A stretch of 64,000 nt of DNA. It comes from Phyllobacterium phragmitis. Its GTDB lineage: Bacteria; Pseudomonadota; Alphaproteobacteria; Rhizobiales; Rhizobiaceae. The translations under genes were made by a program, and so were the position numbers. Positions 1 through 64,000 of this stretch are shown one piece after another. How positions within the stretch are numbered: position 1 is the stretch's first letter; every line of letters begins with the position of its first letter. Below the pieces are notes generated by a model, which saw nothing but the letters and a program-made list of their open reading frames with translations, was not told where the DNA came from and did not search any database. The stretch is taken from assembly GCF_002980495.1 (NCBI RefSeq), contig NZ_PVBR01000001.1, positions 248,001 to 312,000 of the forward strand. The letters run 5' to 3'.

Positions 1-1379
1 AGCGCCGTCGTCAGATCGACCCTGCCGGCATAGCTGCGCCCGTAATTGCGTGGCGACCAGTTGCCCCAGCTGATCGGCCTGTCAGAGACGACGCTTTTGG
101 GCGTGAGGCCTTTTTCCATGGCCGCTGCATAGACATAGGGCTTGAACGACGAACCTGCCTGGCGTTGCGCCCTGGTGGCGCGGTTGAACTGGCTTTCGCC
201 ATAATCGCGTCCGCCGACGAGGGCGCGAACCGCCCCATCATTCTCCAGAACGACCGCCGCTGCCTGGCCGACCTGATATTCCTTGCCGTACTGGCGCAGA
301 TGGAATTCGATCGCCTCCTCGGCGGCTTTCTGGAGATTGCGGTCGAGCGTGGTCCGCACGATCAGCGAGTGCTGCGGCAGTTTGGCCGCCGTCTTCTTCA
401 CCTCTTCGAACGCCCAGTCGAGGAAATAATCCGGGCTTTCGGCCTTGCCGCGATCGACGACATTGGCCGGATTGCGCCTTGCTGCGACGACCTGTCCCTC
501 GGTCATCAATCCACCCTGGACCATATTGGAGAGAACGACATTGGCGCGTGCACGCGCGGCGGGCAGGTTGATATGCGGCGCATATTTGGCCGGCGCCTTG
601 AACAATCCGGCCAGCATTGCGGCTTCGGCGAGAGAGACGTCCTCGATGCTCTTGCCGAAATAGAATTCCGACGCCGCCGCGATGCCGAAAGTGCCGCCGC
701 CCATATAGGCGCGGTCGAGATAGAGCTGGAGGATTTCCTTCTTGCTCATATTGACTTCCAGCCACAGCGCCAGGAAGGCCTCCTTGACCTTGCGCTCGAT
801 GGTGCGCTCGTTGGACAGGAACAGGTTCTTGGCCAATTGCTGCGTGATCGTCGAGCCACCCTGGACAACGTTGTTGGCGCGCACATTCTCCGTCATGGCG
901 CGGGTGAGGCCGAGAAAGTCGATGCCGATATGATCGAAGAAGCGGCGGTCTTCCGTTCCAAGCACTGCCTTGATGACATGGTCGGGCAGTTCATCGATGG
1001 GCACCGCGTCGCGATGGAGGATACCGCGCTGACCGATCTCGTTGCCGTAGCGATCGAGGAAGGTGACGGCGAAATCATCCTGGGCGCGCCAGTCCTTGCG
1101 CGTTTCCTGGAAGGCGGGCAGCGCCAGCGCCAGGAGCAGCACCGACCCGCCGACACCGAGGGTAAGACCTTCATCGAGCAGTTCCACAACGAACCGGCGG
1201 AAACCTCTGACGCGGAACCGGCGGAAGAAAATCGTCGTGTTCTCCCAGAATTCGGCAAGCGCGAAACGCAGATTATAGAGCGCGCTGTCGACCCAGGCGT
1301 CGATGCCGATCAGCCGCGGGCTGCGGAACGGCTTGCGCGATCCGGGCGATTTTTGCAGCTTTTTTCTTGAATTACGCAT
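1..1379 (-). CDS. Class A penicillin-binding protein (PBP1-type), 3' end outside window
   Basis: This is a bifunctional peptidoglycan synthase anchored in the inner membrane; 459 residues lie in the window and the C-terminus runs off the left edge. A basic N-terminus is followed by one membrane segment at about residues 72-90. The GT51 glycosyltransferase domain shows EDRRFFDH from residue 143 and GGSTITQQLAKN from 174. The transpeptidase domain begins later, with the active-site SxxK motif (SSFK, residues 410-413). The ATG at 1379 is used; another in-frame ATG lies two codons upstream at 1385 and neither has a clear Shine-Dalgarno. The gene is divergent from the GTA cluster. Whether it is PBP1A or a related paralogue cannot be settled without the rest of the protein. 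Confidence 0.93.
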   Translation of the reverse strand, partial: MRNSRKKLQKSPGSRKPFRSPRLIGIDAWVDSALYNLRFALAEFWENTTIFFRRFRVRGFRRFVVELLDEGLTLGVGGSVLLLALALPAFQETRKDWRAQDDFAVTFLDRYGNEIGQRGILHRDAVPIDELPDHVIKAVLGTEDRRFFDHIGIDFLGLTRAMTENVRANNVVQGGSTITQQLAKNLFLSNERTIERKVKEAFLALWLEVNMSKKEILQLYLDRAYMGGGTFGIAAASEFYFGKSIEDVSLAEAAMLAGLFKAPAKYAPHINLPAARARANVVLSNMVQGGLMTEGQVVAARRNPANVVDRGKAESPDYFLDWAFEEVKKTAAKLPQHSLIVRTTLDRNLQKAAEEAIEFHLRQYGKEYQVGQAAAVVLENDGAVRALVGGRDYGESQFNRATRAQRQAGSSFKPYVYAAAMEKGLTPKSVVSDRPISWGNWSPRNYGRSYAGRVDLTTA

Positions 1380-1612
1380 GAACATCGGCTTCAGCGAGTA
1401 TCGATCGCTTGGATCGTCTCATGCCCCTCTTCGCTCCATCCCATGTGGGGCGACATCGCGTTAAACGCGCCGATGAGCCACACCGCTACATTGAATTGTG
1501 TAGCATTTACACCAAAACGGCAAGCGCGGAGAGGGAATATGGTAACCATTCACATGAATGTTCCTTATCACCGCGTTCATGCAAGAAAATTTCCGATATA
1601 GGAAAATAATCC

Positions 1613-1655
1613 TTGACGCCGTGACGATGCTTTGGTAGGTTTCAGTTATCGTCAC
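1613..1655 (+). promoter_or_regulatory. Putative promoter with inverted repeat upstream of the GTA cluster
   Basis: In the 359-bp gap between the divergent PBP gene and the first GTA gene, TTGACG (1613-1618) is followed 17 nt later by TAGGTT, a possible -35/-10 pair. A perfect 8-bp inverted repeat, GTGACGAT (1621-1628) and ATCGTCAC (1648-1655), overlaps the spacer and -10. This is the arrangement expected of an operator, but no regulator is identified. Apart from an imperfect palindrome around 1549-1560, nothing else is visible in the gap. Confidence 0.4.
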
Positions 1656-1738
1656 AAAATTGTATCCGGCGCCGGTAGCGAGGCGCGAACAGCCGCGCAG
1701 TCTTTACTGTTGCTGCCCGGCACTTTCACGGGATCATC

Positions 1739-2278
1739 ATGACAACCAGGTCCGATACTGCGGGAAGCGCTTCCGAGCGCGCCTGTGCTGGCTATCGCCT
1801 GCACGGCAAATACGGCGTGCCTCATGCCGAGATCGCTTTTGTTCTGGGGGTGGAGGAACGCATTTACCTGAACCGGTTGCGCCGCGGGGGGATTGATCCC
1901 GATATGACCAAGCGCGCCGATGACCTGCCGCTCGATGTGGAGGAGATACTGGCGAATATCCGCAACGAGCTCGTGCGCCTGACGGAAGGCGGCAAGGTGC
2001 CTGACAAGGCGGCGGTCGATGCGCTCGGGTCTCTGGCACGGGCACTGAAGGCATTCATCGAACTGGCGCGCGAGAACACGGTGCAACCCGCGCCGGCCGC
2101 CGATCCGGTGGCAGTCAAGCCGGAAGAACTGCGCGACGCGCTGGCGCGCATCGACAGGAGGATCAACGAACTTGCAGATGTCCGGGCAGCCGAAATTATT
2201 CAACGTCGGCATGAAGGACAATTTGAAGGGCAATCTGGCGATGGCGGTGGACAGGGAGTGGTTCTGCCAGGGGCGTGA
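1739..2278 (+). CDS. Putative GTA small terminase subunit (g1-like)
   Basis: A 179-residue protein that is the first gene of the GTA-like cluster, directly before the large terminase. The N-terminal part (about residues 15-45) could form a small DNA-binding helical domain (YRLHGKYGVPHAEIAFVLGV). The middle and C-terminal parts are charged and helical (EEILANIRNELVRL; RDALARIDRRINELADV), as in small terminases that oligomerise and recognise DNA for packaging. Small terminases diverge strongly, so the call rests on position, size and helical content rather than a conserved motif. It overlaps the start of the large terminase gene by about 100 nt in another frame, which suggests translational coupling. 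Confidence 0.6.
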   Translation: MTTRSDTAGSASERACAGYRLHGKYGVPHAEIAFVLGVEERIYLNRLRRGGIDPDMTKRADDLPLDVEEILANIRNELVRLTEGGKVPDKAAVDALGSLARALKAFIELARENTVQPAPAADPVAVKPEELRDALARIDRRINELADVRAAEIIQRRHEGQFEGQSGDGGGQGVVLPGA

Positions 2279-3479
2279 TGCCCAGCAGCCGCCGATGGCG
2301 CCCTGGCGCACCTGGCTCATCATGGGCGGGCGCGGTTCGGGCAAGACCCGCGCAGGCGCCGAATGGACCGCCGGAATAGCGATGGGGCTTCCGACCATTG
2401 CCTCGGCGAAATCCGGCCATATCGCCCTGGTCGGCGAGACGCTTGCCGATGTGCGCGAAGTCATGGTGGAGGGGCCGTCGGGCATCCTGTCCGTCTCGCG
2501 CTGTGAGCGCCCCCGGCTCGAAGCGACGCGGCGGCGGCTGGTCTGGGAGAGTACGGGCGCGGTGGCGTCGTTCTTTTCCTCCGAGGACCCGGACAGTCTG
2601 CGCGGACCGCAATTCGATGCGGCGTGGTGCGACGAGCTGGCCAAGTGGAAACATCCGCAGGAGACATGGGACATGCTGCAGTTCGGCCTCAGGATCGGAC
2701 GGTTTCCGCGTCAGATCGTGACGACGACACCACGCCCGGTCGGCCTGCTGCGTACGCTGCTTGCCGACAAATCCATACCTCTGACGCGGATGAGGACGGC
2801 TGAGAATGCCGGCCATCTCGCATCGGGCTTTTTGGAGGCGGTCGAGAGCCGCTATGCCGGTTCGCGGCTCGGGCGGCAGGAACTGGACGGCGAGCTGATC
2901 GAGGACCGCGCCGATGCGCTCTGGTCGCGTTCGTCGATCGAAGGGCTCGTCCGCAAGGTGGTTCCACCGCTCAGGCGCGTTGTCGTCGCTATCGATCCGC
3001 CTGCGACCGCGGGACGGAATTCCGATGCCTGCGGCATCGTTGCGGCGGGCATCGATCATGACGGTTTCGGCTGGGTTCTGGCCGATGAAAGCCTTGTCCA
3101 CGCCAAGCCTTATCAATGGGCGCGCCAGGCCGTTGCGCTTTATCACCGCCTCGAGGCGGATATCGTCATCGCCGAAGTCAATCAGGGCGGCGACATGGTG
3201 GCGGCGGTGATTGCCGCCGAAGACCATAGCGTTCCCGTCCGCTCGGTTCGGGCGATGCGCGGCAAATGGCTTCGCGCCGAACCGGTCGCAGCGCTTTATG
3301 AGCAGGGCCGCATCCGTCACACCAGGCGTTTTCCGGGGCTCGAGGACGAGATGTGCGATTTCGCACCGGGCGGCCTTTCCTCCGGCCGCTCGCCCGATCG
3401 TCTCGATGCGCTCGTCTGGGCCCTCAACGAATTGATGCTGGGCAAGGACAAGATGCCGAGGATCCGAAGGATGGAGTAG
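2172..3479 (+). CDS. GTA/phage large terminase subunit (g2-like)
   Basis: This is the packaging motor ATPase and nuclease that would fill GTA heads with host DNA. Walker A is GGRGSGKT (residues 52-59), a Walker B-like AAWCDE follows near 150-155, and the coupling motif TTTPRP lies near 184-189. The C-terminal RNase H-like nuclease is marked by VVAIDPPA, IAEVNQGGD and DRLDALVWAL. The 435 residues fit the family. A strong AGGAGG (2156-2161) sits 10 nt before the TTG at 2172, so TTG is plausible; ATGs at 2178, 2211 and 2241 are alternatives. A palindromic repeat follows the stop codon. Confidence 0.93.
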   Translation: MQMSGQPKLFNVGMKDNLKGNLAMAVDREWFCQGRDAQQPPMAPWRTWLIMGGRGSGKTRAGAEWTAGIAMGLPTIASAKSGHIALVGETLADVREVMVEGPSGILSVSRCERPRLEATRRRLVWESTGAVASFFSSEDPDSLRGPQFDAAWCDELAKWKHPQETWDMLQFGLRIGRFPRQIVTTTPRPVGLLRTLLADKSIPLTRMRTAENAGHLASGFLEAVESRYAGSRLGRQELDGELIEDRADALWSRSSIEGLVRKVVPPLRRVVVAIDPPATAGRNSDACGIVAAGIDHDGFGWVLADESLVHAKPYQWARQAVALYHRLEADIVIAEVNQGGDMVAAVIAAEDHSVPVRSVRAMRGKWLRAEPVAALYEQGRIRHTRRFPGLEDEMCDFAPGGLSSGRSPDRLDALVWALNELMLGKDKMPRIRRME

Positions 3480-3521
3480 TTTAGAGCCGTTCCTGTTTTG
3501 ACGGAATCATTTGTGTTCTCA

Positions 3522-3680
3522 CCCCCCTCTGCCCTGCCGGGCATCTCCCCCTCAAAGGGGGGAGATCAGGCCTTCATAAACGTGTGGCACCAATCGCAGA
3601 CGTTTCAGAATGAAAGCGGAAAGCATTGTCAGCCAATCTCCCCCCTTGAGGGGGAGATGCCCGGCAGGGCAGAGGGGGGT
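3522..3680. repeat. RIME-like palindromic repeat, type A copy 1
   Basis: Two inverted arms of about 45 nt (CCCCCCTCTGCCCTGC... and its complement, each holding an inner CTCCCCC/GGGGGAG hairpin) flank a central segment of about 70 nt. It lies between the large terminase and portal genes. It resembles the Rhizobium intergenic mosaic elements and Brucella palindromic repeats; the family name is by analogy. Other type A copies are listed below. Confidence 0.85.
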
Positions 3681-3730
3681 ATTTTGACCACAAAACCTCG
3701 AAATTTCCCTTTAAAAACAAGGAAAACCCC

Positions 3731-4888
3731 ATGCCATTATCATGGCCGTGGCGCAGGCGTGCCGCGATTGCTCCCGCACGCACCGAAGCAAAGTCCGCCA
3801 CGGGTTTCGTGGCGCTGCATGTGGAACAGAGCGCATCCTGGATCGCGCGCGATTATCCGACGCTGGCGCGCGAAGGCTTCATGCGCAACCCGGTCGTCCA
3901 TCGCGCCGTGCGTATGATCGCCGAGGCGGCGAGCGCCGTGCCCTGGCTGCTTTATGAAGGCTCGACCGAACATGAGGCGCATCCGCTGCTCGATCTCCTG
4001 GCCAGGCCGCGCCGGGGATCGAACGGCGCCGCATTTTTCGAGATGCTCTACGGCCACCTGCTTCTCTCGGGTAACGCCTATGTCGAGCGTATCGAAACGG
4101 CTGGCGGCGCGCGCGAACTGCATCTTCTGCGCCCGGAGCGCATCACCGTCGAGACGGATGGTGAGGGGTGGCCGCAAGCGCTGGCCTATCGTTGCGGCGC
4201 GGCCAAGCGCATCGTGCCTCTCGATGGCCCGGCGGGCGGGCAGGCGCTGCATCTAAGCCTCTTCCACCCGCTTGACGATCACTATGGCTTTGCCCCGCTC
4301 GAAGCAGCCTTGATGGCCCTCGATATCCACAATGCGGCGGGCGCCTGGAACAAGGCGTTGCTCGACAATTCCGCACGCCCCTCCGGCGCACTGGTCTACG
4401 CGCCGAAGGATGGCGGCAATCTGACGGAGGAACAGTTCGCAAGGCTCAAAACCGAGCTGGAGGATGGCTATACCGGCGCGGCGGGGGCGGGTCGTCCGCT
4501 GCTCCTCGAAGGCGGCCTCGACTGGAAAGCGATGGGGCTTTCGCCGCGCGACATGGATTTCATTGAGGCGAAGAACGCCGCAAGCCGTGATATCGCTCTC
4601 GCCTTCGGCGTGCCGCCGATGCTGCTCGGCATTCCCGGCGACAATACCTACGCCAACTATGCCGAGGCCAACCGTGCCTTCTATCGCCTGACGGTATTGC
4701 CGCTGATCGCGCGCACCGCCAAGGCGTTCGGCAATTGGCTGGCGCCGCTCTATGGCGACGATCTGCGTCTGGAGCACGATTATGACCGCATCGAAGGACT
4801 TTCTGCCGAGCGCGATGCGCTCTGGCAGCGCATTTCCAACGCGTCCTTCCTGACCGACGAGGAGAAGCGGCAGGCGGTAGGGTATTGA
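3731..4888 (+). CDS. GTA/phage portal protein (g3-like, HK97 type)
   Basis: Forms the dodecameric portal at the head vertex through which DNA is packaged and to which the tail attaches. The 385-residue length is typical of HK97-like portals, as are an early YPTLAREGFMRNPVVHRAV stretch, GNAYVERI in the centre, FGVPPMLLGIPGD near residue 300 and a late LPLIARTAKAFGNWL helix. The ATG at 3731 is preceded by AAGGAAAA at good spacing. Palindromic repeats stand on both sides, so the portal is a module of its own. Family assignment is firm; function as part of an active GTA is inferred. Confidence 0.92.
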   Translation: MPLSWPWRRRAAIAPARTEAKSATGFVALHVEQSASWIARDYPTLAREGFMRNPVVHRAVRMIAEAASAVPWLLYEGSTEHEAHPLLDLLARPRRGSNGAAFFEMLYGHLLLSGNAYVERIETAGGARELHLLRPERITVETDGEGWPQALAYRCGAAKRIVPLDGPAGGQALHLSLFHPLDDHYGFAPLEAALMALDIHNAAGAWNKALLDNSARPSGALVYAPKDGGNLTEEQFARLKTELEDGYTGAAGAGRPLLLEGGLDWKAMGLSPRDMDFIEAKNAASRDIALAFGVPPMLLGIPGDNTYANYAEANRAFYRLTVLPLIARTAKAFGNWLAPLYGDDLRLEHDYDRIEGLSAERDALWQRISNASFLTDEEKRQAVGY

Positions 4889-4928
4889 ACAGCGCTTGTC
4901 GCTAGGACACGATTTGTCCTTCACCTCA

Positions 4929-5096
4929 CCCCTCATCCGACCGCTTCGCGGCCACCTTCTCCCACAAGGGGAGAAGGAAAGGCTCGCACGAACGCTTCTG
5001 CTAATCGCCAACGTTTGGTTTGGCCGGAGTCCAATGCAGTGCTCCTCCCTTCTCCCCTTGTGGGAGAAGGTGGCCGCGAAGCGGTCGGATGAGGGG
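4929..5096. repeat. RIME-like palindromic repeat, type B copy 1
   Basis: A second repeat family: the outer arm CCCCTCATCCGACCGC...GCGGCCACC and inner arm CTTCTCCCACAAGGGGAGAAG are repeated as an inverted copy ending in GGTCGGATGAGGGG. The central spacer is about 70 nt. It lies between the portal gene and the small membrane-protein gene. Transcribed on either strand it could fold into strong hairpins. Confidence 0.87.
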
Positions 5097-5131
5097 TGTC
5101 TGGCACGGTAATCCCAAAATGGAGAACCCCC

Positions 5132-5512
5132 ATGAGCGCGCTCAATGAACCGGGCTTGGTGGGCGATATGGCATGGATATGGCTGGCGAAGGCCGCAGGC
5201 GCTGTTGCCGGTTCCGCCGTGTCGCTCGCCTATATGCTGCCCAAGGGAAAGCAGGAGGCGGCGATCCGTTTCGCCGTCGGCATCATCTGCGGTCTGGTTT
5301 TCGGCGGAGCGGCGGGCGTCAAGATCGCCGAACAGCTCGCCATCGACGGGGATCTCGGCAAGGCGGAGCTCATGCTGATGGGATCGGCTGCCGCAAGCCT
5401 TGCGGCATGGTCGGCGCTCGGCATCTTCAACCGTTTTACCGAACGCATGAAGACCACAGCGCTTCCCGATTTCATTTCAGAAAAACAGAAGGAAATCCGC
5501 GATGAAGGCTGA
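5132..5512 (+). CDS. Small GTA-cluster membrane protein (between portal and protease)
   Basis: A 126-residue protein with about three hydrophobic segments (roughly residues 14-38, 44-66 and 80-97) and a charged C-terminal tail (SEKQKEIRDEG). It occupies the place of the small ORF that follows the portal gene in many alphaproteobacterial GTA clusters. Its role is unknown. The ATG at 5132 follows GGAG at a fair distance; the longer reading frame begins inside the preceding repeat and is less likely. It overlaps the start of the protease gene by 11 nt, which ties it to the head module. Confidence 0.75.
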   Translation: MSALNEPGLVGDMAWIWLAKAAGAVAGSAVSLAYMLPKGKQEAAIRFAVGIICGLVFGGAAGVKIAEQLAIDGDLGKAELMLMGSAAASLAAWSALGIFNRFTERMKTTALPDFISEKQKEIRDEG

Positions 5513-6194
5513 GCAGGCGAAGCTGCGGCCAAAGCTGCAACTTGAGACGAAACTGGCCGGATTGGCGCTTGAGCAGGTGGATATCGACGGCAGCTTTTCC
5601 GGTTATGCCAGCCTCTTCGGCGAAGTGGATCTCGGTCAGGACATCATCGAGCCGGGAGCGTTCGCCAGATCGCTGAAGACCCGCGGCACGTCAGGCATCC
5701 GCATGCTGTGGCAGCATGATGCCAATGAGCCCATCGGCGTCTGGACCGTGATCAGGGAAGATGCACGCGGCCTCTATGTGGAAGGGCGCCTGGCCAAGGG
5801 CGTTCCGCGGGCCCGGGACGCGCTCGAACTGATGCGCAGCGGCGCGCTCGACGGGCTTTCCGTCGGCTTTCGCACGGCACGCGCCCGCAAGGAGGCAAGG
5901 ACCGGGATCCGCCGTATCATCGAGGCCGATCTCTGGGAGATTTCCGTGGTCACGTTCCCGATGCTGCCTTCCGCGCGCATCAGCAGCGTCAAGGCCACGA
6001 TGCTGCCGACAACAAGGGAATTCGAACGCTGGCTCACGCGGGACGCGGGGTTCAGCCGTAGCGAAGCGCGCATCGTGATCGCCAAGGGTTACGCGGCGGT
6101 CGCGGGCACGAATGCAGACGGGCGGGATGCCGTTTCTGCCTCACCCGAAACGCTGGCCGGGCGCATCCGCGCCGCCGCCAGACAAATTTCATGA
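5502..6194 (+). CDS. HK97-family prohead protease (g4-like)
   Basis: The S78/U35 serine protease that matures the capsid by removing the scaffold-like delta domain. The signature FSGYASLFGEVDLGQDIIEPGAF lies at about residues 32-54. The likely catalytic His is in MLWQHD (H72) and the likely catalytic Ser in DGLSVGF (S120), followed by WEISVVTFPM. The length of 230 residues is normal. The start ATG is inside the preceding gene with GAAGGAAA upstream. It is followed after 12 nt by the capsid gene, the classic protease-capsid order. Confidence 0.93.
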   Translation: MKAEQAKLRPKLQLETKLAGLALEQVDIDGSFSGYASLFGEVDLGQDIIEPGAFARSLKTRGTSGIRMLWQHDANEPIGVWTVIREDARGLYVEGRLAKGVPRARDALELMRSGALDGLSVGFRTARARKEARTGIRRIIEADLWEISVVTFPMLPSARISSVKATMLPTTREFERWLTRDAGFSRSEARIVIAKGYAAVAGTNADGRDAVSASPETLAGRIRAAARQIS

Positions 6195-6206
6195 GAAGGA
6201 ACAACG

Positions 6207-7481
6207 ATGCAGGAAGAAACAATTACGGCATCCGAGAAGAAGAGCGTCGAGATCAAGGCGATCGGCAGCGGACAGGACGTCGCCGAAGCGTTCGACGAGT
6301 TCATGTCGGCCTTCGATGCCTTCAAGCAGGCCAATGACGAACGGCTTGATAAGATCGAAAAGCGGGTCGGTCCCGATGTGCTGACGGTGGAGAAGGTCGA
6401 TCGCATCAACCGCAGCCTCGAAGAGCAGAAGCAGGTGCTCGACCAGATGCAGCTGAAACAGGCCCGCCCGTCGCTTGGAAGCTCGCTTGGACGCGGCAAC
6501 CCGGTCGCCTCGCTCGAACACAAAAATGCCTTCGAAACCTATGTCCGCCGGGGCGACGAACAGGCCCTGCGCGGCATCGAGCAGAAGGCGCATTCCTACG
6601 GTTCCGGTCCCGATGGCGGCTATCTGGTGCCGGCGGAAATCGAGACCGAAATCGGCAAACGGCTTGCCCGGCTTTCGCCGATCCGCTCTGTCGCTAGCGT
6701 ACGGCAGGTCTCCGGCGCCGTGCTGAAGAAGCCGTTCTCCGTGAGTGGCCCGGCGGTCGGCTGGGTGGGCGAGACGGATGCGCGTCCGGAAACGGCGTCG
6801 GGCGTGCTCGCCGAACTGCAGTTTCCGACGATGGAGCTCTACGCCATGCCGGCCGCGACCGCTTCGCTTCTCGACGATGCGGCGATCGATGTCGAGCAGT
6901 GGATTTCGGCGGAAGTGGAGGCGGCCTTCGCCGAGCAGGAAAGCGCCGCTTTCATCAGTGGCGACGGCGTCAACAAGCCGCGTGGCTTTCTCGATTATGA
7001 AAGCGTTGCGGAAGCCGATTGGGAGTGGGGCAAGCTCGGTCATCTCGCAACCGGCGTTGCCGGTGGATTGCCGGCTGAAGATGCTTCCGATGTGCTGATC
7101 GAGCTCGTTTACTCGCTGAAGGCCGGCTACCGCCAGAACGCGAACTGGGTGATGAACCGCAAGAGCCAGGCAGCGCTTCGCAAGCTCAAGGACAATGACG
7201 GCAATTATCTCTGGCAGCCGCCTGCCGTCGTGGGAGAGAAGGCATCGCTGATGGGCTTCGGGCTGGTCGAAGCCGAGGACATGCCGGATATCGCGGCCGA
7301 TACGAGCGCCATCGCGTTTGGCGATTTCAGCCGCGGCTATCTGGTCGTCGACCGCACCGGCGTCCGTATCCTGCGCGATCCTTATTCCGCCAAGCCCTAT
7401 GTGCTGTTCTATACGACCAAGCGTGTAGGCGGCGGCATCCAGGATTTCGACGCGATCAAGATATTGAAGTTCTCCGCGTGA
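6207..7481 (+). CDS. HK97-fold major capsid protein (g5-like)
   Basis: Main shell protein of the GTA-like particle, 424 residues. The N-terminal 100 or so residues are charged and predicted coiled coil (DEFMSAFDAFKQANDERLDKI; RINRSLEEQKQVLDQMQ), matching the delta domain cut off by the prohead protease. The mature part has typical capsid motifs such as YGSGPDGGYLVPAEI, EQESAAFISGDG, WVMNRKSQAALRKLKD and GFGLVEAEDMP. AAGGAACA precedes the ATG. Length and composition are intact, and nothing suggests decay. Confidence 0.94.
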   Translation: MQEETITASEKKSVEIKAIGSGQDVAEAFDEFMSAFDAFKQANDERLDKIEKRVGPDVLTVEKVDRINRSLEEQKQVLDQMQLKQARPSLGSSLGRGNPVASLEHKNAFETYVRRGDEQALRGIEQKAHSYGSGPDGGYLVPAEIETEIGKRLARLSPIRSVASVRQVSGAVLKKPFSVSGPAVGWVGETDARPETASGVLAELQFPTMELYAMPAATASLLDDAAIDVEQWISAEVEAAFAEQESAAFISGDGVNKPRGFLDYESVAEADWEWGKLGHLATGVAGGLPAEDASDVLIELVYSLKAGYRQNANWVMNRKSQAALRKLKDNDGNYLWQPPAVVGEKASLMGFGLVEAEDMPDIAADTSAIAFGDFSRGYLVVDRTGVRILRDPYSAKPYVLFYTTKRVGGGIQDFDAIKILKFSA

Positions 7482-7497
7482 GTTAGGTGTTGCTACA

Positions 7498-7658
7498 CCC
7501 CCCTCTGCCCTGCCGGGCATCTCCCCCTCAAGGGGGGCGATTGGCTGATACGGCTCCCTGCGTTCGTTCTACAACATCCGCGATTGATTGATGCCGAACG
7601 TTCATGACGGCGTAATCTCCCCCTTGGGGGGGAGATGGCCGGCAGGCCAGAGGGGGGT
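7498..7658. repeat. RIME-like palindromic repeat, type A copy 2
   Basis: Same inverted arms as copy 1 but with a different central segment (contains CGATTGATTGATGCC), shared with copies at 12991 and 28551. It begins 17 nt after the capsid stop and ends 22 nt before the next start codon, so it forms nearly the whole intergenic region. Confidence 0.86.
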
Positions 7659-7680
7659 GATCCTCCAACAAGGATTCCCC

Positions 7681-8247
7681 ATGACCATGCATTTAGTCAC
7701 GCCGCCGGCGGTCGAGCCGGTGACGCTCGCGCAAACGCGCGCTTTTCTCAAAATCTCTACCGAAAGCGAAGACACACTCCTGGAACAGCTTCTGCGCACG
7801 GCGCGCGAGGTGGTGGAAAGCCAGACCGGGCTGGCGCTGATCAGCCAGACCTGGCGGCTCCATCTCGACCGCTGGCCGCGCTCTGGCCGCATCGCGCTTT
7901 TTCGCTATCCCGTGCAGGAGATCGTGGAGGCGAGGGCCTATGCTCCGGACGGAGCGCCGGTGGTGATCGGCCTGGGCGAGCGGCATCTCCACGAGGGATC
8001 GCGCCCGCAACGGCTTTATCTTAACCGGCGCTTAGGCTCGGCCGCGCTTGGCGGGCTGGAAATCGATTTCGTGGCGGGTTTTGGCGAAACCGGCGCGGAC
8101 GTGCCGGACGCACTGAAACACGCCATCTTGACGCTTGTCGCGCATTTCTACGAATTCCGTGGTGCCTTCGATGGCGAGGCGCAGCCGGTCTCCTTCCCGC
8201 CGGCCTTCGACCGTCTGGTGGAAATCTGGCGCAGGGTATCGCTATGA
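7681..8247 (+). CDS. Head-tail connector, GTA g6-like
   Basis: A 188-residue head-completion adaptor of the gp6/HK97 connector kind. N-terminal features TLAQTRAFLKI and LEQLLRTAREVVESQTG and the C-terminal DALKHAILTLVAHFYEFRG are typical of phage conserved connector proteins. The ATG at 7681 lies just after the palindromic repeat, with AAGGATT upstream; the frame stays open into the repeat, but that part is not credible protein. It overlaps the next gene by ATGA (start 8244, stop 8245-8247), so the two are translationally coupled. Confidence 0.88.
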   Translation: MTMHLVTPPAVEPVTLAQTRAFLKISTESEDTLLEQLLRTAREVVESQTGLALISQTWRLHLDRWPRSGRIALFRYPVQEIVEARAYAPDGAPVVIGLGERHLHEGSRPQRLYLNRRLGSAALGGLEIDFVAGFGETGADVPDALKHAILTLVAHFYEFRGAFDGEAQPVSFPPAFDRLVEIWRRVSL

Positions 8248-8579
8248 ACACCGTCTTTATCGATGCCGGACGGCTTTCGAGCGAACTGGCGCTCGAACGG
8301 ATCCGTCCCGCCCCCGACGGTATCGGCGGCTACACGGAAAAAAGGGAAGAGGTTGCGACCCTATGGGGCCGTGTCGAGCCCGTCTCCGACACGGCGCGAT
8401 ATTTCGGGGCACAGCCGCTCGAAGAGATCACCCATCGCATTATCCTGCGTTTCCGCAACGACGTCGAGAGCGGCATGCGCCTGCGCAAGGGAGAGCGGCA
8501 TTTCACGATCATTACCGTTCATGATCCTGATGAAAGCCGCCGCTATTGTCTGTGTCGCGTCAGGGAGGAGGGGCGATGA
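8244..8579 (+). CDS. Head-tail adaptor (stopper), GTA g7-like
   Basis: A 111-residue protein of the phage head-tail joining superfamily. It should sit below the g6 connector and stop DNA leaking until the tail joins. The central pattern ATLWGRVEPVSDTARYFGAQ and the later HRIILRFRNDVESGMRLRKG and FTIITVHDPDE are usual for this family. It is coupled by ATGA overlaps to both its upstream and downstream neighbours. Confidence 0.85.
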   Translation: MNTVFIDAGRLSSELALERIRPAPDGIGGYTEKREEVATLWGRVEPVSDTARYFGAQPLEEITHRIILRFRNDVESGMRLRKGERHFTIITVHDPDESRRYCLCRVREEGR

Positions 8580-8752
8580 AATTGTCGATGGCCCTGACCA
8601 TGGACGGTCTGATCCGCAGCTTGCGCTGGCATGGTGTCGAATTGCGGGAAAACGTGCCGGAACCGATGACGGATCGACGGAAGGAAGACGAACACGATGA
8701 CGAGCGCCAATATGGAATTGCACAAGGCGATCTATCTCGCCCTTTCCGGTGA
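8576..8752 (+). CDS. Small hypothetical protein between g7 and g8
   Basis: A 58-residue ORF that starts with an ATGA overlap on the g7 stop codon and has a strong GGAGGAGGGG Shine-Dalgarno, better than many neighbours. Its last 56 nt overlap the g8 gene in another frame. The N-terminal half is amphipathic (MDGLIRSLRWHGVEL) and the C-terminal half is very charged (DRRKEDEHDDER). No family is recognised. The ribosome binding site and coupling make it likely to be translated. Confidence 0.6.
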   Translation: MKLSMALTMDGLIRSLRWHGVELRENVPEPMTDRRKEDEHDDERQYGIAQGDLSRPFR

Positions 8753-9104
8753 TGCCGCACTGATAGCGAAATTGGGCGGCCCGAATGTCTACGATCACGT
8801 CCCCGCTGCCGCTGCCTTCCCTTACGTCACTTTCGGTCAGACGGCTGTCTACGATTGGAGCACCGACAGCGAAATCGGCGACGAGCATCTCTTCACCATC
8901 CATGTATGGTCGCGTGCGGGCGGCAAGAAACAGGTCCTGGAAATCATGGATTTGATTGCCACCCGGATGTCTGCCACCGCTCTGACGCTCGACCGGCACC
9001 GGCTCGTCAATCTAGCGCTACAATATTCGCAGGCGCGCAATGACGACGAACGCGACGGCTACCATGGCCTGCTGCGTTATCGGGCGGTGACCGAGGGGGT
9101 TTAG
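8697..9104 (+). CDS. Tail terminator, GTA g8-like (DUF3168)
   Basis: A 135-residue protein that should cap the tail tube at the head-proximal end. The pattern ELHKAIYLALSGDAALIAKL, then VYDHVPAAAAFPYVTFG, then HLFTIHVWSRAGGKKQ is characteristic of DUF3168 proteins. GGAAGGAAG precedes the ATG. A type B palindromic repeat starts 9 nt after its stop and closes the connector module. Confidence 0.9.
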   Translation: MTSANMELHKAIYLALSGDAALIAKLGGPNVYDHVPAAAAFPYVTFGQTAVYDWSTDSEIGDEHLFTIHVWSRAGGKKQVLEIMDLIATRMSATALTLDRHRLVNLALQYSQARNDDERDGYHGLLRYRAVTEGV

Positions 9105-9113
9105 CGCTGGATA

Positions 9114-9288
9114 CCCCTCATCCGACCGCTTTGCGGCCACCTTCTCCCACAAGGGGAGAAGGGAAGAAAGCTGCATGAGGCTAATCCCAATCGCAGACGC
9201 TGGTATTTTGCAGCATGGCCTATGCAATGCACCTCCCTTCTCCCCTTGTGGGAGAAGGTGGCCTCGCGAAGCGAGGTCGGATGAGGGG
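9114..9288. repeat. RIME-like palindromic repeat, type B copy 2
   Basis: Arms as in the copy at 4929, including CCCCTCATCCGACCGC and the inner CTTCTCCCACAAGGGGAGAAG, with the inverted partner ending in GATGAGGGG. The right arm has a short insertion (GGCCTCGCGAAGCGAGG) that makes an extra small hairpin. It separates the connector and tail modules. Confidence 0.87.
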
Positions 9289-9329
9289 TATCTCTCTCCC
9301 TTAAGTCATTCCCACAACAGGAGAATTCC

Positions 9330-9743
9330 ATGGCCGCCCAGAGAGGCAAGGACATATTGCTGAAGATCGCCCGCCCGGATGGCGAGTATGAGACCTGTGC
9401 CGGGCTGCGCGCCAAGCGCATCGCCTTCAATGCCGAGACGGTCGACGTGACCGATGCCGATGCCGCCGGCAGGTGGCGGCAGCTTCTCGGCGGCAGCGGC
9501 GTGCAGCGGGCCTCCATCACCGGTTCCGGCATTTTCAAGGACGCCGCATCCGACGCCCTTGTCCGCACCGCCTTCTTCAACGGCGATATCCTCGCCTGGC
9601 AGATCATCCTTCCCGATTTCGGCGCGTTGAACGGTTCCTTCCAGATCACCGCGCTCGAATATGGCGGCAATCATGATGCGGAGGTCACCTTCGAAATCGC
9701 GCTGGAATCGGCCGGATTAGTCACCTTCGGAGAGCTGGCATGA
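9330..9743 (+). CDS. Major tail (tube) protein, GTA g9-like (TP901-1 family)
   Basis: Forms the tail tube. The 137 residues fit the TP901-1 family: MAAQRGKDILLKIA at the N-terminus, then AKRIAFNAETVDVTDADA and SGVQRASITGSGIFKD, and a C-terminal YGGNHDAEVTFEIALESAG. CAGGAG lies 7 nt before the ATG. It ends in an ATGATG overlap with the next gene, which opens a tightly packed five-gene tail module. Confidence 0.93.
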   Translation: MAAQRGKDILLKIARPDGEYETCAGLRAKRIAFNAETVDVTDADAAGRWRQLLGGSGVQRASITGSGIFKDAASDALVRTAFFNGDILAWQIILPDFGALNGSFQITALEYGGNHDAEVTFEIALESAGLVTFGELA

Positions 9744-10099
9744 TGGTGAACCGGCACCGTGGTGAAGTGGGTGCGGTTCTCGATGGCCGCGAATGGGCGC
9801 TCTGCCTGACGCTCGGGGCGCTTGCCGAACTGGAGGCAGCCTTCGAAGCCGAAGATTTGACCGCGCTCATTGCCCGGTTCTCCTCCGCCCGCCTTTCGGC
9901 ACGGGATATGGTGCGCATCATCACAGCCGGTTTGCGCGGTGGCGGACACAGCGTCACCGAAGACGATGTGGCGCAGATGCAGGCCGATGGCGGCGCGGCG
10001 GGTTTCGCCCGCATCGTCAGCGAATTGCTGACGGTCGCATTCGGCGCTGCGCAGGCGGCTACGGCGAAGCCGGAAAGCGATTCCCTTTCAAACCCTTGA
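9740..10099 (+). CDS. GTA g10-like tail assembly chaperone
   Basis: A 119-residue protein of the gene transfer agent gp10 family, encoded between the tail tube and tape measure genes, the usual place of tail assembly chaperones. The pattern NRHRGEVGAVLDGREWALCL TLGALAELE followed by LSARDMVRIITAGLRGGGH and VTEDDVAQM is typical. ATGA-type overlap with g9 upstream and TTGA overlap with the next ORF downstream show coupling. Confidence 0.88.
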   Translation: MMVNRHRGEVGAVLDGREWALCLTLGALAELEAAFEAEDLTALIARFSSARLSARDMVRIITAGLRGGGHSVTEDDVAQMQADGGAAGFARIVSELLTVAFGAAQAATAKPESDSLSNP

Positions 10100-10299
10100 G
10101 TGCCGCAGTTGAACCAGAGCCTTTCCCATGGGCGACCATGATGCAGGCGGGGCTGGGGCATCTGCGGCTTTCTCCCGAAGCCTTCTGGTCCATGACGCCG
10201 CGCGAACTGGCGGCGGCCATGGGTCTTTCCGCGCGCGCCGCGAACGCGCCGTCGCGCCAGACATTCGACGCCCTCATGCGGGCATTTCCCGACAGGTGA
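10096..10299 (+). CDS. GTA g10.1-like small tail chaperone
   Basis: A 67-residue protein with the family signature PFPWATMMQAGLGHLRLSP, then FWSMTPRELAAAM, and a C-terminal FDALMRAFPDR. I place the start at a TTG that overlaps the g10 stop (TTGA, 10096-10099), because the conserved PFPW segment lies before the first ATG pair (10138/10141). In tailed phages the second chaperone is often made by frameshift. Here both frames are separate, and either coupling or frameshifting is possible. Confidence 0.75.
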   Translation: MSAAVEPEPFPWATMMQAGLGHLRLSPEAFWSMTPRELAAAMGLSARAANAPSRQTFDALMRAFPDR

Positions 10300-10302
10300 A
10301 AT

Positions 10303-10851
10303 ATGGCTGAAAACGAGAATGTAACCGTCGCGATCGAGGCGGATACCAGCGCCTTCGACAAGGCGCTCGACGATTTGCAGAAGAAATCCGGCCAGTTCGG
10401 CACCAGCTTGACGGCGGCGTTGAAGGGAGCCGCGATCAGCGGGCGCGGCCTCGATGATGTGCTGCGCGGGCTCGCCACCAATCTCGCCGGCCTCGCGCTC
10501 GAAACCGGTTTGAAGCCGCTGCAGGGGCTGATGTCGTCGCTGTTCTCCGGCCTCCTTGGCGGCGTCGGCGGTGTTACACCTTTCGCCAAGGGCGGTGTGG
10601 TGTCGAGCCCGACCTATTTCGGCATGGCTGGCGGTTCGCTGGGTTTAAGCGGCGAGGCGGGCGCCGAGGCCATCCTGCCGCTCGCCCGCGGTGCGGACGG
10701 CCGCCTCGGCGTGGCAACCGGCACTTCGGGAAAATCCATGCAGGTCGTTTTCAACGTCTCGACGCCTGATGCCGCGTCATTCCGCAAATCGGAGGCGCAA
10801 CTGTCCGGCATGCTGGCACGGACCGCACGGCGCGGCGCAAGGAGCTTGTGA
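10303..10851 (+). CDS. Short tape measure protein, GTA g11-like
   Basis: A 182-residue protein that begins ENVTVAIEADTSAFDKALDDLQKKSGQ and has a Gly/Leu-rich hydrophobic middle (about residues 58-90), followed by FAKGGVVSSPTYFGMAGGSLGLSGEAGAEAILPLARG, a well-known tape-measure/minor tail motif. Most phage tape measures are several times longer. The short length predicts a very short tail and fits known GTA tails. It is coupled to the next gene by a GTGA overlap. Confidence 0.88.
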   Translation: MAENENVTVAIEADTSAFDKALDDLQKKSGQFGTSLTAALKGAAISGRGLDDVLRGLATNLAGLALETGLKPLQGLMSSLFSGLLGGVGGVTPFAKGGVVSSPTYFGMAGGSLGLSGEAGAEAILPLARGADGRLGVATGTSGKSMQVVFNVSTPDAASFRKSEAQLSGMLARTARRGARSL

Positions 10852-11501
10852 ATATCATGGCCGAGATATCTTCCTTTCATGATGTGCGCTTTCCCCTCGG
10901 TGTCTCCTTCGGCGCAACGGGAGGCCCGGAATGGCGCAATGAAATCGTAACGCTCATTTCGGGCCACGAGAAACGCAATGCGCGCTGGGCGCAGTCCCGC
11001 CGGCATTTCGATGCGGGAACGGGTCTGCGCTCGCTGCACGATTTGAGGGAAGTTCTGGCCTTCTTCGAAGCGCGGCACGGTTCGCTCCACGCTTTCCGGT
11101 TCCGCGATCCATTCGATCATCTCTCGAACGAGAATGGCGGCGAGGTACTGCCCGGCGATCAATCGATCGGCACGGGCGACGGCAGGACGACGGCTTTCCA
11201 ATTGACCAAGAGCTATGGCGGGGGCGCTTATGTCCGCCCGATCACCAAGCCGGTCGCGGGCTCGGTCCGGATCGCCGTCGGCGGAGTCGAGATGATCGAG
11301 GGCGAGGCGCTCACCGTCGATAGCCTGACCGGCATCGTCACATTCACGCCCGAGTCGATCCCGCCTGTGGGCGCTTCGGTCACCGCCGGCTTCGTCTTCG
11401 ATGTCGCGGTGCGTTTCGACACGGACCGCCTTACAGCCAGCATCGCCTCGTTCAAGGCGGGAGAAATTCCTTCAGTTCCCATTATCGAGGTGAAAGCGTG
11501 A
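10848..11501 (+). CDS. Distal tail protein, GTA g12-like (DUF2460)
   Basis: A 217-residue baseplate/distal tail protein. The signature FHDVRFPLGVSFGATGGPEW is near the N-terminus, followed by HFDAGTGLRSLHDLREVLAFFEARHG and FRFRDPFDH, all typical of this family. The GTG at 10848 overlaps the g11 stop; ATG at 10857 is the alternative, with AGGAG spaced somewhat short for the first and long for the second. A type C palindrome follows the stop. Confidence 0.92.
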   Translation: MNIMAEISSFHDVRFPLGVSFGATGGPEWRNEIVTLISGHEKRNARWAQSRRHFDAGTGLRSLHDLREVLAFFEARHGSLHAFRFRDPFDHLSNENGGEVLPGDQSIGTGDGRTTAFQLTKSYGGGAYVRPITKPVAGSVRIAVGGVEMIEGEALTVDSLTGIVTFTPESIPPVGASVTAGFVFDVAVRFDTDRLTASIASFKAGEIPSVPIIEVKA

Positions 11502-11521
11502 TTTGTCGGAATCACCAAGCG

Positions 11522-11637
11522 CCCTCGTCCTTCGAGGCTCCGCTCCGCTTCGCACCTCAGGATGAGGGCTACTGAAACGTCGGCGCCCTTCACCCTCATG
11601 GTGAGGTGCGAGCGAAGCGAGCCTCGAAGGACGAGGG
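11522..11637. repeat. Palindromic repeat, type C
   Basis: Inverted arms CCCTCGTCCTTCGAGGCTC / GAGCCTCGAAGGACGAGGG with a short spacer, and an inner GAGGTGCGAGCGAAGC-like region. It differs in sequence from types A and B. It fills most of the gap between the distal tail and hub genes. Confidence 0.85.
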
Positions 11638-11667
11638 TGAAGGGTCAAATATGGAAGGCTTTAAATC

Positions 11668-12546
11668 ATGATGCCCATTCCTCAAGCCCTTGAATCACAT
11701 TTGCAAGGGGTGGTGACAACCCATTGTTTCGTCTGGATCATTCGCCGCCAGGACGGCTCAGTCCTGGGCTTCACCGATCACGACAGGCGGCTTCTCGTCT
11801 CGGGCGTGACCTGCGAACCTCAGACAGGAATGACCGGCAGCGAGGCCAGTACCGCCCTTGGTCTTTCCGTCGACAGCGCTGAGATCGAAGGCGCGCTGTC
11901 TTCGCTCGCCATCGATCAGGCCGATATCGAGCGCGGCCTTTATGATGACGCCACGGTCGAAACCTATCTCGTCAACTGGTCGTCGCCGCAGGATCATGTG
12001 CTGCTGCGCCGCTCGATCATCGGAAAGATTACCTATGCCGATGGCAAATTTACCGCCGAGCTGAAGAGCAGCGCCGCCAATCTCGACAAGATCCATGGCC
12101 GCCGCGTCATGCGCAATTGCGACGCGGAACTGGGTGACCGGCGCTGTGGCGTCAACACCGGCGATCCGCGTTATTTCGCTGAAGCGGTGGTGGTCGCGAC
12201 CGGCGACGCCGCCTTTCTGGCCTCCGGCCTTGAGGGCTTTCAATCCCATTGGTTCGACAATGGCCGCCTGACCTGGACTGGCGGGGCGAATGCGGGGAAG
12301 GTGGCAATTGTCGTCAGTCATGCACCCGCAGGCCACATTGTGCTGCGCGATATCCCGGCCGACCCCGTAGCGGTTGGCGATACGTTCTGTGTCGTCGCCG
12401 GATGCGACAAGAGCTTTGCGCAATGCCGGGCAAAATTCGCCAACACCGTAAACTTTCGCGGCTTCCCGCATCTGCCCGGAAACGATGCCGCTTACGCTTA
12501 CGTCAACAGCGATGCGGAATTCGATGGGGAGCCTCTGGTGCCATGA
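11668..12546 (+). CDS. GTA hub/baseplate protein, g13-like (phage BR0599 family)
   Basis: A 292-residue tail-tip hub protein. It begins MMPIPQALESHLQGVVTTHC and continues with CFVWIIRRQDGSVLGFTDHD, DSAEIEGALSSLAIDQADIERGLYDDA and CDAELGDRRCGV, the pattern of the family first named from Brucella suis BR0599. The C-terminal CDKSFAQCRAKFANTVNFRGFPHLPG holds paired Cys residues; RcGTA g13 binds an iron-sulfur cluster, and whether this one does is inference. It overlaps the next gene by ATGA. Confidence 0.93.
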   Translation: MMPIPQALESHLQGVVTTHCFVWIIRRQDGSVLGFTDHDRRLLVSGVTCEPQTGMTGSEASTALGLSVDSAEIEGALSSLAIDQADIERGLYDDATVETYLVNWSSPQDHVLLRRSIIGKITYADGKFTAELKSSAANLDKIHGRRVMRNCDAELGDRRCGVNTGDPRYFAEAVVVATGDAAFLASGLEGFQSHWFDNGRLTWTGGANAGKVAIVVSHAPAGHIVLRDIPADPVAVGDTFCVVAGCDKSFAQCRAKFANTVNFRGFPHLPGNDAAYAYVNSDAEFDGEPLVP

Positions 12547-13061
12547 AGGAGATGACAATTGCATCATCGGTCCTGCGCGAGGCGGACGGCTGGATAGGCA
12601 CGCCCTATCGCCATGGCGGATCGTCGAAGGGCGTCGGCTGTGACTGTCTGGGCCTTGTCCGCGGCATCTGGCGCGCGCTCTATGGCGAAGAACCGGAGCA
12701 ACCCGGCGCCTATGCACCGGATTGGGCGGAAGCCGGTGGCGGCGATCGGCTGATCGATGCGGCGCGCCGCCATATGGCTGAAAAATCGGTCGGAACAATG
12801 CAGCCAGGCGATCTCCTGGTGTTTCGCTGGCGTCCATCCGTCGCCGCCAAGCATCTGGGCATCTTCGCCCCGGAAAACCGCTTCATCCACGCCTATGAGG
12901 GCCATCGCGTCATGGCGTCGGTGCTCGTTCCGCAATGGCGCCGGCGTATTGCTGGGGTATTCGCGTTTCCGGCTCCAGCGCGCTGCGATGCCCCCCCCTC
13001 TGCCCTCCTGAGCATTTATCGAAGGGCGGGCATCTCCCCCTCAAAGGGGGAGATTGGCTGA
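12543..13061 (+). CDS. NlpC/P60 tail peptidoglycan hydrolase, g14-like, repeat-derived C-terminus
   Basis: A cell-wall peptidase expected at the tail tip to help DNA cross the recipient wall. The catalytic Cys is in GCDCLGLVRG (C35) and the His in AAKHLGIF (H104). The recognisable family ends near residue 148 (IAGVFAFPAPA). After that, residues of about 150-172 are encoded by the palindromic repeat beginning at 12991, which also supplies the stop codon. The ATG overlaps the g13 stop. The enzyme core is complete; the added tail is probably harmless or unfolded, which is inference. Confidence 0.9.
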   Translation: MKEMTIASSVLREADGWIGTPYRHGGSSKGVGCDCLGLVRGIWRALYGEEPEQPGAYAPDWAEAGGGDRLIDAARRHMAEKSVGTMQPGDLLVFRWRPSVAAKHLGIFAPENRFIHAYEGHRVMASVLVPQWRRRIAGVFAFPAPARCDAPPSALLSIYRRAGISPSKGEIG

Positions 13062-13168
13062 TATCGTTCTCCGCGTTCCTCCTGCGATGTCTACGATTGA
13101 TGCTTCCCGTTCATGAAGGCGTAATCTCCCCCCTTGAGGGGGAGATGGCTGGCAGGCCAGAGGGGGGT
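12991..13168. repeat. RIME-like palindromic repeat, type A copy 3 (invades g14)
   Basis: Type A arms with the CGATTGATG-containing centre shared with copies 2 and 4. The left arm carries an extra insertion (CCTGAGCATTTATCGAAGGG) that resembles the hairpin core of the short copy at 38840. The first 71 nt are read as the C-terminal codons of the NlpC/P60 gene. Confidence 0.85.
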
Positions 13169-13212
13169 GCATCGCAGCACGCTGCCATCTAACTGTGAAA
13201 GATATAATCCCC

Positions 13213-16200
13213 ATGGCGACACTCGTTCTTCAGGCTGCCGGCGCTTACCTCGGCGGTTTTCTCGGCACGCTTGGCGGCACGATCGGTGCTGCGGCGGGTG
13301 CGCTGGGCGGCTATCTCCTCGATACGGCGCTGATCAATTCGACGCGCCGCACGGAAGGGCCGCGTCTGGCCGGAACGAAGCCGACGACGGCGGAAGAGGG
13401 CGCCGCACTTCCCTTCGTCTACGGCACCGCGCGCCTTTCCGGCACGCTGATCTGGGCGACCCGTTTCGAGGAAAAGGCGACGACGACCCGCCAGGGCGGC
13501 AAAGGCGGCGCGAAAAGCACCAATTACAGCTATTTCGCCAATGCCGCCTACGCCGTCGCGGCGGGCGAGATATCAGGCATCCGCCGCATCTGGGCCGACG
13601 GCAGGGAACTGGACCAGACCACCGTCGAAATGCGCATCTATCGCGGCACGGTCGACCAGATGCCCGATCCACTGATCGAGGCGAAGCAGGGCGATGGCAA
13701 TGCTCCCGCTTATCGCGGAACCGCCTATGTCGTCTTCGAGCGCATGCCGATCGACGATTACGGCAACCGGCTTCCGCAAATCCATTTCGAGGTGATACGG
13801 CCCGTCGGCGCTCTGGCAAAGGGCATTACGGCGGTCGCGCTTATCCCCGGCTCGACCGAGTTCGGCCTTTCGCCTGATGTGGTGACGGACGAGCCGAAGC
13901 CTGGGGAAACGCGCTCGCTCAACCGCAACGCGTTGCGTGGGCTAAGCGACTGGAACGCCTCGATGGACGAATTGCAGGCGCTTTGCCCTGGCCTTGAGCA
14001 TGTGGCGCTGGTCGTGCCGTGGTTCGGTGACGATCTGCGCGCCGGGGAATGTCGTATCCGGCCGGGCATTGTGGAGCCGAATGCCAGGCGGCCCAGCCAG
14101 GTCTGGCGCGTTGCCGGGTTGAAGCGAGGCGAAGCGCATCTTGTTTCCCGCAATGCGGTGGGCGCTGCCTATGGCGGCACCCCCTCCGACGAGAGCGTCA
14201 TCGCCGCTATCCGCGATGCGAAAGACCGTGGTCTAAAAGTCACTATTTATCCCTTCATCATGATGGATATCCCCGCGGATAATAACCTGCCGTCACCTTA
14301 TGGCGGGGAAACTCAGCCGGTTTATCCCTGGCGCGGACGCATCAGCTGTTTTCCCGGACCGGACCAGGAGAGAACCGCCGATCGCACGGTGATGGCGGCC
14401 AGCCAGATAACCGCCTTTCTCGATGGCGAATGGGGCTATCGGCGGTTCCTCAGGCACTGCGCCGGTCTGACAACCGCAGCCGGTGGCGTCGATGCATTCA
14501 TCATCGGTTCGGAACTGCGCGGTCTGACGACGCTCCGCGACGAGGCGAACGGCTTCCCCTTCGTTTCCGGCCTCTGTGAACTCGCCGCCGAAATGCGCTC
14601 CCGCCTCGGCCCGTCCTGCCAGCTGACCTATGCGGCGGATTGGTCGGAATATTTCGGGCACCACCCGCAGGACGGCAGCGGCAACGTCTATTTCCATCTC
14701 GATCCGCTATGGGCGCATCCGACGATCGATGCGGTCGGCATCGACAACTACATGCCGCTGGGCGACTGGCGCGACGAGGACGACAGGCGTTTCGGGCCGG
14801 ACAATCTCAGCGGCGCTTACGATATCGAGGGTCTTGTCGGCAACATTGCGGGCGGCGAAGGGTTCGACTGGTACTATGCCAGCGCAGCCGATCGCCAGAA
14901 CCGTGTCCGCTCGCCCATATCGGATGGTCTCTCGGGCAAGCCCTGGGTCTTCCGCTACAAGGATCTGAAGAGCTGGTGGGAAAATCCGCATTATAACAGG
15001 ATCGATGGCGTGGAAAGCGGGACGCCGACCGCATGGCAGCCAATGTCGAAGCCGTTCTGGTTCACCGAACTCGGCTGCCCTGCCGTGGACAAGGCTCCCA
15101 ACCAGCCGAACGTCTTTCCCGATCCGAAATCCTCCGAAAATGCCATTCCGTATTTCTCCGACGGTTCGCGTTCCGATCTGGCGCAAAGCCGCTTTCTTGG
15201 CGCACATCTCGATTACTGGAACCGGACGGAAAATGGCGGCAATCCCGTTTCTCCCATTTATGGAGGAACGATGCTGGATACTCGCCGCATCTATCTTTGG
15301 GCCTGGGATACCCGTCCTTTCCCTGAATTTCCGCTCAATGGCAGTCTCTGGGGAGATGCCGATAATTGGCGCCTTGGCCATTGGTTGAACGGACGGATAA
15401 GCGGCGTTGCGCTCGATGATCTGATAGCGGCCATATTCCAGGATTTCGGCCTGGAGGCAGCAGATACATCGGCCGCCGACGGCTATCTCTCCGGTTTCGT
15501 CATCGCAGAACCATCGACCGCGCGCTCGGTTCTGGAGCCGTTGCTGGACCTGTTCGGCATCCATGCCTTCGAGACGAAAGACCAATTCGTCTTCCGCAGC
15601 GCCGCCAGGCTGTCCCCGTCGCTTCTGGTCGAGCATATCGTCCTGCCCGATAACGAGGGAGCTTCGATGACATCGATGCTGGAAGATCGCAATGATCTTC
15701 CAGGCACGGTGGAAGTGTTCTTCAGCGACCCCATGCGCAATTATCAGACGGGGAGCGCGGTTGCGGTGAGGAGCGAGGGTAAAGGGCAGGGAAGAGAGAC
15801 GCTGACGCTGGCGGGTTCGATGGAAGCCGGACAGGCAAGGGCGTTGGCGGAAAACTGGCTGAGAAGATGCTGGGCGGGACGGCGAACGACAAGCCTTTCG
15901 GTGCCATGGGACCATGTCGGCCTGTCGGTCGGCGACACGATCAGCCCCTCCGGCGATGCCGAGGCTACGGAGTTCGTCGTGACCGCTCTGGAGGATGGCG
16001 CGGAGCGCAATGTCCAGGCTGTAGCCATCGCGCCGCATGTGCGCTTTCCCGATGTCGGAACATTGCCTTCGGTCCCGCCGGGGAATCCCTTCACCAATGA
16101 CGGGAAGCCGTTTTTCCACCTGATCGATCTGCCTGCCTGGCCGGGAGCCGAGGACGCTGCAAGCCAGTTCCGTCTCGCCTGCTATGCCAGGCCGTGGCGC

Positions 16201-17040
16201 GGCGTTAGCGCATATGCATCACCACAATCGGATGGCTATTCCACGCGGACCCTCGTGGGCAGCAGGGCAATTGTCGGGGAACTGACGGCGCCGCTGCCGC
16301 CGGGCAACAGCGGCAGGTTCATGAATACGCAGGCCGTGGATGTGTTGCTTTATGCCGGAGAGTTACGTTCCCAGCCCAAGGCGCAGCTTTTCAACGGCGC
16401 AAATGCGGCTTTGCTTCAGGCGCCCGATGGAAGCTGGGAAGTGTTCCAGTTTCTCGAAGCTGTGGAAACAGCCGATAGCCAGTGGCGGCTGACCTGCCTG
16501 TTGCGTGGACAGCTTGGCACGGAAGAAGAGGCCGCCATGCCGAAGCCGGCGGGCACACCATTCGTGCTGCTGGATGATGCAATCGTGCCGGCGGGCTTGC
16601 AGGCGTCGGAGATCGGCCTGGCGCTCAACTGGCGGATCGGCACGGCCGGACGTGATTTTTCGGAGCTCTATTTCGATACGGTCGAAGCTGTCGGCGGCCT
16701 TAGGGCACTTCAACCGTTGAGCCCGGTGCATCTTGCCGCCAGGCAATTGCCGAACGGCGATATCGCCGCAAGCTGGATCCGGCGCGGCCGCATCGATGCG
16801 GACAATTGGTTCGGTACTGACATTCCCTTGGGCGAAGAGCAGGAAATCTATCAGGTCGAGATATGGCGGGGCGGTTCAGTGATACGGCAGGCGCAGGTGA
16901 GGGAACCGCTATGGAATTATGCCGCGGCGGACCGAACCGCCGATCTTGGTGGCCGCTTTGAACCATTCGAATTGGCGGTGGCAATGATCAGCGCCAGAAC
17001 CGGGGCAGGCAGGTTCGCCCGTCTCACCGTTGATTTTTAA
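13213..17040 (+). CDS. GTA tail fibre/host-contact protein, g15-like ('megatron')
   Basis: A 1275-residue tail-tip protein that completes the GTA tail. The N-terminus is Gly/Ala-rich and hydrophobic (LGGFLGTLGGTIGAAAGALGG). The central half holds the glycoside-hydrolase-like TIM-barrel region of GTA tail proteins (KVTIYPFIMMDIPADNNLP; DAFIIGSELRGLTTLRD; YAADWSEYFGHHP; KPFWFTELGCPAVDKAPNQ). The C-terminal half has a phage tail-tip fold and a late FGTDIPLGEEQEIYQVEI segment. ATG 13213 is preferred to GTG 13195 because the conserved family starts with MATLVLQAAG. The ORF is intact. Confidence 0.93.
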   Translation: MATLVLQAAGAYLGGFLGTLGGTIGAAAGALGGYLLDTALINSTRRTEGPRLAGTKPTTAEEGAALPFVYGTARLSGTLIWATRFEEKATTTRQGGKGGAKSTNYSYFANAAYAVAAGEISGIRRIWADGRELDQTTVEMRIYRGTVDQMPDPLIEAKQGDGNAPAYRGTAYVVFERMPIDDYGNRLPQIHFEVIRPVGALAKGITAVALIPGSTEFGLSPDVVTDEPKPGETRSLNRNALRGLSDWNASMDELQALCPGLEHVALVVPWFGDDLRAGECRIRPGIVEPNARRPSQVWRVAGLKRGEAHLVSRNAVGAAYGGTPSDESVIAAIRDAKDRGLKVTIYPFIMMDIPADNNLPSPYGGETQPVYPWRGRISCFPGPDQERTADRTVMAASQITAFLDGEWGYRRFLRHCAGLTTAAGGVDAFIIGSELRGLTTLRDEANGFPFVSGLCELAAEMRSRLGPSCQLTYAADWSEYFGHHPQDGSGNVYFHLDPLWAHPTIDAVGIDNYMPLGDWRDEDDRRFGPDNLSGAYDIEGLVGNIAGGEGFDWYYASAADRQNRVRSPISDGLSGKPWVFRYKDLKSWWENPHYNRIDGVESGTPTAWQPMSKPFWFTELGCPAVDKAPNQPNVFPDPKSSENAIPYFSDGSRSDLAQSRFLGAHLDYWNRTENGGNPVSPIYGGTMLDTRRIYLWAWDTRPFPEFPLNGSLWGDADNWRLGHWLNGRISGVALDDLIAAIFQDFGLEAADTSAADGYLSGFVIAEPSTARSVLEPLLDLFGIHAFETKDQFVFRSAARLSPSLLVEHIVLPDNEGASMTSMLEDRNDLPGTVEVFFSDPMRNYQTGSAVAVRSEGKGQGRETLTLAGSMEAGQARALAENWLRRCWAGRRTTSLSVPWDHVGLSVGDTISPSGDAEATEFVVTALEDGAERNVQAVAIAPHVRFPDVGTLPSVPPGNPFTNDGKPFFHLIDLPAWPGAEDAASQFRLACYARPWRGVSAYASPQSDGYSTRTLVGSRAIVGELTAPLPPGNSGRFMNTQAVDVLLYAGELRSQPKAQLFNGANAALLQAPDGSWEVFQFLEAVETADSQWRLTCLLRGQLGTEEEAAMPKPAGTPFVLLDDAIVPAGLQASEIGLALNWRIGTAGRDFSELYFDTVEAVGGLRALQPLSPVHLAARQLPNGDIAASWIRRGRIDADNWFGTDIPLGEEQEIYQVEIWRGGSVIRQAQVREPLWNYAAADRTADLGGRFEPFELAVAMISARTGAGRFARLTVDF

Positions 17041-17062
17041 TAACACAGAAAGGTGAACTTGA

Positions 17063-17269
17063 ATGAACTCCGTCAAACCTTGGTTTCTGTCCAAAACCAT
17101 ATGGGCGTCCGCAGTGACGTTTGCGATCTCGATCGCAGGATTGCTCGGCCTTTCCACTGACACGATCGACCAGCAATCGCTCGTCGATATTCTCATGCAG
17201 TTTGCCACAGCCCTGGCGGGACTGGTTGCCATCGTCGGGCGTTTCAACGCGGATTCCAGGATTTCGTAA
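17063..17269 (+). CDS. Small two-TM membrane protein, possible holin
   Basis: A 68-residue protein 22 nt after g15 with AAAGGTGA upstream of its ATG. It has two hydrophobic stretches (about residues 12-31 and 43-60) separated by an acidic loop, and starts with KPWFLSKTIWAS, a pattern seen in small phage membrane proteins. Its position, size and topology fit a holin for particle release, but no catalytic endolysin gene is beside it. It is the last gene before a terminator-like hairpin. The function is inferred only. Confidence 0.6.
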   Translation: MNSVKPWFLSKTIWASAVTFAISIAGLLGLSTDTIDQQSLVDILMQFATALAGLVAIVGRFNADSRIS

Positions 17270-17288
17270 GCAACTGTTTAATGATATG

Positions 17289-17333
17289 CGGTAAAAGGCC
17301 TCGGCAATGGCCGTCGGGGCCTTTACCGTTCAT
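17289..17333 (+). terminator. Likely terminator of the GTA cluster
   Basis: CGGTAAAAGGCC (17289-17300) pairs with GGCCTTTACCG after a short spacer, with one bulged base, followed by a T-rich TTCATTCATTG tract. It lies right after the last GTA-like gene and before the feuN-like gene. Confidence 0.65.
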
Positions 17334-17368
17334 TCATTGTTCAGCTAAAAAGCGCTATAGAAGGCGCC

Positions 17369-17668
17369 ATGATGAAATATTTTTCTGTTCCCAAGATTAT
17401 CGCCGCTCTGGCAGTGCTTGCCGTCGCATCCACTGCGCATGCGGGCAGCTTGCCGCAGATCGCTCCCCAAAAGGCAACGCTTCTGACGCGCGTGGCTGGT
17501 GATTGCGTCGCGATCGGGCAGCAGGTGGCCTCTTCACAGGGCGGGACCCTGACCAAGGCGACGCCGGCTGTGCAGAACGGCCAGGATGTTTGTGTCGTCG
17601 TCGTGCTGGTTCCCGGCCGCGATGGAGAACGTCCACGCCGTGTCGAGGTTGCGGTCCCCGCCAACTGA
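17369..17668 (+). CDS. Small periplasmic protein upstream of feuPQ (feuN-like)
   Basis: A 99-residue protein with a clear signal peptide (KIIAALAVLAVASTAHAG, cut after residue ~26). The mature part has two Cys residues (GDCVAIGQQV and QDVCVVVVLVPG) that could form a disulfide, and a basic PRRVEVAVPAN end. In Sinorhizobium meliloti the small periplasmic protein FeuN is encoded with feuPQ and restrains the FeuQ sensor. Position and localisation match, but I cannot align the sequences, so the equivalence is inference. feuP starts 44 nt downstream, so cotranscription is likely. Confidence 0.75.
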   Translation: MMKYFSVPKIIAALAVLAVASTAHAGSLPQIAPQKATLLTRVAGDCVAIGQQVASSQGGTLTKATPAVQNGQDVCVVVVLVPGRDGERPRRVEVAVPAN

Positions 17669-17712
17669 CCGGCTCCGAAATTCTGTATCTGTAGTGGAGA
17701 GGGAACGGCGAC

Positions 17713-18393
17713 ATGCGCATCCTCATCGTTGAGGACGACAAGGATCTCAACAGGCAGATCTTCGAGGCCCTGGTTGAAGCGGGTTATGTGGTGGACCGCG
17801 CCTTTGATGGTGAGGAGGGCCACCATCTCGGCGACACCGAGCCCTATGATGCCATCATTCTCGATATCGGTTTGCCGCAAATGGACGGTATCAGCATTCT
17901 GGAGCGTTGGCGGCGCGATGGGCGCACCATGCCTGTCCTGATGCTCACCGCGCGCGACCGCTGGAGCGACAAGGTCGCAGGCATCGATGCAGGCGCCGAC
18001 GATTACGTGGCCAAGCCTTTCCATATCGAGGAGGTGCTGGCAAGGCTGCGGGCGCTGATCCGCCGCGCGGCGGGGCACGCCTCCTCGGAACTGACCTGTG
18101 GGCCGCTGCGCCTCGACACGAAATCCTCCAAGGCCAGTGTCGATGGCGTCACCTTGAAGCTCACATCGCACGAATTCCGCCTGCTTTCCTATCTCATGCA
18201 TCATATGGACCAGGTCGTATCGCGCAGCGAACTGGTCGAGCATCTCTATGATCAGGATTTCGATCGCGATTCGAATACGATCGAGGTCTTCGTCGGGCGC
18301 CTTCGCAAGAAGATGGGCCTGGATTTGATAGAAACCGTGCGCGGCATGGGTTATCGCATCAAGGCGGACCAAGCGAAGGAAGCTGAAAGCTGA
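17713..18393 (+). CDS. feuP: FeuP, OmpR/PhoP-family response regulator
   Basis: A 226-residue DNA-binding response regulator. The receiver domain has the acidic pair ED (residues 7-8), phosphoacceptor D51 in LDIGLPQMDG, and K101 in YVAKPF. The C-terminal winged helix shows LTSHEFRLLSYLMHH and NTIEVFVGRLRKKMG, ending in ETVRGMGYRI. In S. meliloti FeuP activates the cyclic glucan exporter gene ndvA under osmotic change; the same role here is inferred. GGAGAGGGA precedes the ATG. The kinase gene follows immediately. Confidence 0.9.
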   Translation: MRILIVEDDKDLNRQIFEALVEAGYVVDRAFDGEEGHHLGDTEPYDAIILDIGLPQMDGISILERWRRDGRTMPVLMLTARDRWSDKVAGIDAGADDYVAKPFHIEEVLARLRALIRRAAGHASSELTCGPLRLDTKSSKASVDGVTLKLTSHEFRLLSYLMHHMDQVVSRSELVEHLYDQDFDRDSNTIEVFVGRLRKKMGLDLIETVRGMGYRIKADQAKEAES

Positions 18394-18446
18394 CGGCACT
18401 TCGCTTTATCCCGACCCTGCGTTCACTGGCGCTTCGTGTCGTCACC

Positions 18447-19799
18447 TTGTCGACGATCTGGGTCATCATAGCGCTTGTGGTCGTCGCCACCGTTATTTCC
18501 ACCCTTTATCGCGAGGCAAGCGAACGCAGCTTCCAGCGGCTTCTTTCAGCACACCTCTTCAGCCTTGTCGGAGCCGTTAGCGTTTCTCCCGACGGCGAGT
18601 TGCAGGGACGGCCGGAACTTGGCGAAATTCGCTATTCCAGCCCGCTTTCCGGCTGGTATTGGTCGGTGGAGCCGGTTTCCGATAATTTGAAGGGGAGGCT
18701 CGAATCGCCCTCTCTGGCGGATCACGTCATACCGCAGATGCCGCTTGCCAAAGTCCCGTTCGACCAATCCTTCACAAGAACCTATACGGAGAAGGGCCTC
18801 AAGAACGAAGAACTTTCCGTCGTCGAAACGGAAGTGGTTCTCGACGCGGCGAACCGCGTGGCGCGCTTCCGGGTCATGGGCAATCTCAGCGAGGTGAAGA
18901 AGGAAATCCGCGATTTCCGCAATACGCTCTACACCTATCTCGGAATTTTCGGCCTGGGCAGCATTCTCATCAATGCAGCCATCATCCTGTTCGGACTACG
19001 TCCCCTCGACAAGGTGCGCGGTTCGCTGGCGGACATCCGCGAAGGCCGTTCGACGCGCGTTGACGGTACATTGCCGTTGGAAATCGCACCGCTGGCGCAG
19101 GAAATGAACGCGCTCATCGAAAACAATCGCCGCATCGTCGAACGCTCGCGCACCCAGGTCGGCAATCTTGCCCATTCCCTGAAGACACCGCTTTCCGTTC
19201 TGGTCAATGAAGGCCGCAGCATCGGCGGCAAAAAGGGCAGGGTGGTGGTCGAGCAGAGCCAGGCGATGCAGGTTCAGGTTCAGCATTATCTGCAGCGCGC
19301 GCGCATTGCCGCCCAGCGCGACAGCGTCGTCTTTCGCACGCCCGTCGTGCCGGTTCTGGAGCGGATGATCCGCGTGACCGCCAAACTCAATCCCGCCCAC
19401 AAGATTACCTTCGACAACAATCTTCCCAACGCCATCTTTGCCGGCGAACGCGAAGATTTCGAGGAGATCATCGGCAATCTGATGGAGAATGCCGGGAAAT
19501 GGGGGCGTTCAATGATAAAAGTGAGCCTTTCGCCGGCAGTTTTCGAGGCAAAGGCCGATATGCTGCCACATGCAGGCTTTGAGGTTCTCATCGAGGATAA
19601 CGGCCCCGGCCTCGCGCAGGAAAAGATCAAGGATGCCCTCATGCGCGGCCATCGTCTCGACGAGACCAAGCCGGGAACAGGTCTTGGTCTTTCCATCGTG
19701 CAGGATACGGTGCGTGAATATGGGGGTACCTTGAAGCTGGAAAAATCTTCGTTGGGTGGCCTTGGGGCGCGGATCGTTCTACCCCTTGTTGAAAATTGA
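18447..19799 (+). CDS. feuQ: FeuQ, sensor histidine kinase partner of FeuP
   Basis: Inner-membrane sensor kinase. One membrane segment lies at the N-terminus and a second near residues 162-184, with a periplasmic loop between that has the SPLSGWYWSVEPVS motif typical of this kinase group. HAMP-like and DHp regions follow, with H243 in LAHSLKTPLSVL, then N-box (EEIIGNLMENAGKWG), G1 (IEDNGPGL) and G2 (GTGLGLSIV). TTG 18447 is the first standard start. The frame is open back to a CTG at 18390 that overlaps the feuP stop, and the extra 19 residues are basic and look like a real cytoplasmic N-terminus. Confidence 0.88.
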   Translation: MSTIWVIIALVVVATVISTLYREASERSFQRLLSAHLFSLVGAVSVSPDGELQGRPELGEIRYSSPLSGWYWSVEPVSDNLKGRLESPSLADHVIPQMPLAKVPFDQSFTRTYTEKGLKNEELSVVETEVVLDAANRVARFRVMGNLSEVKKEIRDFRNTLYTYLGIFGLGSILINAAIILFGLRPLDKVRGSLADIREGRSTRVDGTLPLEIAPLAQEMNALIENNRRIVERSRTQVGNLAHSLKTPLSVLVNEGRSIGGKKGRVVVEQSQAMQVQVQHYLQRARIAAQRDSVVFRTPVVPVLERMIRVTAKLNPAHKITFDNNLPNAIFAGEREDFEEIIGNLMENAGKWGRSMIKVSLSPAVFEAKADMLPHAGFEVLIEDNGPGLAQEKIKDALMRGHRLDETKPGTGLGLSIVQDTVREYGGTLKLEKSSLGGLGARIVLPLVEN

Positions 19800-19837
19800 T
19801 CCTCCGGTTGAAATTGATCCCCGGTTGAAATTGATCA
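19788..19837. repeat. Three tandem copies of GTTGAAATTGATC-like unit
   Basis: GTTGAAAATTGATCC (19788), GTTGAAATTGATCC (19807) and GTTGAAATTGATCA (19824) follow each other at 17-19 bp spacing. The first copy contains the last codons and stop of feuQ; the other two lie just after. The copies look like slippage duplications of the gene end, or could be a binding array for the downstream lipoprotein gene. Confidence 0.8.
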
Positions 19838-19867
19838 TTGTCTCAGGAGCGCATATCATTAGAACGC

Positions 19868-19896
19868 TTGACATAAGCTCCGACAAGCATTCGATT
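19868..19896 (+). promoter_or_regulatory. Putative promoter of the lipoprotein gene
   Basis: A consensus -35 (TTGACA, 19868-19873) lies 53 nt before the ATG at 19927. The -10 at 17-nt spacing is TCGATT, a weak match, with ATTATT 3 nt further on. Confidence 0.45.
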
Positions 19897-19926
19897 ATTC
19901 ATACCAAAAATGAAATTGAGATATCC

Positions 19927-20376
19927 ATGAAGCTTGTTATTGCACCGATCGCGCTATCCATTGCCCTGTTCAGCCTGTCCGCATGCAGCACGATTACCGG
20001 CCAAAGGCCTGTCGTGAGCCCGAACACGGGCGCTCCGATCGCGGCGCCGTCGAGCGGCAATGTCGGCACGGGCATATTGGGTTCGTTGGGTAACGGTCTC
20101 CTCGGCCCGGCCGCCAGCCGTCTTGATCCGGCGGATCGCAAAAAGGCGCTCGAAGCTGAATATAGAGCGCTGGAATATGCGCCGGTCGGCCAGGTGACGA
20201 ACTGGAAAGGCGCTTCAGGCCGGGAATCGGGGGAAGTTGTTGCGGCTCAGCCTTATCAGGTGGGTTCGCAGAACTGCCGCCAATATACGCACAGCTTTAC
20301 CATTGATGGCGCGCCACAGACGACACGCGGAACCGCTTGCCGCAACCCTGATGGAAGCTGGACACCACTGACCTGA
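19927..20376 (+). CDS. Outer-membrane lipoprotein, RT0821/Lpp0805-like surface antigen
   Basis: A 149-residue lipoprotein. The signal peptide ends in a lipobox FSLSAC, with the lipidated Cys at about residue 20. A Gly-rich segment (GTGILGSLGNGLLG) is followed by a helical DPADRKKALEAEYRALEYAP and a C-terminal domain QNCRQYTHSFTIDGAP...GTACRNPDGSW, the conserved end of the 17-kDa surface antigen/RT0821 group. The frame is open further upstream, but the ATG at 19927 starts directly at the signal peptide. The role is probably envelope integrity; no enzyme activity is evident. Confidence 0.85.
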   Translation: MKLVIAPIALSIALFSLSACSTITGQRPVVSPNTGAPIAAPSSGNVGTGILGSLGNGLLGPAASRLDPADRKKALEAEYRALEYAPVGQVTNWKGASGRESGEVVAAQPYQVGSQNCRQYTHSFTIDGAPQTTRGTACRNPDGSWTPLT

Positions 20377-20499
20377 ACGCAAGACGGCCCAGTTCGTCGG
20401 AATCTGTCAGTCTCCGGCTTTGCGGCGAATTGCCCTATCTGCCCCAATGGATGAAGGTTCCGGTTGGATTCAGGATGCCGGGCGATTATGTCTTCGCGC

Positions 20500-21642
20500 A
20501 TGGAATTCTGGCTGATCGCTGTCCTTCTGACGTTCGCTGCGACACTTGCGGTTCTCCTGCCATTGACGCGGCGGAGGGCGGCTGACGCTGCGGACGGCCG
20601 CTATGACATTGAAGTTTATCGTGATCAGATGCGCGAGGTCGAAGCCGATGCCGGCCGTGGGTTGATCGACCCGCAAAGCGCCGAACAGGCGCGCGCGGAA
20701 ATTGCCCGCCGTATGCTGAAGGCGGAGCGCGATGCGGAACTAAGCGGCCTGAAACTCCGCAGTGTAAAAGGCGCGCGCTGGATCGTTCTTTTGGCGGTTC
20801 TCTCGGTTCCGCTGATTTCGTGGAGCCTTTATGCGATGACCGGTTCTCCCGATATGCCGGCGCAACCCCTGGCCGAGCGCATGACCAGGAACCCGGCGGA
20901 CGGATCGGTTGGCGAACTGATTGCCAGGGCGGAAGCACATCTGGCGCAAAATCCGGACGACGGGCAGGGTTGGGATGTGCTCGCGCCGGTCTATCTGCGC
21001 CTGGGGCGGCCGGAAGATGCGGTCAATGCCTACAGGAACGCGATACGCCTGCAAGGTGAAACGGCCGAACGCGCACTCGGCCTTGGAGAGGCGTTGGCAA
21101 CCGTCGCCGGCGGAACGATTACCCGGGATGCGCAGGCCATGTTCGAGCGCGCCGCGGCCTTGGATCCCAGGGATATTCGGCCTCGTTTCATGATTGCCCG
21201 AGCGTTGATGCAGGAAGGTAAGAATGATGAGGCGGCGGGCCTGCTGCAAAGCTTCCTCGACGGCGCGCCCGCCGAAGCACCCTGGCGCAACCGGCTTGAG
21301 ACCGCAATCGCTGAGATCAGGAACCGCAACGCTGCCGTCGCGTCGAACGGGCCTGATCAAGGAGATGTCGATGCCGTCGCGAAGATGAGCGCGGAAGATC
21401 GCGATGCGATGATCAATTCGATGGTTGCAAGTCTCGATGAACGGCTGAAGCAGAACCCGGATGATATCGAGGGTTGGAAGCGGCTCGTCAGGTCATATCT
21501 GATATTGAACCGGCGCGACGATGCGCTTGCGGCTCTCAAGCGCGGCAACGATGCGGTGGCGGAGGAAAAACGCGGCGATCTCGTGGCTTTCGCCAAGGGG
21601 CTTGGGTTGGAACTTACGGAGGCAAAGCCCCTTGAGCCGTAA
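20500..21642 (+). CDS. cycH: CycH/CcmI, cytochrome c maturation factor
   Basis: Holds apocytochrome c for heme attachment in the periplasm. Two membrane segments (about residues 1-20 and 92-114) flank a cytoplasmic loop with [22 protein letters not shown], the CcmI hallmark. The periplasmic part carries TPR units ([53 protein letters not shown]). The start [10 protein letters not shown] at 20500 is chosen by family pattern; ATG 20488 is an alternative with AGGA further upstream. It is the first gene of a cycHJKL operon and overlaps cycJ by 11 nt. Confidence 0.93.
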
Positions 21643-22066
21643 ACAGAAACGCCTTGCTGTGATCATCGGCGCGCTCGGCACACTGGCGCTCGCAATGGCG
21701 CTGGTGCTGATCGCGTTCGGTCAGGATATACGCTATTTTCGCACTCCCGCAGACCTGACCGCCGAGGACATGACGTCCGGCGCGCGGTTCCGTTTGGGTG
21801 GTCTGGTGCAACAGGGAACGGTTGTGCGCGGTGCTGGTACTGAGGTGCAATTCTCCGTTACCGACACGATCAAGAGCGTAAAAGTGGTCTATACTGGTAT
21901 TTTGCCCGACCTGTTCCGTGAAGAGCAGGGCGTCGTCACCGAGGGGCGTTTCGGCCCGGACGGAACGTTTGTTGCAGACAGTGTTCTTGCCAAACACGAC
22001 GAAACATACATGCCGAAGGACGTTGCCGACAGCCTGAAGGCAAAGGGCGTATGGCAAGGGAATTGA
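21632..22066 (+). CDS. cycJ: CycJ/CcmE, periplasmic heme chaperone
   Basis: Binds heme covalently and passes it to apocytochrome c. The TTG start at 21632 has GGAGG 9 nt upstream and lies within the end of cycH. An N-terminal anchor (residues 8-29) is followed by the OB-fold: [48 protein letters not shown]. The heme-binding His is H122 in [10 protein letters not shown], with the conserved Tyr at 126. The longer frame from 21521 would overlap cycH heavily and is rejected. Confidence 0.95.
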
Positions 22067-22097
22067 TAGGGCGCTTGACAGGGATGTGGGATCGCAG

Positions 22098-24089
22098 ATG
22101 ACGGTAGAGATCGGGCAGTTCGCACTGGTGCTGGCGCTGGCGCTTTCCCTTGTCCAGTCAATCCTCCCCGTCGCCGGTGCCCGGTGGCGTAATGCCCCGA
22201 TGATGGATGTCGCGGTGCCAACCGCCTTTGCGGTCTTTGCGCTGATCGCATTATCCTTCGCGCTACTGGTCCATGCCTATGTGGTCTCCGATTTTTCGGT
22301 TCTCAACGTGGTCGAGAATTCGCATTCGCAAAAACCGCTCCTCTATAAGGTCACCGGTGTGTGGGGCAACCACGAGGGCTCCATGCTGCTGTGGGTGCTG
22401 ATCCTCAGCTTCTTCGGCGCTCTCGTTGCCTTTTTCGGCGACAATCTCCCCCCCGTTTTGAAAGCCAACGTCCTGGCCGTCCATGGCTGGATCGCCACCG
22501 CCTTTCTCCTGTTCATCGTCGCCACCTCCAATCCGTTCGCACGCGTTTCGCCTGCACCGATGGAGGGACAGGATCTCAATCCCATCCTTCAGGATATCGG
22601 TCTCGCCATTCATCCGCCGCTGCTTTATCTCGGATATGTCGGCTTTTCCGTGTGCTTTTCCTTTGCCGTCGCCGCCCTTATCGAAGGCCGGATCGATGCG
22701 GCATGGGCGCGCTGGGTGCGGCCCTGGACGTTGACCGCCTGGATGTTCCTCACCGGCGGTATCGCCATGGGCTCCTATTGGGCCTATTACGAGCTCGGCT
22801 GGGGCGGCTGGTGGTTCTGGGATCCGGTGGAAAACGCCTCCTTCATGCCATGGCTCGCCGGAACGGCGCTTCTGCACTCTGCCCTCGTCATGGAAAAGCG
22901 GTCGGCGCTCAAGATCTGGACGGTGCTGCTGGCGCTTCTCACCTTCTCGCTGTCGCTGCTCGGCACCTTCCTCGTGCGCTCGGGCGTGCTCACATCGGTC
23001 CACACCTTCGCTACCGATCCGGGGCGGGGCCTGTTCATTTTAGGCATCCTCACCCTCTTCATCGGCGGCTCTCTCGCTCTCTTCGCTTTTCGGGCGCAAA
23101 GCCTTTCCAGCGGTGGGCTGTTCCAGCCGATTTCGCGCGAAGGCGCGCTGGTCTTCAACAATCTGTTCCTGACCACGGCGACTGCGACCGTGCTGGTCGG
23201 CACGCTCTACCCGCTGCTCCTCGAAGCGTTGACGGGCGACAAGATTTCCGTCGGCGCGCCCTTCTTCAACATGACGTTCGGCCCGCTGATGATCCCGCTC
23301 CTGGCGGCCGTGCCGTTCGGTCCGCTTCTGGCCTGGAAGCGGGGCGATCTCCTTGGCGTGGCGCAAAGGCTGATGACGGCCTTTGCGCTGGCGCTGCTTG
23401 CTGTCGCGTTCATCCTTTATCGCACCTCTGCCGGCGAGGTGCTCGCCGCCTTCGGCATCGGTCTTGCGGTCTGGGTCATGGCGGGAAGCCTGACCGATCT
23501 GGCGCTCAAGGCCGGTATCGGCAAGGTTTCCGCCGCAACCGCGCTTGCACGCCTCATGGGCTTGCCGCGTTCGGTTTTCGGCACCGCGCTCGCCCATTTC
23601 GGGCTTGGCGTCACCTTGCTCGGCATCGTCAGCGTCAGCACATTCGGTACGGAACAGGTGCTCGGCATGAAGCCGGGCGATGTGGTTCCCGTTGCCGGCT
23701 ACCAGTTGCGCTATGACGGACTCACACCGGCGACCGGGCCGAATTACACCGACAATGAAGGCCGGTTCGTGCTTCTGGACAGCGCCGCCAGGCCAGTCGA
23801 TACGATCATCGCGGCCAAGCGCTTTTACCCCGCGCGCCGCATGCCGACCACCGAGGCGGGTATTGTCACGCACGGCGTCAATCAATTCTATGTATCCCTC
23901 GGCGATGACCTGGCCGATGGCGGCATCGTCGTGCGCATCTGGTGGAAGCCGTTCGTCACGCTGATCTGGCTCGGCGCGCTTGCGATGATGGCTGGCGGAT
24001 TCATTTCGCTGCTCGATCGCCGCCTGCGCATCGGCGCCCCCGCCAAGGTAAAAACGCCGCGTGCCCGCCAGGCGGAGGCGTCGGCCTGA
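22098..24089 (+). CDS. cycK: CycK/CcmF, heme lyase subunit
   Basis: A polytopic inner-membrane protein that attaches heme to the CxxCH motif with CcmH and CcmI. The 663 residues and about 15 hydrophobic segments fit the family. Signatures include [17 protein letters not shown], the tryptophan-rich heme-handling motif [18 protein letters not shown], and [19 protein letters not shown]. The ATG at 22098 is preferred; a GTG at 22086 is the alternative. It overlaps cycL by ATGA. Confidence 0.95.
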
Positions 24090-24568
24090 TGCGATTGGCT
24101 GTGAAATCGCTGTTCATGGCCGCGGCGCTGATTGTGGCGGCAGGAACCGCGCACGCGGTGACGCCTGATGAAATCCTCTCCGATCCCGTGCTGGAACAGC
24201 GCGCCCGCACGCTTTCGGCGGAACTGCGCTGCATGGTGTGCCAGAACCAGTCCATCGACGATTCCAATGCCGAGCTTGCCAAGGATTTGCGGGTTCTCGT
24301 GCGCGAGAGGCTGCAGGCTGGCGATAGCGACCGCCAGGTGCTCGATTTCGTCGTGGCGCGCTATGGTGAATTCGTTCTCCTGAAACCGCGAATCGAAGCC
24401 AAGACCATTCTTCTATGGAGCTTTCCGATCGTGGTTCTGCTGATCGGCGGCGGGTTTCTTCTTTTCTCGGCGCGCCGCAAGCCAGCGGCGCAAATCCCTC
24501 CGCTTTCCCATGAAGAACGCCGGAAACTGGCAGAGATCATGGATGATAAAGGCAAGCAACAAGACTGA
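24089..24568 (+). CDS. cycL: CycL/CcmH, apocytochrome c thiol reductase
   Basis: A membrane-tethered thioredoxin-like partner of CcmF that keeps apocytochrome c cysteines reduced. It has a signal peptide (residues 1-23), then the redox motif [10 protein letters not shown] (C48, C51) and [17 protein letters not shown], and a C-terminal membrane helix ([20 protein letters not shown]). Length is 159. The start overlaps the cycK stop codon, so translation is coupled. It ends the operon about 100 nt before htrA. Confidence 0.95.
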
Positions 24569-24675
24569 AACCTTACGAAACTTTCATGTTGCGGAAATTA
24601 ACCGGTAAGGTTGATGGCAGTATGTCTAGTGCTCAACGGTCGTTTCTGTCTGATAATGCCCCTAAGGAGATTCCG

Positions 24676-26220
24676 ATGCCGAAAGAAAAGTTCCCATCCG
24701 TATACCGCAAGACCCTTGTCGCAGTAGCGATGTCCTCCGCACTCGCCGGCGCGGTTCTGGCGACGGGGCCGCTCAGCGCTGTCGTATCCGCGCAGGCAGA
24801 CCCCGTTAGGGTCGATGCTCCCGCGCAGCCGGGCTTTGCCGATGTGGTGGCAAAGGTCAGCCCCGCCGTCGTCAGCGTTCGCGTCAAGAGCGATGTACAG
24901 ACGGCGTCCGATCAGGGGCAGAACCTCTTTTCGGGTCCAGGCTTCGACCAGCTTCCCGACGGCCACCCGCTGAAGCGTTTCTTCCGTGAATTCGGTGGCG
25001 GCGGCGATGGCCCATGGGGTCGTCCGGGCGGCAAGAAGAAGCGCAGCGAAAACCGTCCGGGCCGCATCCGTCCGGTATCGCAGGGCTCCGGCTTCTTCAT
25101 CTCCGATGATGGCTATCTCGTCACCAACAATCATGTGGTGGCCGATGGCGATGCCTATTCGGTCGTTCTCGATGACGGAACGGAACTCGATGCCAAGCTG
25201 ATCGGAACCGATCCGCGCACCGATCTCGCCGTCCTCAAGGTCGATGATGCCAAGCGCAAGTTCACCTATGTTGCCTTTGCCGATGACAACAAGGCTCGCG
25301 TCGGCGACTGGGTGGTTGCTGTGGGCAATCCGTTCGGCCTTGGCGGAACGGTGACGGCGGGCATTGTTTCCGCTCGCGGCCGCGACATCGGTGCAGGCCC
25401 CTATGATGATTTCATCCAGATCGATGCGGCAGTCAATCGCGGCAATTCCGGCGGCCCCGATTTCAATCTCAATGGTGAAGTGATCGGCATCAACACCGCC
25501 ATCTTCTCGCCTTCCGGCGGCAATGTCGGTATCGCCTTTGCCATTCCAGCTTCGACGGCGAAAGAGGTCGTTGACCAGATCATCAAGACCGGCTCCGTTC
25601 AGCGTGGCTGGATCGGTGTGCAGATTCAGCCGGTGACCAAGGAAATCGCCGAATCGCTCGGCCTTTCCGAAAGCAAGGGCGCGATCGTCGCTGCACCGCA
25701 GGATGGCGGACCGGCTGCGAAGGCCGGCGTCCAGGCGGGCGACGTCATCACCGCAGTCAATGGCGAAACGGTTGAAGACCCGCGCGATCTCGCCCGCAAG
25801 ATTGCGGCTATCGCGCCCGGAGAGAAGGCGGATGTGACGGTCTGGCGCAAGAACGCGGCCAAGAACATCGATATCTCGATCGATGCCATGCCTAAGGAAC
25901 AGCAGCAGCAGGCGAGCACGGAAAAGCCGTCCCAGCCCGGCACGCCTGAAACGCTGGGTTCCTACGGCCTCACCGTCGTGCCCTCGGAAGACGGCAAGGG
26001 TGTCGTGATCACAGATGTCAATTCGGACAGCGATGCGGCAGACAAGGGCATTCGCTCCGGCGATATCATTGTCTCCGTCAACAATAAGCCGGTGAAGAGC
26101 GTCAGCGACATCAACGCTGCGATTTCGGATGCCGATAAAGCCGGTCGTCGGGCCGTGCTTCTGCAACTGCAGAGCAACGACCAGAGCCGCTTCGTCGCAC
26201 TTCCGATCGCCAGGGGCTGA
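24676..26220 (+). CDS. htrA: HtrA/DegP-type periplasmic serine protease
   Basis: Degrades or refolds damaged envelope proteins. AAGGAG lies 6 nt before the ATG at 24676, giving 514 residues; an upstream frame from 24586 is unlikely. A signal sequence ends near residue 40. Catalytic residues are H153 (TNNHVVAD), D183 (DPRTDLAVL) and S258 (NRGNSGGP). Two PDZ domains follow (about 290-385 and 420-510), each with a GDVI/GDII loop. The downstream two-component genes may sense the same envelope stress, which is inference from position only. Confidence 0.95.
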   Translation: MPKEKFPSVYRKTLVAVAMSSALAGAVLATGPLSAVVSAQADPVRVDAPAQPGFADVVAKVSPAVVSVRVKSDVQTASDQGQNLFSGPGFDQLPDGHPLKRFFREFGGGGDGPWGRPGGKKKRSENRPGRIRPVSQGSGFFISDDGYLVTNNHVVADGDAYSVVLDDGTELDAKLIGTDPRTDLAVLKVDDAKRKFTYVAFADDNKARVGDWVVAVGNPFGLGGTVTAGIVSARGRDIGAGPYDDFIQIDAAVNRGNSGGPDFNLNGEVIGINTAIFSPSGGNVGIAFAIPASTAKEVVDQIIKTGSVQRGWIGVQIQPVTKEIAESLGLSESKGAIVAAPQDGGPAAKAGVQAGDVITAVNGETVEDPRDLARKIAAIAPGEKADVTVWRKNAAKNIDISIDAMPKEQQQQASTEKPSQPGTPETLGSYGLTVVPSEDGKGVVITDVNSDSDAADKGIRSGDIIVSVNNKPVKSVSDINAAISDADKAGRRAVLLQLQSNDQSRFVALPIARG

Positions 26221-26229
26221 TACGGCACA

Positions 26230-26273
26230 CGGATGCCGGAGACCTGTATCCAGTCTTCCGTTTCCGGCATCCG
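26230..26273. repeat. Inverted repeat after htrA
   Basis: Perfect 11-bp arms CGGATGCCGGA (26230-26240) and TCCGGCATCCG (26263-26273) with a 22-nt loop, just after the htrA stop. It lacks a T-tract and may act with the hairpin that follows. Confidence 0.6.
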
Positions 26274-26319
26274 GGGTTGAACATCAACTTGTGCCGTTTT
26301 GGGCAGCGTATCGGAAGCG

Positions 26320-26361
26320 CAGGGCAGCGGATCGCAATCGGTCCGCTGCCTGTTTTTTTTA
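26320..26361 (+). terminator. Rho-independent terminator of htrA
   Basis: A GC-rich stem built on GGCAGCGGAT and GTCCGCTGCC (loop about 6 nt) followed directly by a run of eight T residues. This is the best canonical terminator in the window. Confidence 0.88.
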
Positions 26362-26410
26362 ACCTTGCTTCATCTCACTCTGAACGCAACTTTCCATCTA
26401 TGGTCGTGCC

Positions 26411-27124
26411 ATGAAGATTCTTGTCATAGAAGATGACCGCGAGGCTGCCAGATATCTGGAGAAGGCCTTTGCCGAAGCCGGCCATGCGGCCGATATCGCC
26501 GGCGACGGCGAAACCGGCTATGCCTTGGCCGAGAGCGGCAATTACGATGTGCTGATCATCGACCGCATGCTGCCGCGGCGCGACGGCCTCGCCGTCATCG
26601 CCGGTTTGCGCGCCAAGGGCATCGAGACGCCGGCGTTGATCCTCTCGGCGTTGGGGCAGGTCGACGACCGCGTGACGGGCCTTCGCGCCGGTGGCGACGA
26701 CTATTTGACGAAACCTTACGCATTTTCGGAACTTCTGGCACGTGTCGAGGTCCTCAGGCGACGCTCAAGCCCGCGCGAAGCCGATACGATCTACCGAGTC
26801 GGCGATCTGGAGCTTGATCGTCTGGCGCATACGGCGCGGCGTGGCGGCACGGATATCGTTTTGCAGCCGCGCGAATTCCGCCTGCTCGAATATCTCATGC
26901 GCCATGCAGGGCAGGTGGTGACGCGCACCATGCTTCTTGAAAATGTCTGGGATTATCATTTCGATCCCCAGACCAATGTCATCGATGTTCATATTTCTCG
27001 GCTGCGCGGCAAGATCGAGAAGGGCTTCAAGACGCCGCTCCTGCACACGGTGCGCGGTGCCGGCTATGTGTTGAAGGTAGCAAGGCCCGGTCCCTCGGAA
27101 GGCCAGTCCGCCGGAGGCCTCTGA
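26411..27124 (+). CDS. OmpR-family response regulator
   Basis: A 237-residue regulator. The receiver has EDD (residues 7-9), the phosphoacceptor D51 in LIIDRMLPRRDG and K in YLTKPYAF. The winged helix has LQPREFRLLEYLMRHAGQVVTRTMLL and NVIDVHISRLRGKIE, ending in HTVRGAGYVLK. It follows htrA and its terminator, so it probably has its own promoter. The target genes are unknown; htrA is the obvious candidate by position. The stop overlaps the start of the kinase gene. Confidence 0.92.
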   Translation: MKILVIEDDREAARYLEKAFAEAGHAADIAGDGETGYALAESGNYDVLIIDRMLPRRDGLAVIAGLRAKGIETPALILSALGQVDDRVTGLRAGGDDYLTKPYAFSELLARVEVLRRRSSPREADTIYRVGDLELDRLAHTARRGGTDIVLQPREFRLLEYLMRHAGQVVTRTMLLENVWDYHFDPQTNVIDVHISRLRGKIEKGFKTPLLHTVRGAGYVLKVARPGPSEGQSAGGL

Positions 27125-28527
27125 TGAGCCGTTTCGCTGCCTTGATGCGCACGACGGCGGCGCGGCTGTCCGCGCTCTATCTCCTGCTTTTCATGCTTGG
27201 CGCCGTTGCGCTCGTCTTCTACATGACGAACCTGTCGGTTTCGCTCCTGACCAGCCAGACCCAGCAATCCCTGAACGAGGAAGTCGCCAGCATAGGCGCG
27301 AGCTATAGCCGTGGCGGCATTCCGCTGCTGGTGCGCATCATCGACAGACGCTCCCGCCAGCCGGGCGCCTATCTCTATCTGGTCGCCGATCCCGCAGGAC
27401 GCATCCTGGCTGGTAACGTCGAAAGCCTGCAGCCTGGCGTTCTCGATAGCGATGGCATGGTCGAACGCTCGTTCACCTATCAGCGCTATGGAGAGCAGAA
27501 CACCAGCGAAATTCACAAGGCCATTGCCGTCGTCATAGCGCTTCCCAACGGCATGCGTGTCCTCGTCGGCCGCGACCTTGGCGAGCCCGAGCGCTTCCGC
27601 GATATCGTCCGCCGCGCGCTCGTTCTGGCGCTCGGCATCATGGGTATCGGTGCGTTCCTCATCTGGTATTTCGTCGGCCGCCGTGCGCTGCTCCGCATCG
27701 ATCAGCTCTCCTCCGCTTCCCAACGCATCATGGGTGGCGATCTCACAGGGCGCCTGCCGATCAGCGGATCGGGTGATGAATTCGACCGCCTTTCCGGCAG
27801 TCTCAACGCCATGCTGGGCCGCATCCACGAGCTCAATGACGGCCTTAAGCAGGTTTCCGACAATATCGCGCATGATCTGAAGACGCCGCTGACGCGGCTG
27901 CGCAACCGGGCCGAAGCGGCGCTGACGGGTGGCAGGCTGACGAAGGACTATCGCAACGCGCTTGAAGGCATCATCGCCGAATCCGACCAGCTTATCCGCA
28001 CTTTCAATGCGATATTGATGATCTCGCGGCTCGAGGCGGGCTATTCCAGCGAAAACATGCAGATCATGCCCGTCGCCCCGATCTTGCACGATGTCGCCGA
28101 CCTGTACGAGCCGGTCGCCGAAGATGCCGGCGTTTCGCTGTCGCTGGGCGATCTTGATGAGACACCCTTGCGCATCAACCGTGAACTGGTCGGTCAGACC
28201 GTTTCCAATCTTGTCGACAATGCCATCAAATATGCCGGTGGAGGCGAGGGGAGCAGCGCGACGGTCATCCTCTCGATGGAGCGACAAGACAGGAACATCC
28301 TGATCGTTGTCGCCGACAATGGTCCCGGCATTCCCGAGGAGCAGCATGGCCAGGTGACGGAGCGCTTCGTCCGGCTTGAGGAAAGCCGCACCCAGCCAGG
28401 TCTGGGCCTCGGCCTCAGCCTTGCCAAAGCGGTGATGAAATTGCACGGTGGCAGTCTCAGGCTCGAGGACAACAAGCCAGGCCTTCGCGCGGTTCTGGCG
28501 TTCCCCGTGCCGGAGAATGGTGGGTAG
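27124..28527 (+). CDS. Sensor histidine kinase, partner of the 26411 regulator
   Basis: A 467-residue inner-membrane kinase. Membrane segments at about residues 14-36 and 164-185 enclose a periplasmic sensor region; HAMP follows. H250 lies in DNIAHDLKTPLTRLRNRAEAAL, then the N-box (VSNLVDNAIKYAG), G1 (VVADNGPGIPEE) and G2 (GLGLGLSLAKAV). The ATG overlaps the regulator's stop (ATGA), so the two are coupled. The ligand is not apparent. A palindromic repeat separates it from glnE. Confidence 0.92.
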   Translation: MSRFAALMRTTAARLSALYLLLFMLGAVALVFYMTNLSVSLLTSQTQQSLNEEVASIGASYSRGGIPLLVRIIDRRSRQPGAYLYLVADPAGRILAGNVESLQPGVLDSDGMVERSFTYQRYGEQNTSEIHKAIAVVIALPNGMRVLVGRDLGEPERFRDIVRRALVLALGIMGIGAFLIWYFVGRRALLRIDQLSSASQRIMGGDLTGRLPISGSGDEFDRLSGSLNAMLGRIHELNDGLKQVSDNIAHDLKTPLTRLRNRAEAALTGGRLTKDYRNALEGIIAESDQLIRTFNAILMISRLEAGYSSENMQIMPVAPILHDVADLYEPVAEDAGVSLSLGDLDETPLRINRELVGQTVSNLVDNAIKYAGGGEGSSATVILSMERQDRNILIVVADNGPGIPEEQHGQVTERFVRLEESRTQPGLGLGLSLAKAVMKLHGGSLRLEDNKPGLRAVLAFPVPENGG

Positions 28528-28550
28528 ATGGAAACGTTGTGCCTTATGAT

Positions 28551-28709
28551 CCCACCTCCTCTGCCTTGCCAGGCATCTCCCCCACAAGGGGGGAGATGGC
28601 TGATATGTTTGTGTTGCTTATCCTTCAACGTCTGTGATTGATGCCAACATCAATGAAGGCATAATCTCCCCCCTTGTGGGGGAGATGTCCGGTAGGACAG
28701 AGGGGGGTG
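28551..28709. repeat. RIME-like palindromic repeat, type A copy 4
   Basis: Type A arms with some divergence (CCACCTCCTCTGCCTTGC; inner CTCCCCCACAAGGGGGGAG) and the GATTGATGCC-type centre shared with copies 2 and 3. It ends 14 nt before the glnE start. Confidence 0.83.
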
Positions 28710-28723
28710 TCTTGGGGCTGCAT

Positions 28724-31663
28724 ATGAAACTTTTTTTCACTCAAAAACTGAAACCGCTTATCCCTATCAATACTGCCATGGCGGCTGAACTTCTCGCCGA
28801 TCTGCGCGACAGCGTTGTGCAAGCCGATTGCCCGAAGCTCGCGAAGCAACTCGATAATCAGCCGTCGGCAGCCTTCCTCTGTGCCGTGCTCGAACTGTCG
28901 CCCTTCCTCCGCGAGGTGCTGTTGCGCCGTCCGGGAATCATCGAGACTCTGTGTGAAACGCCTCTTGAAGCGCGGCTGGAACAGGTTTTCTCTGAAATTT
29001 CCGCTTCTTCGATAAGCGACGGCGTCACCGAAACCACACTCATGGCCGCGTTGCGCCGGATGAAGCAGGAAGCCCATGTGCTCATCGCGCTCGCCGATCT
29101 GGCCGGGCTGTTCGAAACCGCGCAAACCACCGGCTGGCTGACGCGGATGGCCGAAGCCTGCATCAGGGCGGCGGTGTGCTTCCTGCTGCGCGATGCGGAT
29201 GAGAGCGGCAAGATCAAGCTTCCCGACCGCGCCAAGCCCGAAACCGGCTGCGGCTGGATCGTGCTGGGGATGGGCAAGCTCGGTGCGCATGAACTCAATT
29301 ATTCCTCCGATATCGATCTGATCGTCTTCATCGATGAGACGAGCAAGGCCATCGGCGATCCGCTGGATTGCGTCGAAACCTTCTCGCGCCTCACGCGGCG
29401 TCTGGTCCGCATCCTTCAGGACCGCACGGCGGACGGTTACGTCTTCCGTGTCGATCTGCGGCTGCGGCCGGATCCCGGATCGACCCCGCTCGCCATTCCC
29501 GTCGAGGCGGCGCTGAATTATTATGAGGGGCGCGGCCAGAACTGGGAGCGCGCCGCGATGATCAAGGCGCGTCCGGTGGCGGGCGACATCGAGGCCGGCC
29601 GAAAGGTTCTGGCCGAACTCGCCCCCTATGTCTGGCGCAAATATCTCGATTATGCGGCGATTGCCGACGTACATTCTATCAAGCGCCAGATCCATGCCCA
29701 TAGGGGACTTGGCGACATCGCCGTGCGCGGCCACAACGTCAAGCTCGGCCGTGGCGGCATCCGCGAGATCGAGTTTTTCGTCCAGACGCAGCAACTGATC
29801 GCGGGCGGCCGCTTTCCCGAATTGCGCGGCTCGCAGACGGTCGCCATGCTGGGCAGGCTTGCCGAGCGTGCCTGGATAACACCCGATGCCCGCGATGCGC
29901 TTGGCCAGCGATATGCCTTCCTGCGCGATATCGAGCATCGCATCCAGATGATCGCCGACGAGCAGACGCATGTCCTGCCCGAGGATGACGAAGGTTTTCT
30001 TCGCGTCGCCCGCATGATGGGATATGCGAAGGCGGAAGATTTCTCGAAGGATTTCCTCGCCGCCCTCGCCACCGTCGAAAACCATTATGCCGCGCTGTTC
30101 GAGCAGGCGCCGGAGCTTGGCTCCGAGACCGGCAATCTGGTGTTCACCGGCGATGTCGATGACCCCGGCACGCTTGAAACCCTGTCGAAGCTGGGCTTCC
30201 AGCGCCCCAGCGATATCTGCCGTGTCATCCGGACCTGGCATTTCGGCCGCTATCGCGCGACCCGGTCGGCGGAAGCCCGCGGACGCCTGACCGAACTGAC
30301 GCCGGCATTGCTGAAGGCGTTCGGCGAGACAAAGCGGGCGGACGAGGCGCTTCTGCGTTTCGACGAGTTGCTGAAGGGGTTGCCGGCCGGCATTCAGCTC
30401 TTCAGCCTGCTTCAGTCCAATCCGCCCTTGCTCGGCCTTCTGGTGCTCATCATGAGCGCAGCGCCGCGTCTGGCCGATATCATCACCCGTAAGCCGCATG
30501 TCTTCGACGGTCTGCTCGATCCGGCGATCTTTGCCGAAATGCCGACCAGGGCCTATCTCGAAGAAAGGCTGGAAAGTTTTCTCGGCAATGGCAGGCTTTA
30601 TGAGGACATACTCGACCGCCTGCGCATTTTCGCAGCCGAACATCGTTTTCTCATCGGCATTCGCCTGCTGTCAGGCGCCATAGACGGACAGCGCGCCGGC
30701 AGGGCGTTTTCCGATCTCGCCGATCTGATGATCGGCAAGGCGCTCGCCGCCGTTCTGGAGGAGTTCGGCCGCCGCCATGGCACCGTCGCCGGCGGCAGGG
30801 TCTGCATTCTCGGCATGGGCAAGCTCGGCAGCCGGGAGCTGACGGCGGGCTCCGATATCGATCTGATCCTTCTCTATGACCATGACGAGGATGCGGAGGA
30901 ATCCGACGGCGAAAAGCAGCTCGCCCCATCGCAATATTATATCCGCATGACGCAGAGGTTGATCGCAGCCCTTTCGGCCCCGACCGCGGAAGGTGTCCTC
31001 TATGAGGTCGATCTTCGCCTGCGGCCGTCAGGCAACAAGGGACCGGTGGCAACCCATATCGCCGCTTTCGGCAAATATCAGCGCAAAGATGCCTGGACCT
31101 GGGAACACATGGCGCTGACGCGCGCCCGGCCCGTCGCGGGCGATGAGACGCTTCTGGCGCATATCGCATCCGAGGTCGATGCCATCCTGGCCCTGCCGCG
31201 CGATGCCGCGAAGACGGCCAAGGACGTCGTCGAGATGCGCGCGCTGATCGAAAAGGAAAAGCCGCCGCGCAATCTTTGGGATATGAAACTCAAACCGGGC
31301 GGCATCATCGACCTGGAATTCCTGGCGCAGTTCGCTGCGTTGACAGGCAATGTGGAGACCAAGCGCCGCTCGACGGCGACCGAGGATATTCTGGCTCATC
31401 TCTCGCATTCCTTCGCCGAACCTTCGGTCAGCGACGAACTGGTCGATGCGCACCGGCTCTACACCCGCCTCAGCCAGACGATCCGGCTCTGTCTGACCGG
31501 CGAGGTGGAAAGCGACGATCTTCCACCGGGATTCGCCGACCTGCTGTGCCGCGCCGCCGATCTGCCTGATCTCCAGCGTGTGGAAATCCACCTGGAACAG
31601 GTTGCCAAGACCGTGCGCAAACACTTCGATGCACTGCTGCGCCAGGCAATGCGGAAGGCTTAG
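28724..31663 (+). CDS. glnE: Bifunctional glutamine synthetase adenylyltransferase/deadenylase
   Basis: Adenylylates and deadenylylates glutamine synthetase in answer to PII, tuning nitrogen assimilation. The ATG at 28724 gives 979 residues, the expected length; the frame remains open into the repeat but that is not protein-like. Two nucleotidyltransferase domains are visible: YSSDIDLIVFID in the N-terminal (deadenylase) half and TAGSDIDLILLYD in the C-terminal half, each preceded by ILGMGKLGSREL-like sequence, with EIEFFVQTQQL and DLEFLAQF after them. Confidence 0.95.
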   Translation: MKLFFTQKLKPLIPINTAMAAELLADLRDSVVQADCPKLAKQLDNQPSAAFLCAVLELSPFLREVLLRRPGIIETLCETPLEARLEQVFSEISASSISDGVTETTLMAALRRMKQEAHVLIALADLAGLFETAQTTGWLTRMAEACIRAAVCFLLRDADESGKIKLPDRAKPETGCGWIVLGMGKLGAHELNYSSDIDLIVFIDETSKAIGDPLDCVETFSRLTRRLVRILQDRTADGYVFRVDLRLRPDPGSTPLAIPVEAALNYYEGRGQNWERAAMIKARPVAGDIEAGRKVLAELAPYVWRKYLDYAAIADVHSIKRQIHAHRGLGDIAVRGHNVKLGRGGIREIEFFVQTQQLIAGGRFPELRGSQTVAMLGRLAERAWITPDARDALGQRYAFLRDIEHRIQMIADEQTHVLPEDDEGFLRVARMMGYAKAEDFSKDFLAALATVENHYAALFEQAPELGSETGNLVFTGDVDDPGTLETLSKLGFQRPSDICRVIRTWHFGRYRATRSAEARGRLTELTPALLKAFGETKRADEALLRFDELLKGLPAGIQLFSLLQSNPPLLGLLVLIMSAAPRLADIITRKPHVFDGLLDPAIFAEMPTRAYLEERLESFLGNGRLYEDILDRLRIFAAEHRFLIGIRLLSGAIDGQRAGRAFSDLADLMIGKALAAVLEEFGRRHGTVAGGRVCILGMGKLGSRELTAGSDIDLILLYDHDEDAEESDGEKQLAPSQYYIRMTQRLIAALSAPTAEGVLYEVDLRLRPSGNKGPVATHIAAFGKYQRKDAWTWEHMALTRARPVAGDETLLAHIASEVDAILALPRDAAKTAKDVVEMRALIEKEKPPRNLWDMKLKPGGIIDLEFLAQFAALTGNVETKRRSTATEDILAHLSHSFAEPSVSDELVDAHRLYTRLSQTIRLCLTGEVESDDLPPGFADLLCRAADLPDLQRVEIHLEQVAKTVRKHFDALLRQAMRKA

Positions 31664-31751
31664 GTGGAGGCCCCTCTGCCATAAGGTTTGACAGGAGCGC
31701 GCATGGCATTCATATGTGCCCATATGGTCATCTTCAGTTCGAGGGTCGCCG

Positions 31752-31913
31752 ATGAAAACCTTCACTGTGACTAAAGCCAAATCGCACTTCTCGGATCATT
31801 CGAGCGTCGCAGCCGACGCCTTCCGGGACTTCTGGGCCGATAAGGACGATATCGATCTGCAGGCCCCGGAAGATGTACCGGCCGAGGGCGTGGCCAAGAG
31901 CAATTCGGATTGA
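31752..31913 (+). CDS. Small hypothetical protein (53 aa)
   Basis: A 53-residue ORF downstream of glnE with GAGGG about 9 nt before ATG 31752. The sequence is acidic towards the end (DKDDIDLQAPEDVPAEG) and has no signal peptide or membrane segment. No family is recognised. A palindromic repeat follows. The ribosome binding site and composition make it a plausible real gene. Confidence 0.5.
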   Translation: MKTFTVTKAKSHFSDHSSVAADAFRDFWADKDDIDLQAPEDVPAEGVAKSNSD

Positions 31914-31936
31914 ACTGGAAGCGCTGGTGGGACAAC

Positions 31937-32097
31937 ACCCCCCCTCTGGCTTGCCAGCCATCTCCCCCTCAAGGGGGGAGATTACGACTTCATTGAGCGT
32001 GGCACCAATCGCAAACGTTACAGAATGAAGGCGGAAAGGACTGTCAGCCCATCTCCCCCCCTTAAGGGGGAGATGCCTGGCAAGGCAGAGGGGGGTG
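31937..32097. repeat. RIME-like palindromic repeat, type A copy 5
   Basis: Type A arms; the centre (TGGCACCAATCGCAAACG...) is nearly the same as that of copy 1 at 3522, about 28 kb away. It lies between convergent genes. Confidence 0.85.
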
Positions 32098-32150
32098 TTG
32101 TCTCGCGATTCCATCAAAAACAGGAACCGCTCACATCTAGGTGTTTGACT

Positions 32151-34493
32151 TTACGCGGCCGCACTCTCGCTTCTAACCGGATTGACCGGGATCCGGACCG
32201 AGACGATCGTCCCAACGCCCTCGGCTGAGCGGATTTTCAGCGCCCCACCGTGCAGTGACACCAGCGAGCGAGAGATCGCCAGTCCCAGGCCGGAGCCGGC
32301 ATGGGATTTGGTGAACTGGTTCTCGACCTGCTCGAAGGGATGGCCGAGCTTTTTCAGCGCCGCTTTCGGAATGCCGCAGCCCGTGTCTTCGATCGTCAGG
32401 ATCAGCGCGCCGGAGGTCTTGCGGGCCCGCACCGAAATACGGCCGCCTTCCGAGGTGAACTTCACCGCATTGGACAGAAGATTGATCAGCACCTGCTTGA
32501 TCGCCCGGCGGTCGGCATTCAGCGTCATCGTCTCGGCGATCTTGGTCTGAACCTCGATCTTCTTCTCCTGCGCCTGCAGCGATATCACCCGGACGGTTTC
32601 GCGGATCAGCGGACAGAGATCGATTTGCTCCGAATCGAGCGAGAAATGTCCCGCCTCGATCTTTGACATGTCGAGAATGTCGTTGATGACGTTGAGGAGA
32701 TAGGCTCCGCTGGTGTGGATATCGCGCACATATTCTTCATAGCGGTCCGAACCGAGCGGCCCGAACGTCGCTTGCTGCATCATTTCCGAGAATCCGATGA
32801 TGGCGTTGAGCGGCGTGCGCAGCTCATGCGACATGTTGGCGAGGAACTCGGATTTCGCCCGGTTGGCGCCCTCGGCGCGTTCCTTCTCCACCGCATATTT
32901 GCTGGCGAGCTCGGAGAGTTCGCGCACCCGGTCCTTTTCGCCTTTGCGGGCAAGGCTCAGATCGTGGATCGTCGCCATCAGGCGGCGTTCGCTGTCGACC
33001 AGCCGCTCCTGATGCAGCTTGAGCTGGGTGATGTCGGTGCCGACGGAGACGAGGCCGCCATCCTGCGTGCGCCGTTCGTTGACCTGTAGCCAACGCCCGT
33101 CCGCAAGCTGGCGCTCGAAGGTCTGCGCGCCGCTGCGGTCGTTTTCATTGGCCATCCGCCTTTCGAGCGAGACAGACCGGATCAGCGGCTGGATCTCGCT
33201 GCGAGTCACGCCCGGCACGAGGGCGGCGGCGGGAAGCCCTGCATATTCGTTGAATTTGCTGTTGGACATCACCAGGCGGTTATTGGCGTCCCAAAGCACG
33301 AAGGCTTCGGAAATATTCTCGATGGCTTCGCGGATGCGCATGTCGGCTTCCGCTGTCTGTTGCGCGAACCGGTGCTGTTCGCTGACGTCGAAGGCGATGC
33401 CCACGAGATGCAGATCGCCTTCTTCGGCGATTTCGGCACGCACCCGCATCCATACCCAATAGCCATCGGCGTGGCGCATCCGGAAAACCTTGTCGAGCTG
33501 CCTTATATCGCCCGCCACGGCTTGCGTGGCGATCGCATAGAGATCGCCGTCCTCGGGGTTGATGATCGCCGCCACGTCGCCGAAGGATAGAATGGCGTCA
33601 TGCGCTTCATAGCCCAGCATCTCATACATCGAGCGCGACCAGTACATGCGGCCGCGCGCCATGTCCCAGTCCCACAGGCCGCATCGCCCCCTGGCGAGCG
33701 CCAGGTTGATGCGCCGCTGGATCTGGTCGGATATCTGGTCGGCATCCCGCGCACGCGCCGCCTGGCTGAAATAGGCATAGAGGATCGCCATCATCACGCC
33801 TGCCGTGCCGGCGAAAAGCGTGATGTTGAGCGATACGATCCTGCGCCATTCGGCATAGACCGTCTCTGTCGGCTCCACCGCGAAAACGGCGAGATTGCCG
33901 TTGCTGGTGCGGTTGAGCGAGGCCAGCGCATCCTCGCCATTCAGTTTTATCTGCATGACGCCGGCCCGTTCGCCGAAAAGGAACAGCGGCTGGCCGTCCA
34001 TGACGGCGCTTTCGATATTCTTGCCGCGCAATTCCTCCATGCCGGATGCGGTGATCACGACGGAATTGCTGTCGGCCACGGCGATCCGCACTGCCGGGGA
34101 AATGAGGCCCCTGGAACGAAAATCGACGATCAGGTTCTGTAGTTCCATCGACGAGAGGCCGTCGGCGTTCTGTCCATCGTCACGCGCATTGGCCATGCGG
34201 TCGATCATCGCCGATATATGGCTCGTGGAAAGGGCGAGCGCGGAACGGGTATTGCGCTCGATATCGTCGCGCCACGCCATGAGCGACAGCACGCGGGCGA
34301 TGGCGAGAATGATCAGGAAAATGATGATCAGCGTCGGGATGGAGCGGCGCAGCCAGGGTTCGAGCGTCAGCAGCTTTTGATAAGCGGGACCGGCGAGCAG
34401 GCCGGCATGACCGGAAACCCCGACCTTCGACCTCCTCTTCTTTGAGGCGTAATATCGCCCCTTCGGCGCGTCATACGCGTCCGCATTTGCCAT
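32151..34493 (-). CDS. pleC: PAS-domain sensor histidine kinase, PleC type
   Basis: A 780-residue multi-domain kinase. Two membrane segments (about residues 50-72 and 228-250) flank a periplasmic region; then PAS domains ([38 protein letters not shown]), a coiled linker, and a DHp motif [20 protein letters not shown] that is characteristic of the PleC/DivJ/PdhS family acting on DivK. The catalytic domain has [24 protein letters not shown] and [15 protein letters not shown] 34493 follows AGAGGGG; an upstream ATG at 34547 is less likely. The PleC name rests on domain order and size; another PdhS-family member is possible. Confidence 0.85.
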
Positions 34494-34530
34494 CCTGTGG
34501 CCCCTCTGCATTAACTCTTCCGATGAAACT

Positions 34531-34659
34531 GATTCGGGACGCCGCACATCCGAACCATGGCCAATGAATCAAAAGTGATTCGGCCTGTCCAGTCTTTTCG
34601 TTAAAATTTAATCAAAATAGAAAAGTGATTCGCAGCGTTTCGGCTTTTCGGGCCGAATC
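34531..34659. promoter_or_regulatory. Cluster of five GANTC methylation sites upstream of pleC
   Basis: GANTC, the target of the cell-cycle methyltransferase CcrM, occurs at 34531, 34566, 34577, 34627 and 34655, all just upstream of the PleC-type gene. Three of the sites are embedded in a repeated (A)AGTGATTCG or ACTGATTCG motif. The remaining sequence is A+T-rich and likely contains the promoter. Confidence 0.6.
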
Positions 34660-34710
34660 GCGAAGGTTTGTGCAAACTTCACGTTCGAATGGAACGCTGG
34701 CGCGGTGATA

Positions 34711-34868
34711 CCCCCCTCTGGCCTGCCGGCCATCTCCCCCTCAAGGGGGAGATTAGGCTATGAGTTCCGCTTTCGCCAATCGCCAACGCCACAGAATAAA
34801 GTTCCGTCCTTGATGTCAGCCAATCTCCACCCTTGAGGGGGAGATGCCCGGCAGGGCAGAGGGGGGTG
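34711..34868. repeat. RIME-like palindromic repeat, type A copy 6
   Basis: Type A arms; the central segment is related to copy 10 at 61434 but in the opposite orientation. It separates the pleC promoter region from the 3' end of pepN. Confidence 0.85.
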
Positions 34869-34929
34869 TGAAGAAGCGCCAGCTTCGCCGTCTGGCCGGA
34901 TTACCCACAGCACCGAAATTGCAGAATTT

Positions 34930-37575
34930 CTACCCCAGCGTCCGCTCGACGATATCCTTGACGTCGGCGGAAAGTTTCTCCGTGCCCGCGATTTGGGCAA
35001 GGGCGGCGCGCGCATGGTCGCGCCGCACCGGCTCGAGCGAACGCCAGGACCGGAGCGCGGTCAAAAGCCGTGCCGCGAGCTGCGGATTTTCCACATCGAT
35101 CTTCAGGATCGTATCGGCAAAGAAGCGGTAGGCCGCGCCGTCCGCCCGGTTGAAGCCGGTCTGGTTGGCGGTGGCGAAGGCGCCGATGAGTGCGCGGGCG
35201 CGATTGGGATTGTCGAGCGAGAAAAGCCTGTGGTGCATGAGCGCCTGCACCGTATCGAGTGTGGCAGCGCCGGGCCGGGTTGCCTGAACGATGAACCATT
35301 TGTCCATCACCAGCGGATCGCCGCCGAACCTCTCCTCGAACGCTGCAAGCGCCTGACCGGCACTTTCGCTATCGCCGAAGCGGTGGACAAGCACGCTGAG
35401 CGCCGCTGCCCGGTCCGTCATATTGTCCGCGGCGCGGTATTGCGCCTCAGCGCGTGAGGGACTTCCCTCCGCCACGCTCAGATAGTCGAGAAGACTGTTG
35501 CGCAACGCCCGGCGTCCAGCGCTTGCCGCATCGGGCGAAAAGGTCCCGTTATTTGCAAGCGCATCGTAAAGCGCTGCGAACGGCCTCGCATGAGCCCCGG
35601 CGATTGCCTTGATCAGCGCATCGCGGCTCGCCAGCACGGCATCCGGATCGATATTGTTGCCGATATCGCGGGCGATATCGCTTTCGCCGGGAAGTGTCAG
35701 GCAGAGTGCACGGAAGGCCGCATCGAGCCTTTCGTCGGCCGTGATCTCACCGACGAGGCCGACAATATCGGTATCGATGACCGGCGCCTTGCCGCCGCGC
35801 ACCCGTTTGACGCCTGCGATGAGCTTGGCCGTGAGAAGCTTGGTCAGCGCCTGCCAGCGCCCGATCGGATCGCTGTCGTTGAGCGCCAGGAACATCAGAT
35901 CGTCGCGCGGCAGTTCGCTTGCCAGCGTCACCGGTGCGGAGAAACCGCGCAGGAGCGAGGGAACCGGACGCTCCGTGACGCCGGTGAAGCGCACCGTCTC
36001 CTTGCGCTGGCGCAGATGGATGACGTCGGCGGCCACTTCCGCACCCGTCGCCGATGCCGGCGCGATCTCCTTGCCATCAGAACCGATGAGCCCGAATTTG
36101 ATCGGGATGTGCATCGGCTTCTTGCGGCTCTGGCCGGGCGTCGCCTTCAATGATTGCTCGAGCTCGATGGCGAAGGTCTTTTCCGCGGCATCGTAATCAT
36201 AGCTGACCGAGAGGTTCGGCGTGCCGGCCTGCTCGTACCACAGCGCGAACTGGCTCAGATTCTGTCCTGATGCATCCTCGAAAACCCTGACGAAATCCTC
36301 GATGGTCGCCGCTTCGCCGTCATGGCGCTCGAAATAGAGGTCCATCCCTTTGCGAAACAGCTCAGGCCCGAGAATGGTGCGGATCATGCGCACGACCTCC
36401 GAACCCTTCTCATAGACCGTCGCCGTATAGAAATTGTTGATCTCGCGATATCGGCGCGGGCGCACCGGATGGGCGAGCGGCCCGGCATCCTCGGGGAACT
36501 GGTGCGCCCTGAGCGTCTTCACCTCGGCGATGCGCTTGACCGCGCGCGAACGCTGATCCGCAGAGAATTCATGATCGCGGAAGACGGTCAGCCCTTCCTT
36601 CAGGCAGAGCTGGAACCAGTCGCGGCAAGTGATTCTGTTTCCTGTCCAATTGTGGAAATATTCATGCGCGATGACCGCCTCGATGCCCGCATAATCCGCA
36701 TCCGTCGCCGTCTCGGCATCAGCCAGCACATATTTGTCGTTGAAGACGTTGAGCCCCTTGTTCTCCATCGCGCCCATGTTGAAATCCGAGACGGCGACGA
36801 CATTGAACATTTCGAGATCATATTCGCGCCCGAAGACCTCTTCGTCCCATTTCATCGAGCGCTTGAGCGCGTCCATGGCATAGAGCGCGCGCGGTTCCTT
36901 GCCATGTTCGACATAGATGGCGAGATCGACCTTGCGGCCTGACCGGGTGGTGAAGCTGTCGCTGATATGCCCGAGCGAGCCGGCGACGAGCGCGAAGAGA
37001 TAGGAAGGCTTGGGATGCGGATCGTGCCAGACGGCAAAATGCCTGCCGTCAGCGAGATCGCCCGTTTCTTGCCGGTTGCCGTTGGAAAGCAGGACCGGCG
37101 CTTCGGCTTCCGAGGCCTCGATGCGCACCGTATAAATCGAAAGAATATCCGGACGGTCGAGGAAATAGGTAATGCGGCGAAACCCTTCCGCCTCGCATTG
37201 CGTGCAATAGACGCCGCTGGAACGGTAGAGCCCCATGAGCTGCCGGTTGGTCGTCGGATTGATCTCGGTGACGATCTCGACGGTGAAACGATCCTGCTCG
37301 GGCAGTTGCGTGATTTCCAGCCGTTCCGGCGTCGCCTGATAGCCATTGTCGCCGAGGGCTGCGCCGTTGACGGTGAGCGCGACCAGATTCAGGTCGTCGC
37401 CATCGAGAACCAGCGGCGCAGAGGCTTCCACGCCCTCCCGGCGCTCGATCGACAGGATCGCGCGCACGATCGTTCTTTCAGGATGGAGATCGAAGACCAG
37501 CGAGATCTGCGGGATCAAATAGTCCGTCGGACGATAATCCTCGAGGCGGAAAAGCTGGCCAGTATCCGTGCGCAT
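34930..37575 (-). CDS. pepN: Aminopeptidase N (M1 metallopeptidase)
   Basis: Cytosolic zinc aminopeptidase that finishes protein turnover. The substrate-binding GAMEN motif is at residues 268-272 and the zinc ligands are H304, H308 and E327 in HEYFHNW...KEGLTVF. The C-terminal region matches the bacterial PepN domain (RGFSAPVTLASELPRDDLMFLALNDSDPIGRWQ). The ATG at 37575 gives 881 residues, the normal size; the frame is open upstream to 37689 but lacks family similarity. It is divergent from the EamA transporter gene. Confidence 0.95.
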   Translation of the reverse strand: MRTDTGQLFRLEDYRPTDYLIPQISLVFDLHPERTIVRAILSIERREGVEASAPLVLDGDDLNLVALTVNGAALGDNGYQATPERLEITQLPEQDRFTVEIVTEINPTTNRQLMGLYRSSGVYCTQCEAEGFRRITYFLDRPDILSIYTVRIEASEAEAPVLLSNGNRQETGDLADGRHFAVWHDPHPKPSYLFALVAGSLGHISDSFTTRSGRKVDLAIYVEHGKEPRALYAMDALKRSMKWDEEVFGREYDLEMFNVVAVSDFNMGAMENKGLNVFNDKYVLADAETATDADYAGIEAVIAHEYFHNWTGNRITCRDWFQLCLKEGLTVFRDHEFSADQRSRAVKRIAEVKTLRAHQFPEDAGPLAHPVRPRRYREINNFYTATVYEKGSEVVRMIRTILGPELFRKGMDLYFERHDGEAATIEDFVRVFEDASGQNLSQFALWYEQAGTPNLSVSYDYDAAEKTFAIELEQSLKATPGQSRKKPMHIPIKFGLIGSDGKEIAPASATGAEVAADVIHLRQRKETVRFTGVTERPVPSLLRGFSAPVTLASELPRDDLMFLALNDSDPIGRWQALTKLLTAKLIAGVKRVRGGKAPVIDTDIVGLVGEITADERLDAAFRALCLTLPGESDIARDIGNNIDPDAVLASRDALIKAIAGAHARPFAALYDALANNGTFSPDAASAGRRALRNSLLDYLSVAEGSPSRAEAQYRAADNMTDRAAALSVLVHRFGDSESAGQALAAFEERFGGDPLVMDKWFIVQATRPGAATLDTVQALMHHRLFSLDNPNRARALIGAFATANQTGFNRADGAAYRFFADTILKIDVENPQLAARLLTALRSWRSLEPVRRDHARAALAQIAGTEKLSADVKDIVERTLG

Positions 37576-37767
37576 GTGTCGATTGGTTCCTGAGTGAGCG
37601 GCATTCCTCCATTTTCCTATCGCTCTTTGCCGGACCGCACAACAACGCCCAGCGACTTTCCCAGTCGATGCGCTGGATGAAAATCGCATTCATGCTCTGG
37701 CATTCCAGTCAAATGAGGCATATGGAAAGGTAGTCGCGCCCGAGGGGAAGGCGCGGCGCGTCGTAAA

Positions 37768-37810
37768 GCAAGCCTTGGGAAAACTGCGAAGCGGTTTTCC
37801 CAAGGCTTGC
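37768..37810. promoter_or_regulatory. Perfect 17-bp inverted repeat in front of the EamA gene
   Basis: GCAAGCCTTGGGAAAAC (37768-37784) and GTTTTCCCAAGGCTTGC (37794-37810) flank TGCGAAGCG, which can itself extend the stem to a GAA loop. It lies between divergent genes, 30 nt before the TTG start at 37841, and no T-tract follows. It could be an RNA stem-loop in the 5' leader, an operator, or a dispersed repeat. Confidence 0.7.
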
Positions 37811-37840
37811 GAATAAAGTTAAATCCTGGGGACAATTGCC

Positions 37841-38803
37841 TTGAACGCTCCCTCGCGTCCGGAGCCTTCCGAAATCCGTGCCGAACCCAAAGTCATGATG
37901 GGTATCGGTTTCAAGGTTGCATCCGTCTGCGTCTTCGTGGCCATGTCCAGCCTGCTTAAGGCTTCTGAAGGCATCCCTCTCGGCCAGCTCATCTTCTTCC
38001 GCTCGTTCTTCGCGATTTTCCCCGTCATCATTTATCTCACCTTCACGCATCAGCTCTCGGGCGTGTTCCACACCAAGGAGCGATTGAGTCATGTCTGGCG
38101 CGGGCTGATCGGCGTCTCCGCCATGAGCTTCAGCTTTTTTGCGCTGACCAGGCTTCCGCTGCCCGAGGCAATCGCCATCAACTATGCCTCGCCGCTCTTC
38201 GTCGTGGTGTTCAGCGCCATCCTGCTGCACGAAACGGTGCGCATCTACAGGTGGAGCGCGGTGGTGATCGGACTGGTCGGCGTGATGGTCATCCTGTGGC
38301 CGCGGCTGAGCGTTTTTTCCAGCGGCCAGCTTGGCATGGATGAGACGCTGGGAGCCCTGTCGGCGCTGACCGGCGCTGTTCTGAGCGCTATTGCCATGCT
38401 TCTCGTCCGCCGTCTCGTCCAGACGGAGCGCACCCCCACCATTGTCATCTATTTCTCGCTCACGTCGACCATCATAGGGCTTTTGACCCTGCCTTTCGGC
38501 TGGGTGATGCCGACGCCGGCGCAGGCCCTGATGCTGATCGGGGCGGGGTTCGCCGGCGGCATAGCGCAGATATTCCTGACGCAGTGCTACCGCTATGCGG
38601 AGATGTCGACCATCGCGCCTTTCGAATATACCTCGATGCTGCTCGGCCTCGCCATTGGTTATCTCGTCTTCGGCGATGTTCCGACAATGCAGATGATCAT
38701 CGGCGGCACCGTCGTCATCGGCGCCGGCATTTTCATCATCTACCGCGAACATCGGCTTGTCGTCGCCGAGCGCAACCGCCGAGCCCTGGCGCTGAGGGAT
38801 TAG
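37841..38803 (+). CDS. DMT-superfamily (EamA) transporter
   Basis: A 320-residue inner-membrane permease with about ten hydrophobic segments in two EamA repeats (first ending near residue 160, second near 305). The typical FRSFFAIFPVIIYL, PLPEAIAINYASPLFVVVFSAILLHETVR and APFEYTSMLLGLAIGYLVFGDVPT motifs are present. The start is a TTG (37841) or possibly the ATG at 37895. The substrate is unknown; relatives export metabolites such as amino acids or S-adenosylmethionine. Confidence 0.9.
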   Translation: MNAPSRPEPSEIRAEPKVMMGIGFKVASVCVFVAMSSLLKASEGIPLGQLIFFRSFFAIFPVIIYLTFTHQLSGVFHTKERLSHVWRGLIGVSAMSFSFFALTRLPLPEAIAINYASPLFVVVFSAILLHETVRIYRWSAVVIGLVGVMVILWPRLSVFSSGQLGMDETLGALSALTGAVLSAIAMLLVRRLVQTERTPTIVIYFSLTSTIIGLLTLPFGWVMPTPAQALMLIGAGFAGGIAQIFLTQCYRYAEMSTIAPFEYTSMLLGLAIGYLVFGDVPTMQMIIGGTVVIGAGIFIIYREHRLVVAERNRRALALRD

Positions 38804-38839
38804 TCTTGGGAGCGGTTTAGAAAAGCTGGCGCGGTGATA

Positions 38840-38887
38840 CCCCCCTCTGCCCGCCCTTCGACAAGCTCAGGAGGGCAGAGGGGGGGT
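38840..38887. repeat. Short type A palindrome
   Basis: A minimal form with only outer arms CCCCCCTCTGCC / GGCAGAGGGGGG around a CCCTTCGACAAGCTCAGGAG core. It lies between convergent transporter genes and could terminate transcription of both. Confidence 0.75.
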
Positions 38888-38920
38888 ATGATGAAGCGCC
38901 CCGCCCATCCGGTTGAATAA

Positions 38921-40174
38921 TCAATCCTGAGCCGGCGTTGTGTCGCTGCGCGGATCGAACTGCAGCGTTTCCGGCGTGTGCTGCTTTTCCGGGCTGTGGA
39001 ACTGGAATTCCGTCTTCTGGTCAACCACGATCGAGATGCTGCGCCGCTGGATGCGCCACAAGGCGTGTGCACCATAGGCGATATAGCAGACCGCCATGGT
39101 GATGAAGAGGCCCGAAGGGCCGACGGCGTCCATCAACCGTCCGGCGACCTGCGGTCCCGTCATGCTGCCGATGCCGTAAACGATCAGGAGACCACTCGAT
39201 ACTTCCACGAATTCGCTCGCATCGGCCGAATCATTGGCATGGGCGACGTTCAGGCTGTAGATCGGGTAGAGGACCGATCCGAACAGGAACATGAGGAGGT
39301 AGATCGTCCATCCCGGCCCCGGATATATCACGACCATCGCCAGCGACAGCACAAGGCCGATGATGCCCGCCACCACCATCACATAGCGCCGGTCGACGAG
39401 ATCCGAGGCACGGCCGAGCGGATACTGGAATATCGCGCCGCCGATCATGGCGGCGGCGAGCATCGTCGCGATGCCGAGCGTGGAAAGCCCGATCTGTTCG
39501 CCATAGATGGCGGCGAGGAAATTCCACGAACCCGCGATGATCCCGGCGATCAGCGAACCGACCACGGCGGCCGGCGAACGGCGGTAAAGCCCCTTGAGGT
39601 CGAGCGAAACCTGAGTCAGCGGCTTGGGCGACTGCGCGTTGGAAAGTGCGGTCGGGATGAGCGCGCTCGCATAGATGAGCGCGCATATGATGAACAGGGT
39701 CTGCGTGGCCGGATTGCCGAAGGGCAGGATATATTGCCCGATGAGCAGCCCGACCATCGAGACGATCATATAGATCGAAAACACCATGCCGCGCGTGTCG
39801 TTGGTGACGCGCTCGTTCAGCCAGCTTTCGACGATCATGTAGCCGCCGGCGAGCGAAAAGCCGGCGATCGCACGGAACATCATCCAGGCGACCGGCTGCG
39901 TCACCAGTGAATGCAGCAGCAGCGACATGCTGAGCAATGTCAGGAGCACCGAGAAGACCCTGACATGGCCGACGCGCCGGACCAGCCGGGGAATGATGAG
40001 GCAGCCTGCGGTGAAGGCCAGCGCATAGGTGGTGCCGATCCAGCCGATGGTCGTCGGCGTCCAGCCTTCGAGGCCGGCGCGCAGCGGTATGAGAATGCCG
40101 GCAAGCCCGCCGGCCACCAGCATGAGAAACGTGCTGAACAGCAGCGCGGCGATCGACAGGAGATAGCCAGCCAT
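38921..40174 (-). CDS. MFS transporter (YcaD-like)
   Basis: A 417-residue major facilitator with about 12 membrane segments. It has the loop 2-3 and 8-9 type motifs (RLVRRVGHVRVF; GRASDLVDRRYVM) and the conserved MIVESWLNERVTNDTRGMVFSIYMIVS segment typical of the YcaD subgroup. GAGGA lies 5 nt before the ATG. The substrate is not known. The polar tail (about 50 residues) is probably cytoplasmic. Confidence 0.9.
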   Translation of the reverse strand: MAGYLLSIAALLFSTFLMLVAGGLAGILIPLRAGLEGWTPTTIGWIGTTYALAFTAGCLIIPRLVRRVGHVRVFSVLLTLLSMSLLLHSLVTQPVAWMMFRAIAGFSLAGGYMIVESWLNERVTNDTRGMVFSIYMIVSMVGLLIGQYILPFGNPATQTLFIICALIYASALIPTALSNAQSPKPLTQVSLDLKGLYRRSPAAVVGSLIAGIIAGSWNFLAAIYGEQIGLSTLGIATMLAAAMIGGAIFQYPLGRASDLVDRRYVMVVAGIIGLVLSLAMVVIYPGPGWTIYLLMFLFGSVLYPIYSLNVAHANDSADASEFVEVSSGLLIVYGIGSMTGPQVAGRLMDAVGPSGLFITMAVCYIAYGAHALWRIQRRSISIVVDQKTEFQFHSPEKQHTPETLQFDPRSDTTPAQD

Positions 40175-40308
40175 GGGAGTCCTCTAAATATTGAGGAGGG
40201 ACGATAGAGGACGAAATCACCGGCCGAGCGAGAGATTGCGACGCGGCCAGAGATGTTTGCGGCACCATTTTCGGCGGTTTTACGGCAACTCGTGCCGAAT
40301 ACCCCGAT

Positions 40309-41199
40309 TTATTGCCCGAATTCCCTGAGTTTCATCTTTACCGCAAGAAAATCCCGCCAGGCGAAACGCTTTTGCGCCGGGCTCCGGAGCAGGTAGGCCG
40401 GATGCAGCGTCGGCATCACCGGGATCACCTTGCCCGATGGCGTCGTATGCGTCTTCCAATTGCCGCGCAGCCGCAAAATGCCGGCCTCGGCGCCGGTCAG
40501 CGCCTTGGCGGCCGGGCCGCCGAGCGTCACCAGAACTTTCGGATCGGCAAGCTCGATCTGGCGTTCGATGAACGGACGGCAGAGCTCCGTTTCGAGCGGC
40601 GTCGGCGTCCGGTTGCCGGGCGGACGCCAGGGGATGGTATTGGCGATGTAGACGTTCGGCCGCTCCAGCCCGATTGCGGTAAGCATCCGGTTCAAAAGCT
40701 GGCCGGAACGCCCGACGAAGGGGAGGCCCTCCATATCCTCGTCTCGCCCCGGCGCTTCGCCGATGAACATGATGTCGGACGAGGGATCGCCATCGGAAAA
40801 GCACATGTTCTTGGCCGTGAATTTCAGATTGCAGCCGTCGAAAGCCGAAAGGCGTTCCCGCAGCTCTTCGAGGGAGGCGGCCGTGCTGGCGGCTTCGCGG
40901 GCAATCGCCACCTGCGCCTCGTCGGGCACAACCGATCGCGGCGTGGCGGGGGCAGGGGCTGTAGGTCGGGAAGCCTGGGCAGGCGCGGGCGAAGGCGACA
41001 CGGAGGAATTGTCTGATGCGGCTGGCTGGTGCGCCGCCTGCTGCTGTCCGCTATCCGGGCCTGCCTGGGAAGCCGCTTTCGGCCTTGCAGCTTCGACAAA
41101 ACGGTCGATCGTATCATCGGATACAGGGCTATCCACGCCCGCCTCCGCATAAAAGCGGATCAGCCCTTCCACATCCATCGGTTTCTGCTGCTTTCCCAT
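40309..41199 (-). CDS. Family-4-like uracil-DNA glycosylase, atypical Fe-S site
   Basis: Removes uracil from DNA. The motifs FIGEAPGRDEDMEGLPFVGRSG (about 145-166), YIANTIPWRPPGNRTP and the late MPTLHPAYLL match family 4/5-type enzymes. The N-terminal 110 residues include a long Pro/Ala/Ser linker that is unusual. Family 4 normally has four Fe-S Cys. Here the first is Phe (F120) and the third is Trp (W191), while C123 and C207 remain. It may therefore lack a cluster, as in some alphaproteobacterial variants. ATG 41199 is used; 41217 is an alternative. Confidence 0.88.
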   Translation of the reverse strand: MGKQQKPMDVEGLIRFYAEAGVDSPVSDDTIDRFVEAARPKAASQAGPDSGQQQAAHQPAASDNSSVSPSPAPAQASRPTAPAPATPRSVVPDEAQVAIAREAASTAASLEELRERLSAFDGCNLKFTAKNMCFSDGDPSSDIMFIGEAPGRDEDMEGLPFVGRSGQLLNRMLTAIGLERPNVYIANTIPWRPPGNRTPTPLETELCRPFIERQIELADPKVLVTLGGPAAKALTGAEAGILRLRGNWKTHTTPSGKVIPVMPTLHPAYLLRSPAQKRFAWRDFLAVKMKLREFGQ

Positions 41200-41222
41200 G
41201 GCGAACGACATCTCCATTAGAG

Positions 41223-41262
41223 CATGATCCCGAAAAGTTGCAGACTTCCAGGTAAGATCATG
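41223..41262. repeat. Degenerate CATGATC/GATCATG dispersed repeat
   Basis: CATGATC (41223-41229) and GATCATG (41256-41262) flank CCGAAAAGTTG...; the sequence resembles the small dispersed AGAGCATGATCCCGAAAAG element I associate with Rhizobiales genomes. It is outside the coding genes. Confidence 0.5.
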
Positions 41263-41354
41263 GGGCTAATGAGAGTGAGGTGGCAAATTGCGCCGTACAA
41301 TGCAAGGGGCGGGGCGAGAGCCGGGCAGTGCAGGACCGAAAATCCGCCTCAATG

Positions 41355-41370
41355 TTGACGTTTACGTCAA
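41355..41370. promoter_or_regulatory. LiuR-like palindrome upstream of ETF-QO
   Basis: TTGACGTTTACGTCAA has 6-bp arms around TTTA. It closely resembles the operator described for LiuR, the MerR-type regulator of leucine/isovalerate degradation, whose regulon often includes electron-transfer flavoprotein genes. It lies 138 nt before the ETF-QO start. No LiuR gene is in the window. Confidence 0.55.
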
Positions 41371-41507
41371 GGTAAAATATCAAATGGACCGATGTCGTAT
41401 TGACCCGGACAATTGGCCGCATATGACCCGATGCCCAACTCTGTAACAGGATAGGCTAACGCTGTCACGAAAGACGGTTGCGGGAACAGGCCGTCACGGA
41501 GGAATAA

Positions 41508-43205
41508 ATGAGCGAGGCGAACGAGCTTCCGGAACGCGAGAGCCCAGAGAGCGAAAGCCCAGAGCGCGAGAGCATGGAATTCGACGTGGTCATCGTCGGA
41601 GCCGGACCTGCGGGGCTGTCGGCGGCGATCCGTCTCAAGCAGATCAATCCGGATCTTTCGGTCGTGGTCCTGGAGAAGGGCGGCGAAGTCGGCGCGCACA
41701 TCCTTTCCGGCGCCGTTATCGATCCGATCGGGATAGACAGGCTCATTCCCGATTGGCGCGAGGACAGCGACCATCCGTTCAAGACGCCCGTCAAGGACGA
41801 TCATTTCCTGGTGCTGGGCCCCGCCGGATCGGTGCGCCTGCCGAATTTCCTCATGCCGCCCTTGATGAACAATCACGGCAATTACATCGTCTCGCTCGGC
41901 AATGTCTGCCGCTGGCTTGCAACGAAAGCCGAAGCGCTCGGCGTCGAAATCTATCCGGGCTTTGCCGCAACCGAAGTGCTCTATGACGACAAGGGCGCGG
42001 TGGTCGGCGTCGCCACCGGCGACATGGGCGTGGAGAAGAACGGCGAACCCGGCCCCGCCTACACGCGCGGCATGGCGCTGCTGGGCAAATATGTGCTGAT
42101 CGGCGAAGGCGTGCGCGGTTCGCTCGCCAAGCAGTTGATCGCCAAATTCAAGCTCGACGAGGGCAAGGAGCCGGCGAAATTCGGCATCGGGCTGAAGGAG
42201 CTCTGGCAGGTCGATCCCGCGAAGCACAAGGCCGGGCTGGTGCAGCACTCCTTCGGCTGGCCGCTCGACATGAAGACGGGCGGCGGTTCGTTCCTCTATC
42301 ATCTCGAGGACAATCTCGTGGCCGTCGGCTTCGTCGTCCATCTGAACTACAAGAACCCTTATCTCTCGCCCTTCGAGGAATTCCAGCGCTTCAAGACGCA
42401 TCCGGCGATCCGCGGCACGTTCGAGGGCGGCAAGCGGCTTTCCTACGGCGCGCGCGCCATTACCGAAGGCGGCTGGCAATCAGTGCCGAAACTCTCCTTT
42501 CCGGGCGGCGCGCTGCTTGGCTGCTCGGCGGGCTTCGTCAACGTGCCCCGCATCAAGGGTAGCCACAATGCGATGCTGTCGGGAATGCTGGCGGCCGAGC
42601 ATGTCGCCGAGGCGATCGCCGCCGGCCGCGCCCATGACGAGGTTTCGGCCTATGAGGACGCATGGCGCGGCAGCGAGATCGGCACCGATTTGAAGAGGGT
42701 GCGCAACGTCAAGCCGCTCTGGTCGAAGCTCGGCACCATTCTCGGTGTCTCGCTCGGCGGCCTCGACATGTGGATCAACACACTGACCGGCGGATGGTCG
42801 CCCTTCGGCACGCTGAAGCACGGCAAGCCCGATTACAAGACATTGGAACCGGCGGCCGAGGCGCAAAAGATCGATTATCCCAAGCCCGATGGCGTCCTGA
42901 CCTTCGATCGTCTGTCCTCGGTCTTCCTCTCCAACACCAACCATGAAGAGGACCAGCCGGTCCATCTTCAGGTCCGCGATATGGAACTTCAAAGGACGTC
43001 GGAGCTCGATGTCTATGCCGGCCCGTCGCAGCGCTATTGCCCGGCCGGCGTCTATGAGTGGGTGAAGCAGGATGGCAAGGATGTCTTTGTCATCAACGGG
43101 CAGAACTGCGTCCACTGCAAGACCTGCGATATCAAGGACCCCAACCAGAACATCAACTGGGTCCCGCCACAAGGCGGCGAGGGGCCGGTTTACGTCGATA
43201 TGTAG
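41508..43205 (+). CDS. Electron transfer flavoprotein-ubiquinone oxidoreductase
   Basis: Takes electrons from ETF (fed by acyl-CoA dehydrogenases such as isovaleryl-CoA dehydrogenase) to ubiquinone at the inner membrane. FAD-binding DVVIVGAGPAGLSAAI begins near residue 26. The C-terminal 4Fe-4S domain has C511, C534, C537 and C540 (NGQNCVHCKTCDIKDP). Length is 565. The N-terminus has an odd acidic repeat (ERESPESESPERES, residues 10-23) that is not part of the fold. GGAGGAATAA precedes the ATG. Confidence 0.95.
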   Translation: MSEANELPERESPESESPERESMEFDVVIVGAGPAGLSAAIRLKQINPDLSVVVLEKGGEVGAHILSGAVIDPIGIDRLIPDWREDSDHPFKTPVKDDHFLVLGPAGSVRLPNFLMPPLMNNHGNYIVSLGNVCRWLATKAEALGVEIYPGFAATEVLYDDKGAVVGVATGDMGVEKNGEPGPAYTRGMALLGKYVLIGEGVRGSLAKQLIAKFKLDEGKEPAKFGIGLKELWQVDPAKHKAGLVQHSFGWPLDMKTGGGSFLYHLEDNLVAVGFVVHLNYKNPYLSPFEEFQRFKTHPAIRGTFEGGKRLSYGARAITEGGWQSVPKLSFPGGALLGCSAGFVNVPRIKGSHNAMLSGMLAAEHVAEAIAAGRAHDEVSAYEDAWRGSEIGTDLKRVRNVKPLWSKLGTILGVSLGGLDMWINTLTGGWSPFGTLKHGKPDYKTLEPAAEAQKIDYPKPDGVLTFDRLSSVFLSNTNHEEDQPVHLQVRDMELQRTSELDVYAGPSQRYCPAGVYEWVKQDGKDVFVINGQNCVHCKTCDIKDPNQNINWVPPQGGEGPVYVDM

Positions 43206-43283
43206 GCTGCAAGGGCTAACGCTTATGGTGTTATAGCCTCCCTTGCTGGTTCGCTTTACCGAGATGCGGCACCACCACCTCTC

Positions 43284-43450
43284 TCCCTTCTCCCCTTGTG
43301 GGAGAAGGTGGCCGAGCGTAAGCGAGGTCGGATGAGGGGTCGATGCCGCGCATATCCACTCGCCGCGCCGCCATCGAGGCGGCTTGCTCGCCACCCCTCA
43401 TCCGCCTTCACTTCGTTCAGGCACCTTCTCCCACAAGGGGAGAAGGAAGG
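43284..43450. repeat. RIME-like palindromic repeat, type B copy 3 (inside-out)
   Basis: The same units as at 4929 and 9114, but in reversed arrangement: the CTTCTCCCC...GAGAAGG hairpins are outermost and the GATGAGGGG / CCCCTCATCC arms face inwards around the spacer. The copy lies between convergent genes. Confidence 0.8.
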
Positions 43451-43476
43451 AATGGCAAACGCTCTCGCCCCACCCC

Positions 43477-44493
43477 TCAATTCATGACGGTCTGCGTCCC
43501 GTCAACCTTTTCCCGCGCCGGCTGCGGCACGAAAAAGTCCAGCCTGACCGGCAGATGGTCGGAGCCGACGGGACCAAGCGTGGTAACCCCGGCGATATCG
43601 ATGCCGCTGCTTGCAAGCACCTGGTCGAGAGGCAGGCCGATATGGCGCGTGAGACCTGTGGGTAATGCCCAATGAAGCCAGGTCGGTCCGATCCCCGAGA
43701 CATGGTGCGTTCCGGAGGCCGCCTCGATCTGGCGCACGGCGTTGCTCCATGGCGCGGCGTTGAAATCGCCCGCGATCAGCATCGGCTCGCCCAGCCGCGC
43801 CAGATGTGGCAGCAAGAGACTTATCTGCTTCGGCTGTTTGAACGGCCAGGGCCATGACAGGTGCAGTGCGACAACGGAAACCGGCGCGCCGCCGAGATCG
43901 AAGCGCGCGAATGCCATGATTCCGTCGCCGACGCATCCCGACTGGCTGCCTTCGGCAAACGGGCGGCGCGAGAAGATGTCCACGCCCCATGCGAAGGGAC
44001 CCTTCCTGCAATGCTGGCGATAGGGATAGCTCGCCTCCAGCAGTTTCAGCCTGGGCTCCCATTCCACCGAGACTTCCTGCAAGGTGATGATGTCGGGCTT
44101 TTCGCGCGCTATCAGCCGCAGGACCTCCGCCGAATCAGGATTGTCGTAACGCAAATTGAGTTGCAGGAGGCTGTAGCGCGGCTCGTCGCTTGCCGCCCGG
44201 GCACTCGTAGCACCCGACAGGAACCCCTGCGTCACGCCGAGCGTCGTCGCAAAGGCTGTCACGGCGAGAAGCAGGATCATTGCCGCTTCGCGCCACATGG
44301 CGGTGAAAAGCAGCGGCAGGGCCGCTATGCCCATCAGCACCGCAATATGGGCGCGGAAATGCGCGAAGGAATCGAAGGCCGGATGCAGGCCGCCGAGAAA
44401 GCCCAATACCAGCGGCACGGAAAGCAGGAGCGCTGCCGCGAGAAGCAGCCATGTGAAAGGGGAGGGTTTCTTCTTATCGGTCATATCGCGCAA
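43477..44493 (-). CDS. Membrane-anchored endonuclease/exonuclease/phosphatase family protein
   Basis: A 338-residue protein with three hydrophobic segments in the first 95 residues, then a soluble EEP domain: LLQLNLRYDN, DIITLQEVSVEW, the central ALHLSWPWPF, AGDFNAAPWSNAVRQ and the C-terminal GSDHLPVRLDF. The catalytic domain is likely outside the cytoplasm. The substrate is unknown: family members hydrolyse DNA, phospholipids or inositol phosphates. The downstream gene ends in a repeat. Confidence 0.88.
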   Translation of the reverse strand: MRDMTDKKKPSPFTWLLLAAALLLSVPLVLGFLGGLHPAFDSFAHFRAHIAVLMGIAALPLLFTAMWREAAMILLLAVTAFATTLGVTQGFLSGATSARAASDEPRYSLLQLNLRYDNPDSAEVLRLIAREKPDIITLQEVSVEWEPRLKLLEASYPYRQHCRKGPFAWGVDIFSRRPFAEGSQSGCVGDGIMAFARFDLGGAPVSVVALHLSWPWPFKQPKQISLLLPHLARLGEPMLIAGDFNAAPWSNAVRQIEAASGTHHVSGIGPTWLHWALPTGLTRHIGLPLDQVLASSGIDIAGVTTLGPVGSDHLPVRLDFFVPQPAREKVDGTQTVMN

Positions 44494-44526
44494 TAAGAGT
44501 GTGATTGCGGCCCGATCATGACAGGC

Positions 44527-46029
44527 CTACTGGAACGCCGTCTCGAAGAAGCTTCTGAGCTTGCGCGAATGCAGCCGCTCCGGCGGCATGGCTCTCAGCT
44601 TCTCCAGCGCGCGGACGCCGATGCGCAAATGCTGCGCCACCTGGCGTTTGTAGAACTCCGTCGCCATCCCCGGCAATTTCAGCTCCCCGTGCAGCGGTTT
44701 GTCGGAAACGCAGAGCAGCGTGCCATAGGGAACGCGGAAGCGGAACCCGTTGGCGGCGATGGTGGCCGATTCCATGTCGAGCGCCACGGCGCGCGATTGC
44801 GACAGGCGCTGCACCGGGCCGCGCTGGTCGCGCAATTCCCAATTGCGGTTGTCGATGGTGGCGACCGTGCCGGTGCGCATGATCCGCTTCAGATCATAGC
44901 CTTCGAGGCCGGTGATTTCCTCCACCGCCTCTTCCAGCGCCACCTGCACTTCGGCAAGTGCCGGCACCGGTACCCAGATCGGCAGATCGTCATCGAGCAC
45001 ATGATCCTCGCGCACATAGGCGTGCGCCAGCACATAATCGCCCAGCGCCTGGCTGTTGCGCAGGCCGGCGCAATGGCCGAGCATCAGCCAGGCATGCGGC
45101 CGCAAAACCGCGATATGGTCGGTGATCGTCTTGGCATTGGAAGGGCCGACGCCGATATTGACCATGGTGATGCCCGATTGGTCGTGGCGCACCAGATGAT
45201 AGGCGGGCATCTGCGGCAAGCGTTGCAGCGCAACGCCGACGGATGGCGCATCGTCCCCGGCAAGGGTGACGAGATTGCCCGGCTCGATGAATTTCTCGTA
45301 TCCGCCGCCGCCCTGCGCCATCAATTCGCGCGCATAGGCGCAGAACTCGTCGATATAGAACTGGTAATTGGTGAAAAGAACGAAATTCTGGAAATGCGCC
45401 GGGCTTGTCGCCGTGTAATGCGAAAGCCGGTGCAGCGAATAGTCGACGCGCTGGCCGGTAAACGGCGAAAGCGGCATGACTTCGCCCGGCGCCAGTTCGT
45501 AATCGCCATTGACGATGCGGTCGTCGGTCGCCGTCAGATCAGGCACATCGAAGAGATCGCGCATGGGCCTGGAAAAGGCCTCCGCCACCGAGGCTTCGAT
45601 ATAGGTTCCCTCGAGGAAGGCGAAATGGATGGGGATGGGAACCAGCGATTCCCGCACCGTGACCGGGACGCCATGATTGCGGATCAGGAGCTTGATCTGC
45701 TCATGCAGATAATTGTCGAACAGATCGGGGCGGGTGATCGTCGTCGAATAGTCGCCCGGGGCCGAGACATGGCCGAAGGCAAGGCGGGAATCGACATGGG
45801 CGAAGCTCGATGTCGAGAGGCGCAGTTCGGGATAATAAGCACGGAAGCGTTCCGCCTCGATCTCCTGCCGAGCCACCTTGTCGAACGCATCGCGCAGGAA
45901 GGCGGTATTGCGGTCGTAGAGCGCGCGCAGGGCATTGACCGCCGCGCGGGCATCGGTGAATTGCTCGGGCTCCTGATGGGGCGGCGTGTGTATGCCTGAA
46001 TGATGCAGATTGCCGATTCGATTTTCCAT
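44527..46029 (-). CDS. amn: AMP nucleosidase
   Basis: Splits AMP to adenine and ribose 5-phosphate, controlling the adenylate pool. The 500 residues fit the long bacterial form: an N-terminal Amn domain (FRAYYPELRLSTSSFAHVD; GDYSTTITRPDLFDNYL) and a C-terminal nucleoside phosphorylase-like domain (TMVNIGVGPSNAKTITDHIAVLRPHAWLMLGHCAGLR; AVALDMESATIAANGFRFRVPYGTLLCVSDKP). The gene is 34 nt downstream of two small membrane-protein ORFs on the same strand and may be cotranscribed. Confidence 0.94.
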   Translation of the reverse strand: MENRIGNLHHSGIHTPPHQEPEQFTDARAAVNALRALYDRNTAFLRDAFDKVARQEIEAERFRAYYPELRLSTSSFAHVDSRLAFGHVSAPGDYSTTITRPDLFDNYLHEQIKLLIRNHGVPVTVRESLVPIPIHFAFLEGTYIEASVAEAFSRPMRDLFDVPDLTATDDRIVNGDYELAPGEVMPLSPFTGQRVDYSLHRLSHYTATSPAHFQNFVLFTNYQFYIDEFCAYARELMAQGGGGYEKFIEPGNLVTLAGDDAPSVGVALQRLPQMPAYHLVRHDQSGITMVNIGVGPSNAKTITDHIAVLRPHAWLMLGHCAGLRNSQALGDYVLAHAYVREDHVLDDDLPIWVPVPALAEVQVALEEAVEEITGLEGYDLKRIMRTGTVATIDNRNWELRDQRGPVQRLSQSRAVALDMESATIAANGFRFRVPYGTLLCVSDKPLHGELKLPGMATEFYKRQVAQHLRIGVRALEKLRAMPPERLHSRKLRSFFETAFQ

Positions 46030-46063
46030 GGCCCATTATAAGGAAGAGTTCGTGTCAGAAAAG

Positions 46064-46231
46064 CTATCCGACACGTTGCAGGCTGACAAAGAGCACCAGG
46101 CCGGCGCCGTTGACGCCGGGCGCCTTGACCGCCTGGACGGCGGTGAAAACGCCGATCGGGCCGATGATGACGGCTGTGAACAAAGCCATGCGAAACAGGA
46201 TGGCAGCGGCGGTGAGCATGTTGGCGATCAT
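46064..46231 (-). CDS. Small membrane protein, 55 aa, coupled to upstream small ORF
   Basis: A 55-residue ORF read on the minus strand. It starts MIANMLTAAAILFRMALF and has a hydrophobic stretch at about residues 6-34 and another near 42-51, with little charge. Its ATG overlaps the stop of the preceding small ORF (ATGA), the same coupling seen in proven operons here. Nothing identifies a family. The opposite-strand ORF covering it is a highly polar shadow. Confidence 0.55.
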   Translation of the reverse strand: MIANMLTAAAILFRMALFTAVIIGPIGVFTAVQAVKAPGVNGAGLVLFVSLQRVG

Positions 46232-46407
46232 TGGCCTGGCCTTGCTTGACTGCCGGCTGTCGTGCTCGGCTGCACCGGCATGACGGATGAAACCTCGATG
46301 ATCGGCTTCAGCGCGTTGGCCTTGCGAACTTCATGGATGATGCCGGCCGTGAGGATGGCTAGCCCCATGAGAAAAAGGCTGAAAATGGTGAAGCGGCGCA
46401 AAAGCAT
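46228..46407 (-). CDS. Small single-TM membrane protein, 59 aa
   Basis: Reads MLLRRFTIFSLFLMGLAILT then a short polar tail (HEVRKANALKPIIEV...). One membrane helix spans about residues 5-24, with basic residues before it. GAGGA lies 8 nt before ATG 46407. It is the first of two overlapping small membrane ORFs in front of amn. No known family; could be a small membrane regulator, which is speculation. Confidence 0.6.
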   Translation of the reverse strand: MLLRRFTIFSLFLMGLAILTAGIIHEVRKANALKPIIEVSSVMPVQPSTTAGSQARPGQ

Positions 46408-46596
46408 CGGACAATCCTCGTTTGGATGATCCAACAGATACCCGGTGCCGGCTGAATACATGCTGAGAGCGGCGTTCATCCGCCGTTCAAACACATTGAC
46501 GTGAGGTAAACGGGGGCATTCTGCTCTTGCTATCCAGGGCGCTGCTTATATTTGTTAGGTCCATTGTATCCGCCGCCTCATCTTCAGGAGATTCTC

Positions 46597-47304
46597 ATGA
46601 CGACGCAGACAAAGCCGATCGAGCTCTATTATTGGCCGACGCCCAATGGCTGGAAAATCAGCATCATGCTGGAGGAACTGGGCGTTCCCTACGAGATCAA
46701 ATACGTCAATATCGGCAAGGGCGAGCAGTTCGAGCCATCATTCCTGAAGATCGCGCCGAACAATCGCATGCCTGCCATCATCGATCCGGAAGGACCGGGC
46801 GGCGAGCCGATCTCGGTCTTCGAGTCCGGCGCCATCCTGCAATATCTCGGCCGCAAATTCGGCAAGTTCTATCCCGCCGACGAGCGCAAGCGTGTCGCGG
46901 TCGAGGAATGGTTGATGTGGCAGATGGGCGGGCTTGGCCCGATGTCCGGGCAGGCAGGCCATTTCCGCCTCTATGCGCCGGAGAAGGTGCCCTATGGCAT
47001 CGAGCGTTACACCAACGAGGTCAACCGCCTCTATGGCGTGATGGACCGGCGCCTGGAAGGCCGCGATTATCTGGCCGATGATTATTCCATCGCCGATATC
47101 GCCTGCGTCGGCTGGGTCAGCGCCTATAAGAACTACGACCAGAAGCTTGAGGATTTCCCGAACCTGAAGCGCTGGTTCGAGACGATGACCGCGCGTCCCG
47201 CCGTCAAGCGCGGCATGGAGCTTGGCAAGGAAGAGCGCGAAAAATCCAACCTGGCCAACGACAAGGAAGCCCAGAAGGTGCTATTTGGGCAGAAGGCGCG
47301 GTAG
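46597..47304 (+). CDS. Glutathione S-transferase family protein (YghU/YfcG-like)
   Basis: A 235-residue GST. The thioredoxin-like domain has IELYYWPTPNGWKISIMLEELG, the APNNRMPAIIDP segment with the cis-Pro, and the ESGAILQYLGRKFG glutathione-binding motif. The C-terminal helical domain has LADDYSIADIACVGWV. These features fit the Nu-class disulfide-reductase group. CAGGAG precedes the ATG at 46597; the 15-residue upstream extension is not protein-like. Confidence 0.92.
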   Translation: MTTQTKPIELYYWPTPNGWKISIMLEELGVPYEIKYVNIGKGEQFEPSFLKIAPNNRMPAIIDPEGPGGEPISVFESGAILQYLGRKFGKFYPADERKRVAVEEWLMWQMGGLGPMSGQAGHFRLYAPEKVPYGIERYTNEVNRLYGVMDRRLEGRDYLADDYSIADIACVGWVSAYKNYDQKLEDFPNLKRWFETMTARPAVKRGMELGKEEREKSNLANDKEAQKVLFGQKAR

Positions 47305-47340
47305 AGCCTTTCATATTTAAATGAAAGCACCCTATGAATA

Positions 47341-47371
47341 CCCCCCTCTGGCCGGCAGGCCAGAGGGGGGT
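47341..47371. repeat. Minimal type A palindrome
   Basis: CCCCCCTCTGGCC / GGCCAGAGGGGGG arms with a few bases between: just the outer tips of a type A element with the interior deleted. It lies between convergent GST and DUF2147 genes. Confidence 0.7.
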
Positions 47372-47409
47372 ACGATGGCGCACAACCCGCCTGAATGTCT
47401 CTCGCCTTA

Positions 47410-47757
47410 CTACTGCCGCGCCAGGCTCTCGCTCTTGCAGATCAGGCCGCCCATGACGCATCCTGCAAGCGACAGCGTATTTCCCTTGACGTTGGCCTTG
47501 CCCGAATAGGTCTTGCCTTCATCGAGCTTGTTGACCTTGCCCTTATATGCGCCGCCGGTGCCGGCCATCGAGCCGATGGACTTGCCCTTGTATTCGCCCG
47601 TCATCACCGTCCCGCAATAGGTAGCGGAGCCACAGGCTTCATATTTGATGATGGTGCCGTTGGAGCGCTTCCAGGAGCCGACGATCGGCTCCTCGGCAAA
47701 TGCGGGTCCTGCGGCGAGCGTCAATGCGGCGGCTGCAAACAGTATTTTGCGGATCAT
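47410..47757 (-). CDS. Secreted DUF2147-family protein
   Basis: A 115-residue protein with a signal peptide (KILFAAAALTLAAGPAFAEE). The mature part has the DUF2147 pattern PIVGSWKRSNGTIIKYEAC...YCGTVMTGEYKGKSIG and GKANVKGNTLSLAGCVMGG, with four Cys that may pair. Members are small periplasmic beta-rich proteins of unknown function. The ATG at 47757 begins the signal; another ATG six codons upstream is possible. Confidence 0.85.
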   Translation of the reverse strand: MIRKILFAAAALTLAAGPAFAEEPIVGSWKRSNGTIIKYEACGSATYCGTVMTGEYKGKSIGSMAGTGGAYKGKVNKLDEGKTYSGKANVKGNTLSLAGCVMGGLICKSESLARQ

Positions 47758-48188
47758 CTGGTTCCTCCCGATCATGGGGCCGGCCCGGCAGCTTCTCCTT
47801 CTGCTCGCAGCCTCCCTTACGCAAACGTAAAAGTAAATGAAATACCGTGCGAAAGGAAGTCATACGCGGCCGGTTGCGAAGATTTTCCCAGGAGCAATCA
47901 ACATCAGGCTGCGATGCCAACCGAATCCTTGGTTAGCATTGGGTTGATTTCGACAGAGACAATTTTATGCGAATTTTCCATAAAACCCCGCAGAACCGGG
48001 ATCCCCATGTTTAACGGAATCCGAAGTTTACCTCCCGTTCGGATTTCGTTTGGTCCGCATTAATCATGCAGCTTAACGGCCGTTTCAAGCCTCTCTGGCA
48101 ATCTCGAAAGCATCGGAAGAACACCCGGCGGCGACAAAAAAGCCAACGAAAACGGGATGTTCTCGGGACAGGGACAAGGACTTGAGCA
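47758..48188. other. 431-bp intergenic region
   Basis: No credible ORF or RNA gene is seen. It should contain the divergent promoters of the DUF2147 gene (minus) and the SEL1 gene (plus). A short palindrome TTACG-CAAA-CGTAA lies at 47817-47830, 60 nt before the DUF2147 start, and superficially resembles LiuR-type operators. The part from 47890 to 48060 is A+T-richer. Confidence 0.4.
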
Positions 48189-48455
48189 ATGGCACGATTT
48201 GAATTGCATAGCGCAGAACTCGGCACCATGGGCGCATCCGCACAGGCCGATATCCTCTTCGAAATGGGCATGATGTACGCCGCCGGACGCGACTGCGACG
48301 TCGATGTCGTCGCTGCCCATAAATGGTTCAACATCGCTGCGATCAAGGGCAGCGAACGCGCCGCAACACTGCGCGGAGAGCTTGCCGCCGGCATGAGCAA
48401 GACGGAATTGGCCAGTGCATTGCGCGCCGCCCGCGATTGGATGACGACGCACTGA
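48189..48455 (+). CDS. Small SEL1-repeat protein
   Basis: An 88-residue protein that contains one SEL1-like repeat: ADILFEMGMMYAAGRDCDVDVVAAHKWFNIAAIKGSERA. No signal peptide is seen, so it is probably cytoplasmic and used in protein binding. The ATG at 48189 follows GGACAAGGACTTGAGCA; the Shine-Dalgarno is weak. A terminator hairpin follows. Confidence 0.82.
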   Translation: MARFELHSAELGTMGASAQADILFEMGMMYAAGRDCDVDVVAAHKWFNIAAIKGSERAATLRGELAAGMSKTELASALRAARDWMTTH

Positions 48456-48537
48456 AACAAAAGAACGTGGTTATTCCGAAAAACGGACGAAAACCGCGGA
48501 TAAAGACAGAATTGGCGGAAAATAACAGGGTTTTCGC

Positions 48538-48580
48538 AAAGGCCGCGACCGGTGACATAACATCGGCGCGGCCTTTTCTG
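48538..48580 (+). terminator. Terminator after the SEL1 gene
   Basis: AAAGGCCGCG (48538-48547) pairs with CGCGGCCTTT (48567-48576), followed by TTCTG. It sits between the convergent SEL1 and MCC alpha genes, and the A-run on the left would also serve the minus strand. Confidence 0.75.
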
Positions 48581-48595
48581 CTTTATCGATAGCTC

Positions 48596-50593
48596 TCAAC
48601 CAGTCGCGTCTTCGGCGAAACGCACCAGCGTCATGCCCTCGCGCACCTGTTCGCCCTCCGCGACGATCTCCTCGATCGTCCCGTCATGCGGCGCGGCGAT
48701 GGCGTGCTCCATCTTCATGGCTTCCAGAATGAGGAGCGGTTGCCCCTTCTTCACCATGTCCCTGGCCGACACCCGCACCTGCTTGACTGAACCGGGCATC
48801 GGCGCGGTCAGTCTTTCGCCCGGCAGCGCCTCGGTTTCGGCCTTTTCGAGCGGATCCGGCAACGCAAAATGATGCGATGCGCCATCGGCAAAGATGGTCA
48901 CGCCGTCCACTGTTCGTGCCGCCGTGGCGCGCAGGAAAAGGCCGGGACCCGTCAGGAGAAAGCCGCGCCCTTCGCGCCGCAGCCGCACCGCCACCGATTG
49001 GCCGTTCGCCGACAAAGTGAACCGCTCAGGCCCGTTGATGGCGATGGCAAAGCGCTCCACATCCTCTACGCCGCCAATATTGACCGGATAGGCGAGGGCG
49101 TTGAAATGGCTGTAGCCGACAATAGCGCTCCACGGATCGTCCGAAGGGGAGCGGTCGATGAGCCCGCTCGCGATGAGCGCCGCTAGTTTGTTTGCTCCCA
49201 GCGATATTTCAACAGGCGCGGTGAGCGCATCGATATCCCTTTCGATCAGGCCGGTATCGACATCGCCCGCCGCGAAGCCTTCATGCTCCGTCAACCGGGC
49301 AAGGAACGCAGCATTGGTCACCGACCCCGCGATCTCCGTCTCGCGCAAGGCACTTCCGAGGGCGGAAAGCGCGGCACTCCGATCCTTGCCGTGGACGATG
49401 ATCTTGGCGATCATCGGATCATAGAACGGCACGATCGCGTCGCCCTGGCGCACGCCGGCATCGATGCGCAGCGTCGCATCGCCTCCCGCCGTTTCGGCAA
49501 AGCGCAAATGCGTCAGCGTGCCGATGGCGGGCAGGAACCCCCGCGTCGGATCCTCCGCATAAAGCCGCGCCTCGAAGGCATGGCCGGAAAGCGCGATGTC
49601 CGCCTGTTTCAGCGGCAACGGCTCTCCCGCCGCCACGCGCAATTGCCATTCAACCAGATCGAGGCCCGTGACCATCTCCGTCACCGGATGCTCGACCTGC
49701 AGCCGCGTGTTCATTTCCATGAACCAGAAGGCATCGGGCTTCAGCCCGTTCGAGACATCGGCGATGAACTCCACCGTGCCCGCGCCACGATAGGAAATCG
49801 CCTTCGCCGCCTTCACCGCGGCTTGCGTCATCGCCGCGCGCATGGCGTTGCTCATATCGGGGGCAGGGGCTTCCTCGATCACCTTCTGGTGCCGGCGCTG
49901 CAGCGAGCAATCGCGCTCGAACAGATGCACCGCATTGCCATGCGCGTCGCCGAAGACCTGCACCTCGATATGTCGGGGGCGGGCGATATATTTCTCCACC
50001 AGCACATGGTCGTCGCCGAAGGCGCTCTTAGCCTCGCGCCGCGCGCCGGCCAGCGCCTCGGCGAAATCATCGGGGTGATCGACGCGGCGCATGCCCTTGC
50101 CGCCGCCGCCGGCCCGCGCCTTGATCAGCACGGGATAGCCGATCTCGCGCGCCTTGGTGGCGAGCACCACCAGATCCTGCGCCTCGCCATGATAGCCGGG
50201 GACGACCGGCACGCCGGCCTTTTCCATCAGCCGCTTGGCGGCGTCCTTCAGCCCCATGGCGCGGATCGAGGCCGCCGACGGGCCGATGAAGACCAGGCCC
50301 GCACGTTCCACCGCCTCGACGAAATCCGGGTTCTCCGAGAGAAAGCCATAGCCGGGATGGATCGCCTCGGCGCCCGCCGTCTTCGCCGCCTTGATGATGC
50401 GCGAGGCTTTCAGATAGCTCTCGGCGGCAGGCGGCGGGCCGATATGCACGGCCTCGTCGGCGAGCTCCACATGAAGCGCGCCGGCATCCGCATCCGAATA
50501 GACGGCGACGGTGCCGATCCCCAGCCGCCGCGCCGTGCGGATGATGCGGACGGCGATCTCGCCGCGATTGGCGATGAGGATTCTGGAGAACAT
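48596..50593 (-). CDS. Methylcrotonyl-CoA carboxylase alpha (biotin carboxylase) subunit
   Basis: Carboxylates biotin with ATP and bicarbonate for leucine degradation. The biotin carboxylase domain starts FSRILIANRGEIAVRIIRTARRLG, with the ATP-grasp KARAGGGGKGMR loop and FMEMNTRLQVEHPVTE. The C-terminal biotinyl domain has EAMKMEH with K627 as the attachment site. Length is 665. The MCC assignment, rather than propionyl- or acetyl-CoA carboxylase, is from the nearby isovaleryl-CoA dehydrogenase and MCC beta genes. AAGGAG precedes the ATG. Confidence 0.9.
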   Translation of the reverse strand: MFSRILIANRGEIAVRIIRTARRLGIGTVAVYSDADAGALHVELADEAVHIGPPPAAESYLKASRIIKAAKTAGAEAIHPGYGFLSENPDFVEAVERAGLVFIGPSAASIRAMGLKDAAKRLMEKAGVPVVPGYHGEAQDLVVLATKAREIGYPVLIKARAGGGGKGMRRVDHPDDFAEALAGARREAKSAFGDDHVLVEKYIARPRHIEVQVFGDAHGNAVHLFERDCSLQRRHQKVIEEAPAPDMSNAMRAAMTQAAVKAAKAISYRGAGTVEFIADVSNGLKPDAFWFMEMNTRLQVEHPVTEMVTGLDLVEWQLRVAAGEPLPLKQADIALSGHAFEARLYAEDPTRGFLPAIGTLTHLRFAETAGGDATLRIDAGVRQGDAIVPFYDPMIAKIIVHGKDRSAALSALGSALRETEIAGSVTNAAFLARLTEHEGFAAGDVDTGLIERDIDALTAPVEISLGANKLAALIASGLIDRSPSDDPWSAIVGYSHFNALAYPVNIGGVEDVERFAIAINGPERFTLSANGQSVAVRLRREGRGFLLTGPGLFLRATAARTVDGVTIFADGASHHFALPDPLEKAETEALPGERLTAPMPGSVKQVRVSARDMVKKGQPLLILEAMKMEHAIAAPHDGTIEEIVAEGEQVREGMTLVRFAEDATG

Positions 50594-50605
50594 GTAGGCT
50601 GCTCC

Positions 50606-51145
50606 TTAAGTCTCTTCCGGCTGTCCGACAGGACGGCCAGTTGGAATATTTGCAAGGAAAGTCCGCACCTCAGCTGGATCGTGCAGATGCAACATCCGGA
50701 CATGCGGTGGGGCCGACCGGATAAGCCGGAGCGCCTTGACCCTGCCGCCCCGCCTGTATCCGGCAACCCATTTGATGAAATCCCAATCGAAGCGTTCCGG
50801 GCATCCCTCGGCCATATCGGGGCGCGTGCGCCCGTAATGGCACAATGTTCTAAGGGCAATCCGCCAGAGGCGGCGCACCGTGCCGATATCGAGGAAGATC
50901 AGCGTATCGGCGCGGGCAAGCCGCGCATCCATCGTCGCGCTATGGTTCCCCTCGAAGACCCATTCCTCGCTTTCCGTGGCCTTGAGCGCGAGCGCGGTCG
51001 TTTCCTCGGGTCGCCGCTGCACCCAGCCGGCTTTCCAGAACATCGGATCGATATGGATGACCGGCAGCCCGGTCTTGTCTCCGATCTGCCGCGCCAGCGT
51101 GGATTTGCCAGAGCCCGCGCCGCCGATGATCATCACGCGTTTCAT
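50606..51145 (-). CDS. P-loop (adenylate kinase-like/FlaR-type) ATPase
   Basis: A 179-residue nucleotide-binding protein. The P-loop is GGAGSGKST (residues 8-16); then PVIHIDPMFWKAGW, a WVFEGNHSATMDARLARADTLIFLD segment and a Lid-like arginine-rich part. It matches the 'topology modulation protein' group of adenylate-kinase-related proteins whose substrates are unknown. It ends 12 nt before the MCC alpha start and carries that gene's Shine-Dalgarno, so the two are probably cotranscribed. Any metabolic link is unclear. Confidence 0.82.
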   Translation of the reverse strand: MKRVMIIGGAGSGKSTLARQIGDKTGLPVIHIDPMFWKAGWVQRRPEETTALALKATESEEWVFEGNHSATMDARLARADTLIFLDIGTVRRLWRIALRTLCHYGRTRPDMAEGCPERFDWDFIKWVAGYRRGGRVKALRLIRSAPPHVRMLHLHDPAEVRTFLANIPTGRPVGQPEET

Positions 51146-51184
51146 GCAACCTCGTTTTGCTCGGAAGGGAGTCGGGGAATAAGT

Positions 51185-51227
51185 GAGTAGGGGAGTAGAT
51201 TTGATAGCAAAACATATTCCCCTACTC
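51185..51227. repeat. Inverted repeat between VOC and P-loop genes
   Basis: GAGTAGGGGA (51185-51194) and TCCCCTACTC (51218-51227), perfect 10-bp arms around a 23-nt A+T-rich loop. It could be a weak terminator for the VOC gene or an operator. Confidence 0.6.
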
Positions 51228-51243
51228 CTCTATTCCCACGTTC

Positions 51244-52008
51244 TCACCGCGTCATCGAGACGAGCGAGAACAGCGCGCCCTGCGGGTCCATGCAGCCGGC
51301 AACCCAGGAGCCGCCGGGCACTTCGATCGGCTCCATGACCACCTTGCCCTTGTGCTCCTTCACCCGCGCCAACGCTGCATCGAGCCCGTCCACGTTGAAA
51401 TAGAACTGCCACAGGGGCGCGGGCACGTTCTCCGGCTTGGTCATCACCGCGCCGCACATCTTTCCGTCGATCGCGAAAAGCTGATAGACGCCCATCGGGC
51501 CCATATCCATGGCCTGATCCTTGGTCCAGCCGAACTGGCTGGAATAGAAATCGAACGCGCTTGGCCCGTCTCCGGCACAGAGTTCGTTCCAGCCGACCGT
51601 TCCGGGCGTGCCCTCGGGCAGCGGCGGCTGGCCTTCCATGCTGGGCGTCATCAGCATGAACATCGCGCCCTGCGGATCGGCGACGACGGAGAAGCGGCCG
51701 ACTTCGGGAATATCAGCCGGCTCGCGGTAAACCCGTCCGCCCGCCTTGCGCAGGCTTTCCGTTGCGGCATCGACATCTTCCGCATGGATATAGGCAAGCC
51801 ACATCGGCGGCTGGCCCATGGCCTTCGCCTCGTCGGGGAGCGTCATCAGCCCGGCGACGCCGGTCTCGCCCGATTTGACGATCACATAGGGCATCTCCCC
51901 CGGCCAGCGTTCGGTATTCCAGCCGATCACCTCCTTGTAGAAGGCCTCGGCCCCCGCGAGGTCCGATGTCATCAGCTCATACCAGATGAATTTCGATTGC
52001 TTGGGCAT
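51244..52008 (-). CDS. Two-domain VOC (glyoxalase-like) protein
   Basis: A 254-residue protein with two VOC repeats: FIWYELMTSDLAGAEAFYKEVIGW (residues 7-30) and VGWNELCAGDGPSAFDFYSSQFGW (about 138-161), each ending in a VADPQGAMFML or CMDPQGALFSLV strand. These proteins are often metal-binding lyases or drug-binding proteins. The substrate cannot be told. It is codirectional with the P-loop and MCC alpha genes but separated by 98 bp. Confidence 0.88.
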   Translation of the reverse strand: MPKQSKFIWYELMTSDLAGAEAFYKEVIGWNTERWPGEMPYVIVKSGETGVAGLMTLPDEAKAMGQPPMWLAYIHAEDVDAATESLRKAGGRVYREPADIPEVGRFSVVADPQGAMFMLMTPSMEGQPPLPEGTPGTVGWNELCAGDGPSAFDFYSSQFGWTKDQAMDMGPMGVYQLFAIDGKMCGAVMTKPENVPAPLWQFYFNVDGLDAALARVKEHKGKVVMEPIEVPGGSWVAGCMDPQGALFSLVSMTR

Positions 52009-52148
52009 TTCACGCTCTCCCTAAGTCCTTGGATTGATCGACGTTGTGCACCCACATTCCTTACACGGCAATATTACACTGAGAATGTCTACGCATCATC
52101 TCTCCTGACAGAAACAGGCAGAACCCTCCCTGACAAGATGGCAAGAAA

Positions 52149-53159
52149 ATGCCAATTGACAATGCGATCCAGGGAATGTCGGTGCGATTGAATAAAGAGC
52201 TGGATCGTGCTTATTTTCCGCTGAAAACTTTTGCCTTTTTAAGGTTTATGATGTCCGCTCTTTGGTCAAATCCTCTGTCGGCTATTGCATATTTGCTTCT
52301 CGCCATAGCCATTGTCGCGATGCTTTTCCGGGCGAAAAACATCCCGCTTGCGGCCGCTATCGTATCATTGATAGCCGCTCTCCTTGCCGGCATCCTTTCA
52401 TGGACGGGTGCCGCCGCATTGGCTGTGTTTTCGGCTTTGTGTATCTGGCATTTCAGCTTGTGGAAGAATTTCACATCTTCGACTTTCCCCTATGCCCTGG
52501 TGTTTTCGGGCGTACTGGTCCTTCTGGCGACCGTGGCCTTTGCGGGACATATCGTTCCGGGTTTTGCGAACGTGAAAATTCTGGACCACATCAGAGTTTC
52601 CCCGGTCTCCGCGCCCTTCACCATGTATCTTAATTACGACAAGGTGTTCTCGGCCTTTGTTCTGGCCTCTTGCGGAAGGCTCTTCTGGGCCGGCAGTCCT
52701 ATATCGATAAAGCCGCCGGTGGGCAGGGCGCGGGCTACCGGAATTGGCGCGCTGGTTCTCGGCGCGTGCCTCCTTGTCATCATTCCGATCTCGATGGTTG
52801 CCGGATATATCGCGTTTGAACCGAAGGTCATGCCTGTCCTATGGCTATGGGCCCTCAACAACTTTCTGTTCGTCACGTTTGCGGAGGAAGTTCTGTTTCG
52901 CGGGATGGTGCAAGGCAGTTTCTCCAGGGCTTTTGCGCGATTTGGGTGGTCGCCCTATATCGCGCTGGCGATAAGTGCCGGGCTGTTCGGGCTATATCAT
53001 TTGGAAGGCGGCTGGAGCTATGTGGCACTGGCAACCCTTGCAGGCCTGTTCTATGGTACGGCCTATATGAAAACCGGACGAATCGAAGTGGCGATGAGCG
53101 TGCATTTTCTGCTGAACCTTGTGCATGTGCTGTTGTTCACCTATCCGCGGCTGGCCTGA
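52149..53159 (+). CDS. CPBP-family intramembrane protease
   Basis: A 336-residue inner-membrane protein with about eight hydrophobic segments. The CPBP/CAAX-protease motifs are FAEEVLFRG (E246, E247, R251), FGLYHLEG (H284) and VHFLLNL (H319, N323). Family members cleave prenylated or signal proteins, or confer bacteriocin immunity; the substrate here is unknown. Starts at 52149, 52176 or 52248 are possible. It is on the strand opposite to the leucine catabolism genes around it. Confidence 0.88.
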   Translation: MPIDNAIQGMSVRLNKELDRAYFPLKTFAFLRFMMSALWSNPLSAIAYLLLAIAIVAMLFRAKNIPLAAAIVSLIAALLAGILSWTGAAALAVFSALCIWHFSLWKNFTSSTFPYALVFSGVLVLLATVAFAGHIVPGFANVKILDHIRVSPVSAPFTMYLNYDKVFSAFVLASCGRLFWAGSPISIKPPVGRARATGIGALVLGACLLVIIPISMVAGYIAFEPKVMPVLWLWALNNFLFVTFAEEVLFRGMVQGSFSRAFARFGWSPYIALAISAGLFGLYHLEGGWSYVALATLAGLFYGTAYMKTGRIEVAMSVHFLLNLVHVLLFTYPRLA

Positions 53160-53170
53160 AACCCCTCATC

Positions 53171-53770
53171 ATGCATCTCATGAAGCGCGTTTCATATGTT
53201 TTGGGAATGGGATTGTGCCTTGGCTTTACACCAACGGCGCAGGCACAATGGAAGCCCGTCGAGCGGATCGATACCTATGCCGTCAACGGCAGGACCGGCA
53301 TCGATCTCTATCGATCGATCGGTGAGCACGGCCCCAAGGTCAGCCTCGGCCGCACCATCGCCTACACCACCTTCGACCTGAAATGGTCGCGCAAATACGT
53401 GCCCGAGGGCGGCGGATGCCGGCTTGCCTCCGCGCGCCCGCACCTCATCATCATCTACAAGCTGCCGAAACCCTCAGGCCCGCTGCCGCCCGAAACGCAA
53501 AGGCTCTGGGATAAATTCATCAAAGGCATCACCGCGCATGAGCGGGTGCATGGCGAAATGATCCTCGACATGGTGAAGAAGATCGAGGCCACCTCCATCG
53601 GCCTGACGGTGGCGGATGATCCCGGCTGCAAAAAGATCAGGCAGGAACTCACCACCCGCCTCGCCGCGCTCTCCAACGAACAGCGCCGCAAAAGCCGCGA
53701 GTTTGACAAGGTCGAGATGAGCGACGGCGGGAATGTGCATCGGCTGATTTTGGGGCTGGTGAATGGGTGA
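53171..53770 (+). CDS. Secreted DUF922 putative zinc protease
   Basis: A 199-residue periplasmic protein. The signal peptide covers about residues 4-25 (ending in TAQAQ). The predicted zinc motif ITAHERVHGEM (H123, E124, H127) is of the HExxH type, and the DUF922 pattern GGCRLASARPHLIIIYKLPKP comes before it. Two Cys (83 and one near 152) may pair. It begins 11 nt after the CPBP gene stop, so the two may be one transcription unit. The true start is ATG 53171 or 53180. Confidence 0.85.
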   Translation: MHLMKRVSYVLGMGLCLGFTPTAQAQWKPVERIDTYAVNGRTGIDLYRSIGEHGPKVSLGRTIAYTTFDLKWSRKYVPEGGGCRLASARPHLIIIYKLPKPSGPLPPETQRLWDKFIKGITAHERVHGEMILDMVKKIEATSIGLTVADDPGCKKIRQELTTRLAALSNEQRRKSREFDKVEMSDGGNVHRLILGLVNG

Positions 53771-53907
53771 GGGGTGCAACGTTAGTTGCCCGAAGCGAAC
53801 TTGCGGGTTCCTTGTCGATAAGGCCCGTCGTATGTAAATGTCCGGTGATTGAAATGCTGCGTTCAGGTGACGCCCACCGCGCAGGCTATTCAAAGGGGCA
53901 TTCGGTT

Positions 53908-55491
53908 ATGGTCGAGGCTGAGGCATTAAAAATTGTTCAGAAAGCTTTCATTGGGTTCTCCAAGAGGGCTGAAAAAGTATCGTCTGATATATTGTATAGT
54001 ACATATGTAGATACAGAGCCTCTTTCAGAAATATTGATGACGAGTAATAATCAAATTATATATGGACGTAGAGGGACTGGAAAGACGCATGCTCTGATTT
54101 ACCTCTCAGAGGAGGTAAAAAAGAAGGGAGATTTTCCGATTTATATTGATCTTCGGTCGATCGGATCGGACGGTGCTATATACAATGATTTATCCAGGAC
54201 TGAGTCAGAACGAAGTGTAAGGCTCATCCTAGATGTCTTAAGGGCAATTGGTTCGGAGCTTTGGGCCATCGCTATAAATTTTTTGGATAAAGGAGGAAAT
54301 TCTGAGCAAATATCGAGCCGGTTGGATGATTTGGACGCAGCCTTCTCGGAAGTTAAAATTCTTGGGGAGATTACTACGAAACAGGCGGCAGTAGAAAACT
54401 CGCACAGCTCGGCAGGAGCATCAATAGATGCTTCGCTCTCCCAAAACGGGCCAAAATTTGGCGCGAATGTATCGGGCAAAAGGAAGTCTAGTTCTAGCGC
54501 AGAGGTAGAAAAAACCGCTGTTGGACGTGAAGTTTACTCTGTGCATTTCGGTCGAATTCAAAATAGTCTGCGAGGATTAATTGATGTTTTGGGTAAACCA
54601 AGGATATGGATTCTGATTGATGAGTGGAGTGAAATACCAATATCGCTGCAACCTTATTTGGCTGATCTTTTAAGACGAACGATTTTGCCTATAAATCATT
54701 TTATAATTAAAATTGGGGCTATTGAGCATAGATCCAATTTTCATATATCTCGCCCCAATGGAGAGTATATTGGACTAGAATTGGGGGCAGACATTTCAGC
54801 CGATCTAAATTTGGATGATTTTTTAGTTTTTGACAACGATCAGGCGCGATCCGTATCTTTTTATAAGAACTTACTGTTCCGTCACTTGGAGGCGTCAGAA
54901 GGTGGGCATGGTTTGCGTGATGCGGACCAGCTTATCCAGTTTGTTTTTACCCAGGTGACGGCGTTTGAAGAATTGGTTCGCGCCTCTGAAGGAGTGCCTC
55001 GGGACGCTCTTAATCTCGCTTCGAAAATAGCAGCAAAAGCTTTTGGCCGGACTGCAAGCGTTGCAGACATTAGAGTTGCTGCGCGTGACTGGTATCAGAA
55101 CGATAAAGCATCGGCTGTGAAAGCAAACGTTGAGCTGGCTTATGTTTTAGATCATATCATAAATAGGGTTATCGGTGAAAGACGTGCTAGGGCATTCTTG
55201 GTTCCGGCAAATATCAGAAATGAGTTTGTTGATAGATTATTTGACTCTAGGATAATACACCTACTGAAGAAAAATATATCATCTCACGATACTCCGGGAA
55301 TAAGATACGATGTATTTAAGATTGACTATGGATGTTATGTCGAATTGATAAATACGCAAAAAGCAACATTGGGGCTTTTTGAGGCTGACGACGGAACGTT
55401 TGTTGAGGTTCCTGCAGATGACTATCGTTCCATTAGGCGCGCGATACTAGATCTCGATGATCTAGCAAAATTTGAGCTGGTAGAGGGTTAG
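53908..55491 (+). CDS. ORC/STAND-like AAA ATPase, A+T-rich, probably acquired
   Basis: A 527-residue ATPase. The Walker A GRRGTGKT is at residues 53-60 and Walker B IWILIDEW at 233-240 (D238, E239), in the style of ORC/Cdc6 and STAND ATPases. Between them is a Ser/Gly-rich insertion (about 165-205). The C-terminal half is helical with SEGVPRDALNLASKIAAKAFGR, an AAA lid-like motif, and could hold a winged-helix domain. Its A+T-rich codons contrast sharply with every neighbour. AAGGGG precedes ATG 53908; an upstream frame from 53767 overlaps the previous stop and is less likely. A role in defence or DNA transactions is only conjecture. Confidence 0.75.
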   Translation: MVEAEALKIVQKAFIGFSKRAEKVSSDILYSTYVDTEPLSEILMTSNNQIIYGRRGTGKTHALIYLSEEVKKKGDFPIYIDLRSIGSDGAIYNDLSRTESERSVRLILDVLRAIGSELWAIAINFLDKGGNSEQISSRLDDLDAAFSEVKILGEITTKQAAVENSHSSAGASIDASLSQNGPKFGANVSGKRKSSSSAEVEKTAVGREVYSVHFGRIQNSLRGLIDVLGKPRIWILIDEWSEIPISLQPYLADLLRRTILPINHFIIKIGAIEHRSNFHISRPNGEYIGLELGADISADLNLDDFLVFDNDQARSVSFYKNLLFRHLEASEGGHGLRDADQLIQFVFTQVTAFEELVRASEGVPRDALNLASKIAAKAFGRTASVADIRVAARDWYQNDKASAVKANVELAYVLDHIINRVIGERRARAFLVPANIRNEFVDRLFDSRIIHLLKKNISSHDTPGIRYDVFKIDYGCYVELINTQKATLGLFEADDGTFVEVPADDYRSIRRAILDLDDLAKFELVEG

Positions 55492-55694
55492 GTGCAGCTT
55501 TTTGACGGCGCTCCTAACGGGCATATTGATTTGCAATGCGGGCCGCTATCGTTGTTTACTCCCTCTCATACCCCTGCGTCGTCGCCTTATCGAATCCAAA
55601 AAAGATGCCGTCTCCGGCATCGCATTCCGGTTCAGAGACGATGGCCTCGGCTTCGATTTTCGTGATGCCGCAGCAAAGGCGCTCAGTCGTCTTC

Positions 55695-55850
55695 ACCCCC
55701 TTCTGGCCTGCCGGCCATCTCCCCCTCAGGGGGGAGATTAGCTATGCGGAATGACGGTTCTTCATCCTGCAACGTTGGTGATTGGCTGCCTGCAGTGATC
55801 ACATCCAATCTCCCCCTTGAGGGGGAGATGGCCGGCAGGCCAGAGGGGGT
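55695..55850. repeat. RIME-like palindromic repeat, type A copy 9
   Basis: Type A arms (TTCTGGCCTGCCGGCC / GGCCGGCAGGCCAG, inner CTCCCCCT hairpins). It lies in the 388-bp gap between the A+T-rich ATPase and MCC beta genes. The rest of this gap (55492-55694) shows no gene or clear terminator. Numbering counts the two short copies at 38840 and 47341 as 7 and 8. Confidence 0.83.
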
Positions 55851-55879
55851 GTGCTTCGCTTCCGACGAAACGAGACGCC

Positions 55880-57487
55880 TCACATCCTAAACACCCCAAA
55901 CTTCGTCTCCTCCACCGGCGCATTCAGCGCCGCGCTCAGGCTCAACCCCAGCACATCTCGCGTTTTCGCCGGGTCGATGATGCCGTCGTCCCAGAGTCTG
56001 GCCGACGAATAAAGCGGGTGGCCCTCGCGTTCGTATTTTTCGAGGATGGGGCTGCGGAATTCGACTTCCTCGGCGGCGGACCATTGGTCGCCGCGCCGCT
56101 CGATCCCTTCGCGCTTGACCATGGAGAGCACGGTCGCGGCCTGTTCGCCGCCCATGACCGAGATGCGCGCGTTCGGCCACATCCAGAGGAAGCGCGGCGA
56201 GAAGGCGCGGCCGCACATGCCGTAATTGCCGGCGCCGAACGAGCCACCGACGATCATCGTCACTTTCGGCACCCGGGCGGTCGCCACCGCCGTCACCAGC
56301 TTGGCGCCGTCCTTGGCGATGCCGCCCGCCTCATAGGCGCGACCCACCATGAAGCCGGTGATATTCTGCAGGAAGACCAGCGGAATGCCGCGCTGGCAGC
56401 ACAGTTCGATGAAATGCGTGCCTTTCAGCGCGCTTTCGGAGAAGAGCACGCCATTATTGGCGATGATGCCGACGGGCATGCCGTGCAGATGGGCAAAGCC
56501 GGTCACCAGTGTCGTGCCGTAATTCTTCTTGAACTCGTCGAACTCGGAACCGTCCACCACGCGCGCCAGAAGCTCGCGCACGTCATAGGGCTGGCGCAGA
56601 TCCGTCGGCACGATGCCGTAAAGCTCTTCCGGTGCATAAAGCGGCGGCGCGGGCTTGCGAAGCTCGAGCCCTATCTGCTTCTTGCGATTGAGGTTCCTGA
56701 CGATGCGCCGGGCGAGCATCAGCGCATGCTCGTCGTCCAGCGCATAATGATCCGCCACGCCTGATAGGCGCGTATGCAGTTCCGCGCCGCCCAGCTCCTC
56801 CGCCGTCACGTCTTCGCCCGTCGCCGCCTTGACCAGCGGCGGACCACCGAGGAAGATCGTCGCCTGGCCACGTACCATGATCGTCTCGTCGGACATCGCC
56901 GGCACATAGGCGCCGCCCGCCGTGCACGAGCCCATCACTACGGCGATCTGCGCAATGCCGGCGGCGCTCATATTGGCTTGATTGTAGAAGATGCGGCCGA
57001 AATGTTCGCGGTCGGGGAACACCTCGTCCTGGTTGGGCAGGTTCGCGCCGCCGCTATCGACCAGATAGATGCAGGGCAGATGGTTCTGCACCGCGATCTC
57101 CTGCGCGCGCAGATGCTTCTTCACCGTCAGGGGATAATAGGTGCCGCCCTTCACCGTCGCATCGTTGACGATGATCATCACCTCGCGCCCCTCGACGCAA
57201 CCGATCCCGGCGATCAGTCCGGCGGAGGCGATATTATCGCCATACATGCCGAAGGCGGCGAACTGGCCGATTTCGAGAAAGGGCGAGCCGGGGTCGAGAA
57301 GCCGCACCAGCCGTTCGCGGGGCAGGAGCTTGCCGCGCGAGACGTGCCGCGCGCGTGCTTCGTCCGGGCCGCCTTGTTCGACCTCCGCCGCCTTGGTGCG
57401 TATGTCCTCGACCAGCGCGCGCATGGCTGCCGCATTGGCGGTGAATATCTCGGAGGAGGGGGAGATCTGCGATGTCAGTCTTGTCAT
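55880..57487 (-). CDS. Methylcrotonyl-CoA carboxylase beta (carboxyltransferase) subunit
   Basis: Transfers CO2 from biotin to 3-methylcrotonyl-CoA. The 535 residues match the MCC beta type: [79 protein letters not shown] and the C-terminal [18 protein letters not shown] oxyanion region and MGGEQAA. It starts 3 nt after the isovaleryl-CoA dehydrogenase stop, so the two form an operon. The alpha subunit gene lies about 5.3 kb away on the same strand, with unrelated genes between. Confidence 0.93.
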
Positions 57488-57490
57488 TTC

Positions 57491-58654
57491 CTATGCGCTC
57501 TCCGCAAAGATTTCGCGTCCGATCAGCATGCGCCGGATCTCGCTGGTGCCGGCGCCGATCTCATAGAGCTTGGCATCGCGCAGCAGGCGCCCTGTCGGAT
57601 AATCATTGATATAGCCATTGCCGCCCAGCGCCTGGATCGCTTCGAGCGCACACCAGGTCGCCTTTTCCGCCGCATAGAGAATGCAGCCGGCAGCGTCCTT
57701 GCGCGTCGTCTCGCTCCGGTCGCAGGCCGCCGCCACGGCGTAGACATAGGCGCGGCAGGCGTTGAACGTCGTATAGATGTCGGCAAGCTTGGCCTGCATC
57801 AGCTGGAATTCGCCGATCGCCTGGCCGAACTGCTTGCGCTCATGGATATAGGGCACCACGGCGTCGAGGCAGGCGGCCATGATGCCGAGCGGCCCGCCTG
57901 CCAGCACCACGCGTTCGTAATCGAGGCCGGACATCAGGATCCTGACGCCTTCGCCTTCACCGCCCAGCACATTTTCCACAGGCACCGCGCAATCCTGAAA
58001 AACCAGTTCGCAGGTATTGGAGCCGCGCATGCCGAGCTTGTCGAGCTTCTGCGCGGTGGTGAAGCCCTTCATGCCCTTTTCAATGAGGAAAGCCGTAATG
58101 CCGCGCGTCTTGGCAGCGGGATCGGTTTTGGCATAGACGACCAGCGTCTCGGCATCCGGCCCGTTGGTGATCCACATCTTGTTGCCGGTGAGGAGGTAGT
58201 GATTGCCTCGCCGCTCGGCGCGCAGCTTCATCGACACCACGTCGGAGCCGGCGCCTGGTTCCGACATGGCGAGCGCGCCGACATGCGCGCCGGAGCACAG
58301 ATCAGGCAGATATTTCGCCTTCTGCGCTTCGTTGCCCCAGCGATTGATCTGGTTGACGCAGAGATTGGAATGCGCACCGTAGGAAAGGCCGATGGAAGCC
58401 GATGCGCGCGAAATCTCCTCCATCGCAACCACATGGGCAAGATAGGTGAAGCCGGAGCCGCCATAATCAGGGTCGGCGGTCATGCCGAGCAGCCCCAGTT
58501 CACCGAACTCCCGCCAAAGCTGCATCGGGAACGCATTGGTCCGGTCCGTCTCGGCGGCAAGCGGCGCAATCCGCTCGCGGGCAAAACGCTGCACCTGATC
58601 GCGCAACGCTTCGATTTCCTCAGGCAGACCGAATCTCAGGCCCGACGCATACAT
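57491..58654 (-). CDS. ivd: Isovaleryl-CoA dehydrogenase
   Basis: A FAD-dependent acyl-CoA dehydrogenase that converts isovaleryl-CoA to 3-methylcrotonyl-CoA in leucine breakdown. The 387-residue length from ATG 58654 (after GGGAGGA) is standard. Motifs include [50 protein letters not shown], the isovaleryl-specific type [20 protein letters not shown] with the catalytic Glu, and [32 protein letters not shown]. The frame is open upstream, but the extra residues are not conserved. Its electrons would go to ETF and the ETF-QO at 41508. Confidence 0.93.
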
Positions 58655-58870
58655 GTTTTCCTCCCTGTGATCGGCTGAAGGCGAAAGAGCGAGTGGTTTC
58701 CTCGCTGTTCGCTTTACCACGGAACCAGCCTGATTTCGATCAGCCTGAAATCGGGCTTCCATGTCTCCTGTGGGCGCTCCTTATACCTCGAATGCTCCTC
58801 TTGCATCGTCTCCGAACAATGGAACGAAGCCGCTCTTCGTTCAGCCCGTCCAAGCCTCGCATGTCGCCCG

Positions 58871-58907
58871 CTTGACTGTGCTCCGCCAAGTCAAGGCGCA
58901 AGTCAAT
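58871..58907. promoter_or_regulatory. TTGAC/GTCAA repeats between ivd and the 59025 gene
   Basis: CTTGAC (58871) and GTCAAG (58890) form an inverted repeat, and GTCAA recurs at 58902, 12 bp later. On the minus strand they read as TTGACTTG repeats about 220-250 nt before the ivd start. They could be operator half-sites or -35 elements. The remaining 370-bp gap shows nothing else apart from TTGACA at 58969, a possible -35 for the 59025 gene. Confidence 0.35.
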
Positions 58908-59024
58908 CTGCGATATATCCGCGATTTTGAAGTGTGAAGTGAAATTTTACCTTGAATGCACGCAGTAATTGACAGGAAAAAGGGCCCGGTGCACTGTCGC
59001 AGCACCTCGAGAAGGAGAAACGGG

Positions 59025-59657
59025 ATGCTTATTCGATCCATCGCAAGTCTAGCCGGTGCAGTCGTCATTATTGGAGCGGCCGCCCTGACCATTTCATCAC
59101 CGGCCAACGCGCTGTCGATGAAGGAATGCAGTGTCAAATATCAGGCCGCCAAGGAATCAGGGTCGCTGGGCGGCAAGAAGTGGAATGATTTTCGCAAGAG
59201 CGAGTGCGGATCGGACGACGCCGCCGCTGCGCCAGCGACCGCTCCGGCGGCTAAAACTGCCGCAGCCCCGGCTGCTGCCGCTTCCGGTAAGGCATTGGGC
59301 ATGATGGAGTGCGGCGCGAAATATGAGGCCGCGAAAGCAGCCGGCGCGCTGAATGGCCTGAATTGGAATGGCTTCCGCAAGGCCGAGTGCGGCCCGGGCG
59401 CCGATCCGGTGGCTTTGAGCACCGATGGCAGCAAGGAACCACCTGCATCGACCATGAAGGCCCCGCAAGGCGTAGCCTTCCCAACGGTCGTTTCCCCGCA
59501 ATTCTCGAACGAGTCGGCGGGCAGGGCACGTATGCATACCTGCCTCCAGCAATATCATGCAAACAAGGCCAACAACGCGCTTGGCGGTCTGAAATGGATC
59601 CAGAAGGGCGGCGGCTATTACAGCCTTTGCAATGCGCGGCTGAAGGGCACGTCGTAA
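59025..59657 (+). CDS. Secreted protein with three Cys-containing motif repeats
   Basis: A 210-residue exported protein. A signal peptide (residues 1-29) is followed by two near-identical units: MKECSVKYQAAKESGSLGGKKWNDFRKSEC and MMECGAKYEAAKAAGALNGLNWNGFRKAEC, separated by an Ala/Pro-rich linker. A third, degenerate unit ends the protein (HTCLQQYHANKANNALGGLKW...YYSLCNARLKG). Each unit has a Cys near each end that could form an internal disulfide. The function is unknown; the repeats are reminiscent of PsiF-like proteins. AAGGAG precedes ATG 59025. Confidence 0.85.
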   Translation: MLIRSIASLAGAVVIIGAAALTISSPANALSMKECSVKYQAAKESGSLGGKKWNDFRKSECGSDDAAAAPATAPAAKTAAAPAAAASGKALGMMECGAKYEAAKAAGALNGLNWNGFRKAECGPGADPVALSTDGSKEPPASTMKAPQGVAFPTVVSPQFSNESAGRARMHTCLQQYHANKANNALGGLKWIQKGGGYYSLCNARLKGTS

Positions 59658-59717
59658 GTTCGATAGGCAAAATCCAGTAAAGCGACGTGCCGCATCAGGG
59701 CGTCGGCTATGGAAGAG

Positions 59718-59750
59718 AAAACGGGGCGCTCGTGACCCGTTTTTCTTTTG
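59718..59750 (+). terminator. Rho-independent terminator after the repeat protein
   Basis: AAAACGGG (59718-59725) and CCCGTTTT (59736-59743) with a 10-nt loop, followed by TCTTTTG. It is well placed for the secreted protein gene at 59025. Confidence 0.8.
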
Positions 59751-59823
59751 AGGCGGTTCACTTCCAGATCTTAACTGGTGTAAGGCCAGACGATTCCATC
59801 AAATTGGGGATCGTTCCAAGCGT

Positions 59824-60189
59824 CTACGAAGAGGCCTTCGGCCTCAGAACACCAATCAAGGCAATAACGAGCCATCCCGTGATGAGCAGCGTTCCGCCGA
59901 GCGGCGCGGCATAGGGGAAGAGCCTCGTGCCGGCGATGTCTCGCATCACCAGATCGCCCGCGAAAAGGATGAGGCCGGCGAGCGTGGTCCACCCGCCGAT
60001 CCACGCCGCCATCCTGCCGGGCGCAAGCACTGCCAGCACCAGCAGGGCCGGTGCATGGGCAAGCAGGATCGGCGCGACCGTGCCGAGATTGGCGCTGCCG
60101 CCATGGGCGGAAGCCGCATAGGCGGCAAGCGCCGCCGCACCGCTCAAGCCCCCGGCGAGGGCGAAAGGACGATAGGGTTCCAGGCGCAT
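59824..60189 (-). CDS. DUF423 small membrane protein
   Basis: A 121-residue protein with four membrane segments (LAGGLSGAAALAAYAASAHGG; APILLAHAPALLVLAVL; TTLAGLILFAGDLVMRDI; AAPLGGTLLITGWLVIALIG). The FAGDLVMRDIAG...FPYAAPLGGTLLITGW pattern is diagnostic of DUF423 (YgdD-like) proteins. Its function is unknown. GAGGATCAAGAAAT precedes ATG 60189. It is 16 nt downstream of the aminotransferase gene and is likely cotranscribed with it. Confidence 0.88.
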   Translation of the reverse strand: MRLEPYRPFALAGGLSGAAALAAYAASAHGGSANLGTVAPILLAHAPALLVLAVLAPGRMAAWIGGWTTLAGLILFAGDLVMRDIAGTRLFPYAAPLGGTLLITGWLVIALIGVLRPKASS

Positions 60190-60205
60190 ATTTCTTGATC
60201 CTCGT

Positions 60206-61318
60206 TCAGGATGTTTTATCGGCTGCCGCAAGGGCAAGCGGCAGTCTTTCCTCGAAGAGATCGAGCTCGGAGCGAGGGCCGACGCTGATGCGGATACAGC
60301 GGTCGAGGACCGGCGCTGCCGGCTTGCGCACGAAGATGTCGCGCTCGATCAGCTCATCGAGAATCCGTCGCGCAAAAGCGCCGTCGCGCCCGCAATCGAT
60401 AGCGACGAAATTGGTGGCGGAAGGGATGGCCTGAAGCCCGTTCGCCGCCGCGATTTCTTCGATGCGCTGACGTGCGGCGCCGATCTCGCCGACAACTTGG
60501 CGGAGATAGGCCTGATCGGCCAGCGCGGCGAGTGCTGCCGCCTGCGTCATGCGGCTGACCCCGAAATGGTCGCGTATCTTGTCGAACGCGGCAATCTGTT
60601 CAGGCGCGCCGATGGCATAGCCGCAGCGCATGCCGGCAAGGCCGTAAGCTTTTGAAAAGGTTCGCATCCTCAACACGTTCGGGCGCCCCGTATCGAGCGG
60701 CGGAATGGCGCTATCCGGCGCGGTTTCGCCATAGGCCTCGTCGAGGATGAACATCGTGGTTTCGGGCAGGGCGTCGATGAAGGACTGGATCTCGCCAGCG
60801 TCCAGCCATGTCCCCATCGGATTGTCAGGGTTGGCGAGATAGACCAGCGGTGCTTTTTCGCGCCTGACCGCATCGAGCAGGGGGCCGAGATCACCCCTGT
60901 CATCGCGATAGGGGACGGTGACGAGCCGTCCGCCGAAACCGGCGACATGATAATTGAAGGTCGGATAGCCGCCGAGGGAATTGACCACCGCATCTCCGGG
61001 ATTGATATATTGCCGGACGATGAGCCCCAGCAGGCAATCGACACCGGCGCCGACGGCCACATTACGCGGCGAAACGCCGAGATGGGCGGCGAGCGCCTGC
61101 TTGAGATCGTGATTCTCCGGGTCGCCATATTTCCAGACATCGCCCGCCGCATCCCGCATCGCGGCGATGACCGAGGGGGCGGGGCCGAAACCGCTCTCAT
61201 TGGCCCCAAGCCGTGCGACGAATGGCCGGCCGCGATTGCGTTCCAGCGTTTCGGGGCCGACGAAAGGGACAGTGGAGGGGAGGCTGTCGACGAGAGGCGT
61301 AAAATGCGGAGCGGTCAT
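60206..61318 (-). CDS. Histidinol-phosphate aminotransferase-like PLP enzyme
   Basis: A class I/II aminotransferase of 370 residues. It has RLGANESGFGPAPSVIAAM near the N-terminus, YGDPENHDLKQALA, YLANPDNPMGTW, the FILDEAYGE segment and the PLP-lysine motif RTFSKAYGLAGMRCGYAIG; the C-terminal RISVGPRSE binds the substrate phosphate/carboxylate. It is HisC-like but may instead act on aromatic amino acids or be a second HisC. ATG 61318 fits the family start; the frame extends into a repeat upstream. Confidence 0.87.
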   Translation of the reverse strand: MTAPHFTPLVDSLPSTVPFVGPETLERNRGRPFVARLGANESGFGPAPSVIAAMRDAAGDVWKYGDPENHDLKQALAAHLGVSPRNVAVGAGVDCLLGLIVRQYINPGDAVVNSLGGYPTFNYHVAGFGGRLVTVPYRDDRGDLGPLLDAVRREKAPLVYLANPDNPMGTWLDAGEIQSFIDALPETTMFILDEAYGETAPDSAIPPLDTGRPNVLRMRTFSKAYGLAGMRCGYAIGAPEQIAAFDKIRDHFGVSRMTQAAALAALADQAYLRQVVGEIGAARQRIEEIAAANGLQAIPSATNFVAIDCGRDGAFARRILDELIERDIFVRKPAAPVLDRCIRISVGPRSELDLFEERLPLALAAADKTS

Positions 61319-61433
61319 GGAATGGATGATCCGGAATTCGGCAAAGGTGACGCGCATCTCGCTATCACAGATCGGGCTGGAATGACCATAGTTGAGGTTG
61401 AGATGCATTTGTGGTGGAAACTGCGCTTCGTCA

Positions 61434-61592
61434 CACCCCCCTCTGGCCTGCCGGCCATCTCCCCCACAAGGAGGGAGATTAGCTTTCATCGATGACGGAG
61501 CTTATTCTGCAGTGCTGCCGATTGGTTGCCAACGAGGATGACAGCCAATCTCCACCCTTGTGGGGGAGATGGCCGGCAGGCCAGAGGGGGGT
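61434..61592. repeat. RIME-like palindromic repeat, type A copy 10
   Basis: Type A arms (CCCCCCTCTGGCCTGCCGGCC; inner CTCCCCCACAAGGAGGGAG). It fills much of the 362-bp gap between the aminotransferase start and the integrase stop. Its centre is related to copies 6 and 9. Confidence 0.85.
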
Positions 61593-61680
61593 GCGACGAA
61601 GCGCACCTCGTCCGGCCGGCCAAGTGATTCCACCAAACTGCGAACCACCCTCGCGTTAATGCCCTCAACCTCAACAGAAC

Positions 61681-62607
61681 CTACCGGATCTCCAGAACCT
61701 TCACACATGAATCGAGATCGTTCGTCGCCAGATGCGCGTAGCGCATAGTCATCTGCAATGTCTGGTGGCCGAGCCACATCTGGACGCGCCTGATGTCGAT
61801 CCCGCCGCGCACCAGGCGCGAGGCGCAGGTATGGCGCAGAATATGCGGCACCACCTGATCATCGGCACTGAGTCCCACATCGATCTTCGAATCGTTCCAG
61901 ATCGCGCGATAGCGGACCTGGTTGAGCATGGAGAACGGACCCTTTAGCCCGATATGCGGCATGTCGACGGCCTTGCGCGCGCGCTTCGTCAGCGGCACGG
62001 TACGGCTGCGGTTGGATTTGGTCAGCCAGAAGGTGACGCGGTGGTCCTGGATATCGTTCCAGGTGAGGCCGATCGCTTCGCCGAGCCGGCATCCGGTATC
62101 GACGAGAAACACCGAAAGACGATAGCTTTCCTCGCAGCGGCTCTTGATCGCCGCGAAAAGACGCTTTTCCTCGTCATGTTCGAGGAAGCGGATTCGCCCC
62201 GCCCGCTCTTTTTGCCGGATGAATTCCGGCAGGCTGAAGATATCCCCCATCTTGTACGCCTTCCGCAGCAGTTTGCTCAGCGCCGCCATCTTTCTATTGA
62301 TGGTTGCATTGCTGTTGCCGCGTTCACGAAGCGTACCGATGATCCGATCGAGCATTTCCTGGCTGAAGCCGCTGAAACGCTCCCCCTTCAGTATCTCGTC
62401 AATTTCGCCGAGAAACGACCGCACATTGTATTTGTGTGAGCCGTCATCCCAGAGAATGCTGATATACCGCCCGGTCAATTCGGCGAGCGAATGCTGGTTG
62501 ACAAGCCTGTGGGTCGTGCATTGAGACGATGTATACTGCAGATTGTAACCGATGATCGGCGTATACATCTCGCCGCTTTCAGCGGCTCTGTCTTCCAAGA
62601 TACTCAT
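61681..62607 (-). CDS. Solitary tyrosine recombinase (phage-type integrase)
   Basis: A 308-residue site-specific recombinase. An N-terminal SAM-like domain covers about residues 35-120. The catalytic set appears complete: R174 (GCRLGEAIG), H255-xx-R258 (PHILRHT), H281 (WLGHQT) and Y290 (MRYAHL). The protein is intact. There is no neighbouring excisionase, repressor or phage structural gene and no tRNA beside it, so the element it belonged to cannot be defined. The starts at M1 or M14 are both possible. Confidence 0.9.
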   Translation of the reverse strand: MSILEDRAAESGEMYTPIIGYNLQYTSSQCTTHRLVNQHSLAELTGRYISILWDDGSHKYNVRSFLGEIDEILKGERFSGFSQEMLDRIIGTLRERGNSNATINRKMAALSKLLRKAYKMGDIFSLPEFIRQKERAGRIRFLEHDEEKRLFAAIKSRCEESYRLSVFLVDTGCRLGEAIGLTWNDIQDHRVTFWLTKSNRSRTVPLTKRARKAVDMPHIGLKGPFSMLNQVRYRAIWNDSKIDVGLSADDQVVPHILRHTCASRLVRGGIDIRRVQMWLGHQTLQMTMRYAHLATNDLDSCVKVLEIR

Positions 62608-62840
62608 TATCCCCCCAGCCGTTCTGCCCGGCGGAAAGCATTAGTGAAACAATTGAAGAAATACAAGATAAGGTCGCTAATCTTTTGCATCGACATACCC
62701 ATTGGCTGTTGCAAATGGACTTGCCCCTCACAAGCTGATGATTTCCCCAACTCTCCTGAGTATCGATCCCTTTCGTCTGGTCCCCACCAGTTCTGTCAGT
62801 CATTCGCCCACGCATGCGTGAACACAGTTCCAAAACGAAA

Positions 62841-62868
62841 AACGCCAGCGGTGTTACCCGCTGGCGTT
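62841..62868 (-). terminator. Rho-independent terminator of the porin gene
   Basis: AACGCCAGCGG and CCGCTGGCGTT pair with a 6-nt loop. Read on the minus strand the stem is followed by TTTCGTTTTGG. It lies 25 nt after the porin stop codon. Confidence 0.85.
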
Positions 62869-62892
62869 CTATGGTCTTAAAGCGTCATCCGA

Positions 62893-64000
62893 TTAGAACG
62901 AGCGCTGGAAGCGGATCATGCCGCCCCAGACATCGTCGTCAGTGCCGGACAGATCTTCCGAAGCCTTGTAGTACAGGACTTCCGGGGTGATCGTGAAGCC
63001 GGGAACGAGCTGGTAAGCAACGTTGGCTGCAACGGCGAGCTGTTCAGCATCGTCGAAGGAAACCTGCGCGTTGAAGGTTGCCTTGTCGGTCAGCTTGTAG
63101 CTTGCGCCAACCCAGCCGGCCCAGTCACCACCCCACGAAGCGTAGAAGTTGTCGCGGAAGTGAGCGTAATCGCCATCCGACTGCCAAGCACCCATCACGA
63201 AGATGGAGAAGGCATCGGTGATGTTAACGTCAGCGCGAACCTTGGCGGCCCACTCTTCATAGTTGGAGTCGTAACCGGCGACGGCGCCGATCGAACCCCA
63301 GCCCTGAGCCCACTTCAGACCGCCGACGATATGCGGCGTGTAGCTGTCGATGGTGTACTCTCCTGCACCCTGTTCGAGCGAGACAATGGCAGAGATGCCG
63401 TTGCCGCCGGTGAAGGTGTAGCTGATGAGCGTGGTGTCGTAGCCGTTCGGCTCGATCACGTCATCGTTGATGACGTTGCCGGCGTAGCCGAGGAAGGTAC
63501 GGAACGCGGTTTCGTCCTTACCGATGCGCAGGCCGCCCAGTTCGATATAGGCGAAGTTCAGCGTGACGTCGTCGTTCGAAGCGAATGCGCCGTAACCGAA
63601 ACCATTTCCGTCAGCGTCTTCGAAACGAGCGTTGTCATTGTTCGTGTCCCACTGGAAGCGGGTCTCGGTGTAGGTGCGCAGCGTGCCGAGTTCGGTTTCC
63701 GAAGCGGTGTGCGTGCGCAGCGTGAAGCGCAGGCGCTTGCGCCAGGTGTCATTGTAATTGATGTCACCGTTGTCCCGGAAATCCTTGCGGTCGAGACCCT
63801 GTGCACCGAGCGCGTCGCCGGCGCCCATGTCGTAGCGCAGATATCCGGAGATACGCAGGCAGGTTTCGGTACCGGGGATGTAGAAATAGCCGGCGCCATA
63901 AGCATCGCAGACGCGGACATATTCAACGGGTTCCGGCTCGGCATAGACGACAGCGTCGGCAGCACGAGCGCCGGAGACTGCGACGAGAGCCGCAGCGGAG
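62893..64000 (-). CDS. Omp2-family porin (Porin_2), 5' end outside window
   Basis: An outer-membrane beta-barrel porin; the first codons lie beyond the right edge. The visible N-terminus shows the end of the signal peptide (GARAADA) followed by [20 protein letters not shown], with a possible Cys pair (VCDAYGAG...[14 protein letters not shown]), a hallmark of Brucella and rhizobial porins. The barrel ends in the classical aromatic C-terminus FQRSF. It aligns in pattern with Brucella Omp2a/Omp2b but many loops differ, so the organism need not be a Brucella species. The strong terminator at 62841 ends the gene. Confidence 0.95.

Follow-up and report, generated by a model that had tools for sequence, protein, structure and literature searches.

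Does a GTA cluster whose blocks of genes are set apart by palindromic elements contain built-in regulatory modules, or has it been colonised by repeats? The window, a stretch of 64,000 nucleotides, raises this question with six such elements inside one RcGTA-type cluster. We consider it probable (about 0.8) that dispersed palindromes of the REP, RIME and Bru-RS kind have colonised a maintained RcGTA-type structural cluster of a Phyllobacteriaceae-like bacterium, and that the modules are the stretches between them.

The structural gene cluster

The cluster spans positions 1739–17040 and carries g1 to g15 on a single strand (+ for every gene below) with all frames open; as read from the ORFs in the window, these genes and a trailing small TM ORF keep the RcGTA gene order, which serves as the reference. 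Most products are named through Pfam or PHROGs profiles (Pfam below unless stated), and of the seven set against solved structures, six match chains of PDB entry 6tba. The exception is g1 (1739–2278, 179 aa), for which neither Pfam nor PHROGs gave a match and the PDB gave none that is credible; it is a putative small terminase only by its place ahead of TerL. The head genes continue with the large terminase g2 (2172–3479; Terminase_6N, Terminase_6C), the portal g3 (3731–4888; Phage_portal; Rcc01684, E 4.4e-116), a g3.5-like membrane ORF (5096–5512; DUF6107), the prohead protease g4 (5502–6194; Peptidase_S78) and the major capsid protein g5 (6207–7481; Phage_capsid; Rcc01687). Start context makes ATG 5132, which lies outside element B1, the likelier start of the g3.5-like ORF. 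The head-tail adaptor g6 (7681–8247; Phage_connect_1; Rcc01688), the head completion protein g7 (8244–8579; Phage_HCP) and the tail completion protein g8 (8697–9104; Tail_completion_gp17) follow. Between g7 and g8 lies a small ORF (8546–8752) without a family match in Pfam or PHROGs, with a dN/dS of 0.70 against the sister locus L001 and a match in 43 of the 77 loci that have both neighbours.

The tail genes comprise the tail tube g9 (9330–9743; Phage_tail_2; Rcc01691), g10 (9740–10099; Phage_TAC_11 GTA-gp10), the tail assembly chaperone g10.1 (10093–10299, start not fixed; Phage_TAC_6), the short tape measure g11 (10303–10851; PHROGs tape measure families, no Pfam match) and g12 (10848–11501; DUF2460). 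They end with the baseplate hub g13 (11668–12546; Phage_phiJL001_Gp84_N, Phage_BR0599; 6tba chain), the NlpC/P60 protein g14 (12543–13061; Pfam and alignment with relatives) and the megatron or tail fibre protein g15 (13213–17040; GTA_TIM, Rcc01698_C; 6tba chain). The trailing small TM ORF (17063–17269) is holin-like by a weak PHROGs match (phrog_34682, E 0.00088).

Compared with RcGTA of Rhodobacter capsulatus, the gene order is common to both, and the portal, capsid, adaptor, tail tube, hub and megatron are the products that match 6tba chains. The window differs by the DUF6107 membrane ORF between g3 and g4, by the small ORF between g7 and g8, and by the palindromic repeats at six borders. 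With dN/dS values of 0.04–0.29 against L001, the cluster g1–g15 is, by this sequence comparison, under purifying selection. A DUF6456 ORF (E 2.5e-47) lies about 10.1 kb upstream of g1; DUF6456 is presumably a marker of GafA, and on this half a GafA-type regulator is predicted in the genome. Homologous structural genes, their order, strand and openness place the cluster in the RcGTA type, as judged from genes alone. An earlier note had described an apparently intact GTA-like cluster in which genes overlap or abut inside each module, and both descriptions hold: frames, order, profile names, structural matches and dN/dS agree with the first, and no gap free of elements exceeds 22 bp if the small ORF at 8546–8752 counts as a gene. 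Its implied placement of the host in the Brucellaceae is not borne out by this locus; the nearest relatives are Phyllobacterium salinisoli first, Mesorhizobium sp. RMAD-H1 and Paramesorhizobium deserti, and then Brucella endophytica; by this locus the host resembles Phyllobacteriaceae.

Three dispersed families of palindromes

Strong inverted repeats are present at all six places where palindromes had been noticed, and they fall into three families. Family A has three members: A1 at g2/g3 (3515–3685; inverted repeat 3521–3680), A2 at g5/g6 (7490–7665; 7496–7659) and A3, which covers the 3′ end of g14 and the whole g14/g15 gap (12985–13175; 13031–13147, with outer arms 12976–13006 and 13154–13184). 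Family B has two, B1 at g3/g3.5 (4920–5105; 4927–5098, with perfect 51-bp arms 4927–4977 and 5048–5098) and B2 at g8/g9 (9110–9293; 9135–9263), and family C has one, C1 at g12/g13 (11515–11650; 11522–11637). The claim that elements stand only at borders is right for five, which occupy gaps, but A3 begins within the g14 frame (12543–13061), whose last ~25 codons lie inside the element. Shuffle-controlled RNA folds, computed for three of the six, are very strong (B1, z −15.0; A1, z −12.6; C1, z −9.8). At the gathering threshold, the window has no Rfam match.

All three families recur through the same genome. The 67 matches of family B, counted over both strands, come down to about 27 places when grouped by eye; family A has at least 88 matches (40 of 126 candidates scored) and family C at least 90 (40 of 59 candidates scored). 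In 400 kb of genome samples, 14 of 33 palindromes lie between same-strand genes, 12 between convergent and 2 between divergent genes, and 5 within ORFs, by crude gene calls from a caller that put only four of the six cluster elements between same-strand genes. In being high in copy number, dispersed and mostly intergenic, these palindromes resemble REP elements.

By name and taxa, we take the RIME of rhizobia to be a likely relative of the window repeats, and family A occurs in 167 plasmid records that are mostly of Sinorhizobium or Rhizobium (126). RIME (Osteras 1995) are cited in PMC2245857 and PMC2873474. The GTAG- and CGTC-tagged REP/BIME, as set out in PMC3733652, are likewise dispersed palindromes, mostly in gaps between same-strand or convergent genes and often paired in opposite orientation. 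Element C holds a CGTC adjoining a palindrome, and this CGTC is paired in the whole-element fold. The window elements are composites of ~115–190 bp, in contrast to the 20–40 bp units given there, and have no linked transposase that we could find. A search for an associated Y1 transposase (RAYT) found none: the sole Y1_Tnp match in the window's genome has no A, B, C or strong palindrome within the 3.4 kb around it; the RAYT association is frequent, not universal, according to the same paper. The Bru-RS of Brucella, for which a table row in PMC2267715 reads as 118 nt and 222 members, are alike by description: palindromes of comparable length scattered between genes in related bacteria. Family A nevertheless has no match in the genomes of Brucella pseudogrignonensis or Falsochrobactrum tianjinense.

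Turnover, junction use and density

Both the presence and the family of the elements change among the four nearest relatives. At g3/g3.5, the window has B, L001 has A, L003 and L004 have other palindromes and L002 has nothing. At g12/g13, where the window has C, the sister locus L001 offers one clean empty site with a GTGA 4-base overlap of the genes. The g2/g3 site is filled in both, and here the arms are identical at 78 of 81 positions and the loop at 60 of 78, and in one pair both sides have changed; structural selection or exchange between copies could each produce such better-kept arms. Loops at the other shared sites diverge, with 31 of 79 positions identical at g5/g6 and 23 of 65 at g14/g15 between the window and L001, and 34 of 77 at g5/g6 between L001 and L002. 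Because these loops belong to subfamilies present elsewhere in the genome, shared descent of an element between the window and L001 is clear, by sequence, only at g2/g3, where the flanks agree. Supply also varies: element A has zero matches in the genomes of the element-free clusters L006 (11 candidates) and L014 (18), and 69–243 candidates in the other five genomes searched. Even so, L023, with 69 candidates, has no family match in its cluster, and L002, with 110 genome-wide, has a single family-A element there. Random variation of repeat positions between close relatives had been named as an outcome that would undo the modular proposal; presence and family do vary, but a few junctions are reused, which is not random.

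The reuse of junctions was surveyed at a palindrome score of ≥17 in 81 loci including the window, some cut by contig ends, across 17 junctions with spans of ≥1.5 kb left out. Palindromes occupy 37 of 1196 junction-loci and occur at any junction in 20 of the 81 loci (none in 61); the threshold misses g5/g6 in L002 (16) and g12/g13 in L003 (16) and L004 (15), and the simple rule used to set gene starts in relatives is sometimes wrong, as for g13 in L001. The eight junctions with a median gap of ≥3, measured in loci without palindromes, hold 26 of 565 against 11 of 631 for the remaining nine (P 0.007, a value that takes loci as independent although related loci are not). A split between the eight palindrome-bearing junctions (37/559) and the nine without (0/637) was dropped because that grouping is chosen by its own outcome, and the weaker median-gap split was used instead. 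Median gap and occupancy correlate by rank at 0.42 (P 0.09) over all 17 junctions, and at 0.58 (P 0.02) once g7/g8 is removed. Palindromes thus favour junctions with spacer, with exceptions: g3/g3.5 has a median gap of −4, yet palindromes in 10 of 72 loci; g12/g13, also −4, is used in several near relatives; g11/g12 (9) and g7/g8 (154, not counting the small ORF) are never used. Junction use is only partly accounted for by spare space, and that spacer length decides where repeats survive is only partly shown.

GTA clusters could instead be a specific hot spot for repeats, for example through a low insertion cost or high transcription. In each of the three genomes compared, palindromes are more crowded in the cluster than in samples of the genome: 6 in 15.3 kb of cluster and 33 in 400 kb of samples for the window, 4 in 15.0 kb and 2 in 200 kb for L001, and 4 in 13.1 kb and 18 in 200 kb for L004. 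Of 18 cluster junctions, 6 hold palindromes, compared with 3 of 78 in long runs of same-strand genes and 14 of 243 in the genome samples, on gene calls that are not like for like. However, the flanks are rich too (15 in 88.5 kb, 6 in 80 kb and 7 in 37.5 kb, respectively), and tested against them the excess has conditional P values of 0.08, 0.06 and 0.31 (Poisson 0.05, 0.03 and 0.23). Enrichment specific to the GTA, strong against genome samples, is not claimed, as it weakens with neighbouring stretches as the control, and the low yield of family A in the L002 cluster also counts against a hot spot. We regard this reading as unlikely; the excess in the window, noticed after the fact, is partly regional.

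Colonisation by dispersed repeats accommodates these patterns as follows. Repeats would arrive by transposition or recombination and would persist mainly where they interrupt no protein and separate no closely coupled genes; in the window cluster, the surviving sites would be a few junctions plus one gene end.

Possible consequences for transcripts

The elements might still act on mRNA. Along the lines of the earlier note, hairpins could mark where a single GTA transcript is processed or protected, giving its portal, capsid, tail and baseplate parts different stabilities, in keeping with the strong folds, the placement between same-strand genes and the better conservation of arms than loop at g2/g3. 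One family A copy that we opened, on a Phyllobacterium zundukense plasmid, sits between a substrate-binding-protein gene and a permease gene, a setting that resembles a classic REP case. For REP-rich genomes, PMC3733652 further places REPs mostly between unidirectional or convergent ORFs, many of them plausibly transcribed. Against this, 61 of the 81 loci have no palindrome at or above the threshold at any junction examined, presence and family shift among the four nearest relatives, and the g12/g13 border is empty in the sister locus, all of which makes such a role quite improbable. A bolder version is equally doubtful: unrelated palindrome families would repeatedly land on the same few borders in sister lineages, some of them borders where genes overlap in most relatives, turn coupled pairs into separately translated cistrons with a hairpin between and so retune GTA protein ratios. 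Repeat insertion would then be a way in which a domesticated phage is adjusted again and again, and convergently. That the elements are terminators splitting the cluster into operons with internal promoters is hardly credible, for although purine-rich Shine-Dalgarno-like start contexts are seen by eye at g3, g3.5, g6, g9 and g13, a scan covering sigma-70-type consensus and short loops only gives no + strand terminator-like match within any element, on which ground intrinsic termination was rejected as the main reading, and 5 promoter-like matches against a shuffle mean of 4.4. One weak terminator-like match lies directly ahead of A1 (3487–3504).

Given the variation among relatives and the empty g12/g13 site, the earlier proposal that the elements regulate the cluster by dividing it into functional modules is not supported. 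Nor is there support for a regulatory role of the elements that belongs to GTA clusters as such, and a side effect of the hairpins on polycistronic mRNA, through 3′-end protection, processing or polarity, is plausible. Most likely, the apparent modules are a by-product of repeat insertion, not a built-in control system.

Among the matches listed for literature on GTAs with palindromic or REP repeats, or on Rhizobiales clusters, the text available contains no report of palindromes at GTA borders. A survey (PMC9836097) reports that GTA clusters keep a wide distance from long repeats, those above 800 bp, and the short palindromes here behave differently. Repeat-bounded gene blocks should not be read as regulatory modules without caution. 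A natural experiment is at hand in sister GTA clusters that carry hairpins at a given border or lack them there, and if hairpins do tune expression, filled and empty sites would allow a direct test.

Gene content and selection in the GTA cluster

The plus strand from 1739 to 17040 carries the gene transfer agent (GTA) structural genes g1, g2, g3, a DUF6107 membrane ORF (g3.5), g4 to g10, g10.1 and g11 to g15 in RcGTA-type order, with a small TM ORF directly after g15. Pfam identifies terminase, portal, DUF6107, protease, capsid, connector, head completion, tail completion and tail tube products, a pair of TAC proteins, and DUF2460, hub, NlpC/P60 and GTA_TIM products; PHROGs places g11 as the tape measure and gives the small TM ORF a weak holin match. 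Comparison of seven products with solved structures matched six of them to chains of PDB 6tba, namely portal, capsid, adaptor, tail tube, hub and megatron; the seventh, g1, has no 6tba match. dN/dS between the window and the sister locus, L001, is 0.04–0.29 for g1–g15; the cluster is therefore open and purifying selection has acted on it, bearing out the earlier note, which had described open GTA-like genes in RcGTA order.

A small ORF between g7 and g8 (8546–8752) has no family in Pfam or PHROGs, a match in 43 of 77 loci and a high dN/dS of 0.70 relative to L001; it may be fast evolving, or may not encode a protein. A DUF6456 ORF of 298 aa, which we take to be of the GafA type, lies 10.1 kb upstream of g1 (stretch L101, G000:C1:237719-241126). 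PMC9638019 describes gafA as divided between two genes in Hyphomicrobiales.

Palindromic elements and their placement

Sequence comparison sorts the six palindromes of the cluster into family A (A1–A3; 3515–3685, 7490–7665 and 12985–13175), family B (B1 and B2; 4920–5105 and 9110–9293) and family C (11515–11650). The arms of B1 are perfect over 51 bp, and RNA folding against shuffles gives z-scores of −15.0, −12.6 and −9.8 for three of the six elements. Outside the cluster, the window has eight further matches to A or B, and the host genome holds 67 matches to family B (both strands of each palindrome counted), at least 88 to family A (40 scored of 126 candidates) and at least 90 to family C (40 scored of 59). 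Family A is found on plasmids as well, in 167 records, of which 126 are from Sinorhizobium or Rhizobium. The single plasmid copy inspected lies between transporter genes, a setting like that of a classic REP example.

Five of the six elements lie in gaps between genes, as expected from the claim that they stand only at borders; A3 departs from it, beginning inside the g14 frame and supplying the final codons of g14, which ends at 13061. Six of nine aligned relatives have a g14 that stops no more than about nine residues from the conserved FP motif; the exceptions are L001 and L002, each with its own short tail, and L003, which reads on into extra residues related to those of the window. In both the window (12985–13061) and L003, the g14 frame enters a family A element, giving related repeat-encoded tails. 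The 33 palindromes in 400 kb of genome samples have the same placement habit, with 14 in same-strand gaps, 12 in convergent gaps, two in divergent gaps and five inside ORFs by crude gene calls. The same bias is described for REPs of other genomes in PMC3733652.

Turnover among related loci

We examined 81 loci: the window plus the 80 that ranked best among 569 confirmed stretches. A five-protein tree of the 72 loci holding all five resolves ((((window, L001), L002), L003), L004), with supports of 1.0, 0.72, 1.0 and 1.0 from inside to outside, and the remaining Brucella and Ochrobactrum loci branch outside this group. Counted at score 17 or more, palindromes occupy 37 of 1196 junctions, with at least one in 20 of the 81 loci: g2/g3 (9/72), g3/g3.5 (10/72), g5/g6 (7/76), g8/g9 (4/74), g10.1/g11 (2/73), g12/g13 (1/73), g14/g15 (3/61) and g15/small TM ORF (1/58). 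At this threshold none occurs at g1/g2 (28 loci), g3.5/g4 (80), g4/g5, g6/g7, g7/g8 or g9/g10 (77 each), g10/g10.1 or g11/g12 (74 each), or g13/g14 (73). Family searches find A, B or C in 12 of 81 loci, counting matches upstream of g1 or g2.

Junctions were split by median gap, taken from loci without palindromes. The eight with gaps of 3 or more are occupied in 26 of 565 cases and the other nine in 11 of 631 (P 0.007 if loci count as independent). Gap and occupancy show a rank correlation of 0.42 across 17 junctions (P 0.09); when g7/g8 is left out, where 43 of 77 loci have the small ORF in the gap, it rises to 0.58 (P 0.02). Spacer therefore accounts for part of the occupancy pattern. The main exception is g3/g3.5; there and at g12/g13 the genes overlap in most loci, yet different families are present in several close relatives.

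By simple gene finding, gaps of about 1.3–6.4 kb at g4/g5 (L041, L049, L078), g3/g3.5 (L025, L039, L047, L050, L066) and g8/g9 (L062, L065, L077) suggest inserted or rearranged genes. L009, whose record bears the title Bacillus subtilis strain SK6B4, has a Pseudochrobactrum-like GTA cluster and is probably a mislabelled or mixed assembly.

The earlier note had proposed comparing repeat positions in other Brucellaceae GTA clusters; among L001–L004 both the presence and the family of elements vary, and g2/g3 is clearly common to the window and L001. At g3/g3.5, B in the window corresponds to A in L001, other palindromes in L003 and L004 and a 32-bp gap in L002. At g8/g9, L004 carries A in place of the window's B, a short piece of A is present in L003, L001 holds a stretch that we read as a remnant, and L002 has no recognisable element. 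At g12/g13, L001 and L002 keep a 4-base overlap, C is inserted between old stop and new start in the window, L004 has C, and we read L003 as an A-type element enclosing another palindrome. Read by eye, both g5/g6 and g12/g13 of L003 hold a different palindrome within an apparent family A element, as nested repeats. At g2/g3, flanks of the window and L001 match up to the element ends; 78 of 81 arm bases and 60 of 78 loop bases are identical, and 38 pairs are unchanged, one differs at both positions, another at a single position, and one contains a gap. This better conservation of arms than loop could reflect structural selection, or exchange among many copies.

Regional density, probable repeat landing and possible effects on mRNA

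Palindromes number six in the 15.3-kb window cluster versus 33 in 400 kb of genome samples, four in 15.0 kb versus two in 200 kb for L001, and four in 13.1 kb versus 18 in 200 kb for L004. By gene calls that are not directly comparable, 6 of 18 window cluster junctions are occupied; among sampled same-strand junctions the figure is 14 of 243, and within long same-strand runs it is 3 of 78. The neighbourhoods in these three genomes likewise abound in palindromes (15 in 88.5 kb, 6 in 80 kb and 7 in 37.5 kb), and clusters compared with them give conditional P values of 0.08, 0.06 and 0.31 (Poisson 0.05, 0.03 and 0.23). We read the excess as regional, with any extra in the cluster modest at most. 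Density is raised over tens of kb around all three GTA loci relative to samples elsewhere (window 17270–64000; L123–L130).

The element load of a cluster partly tracks its genome. Family A has no match in the genomes of L006 and L014, both with element-free clusters, and 69–243 candidates in those of L001–L004 and L023; the L023 cluster has no A, B or C match and that of L002 only one.

The elements had been proposed as regulatory module borders; 61 of the 81 loci have no palindrome of score 17 or more at the junctions examined, and the landing of dispersed repeats with selective removal is the most economical explanation of both elements and modules. Dispersed palindromic repeats would land in the tightly packed GTA cluster, selection would purge insertions that disrupt proteins and probably also most that separate coupled genes, and the apparent modules would be the blocks left between repeats. 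A plus-strand terminator scan gave no match within any element and one weak match directly before A1. An effect of the elements on mRNA is possible, because each would fold as a long hairpin between cistrons.
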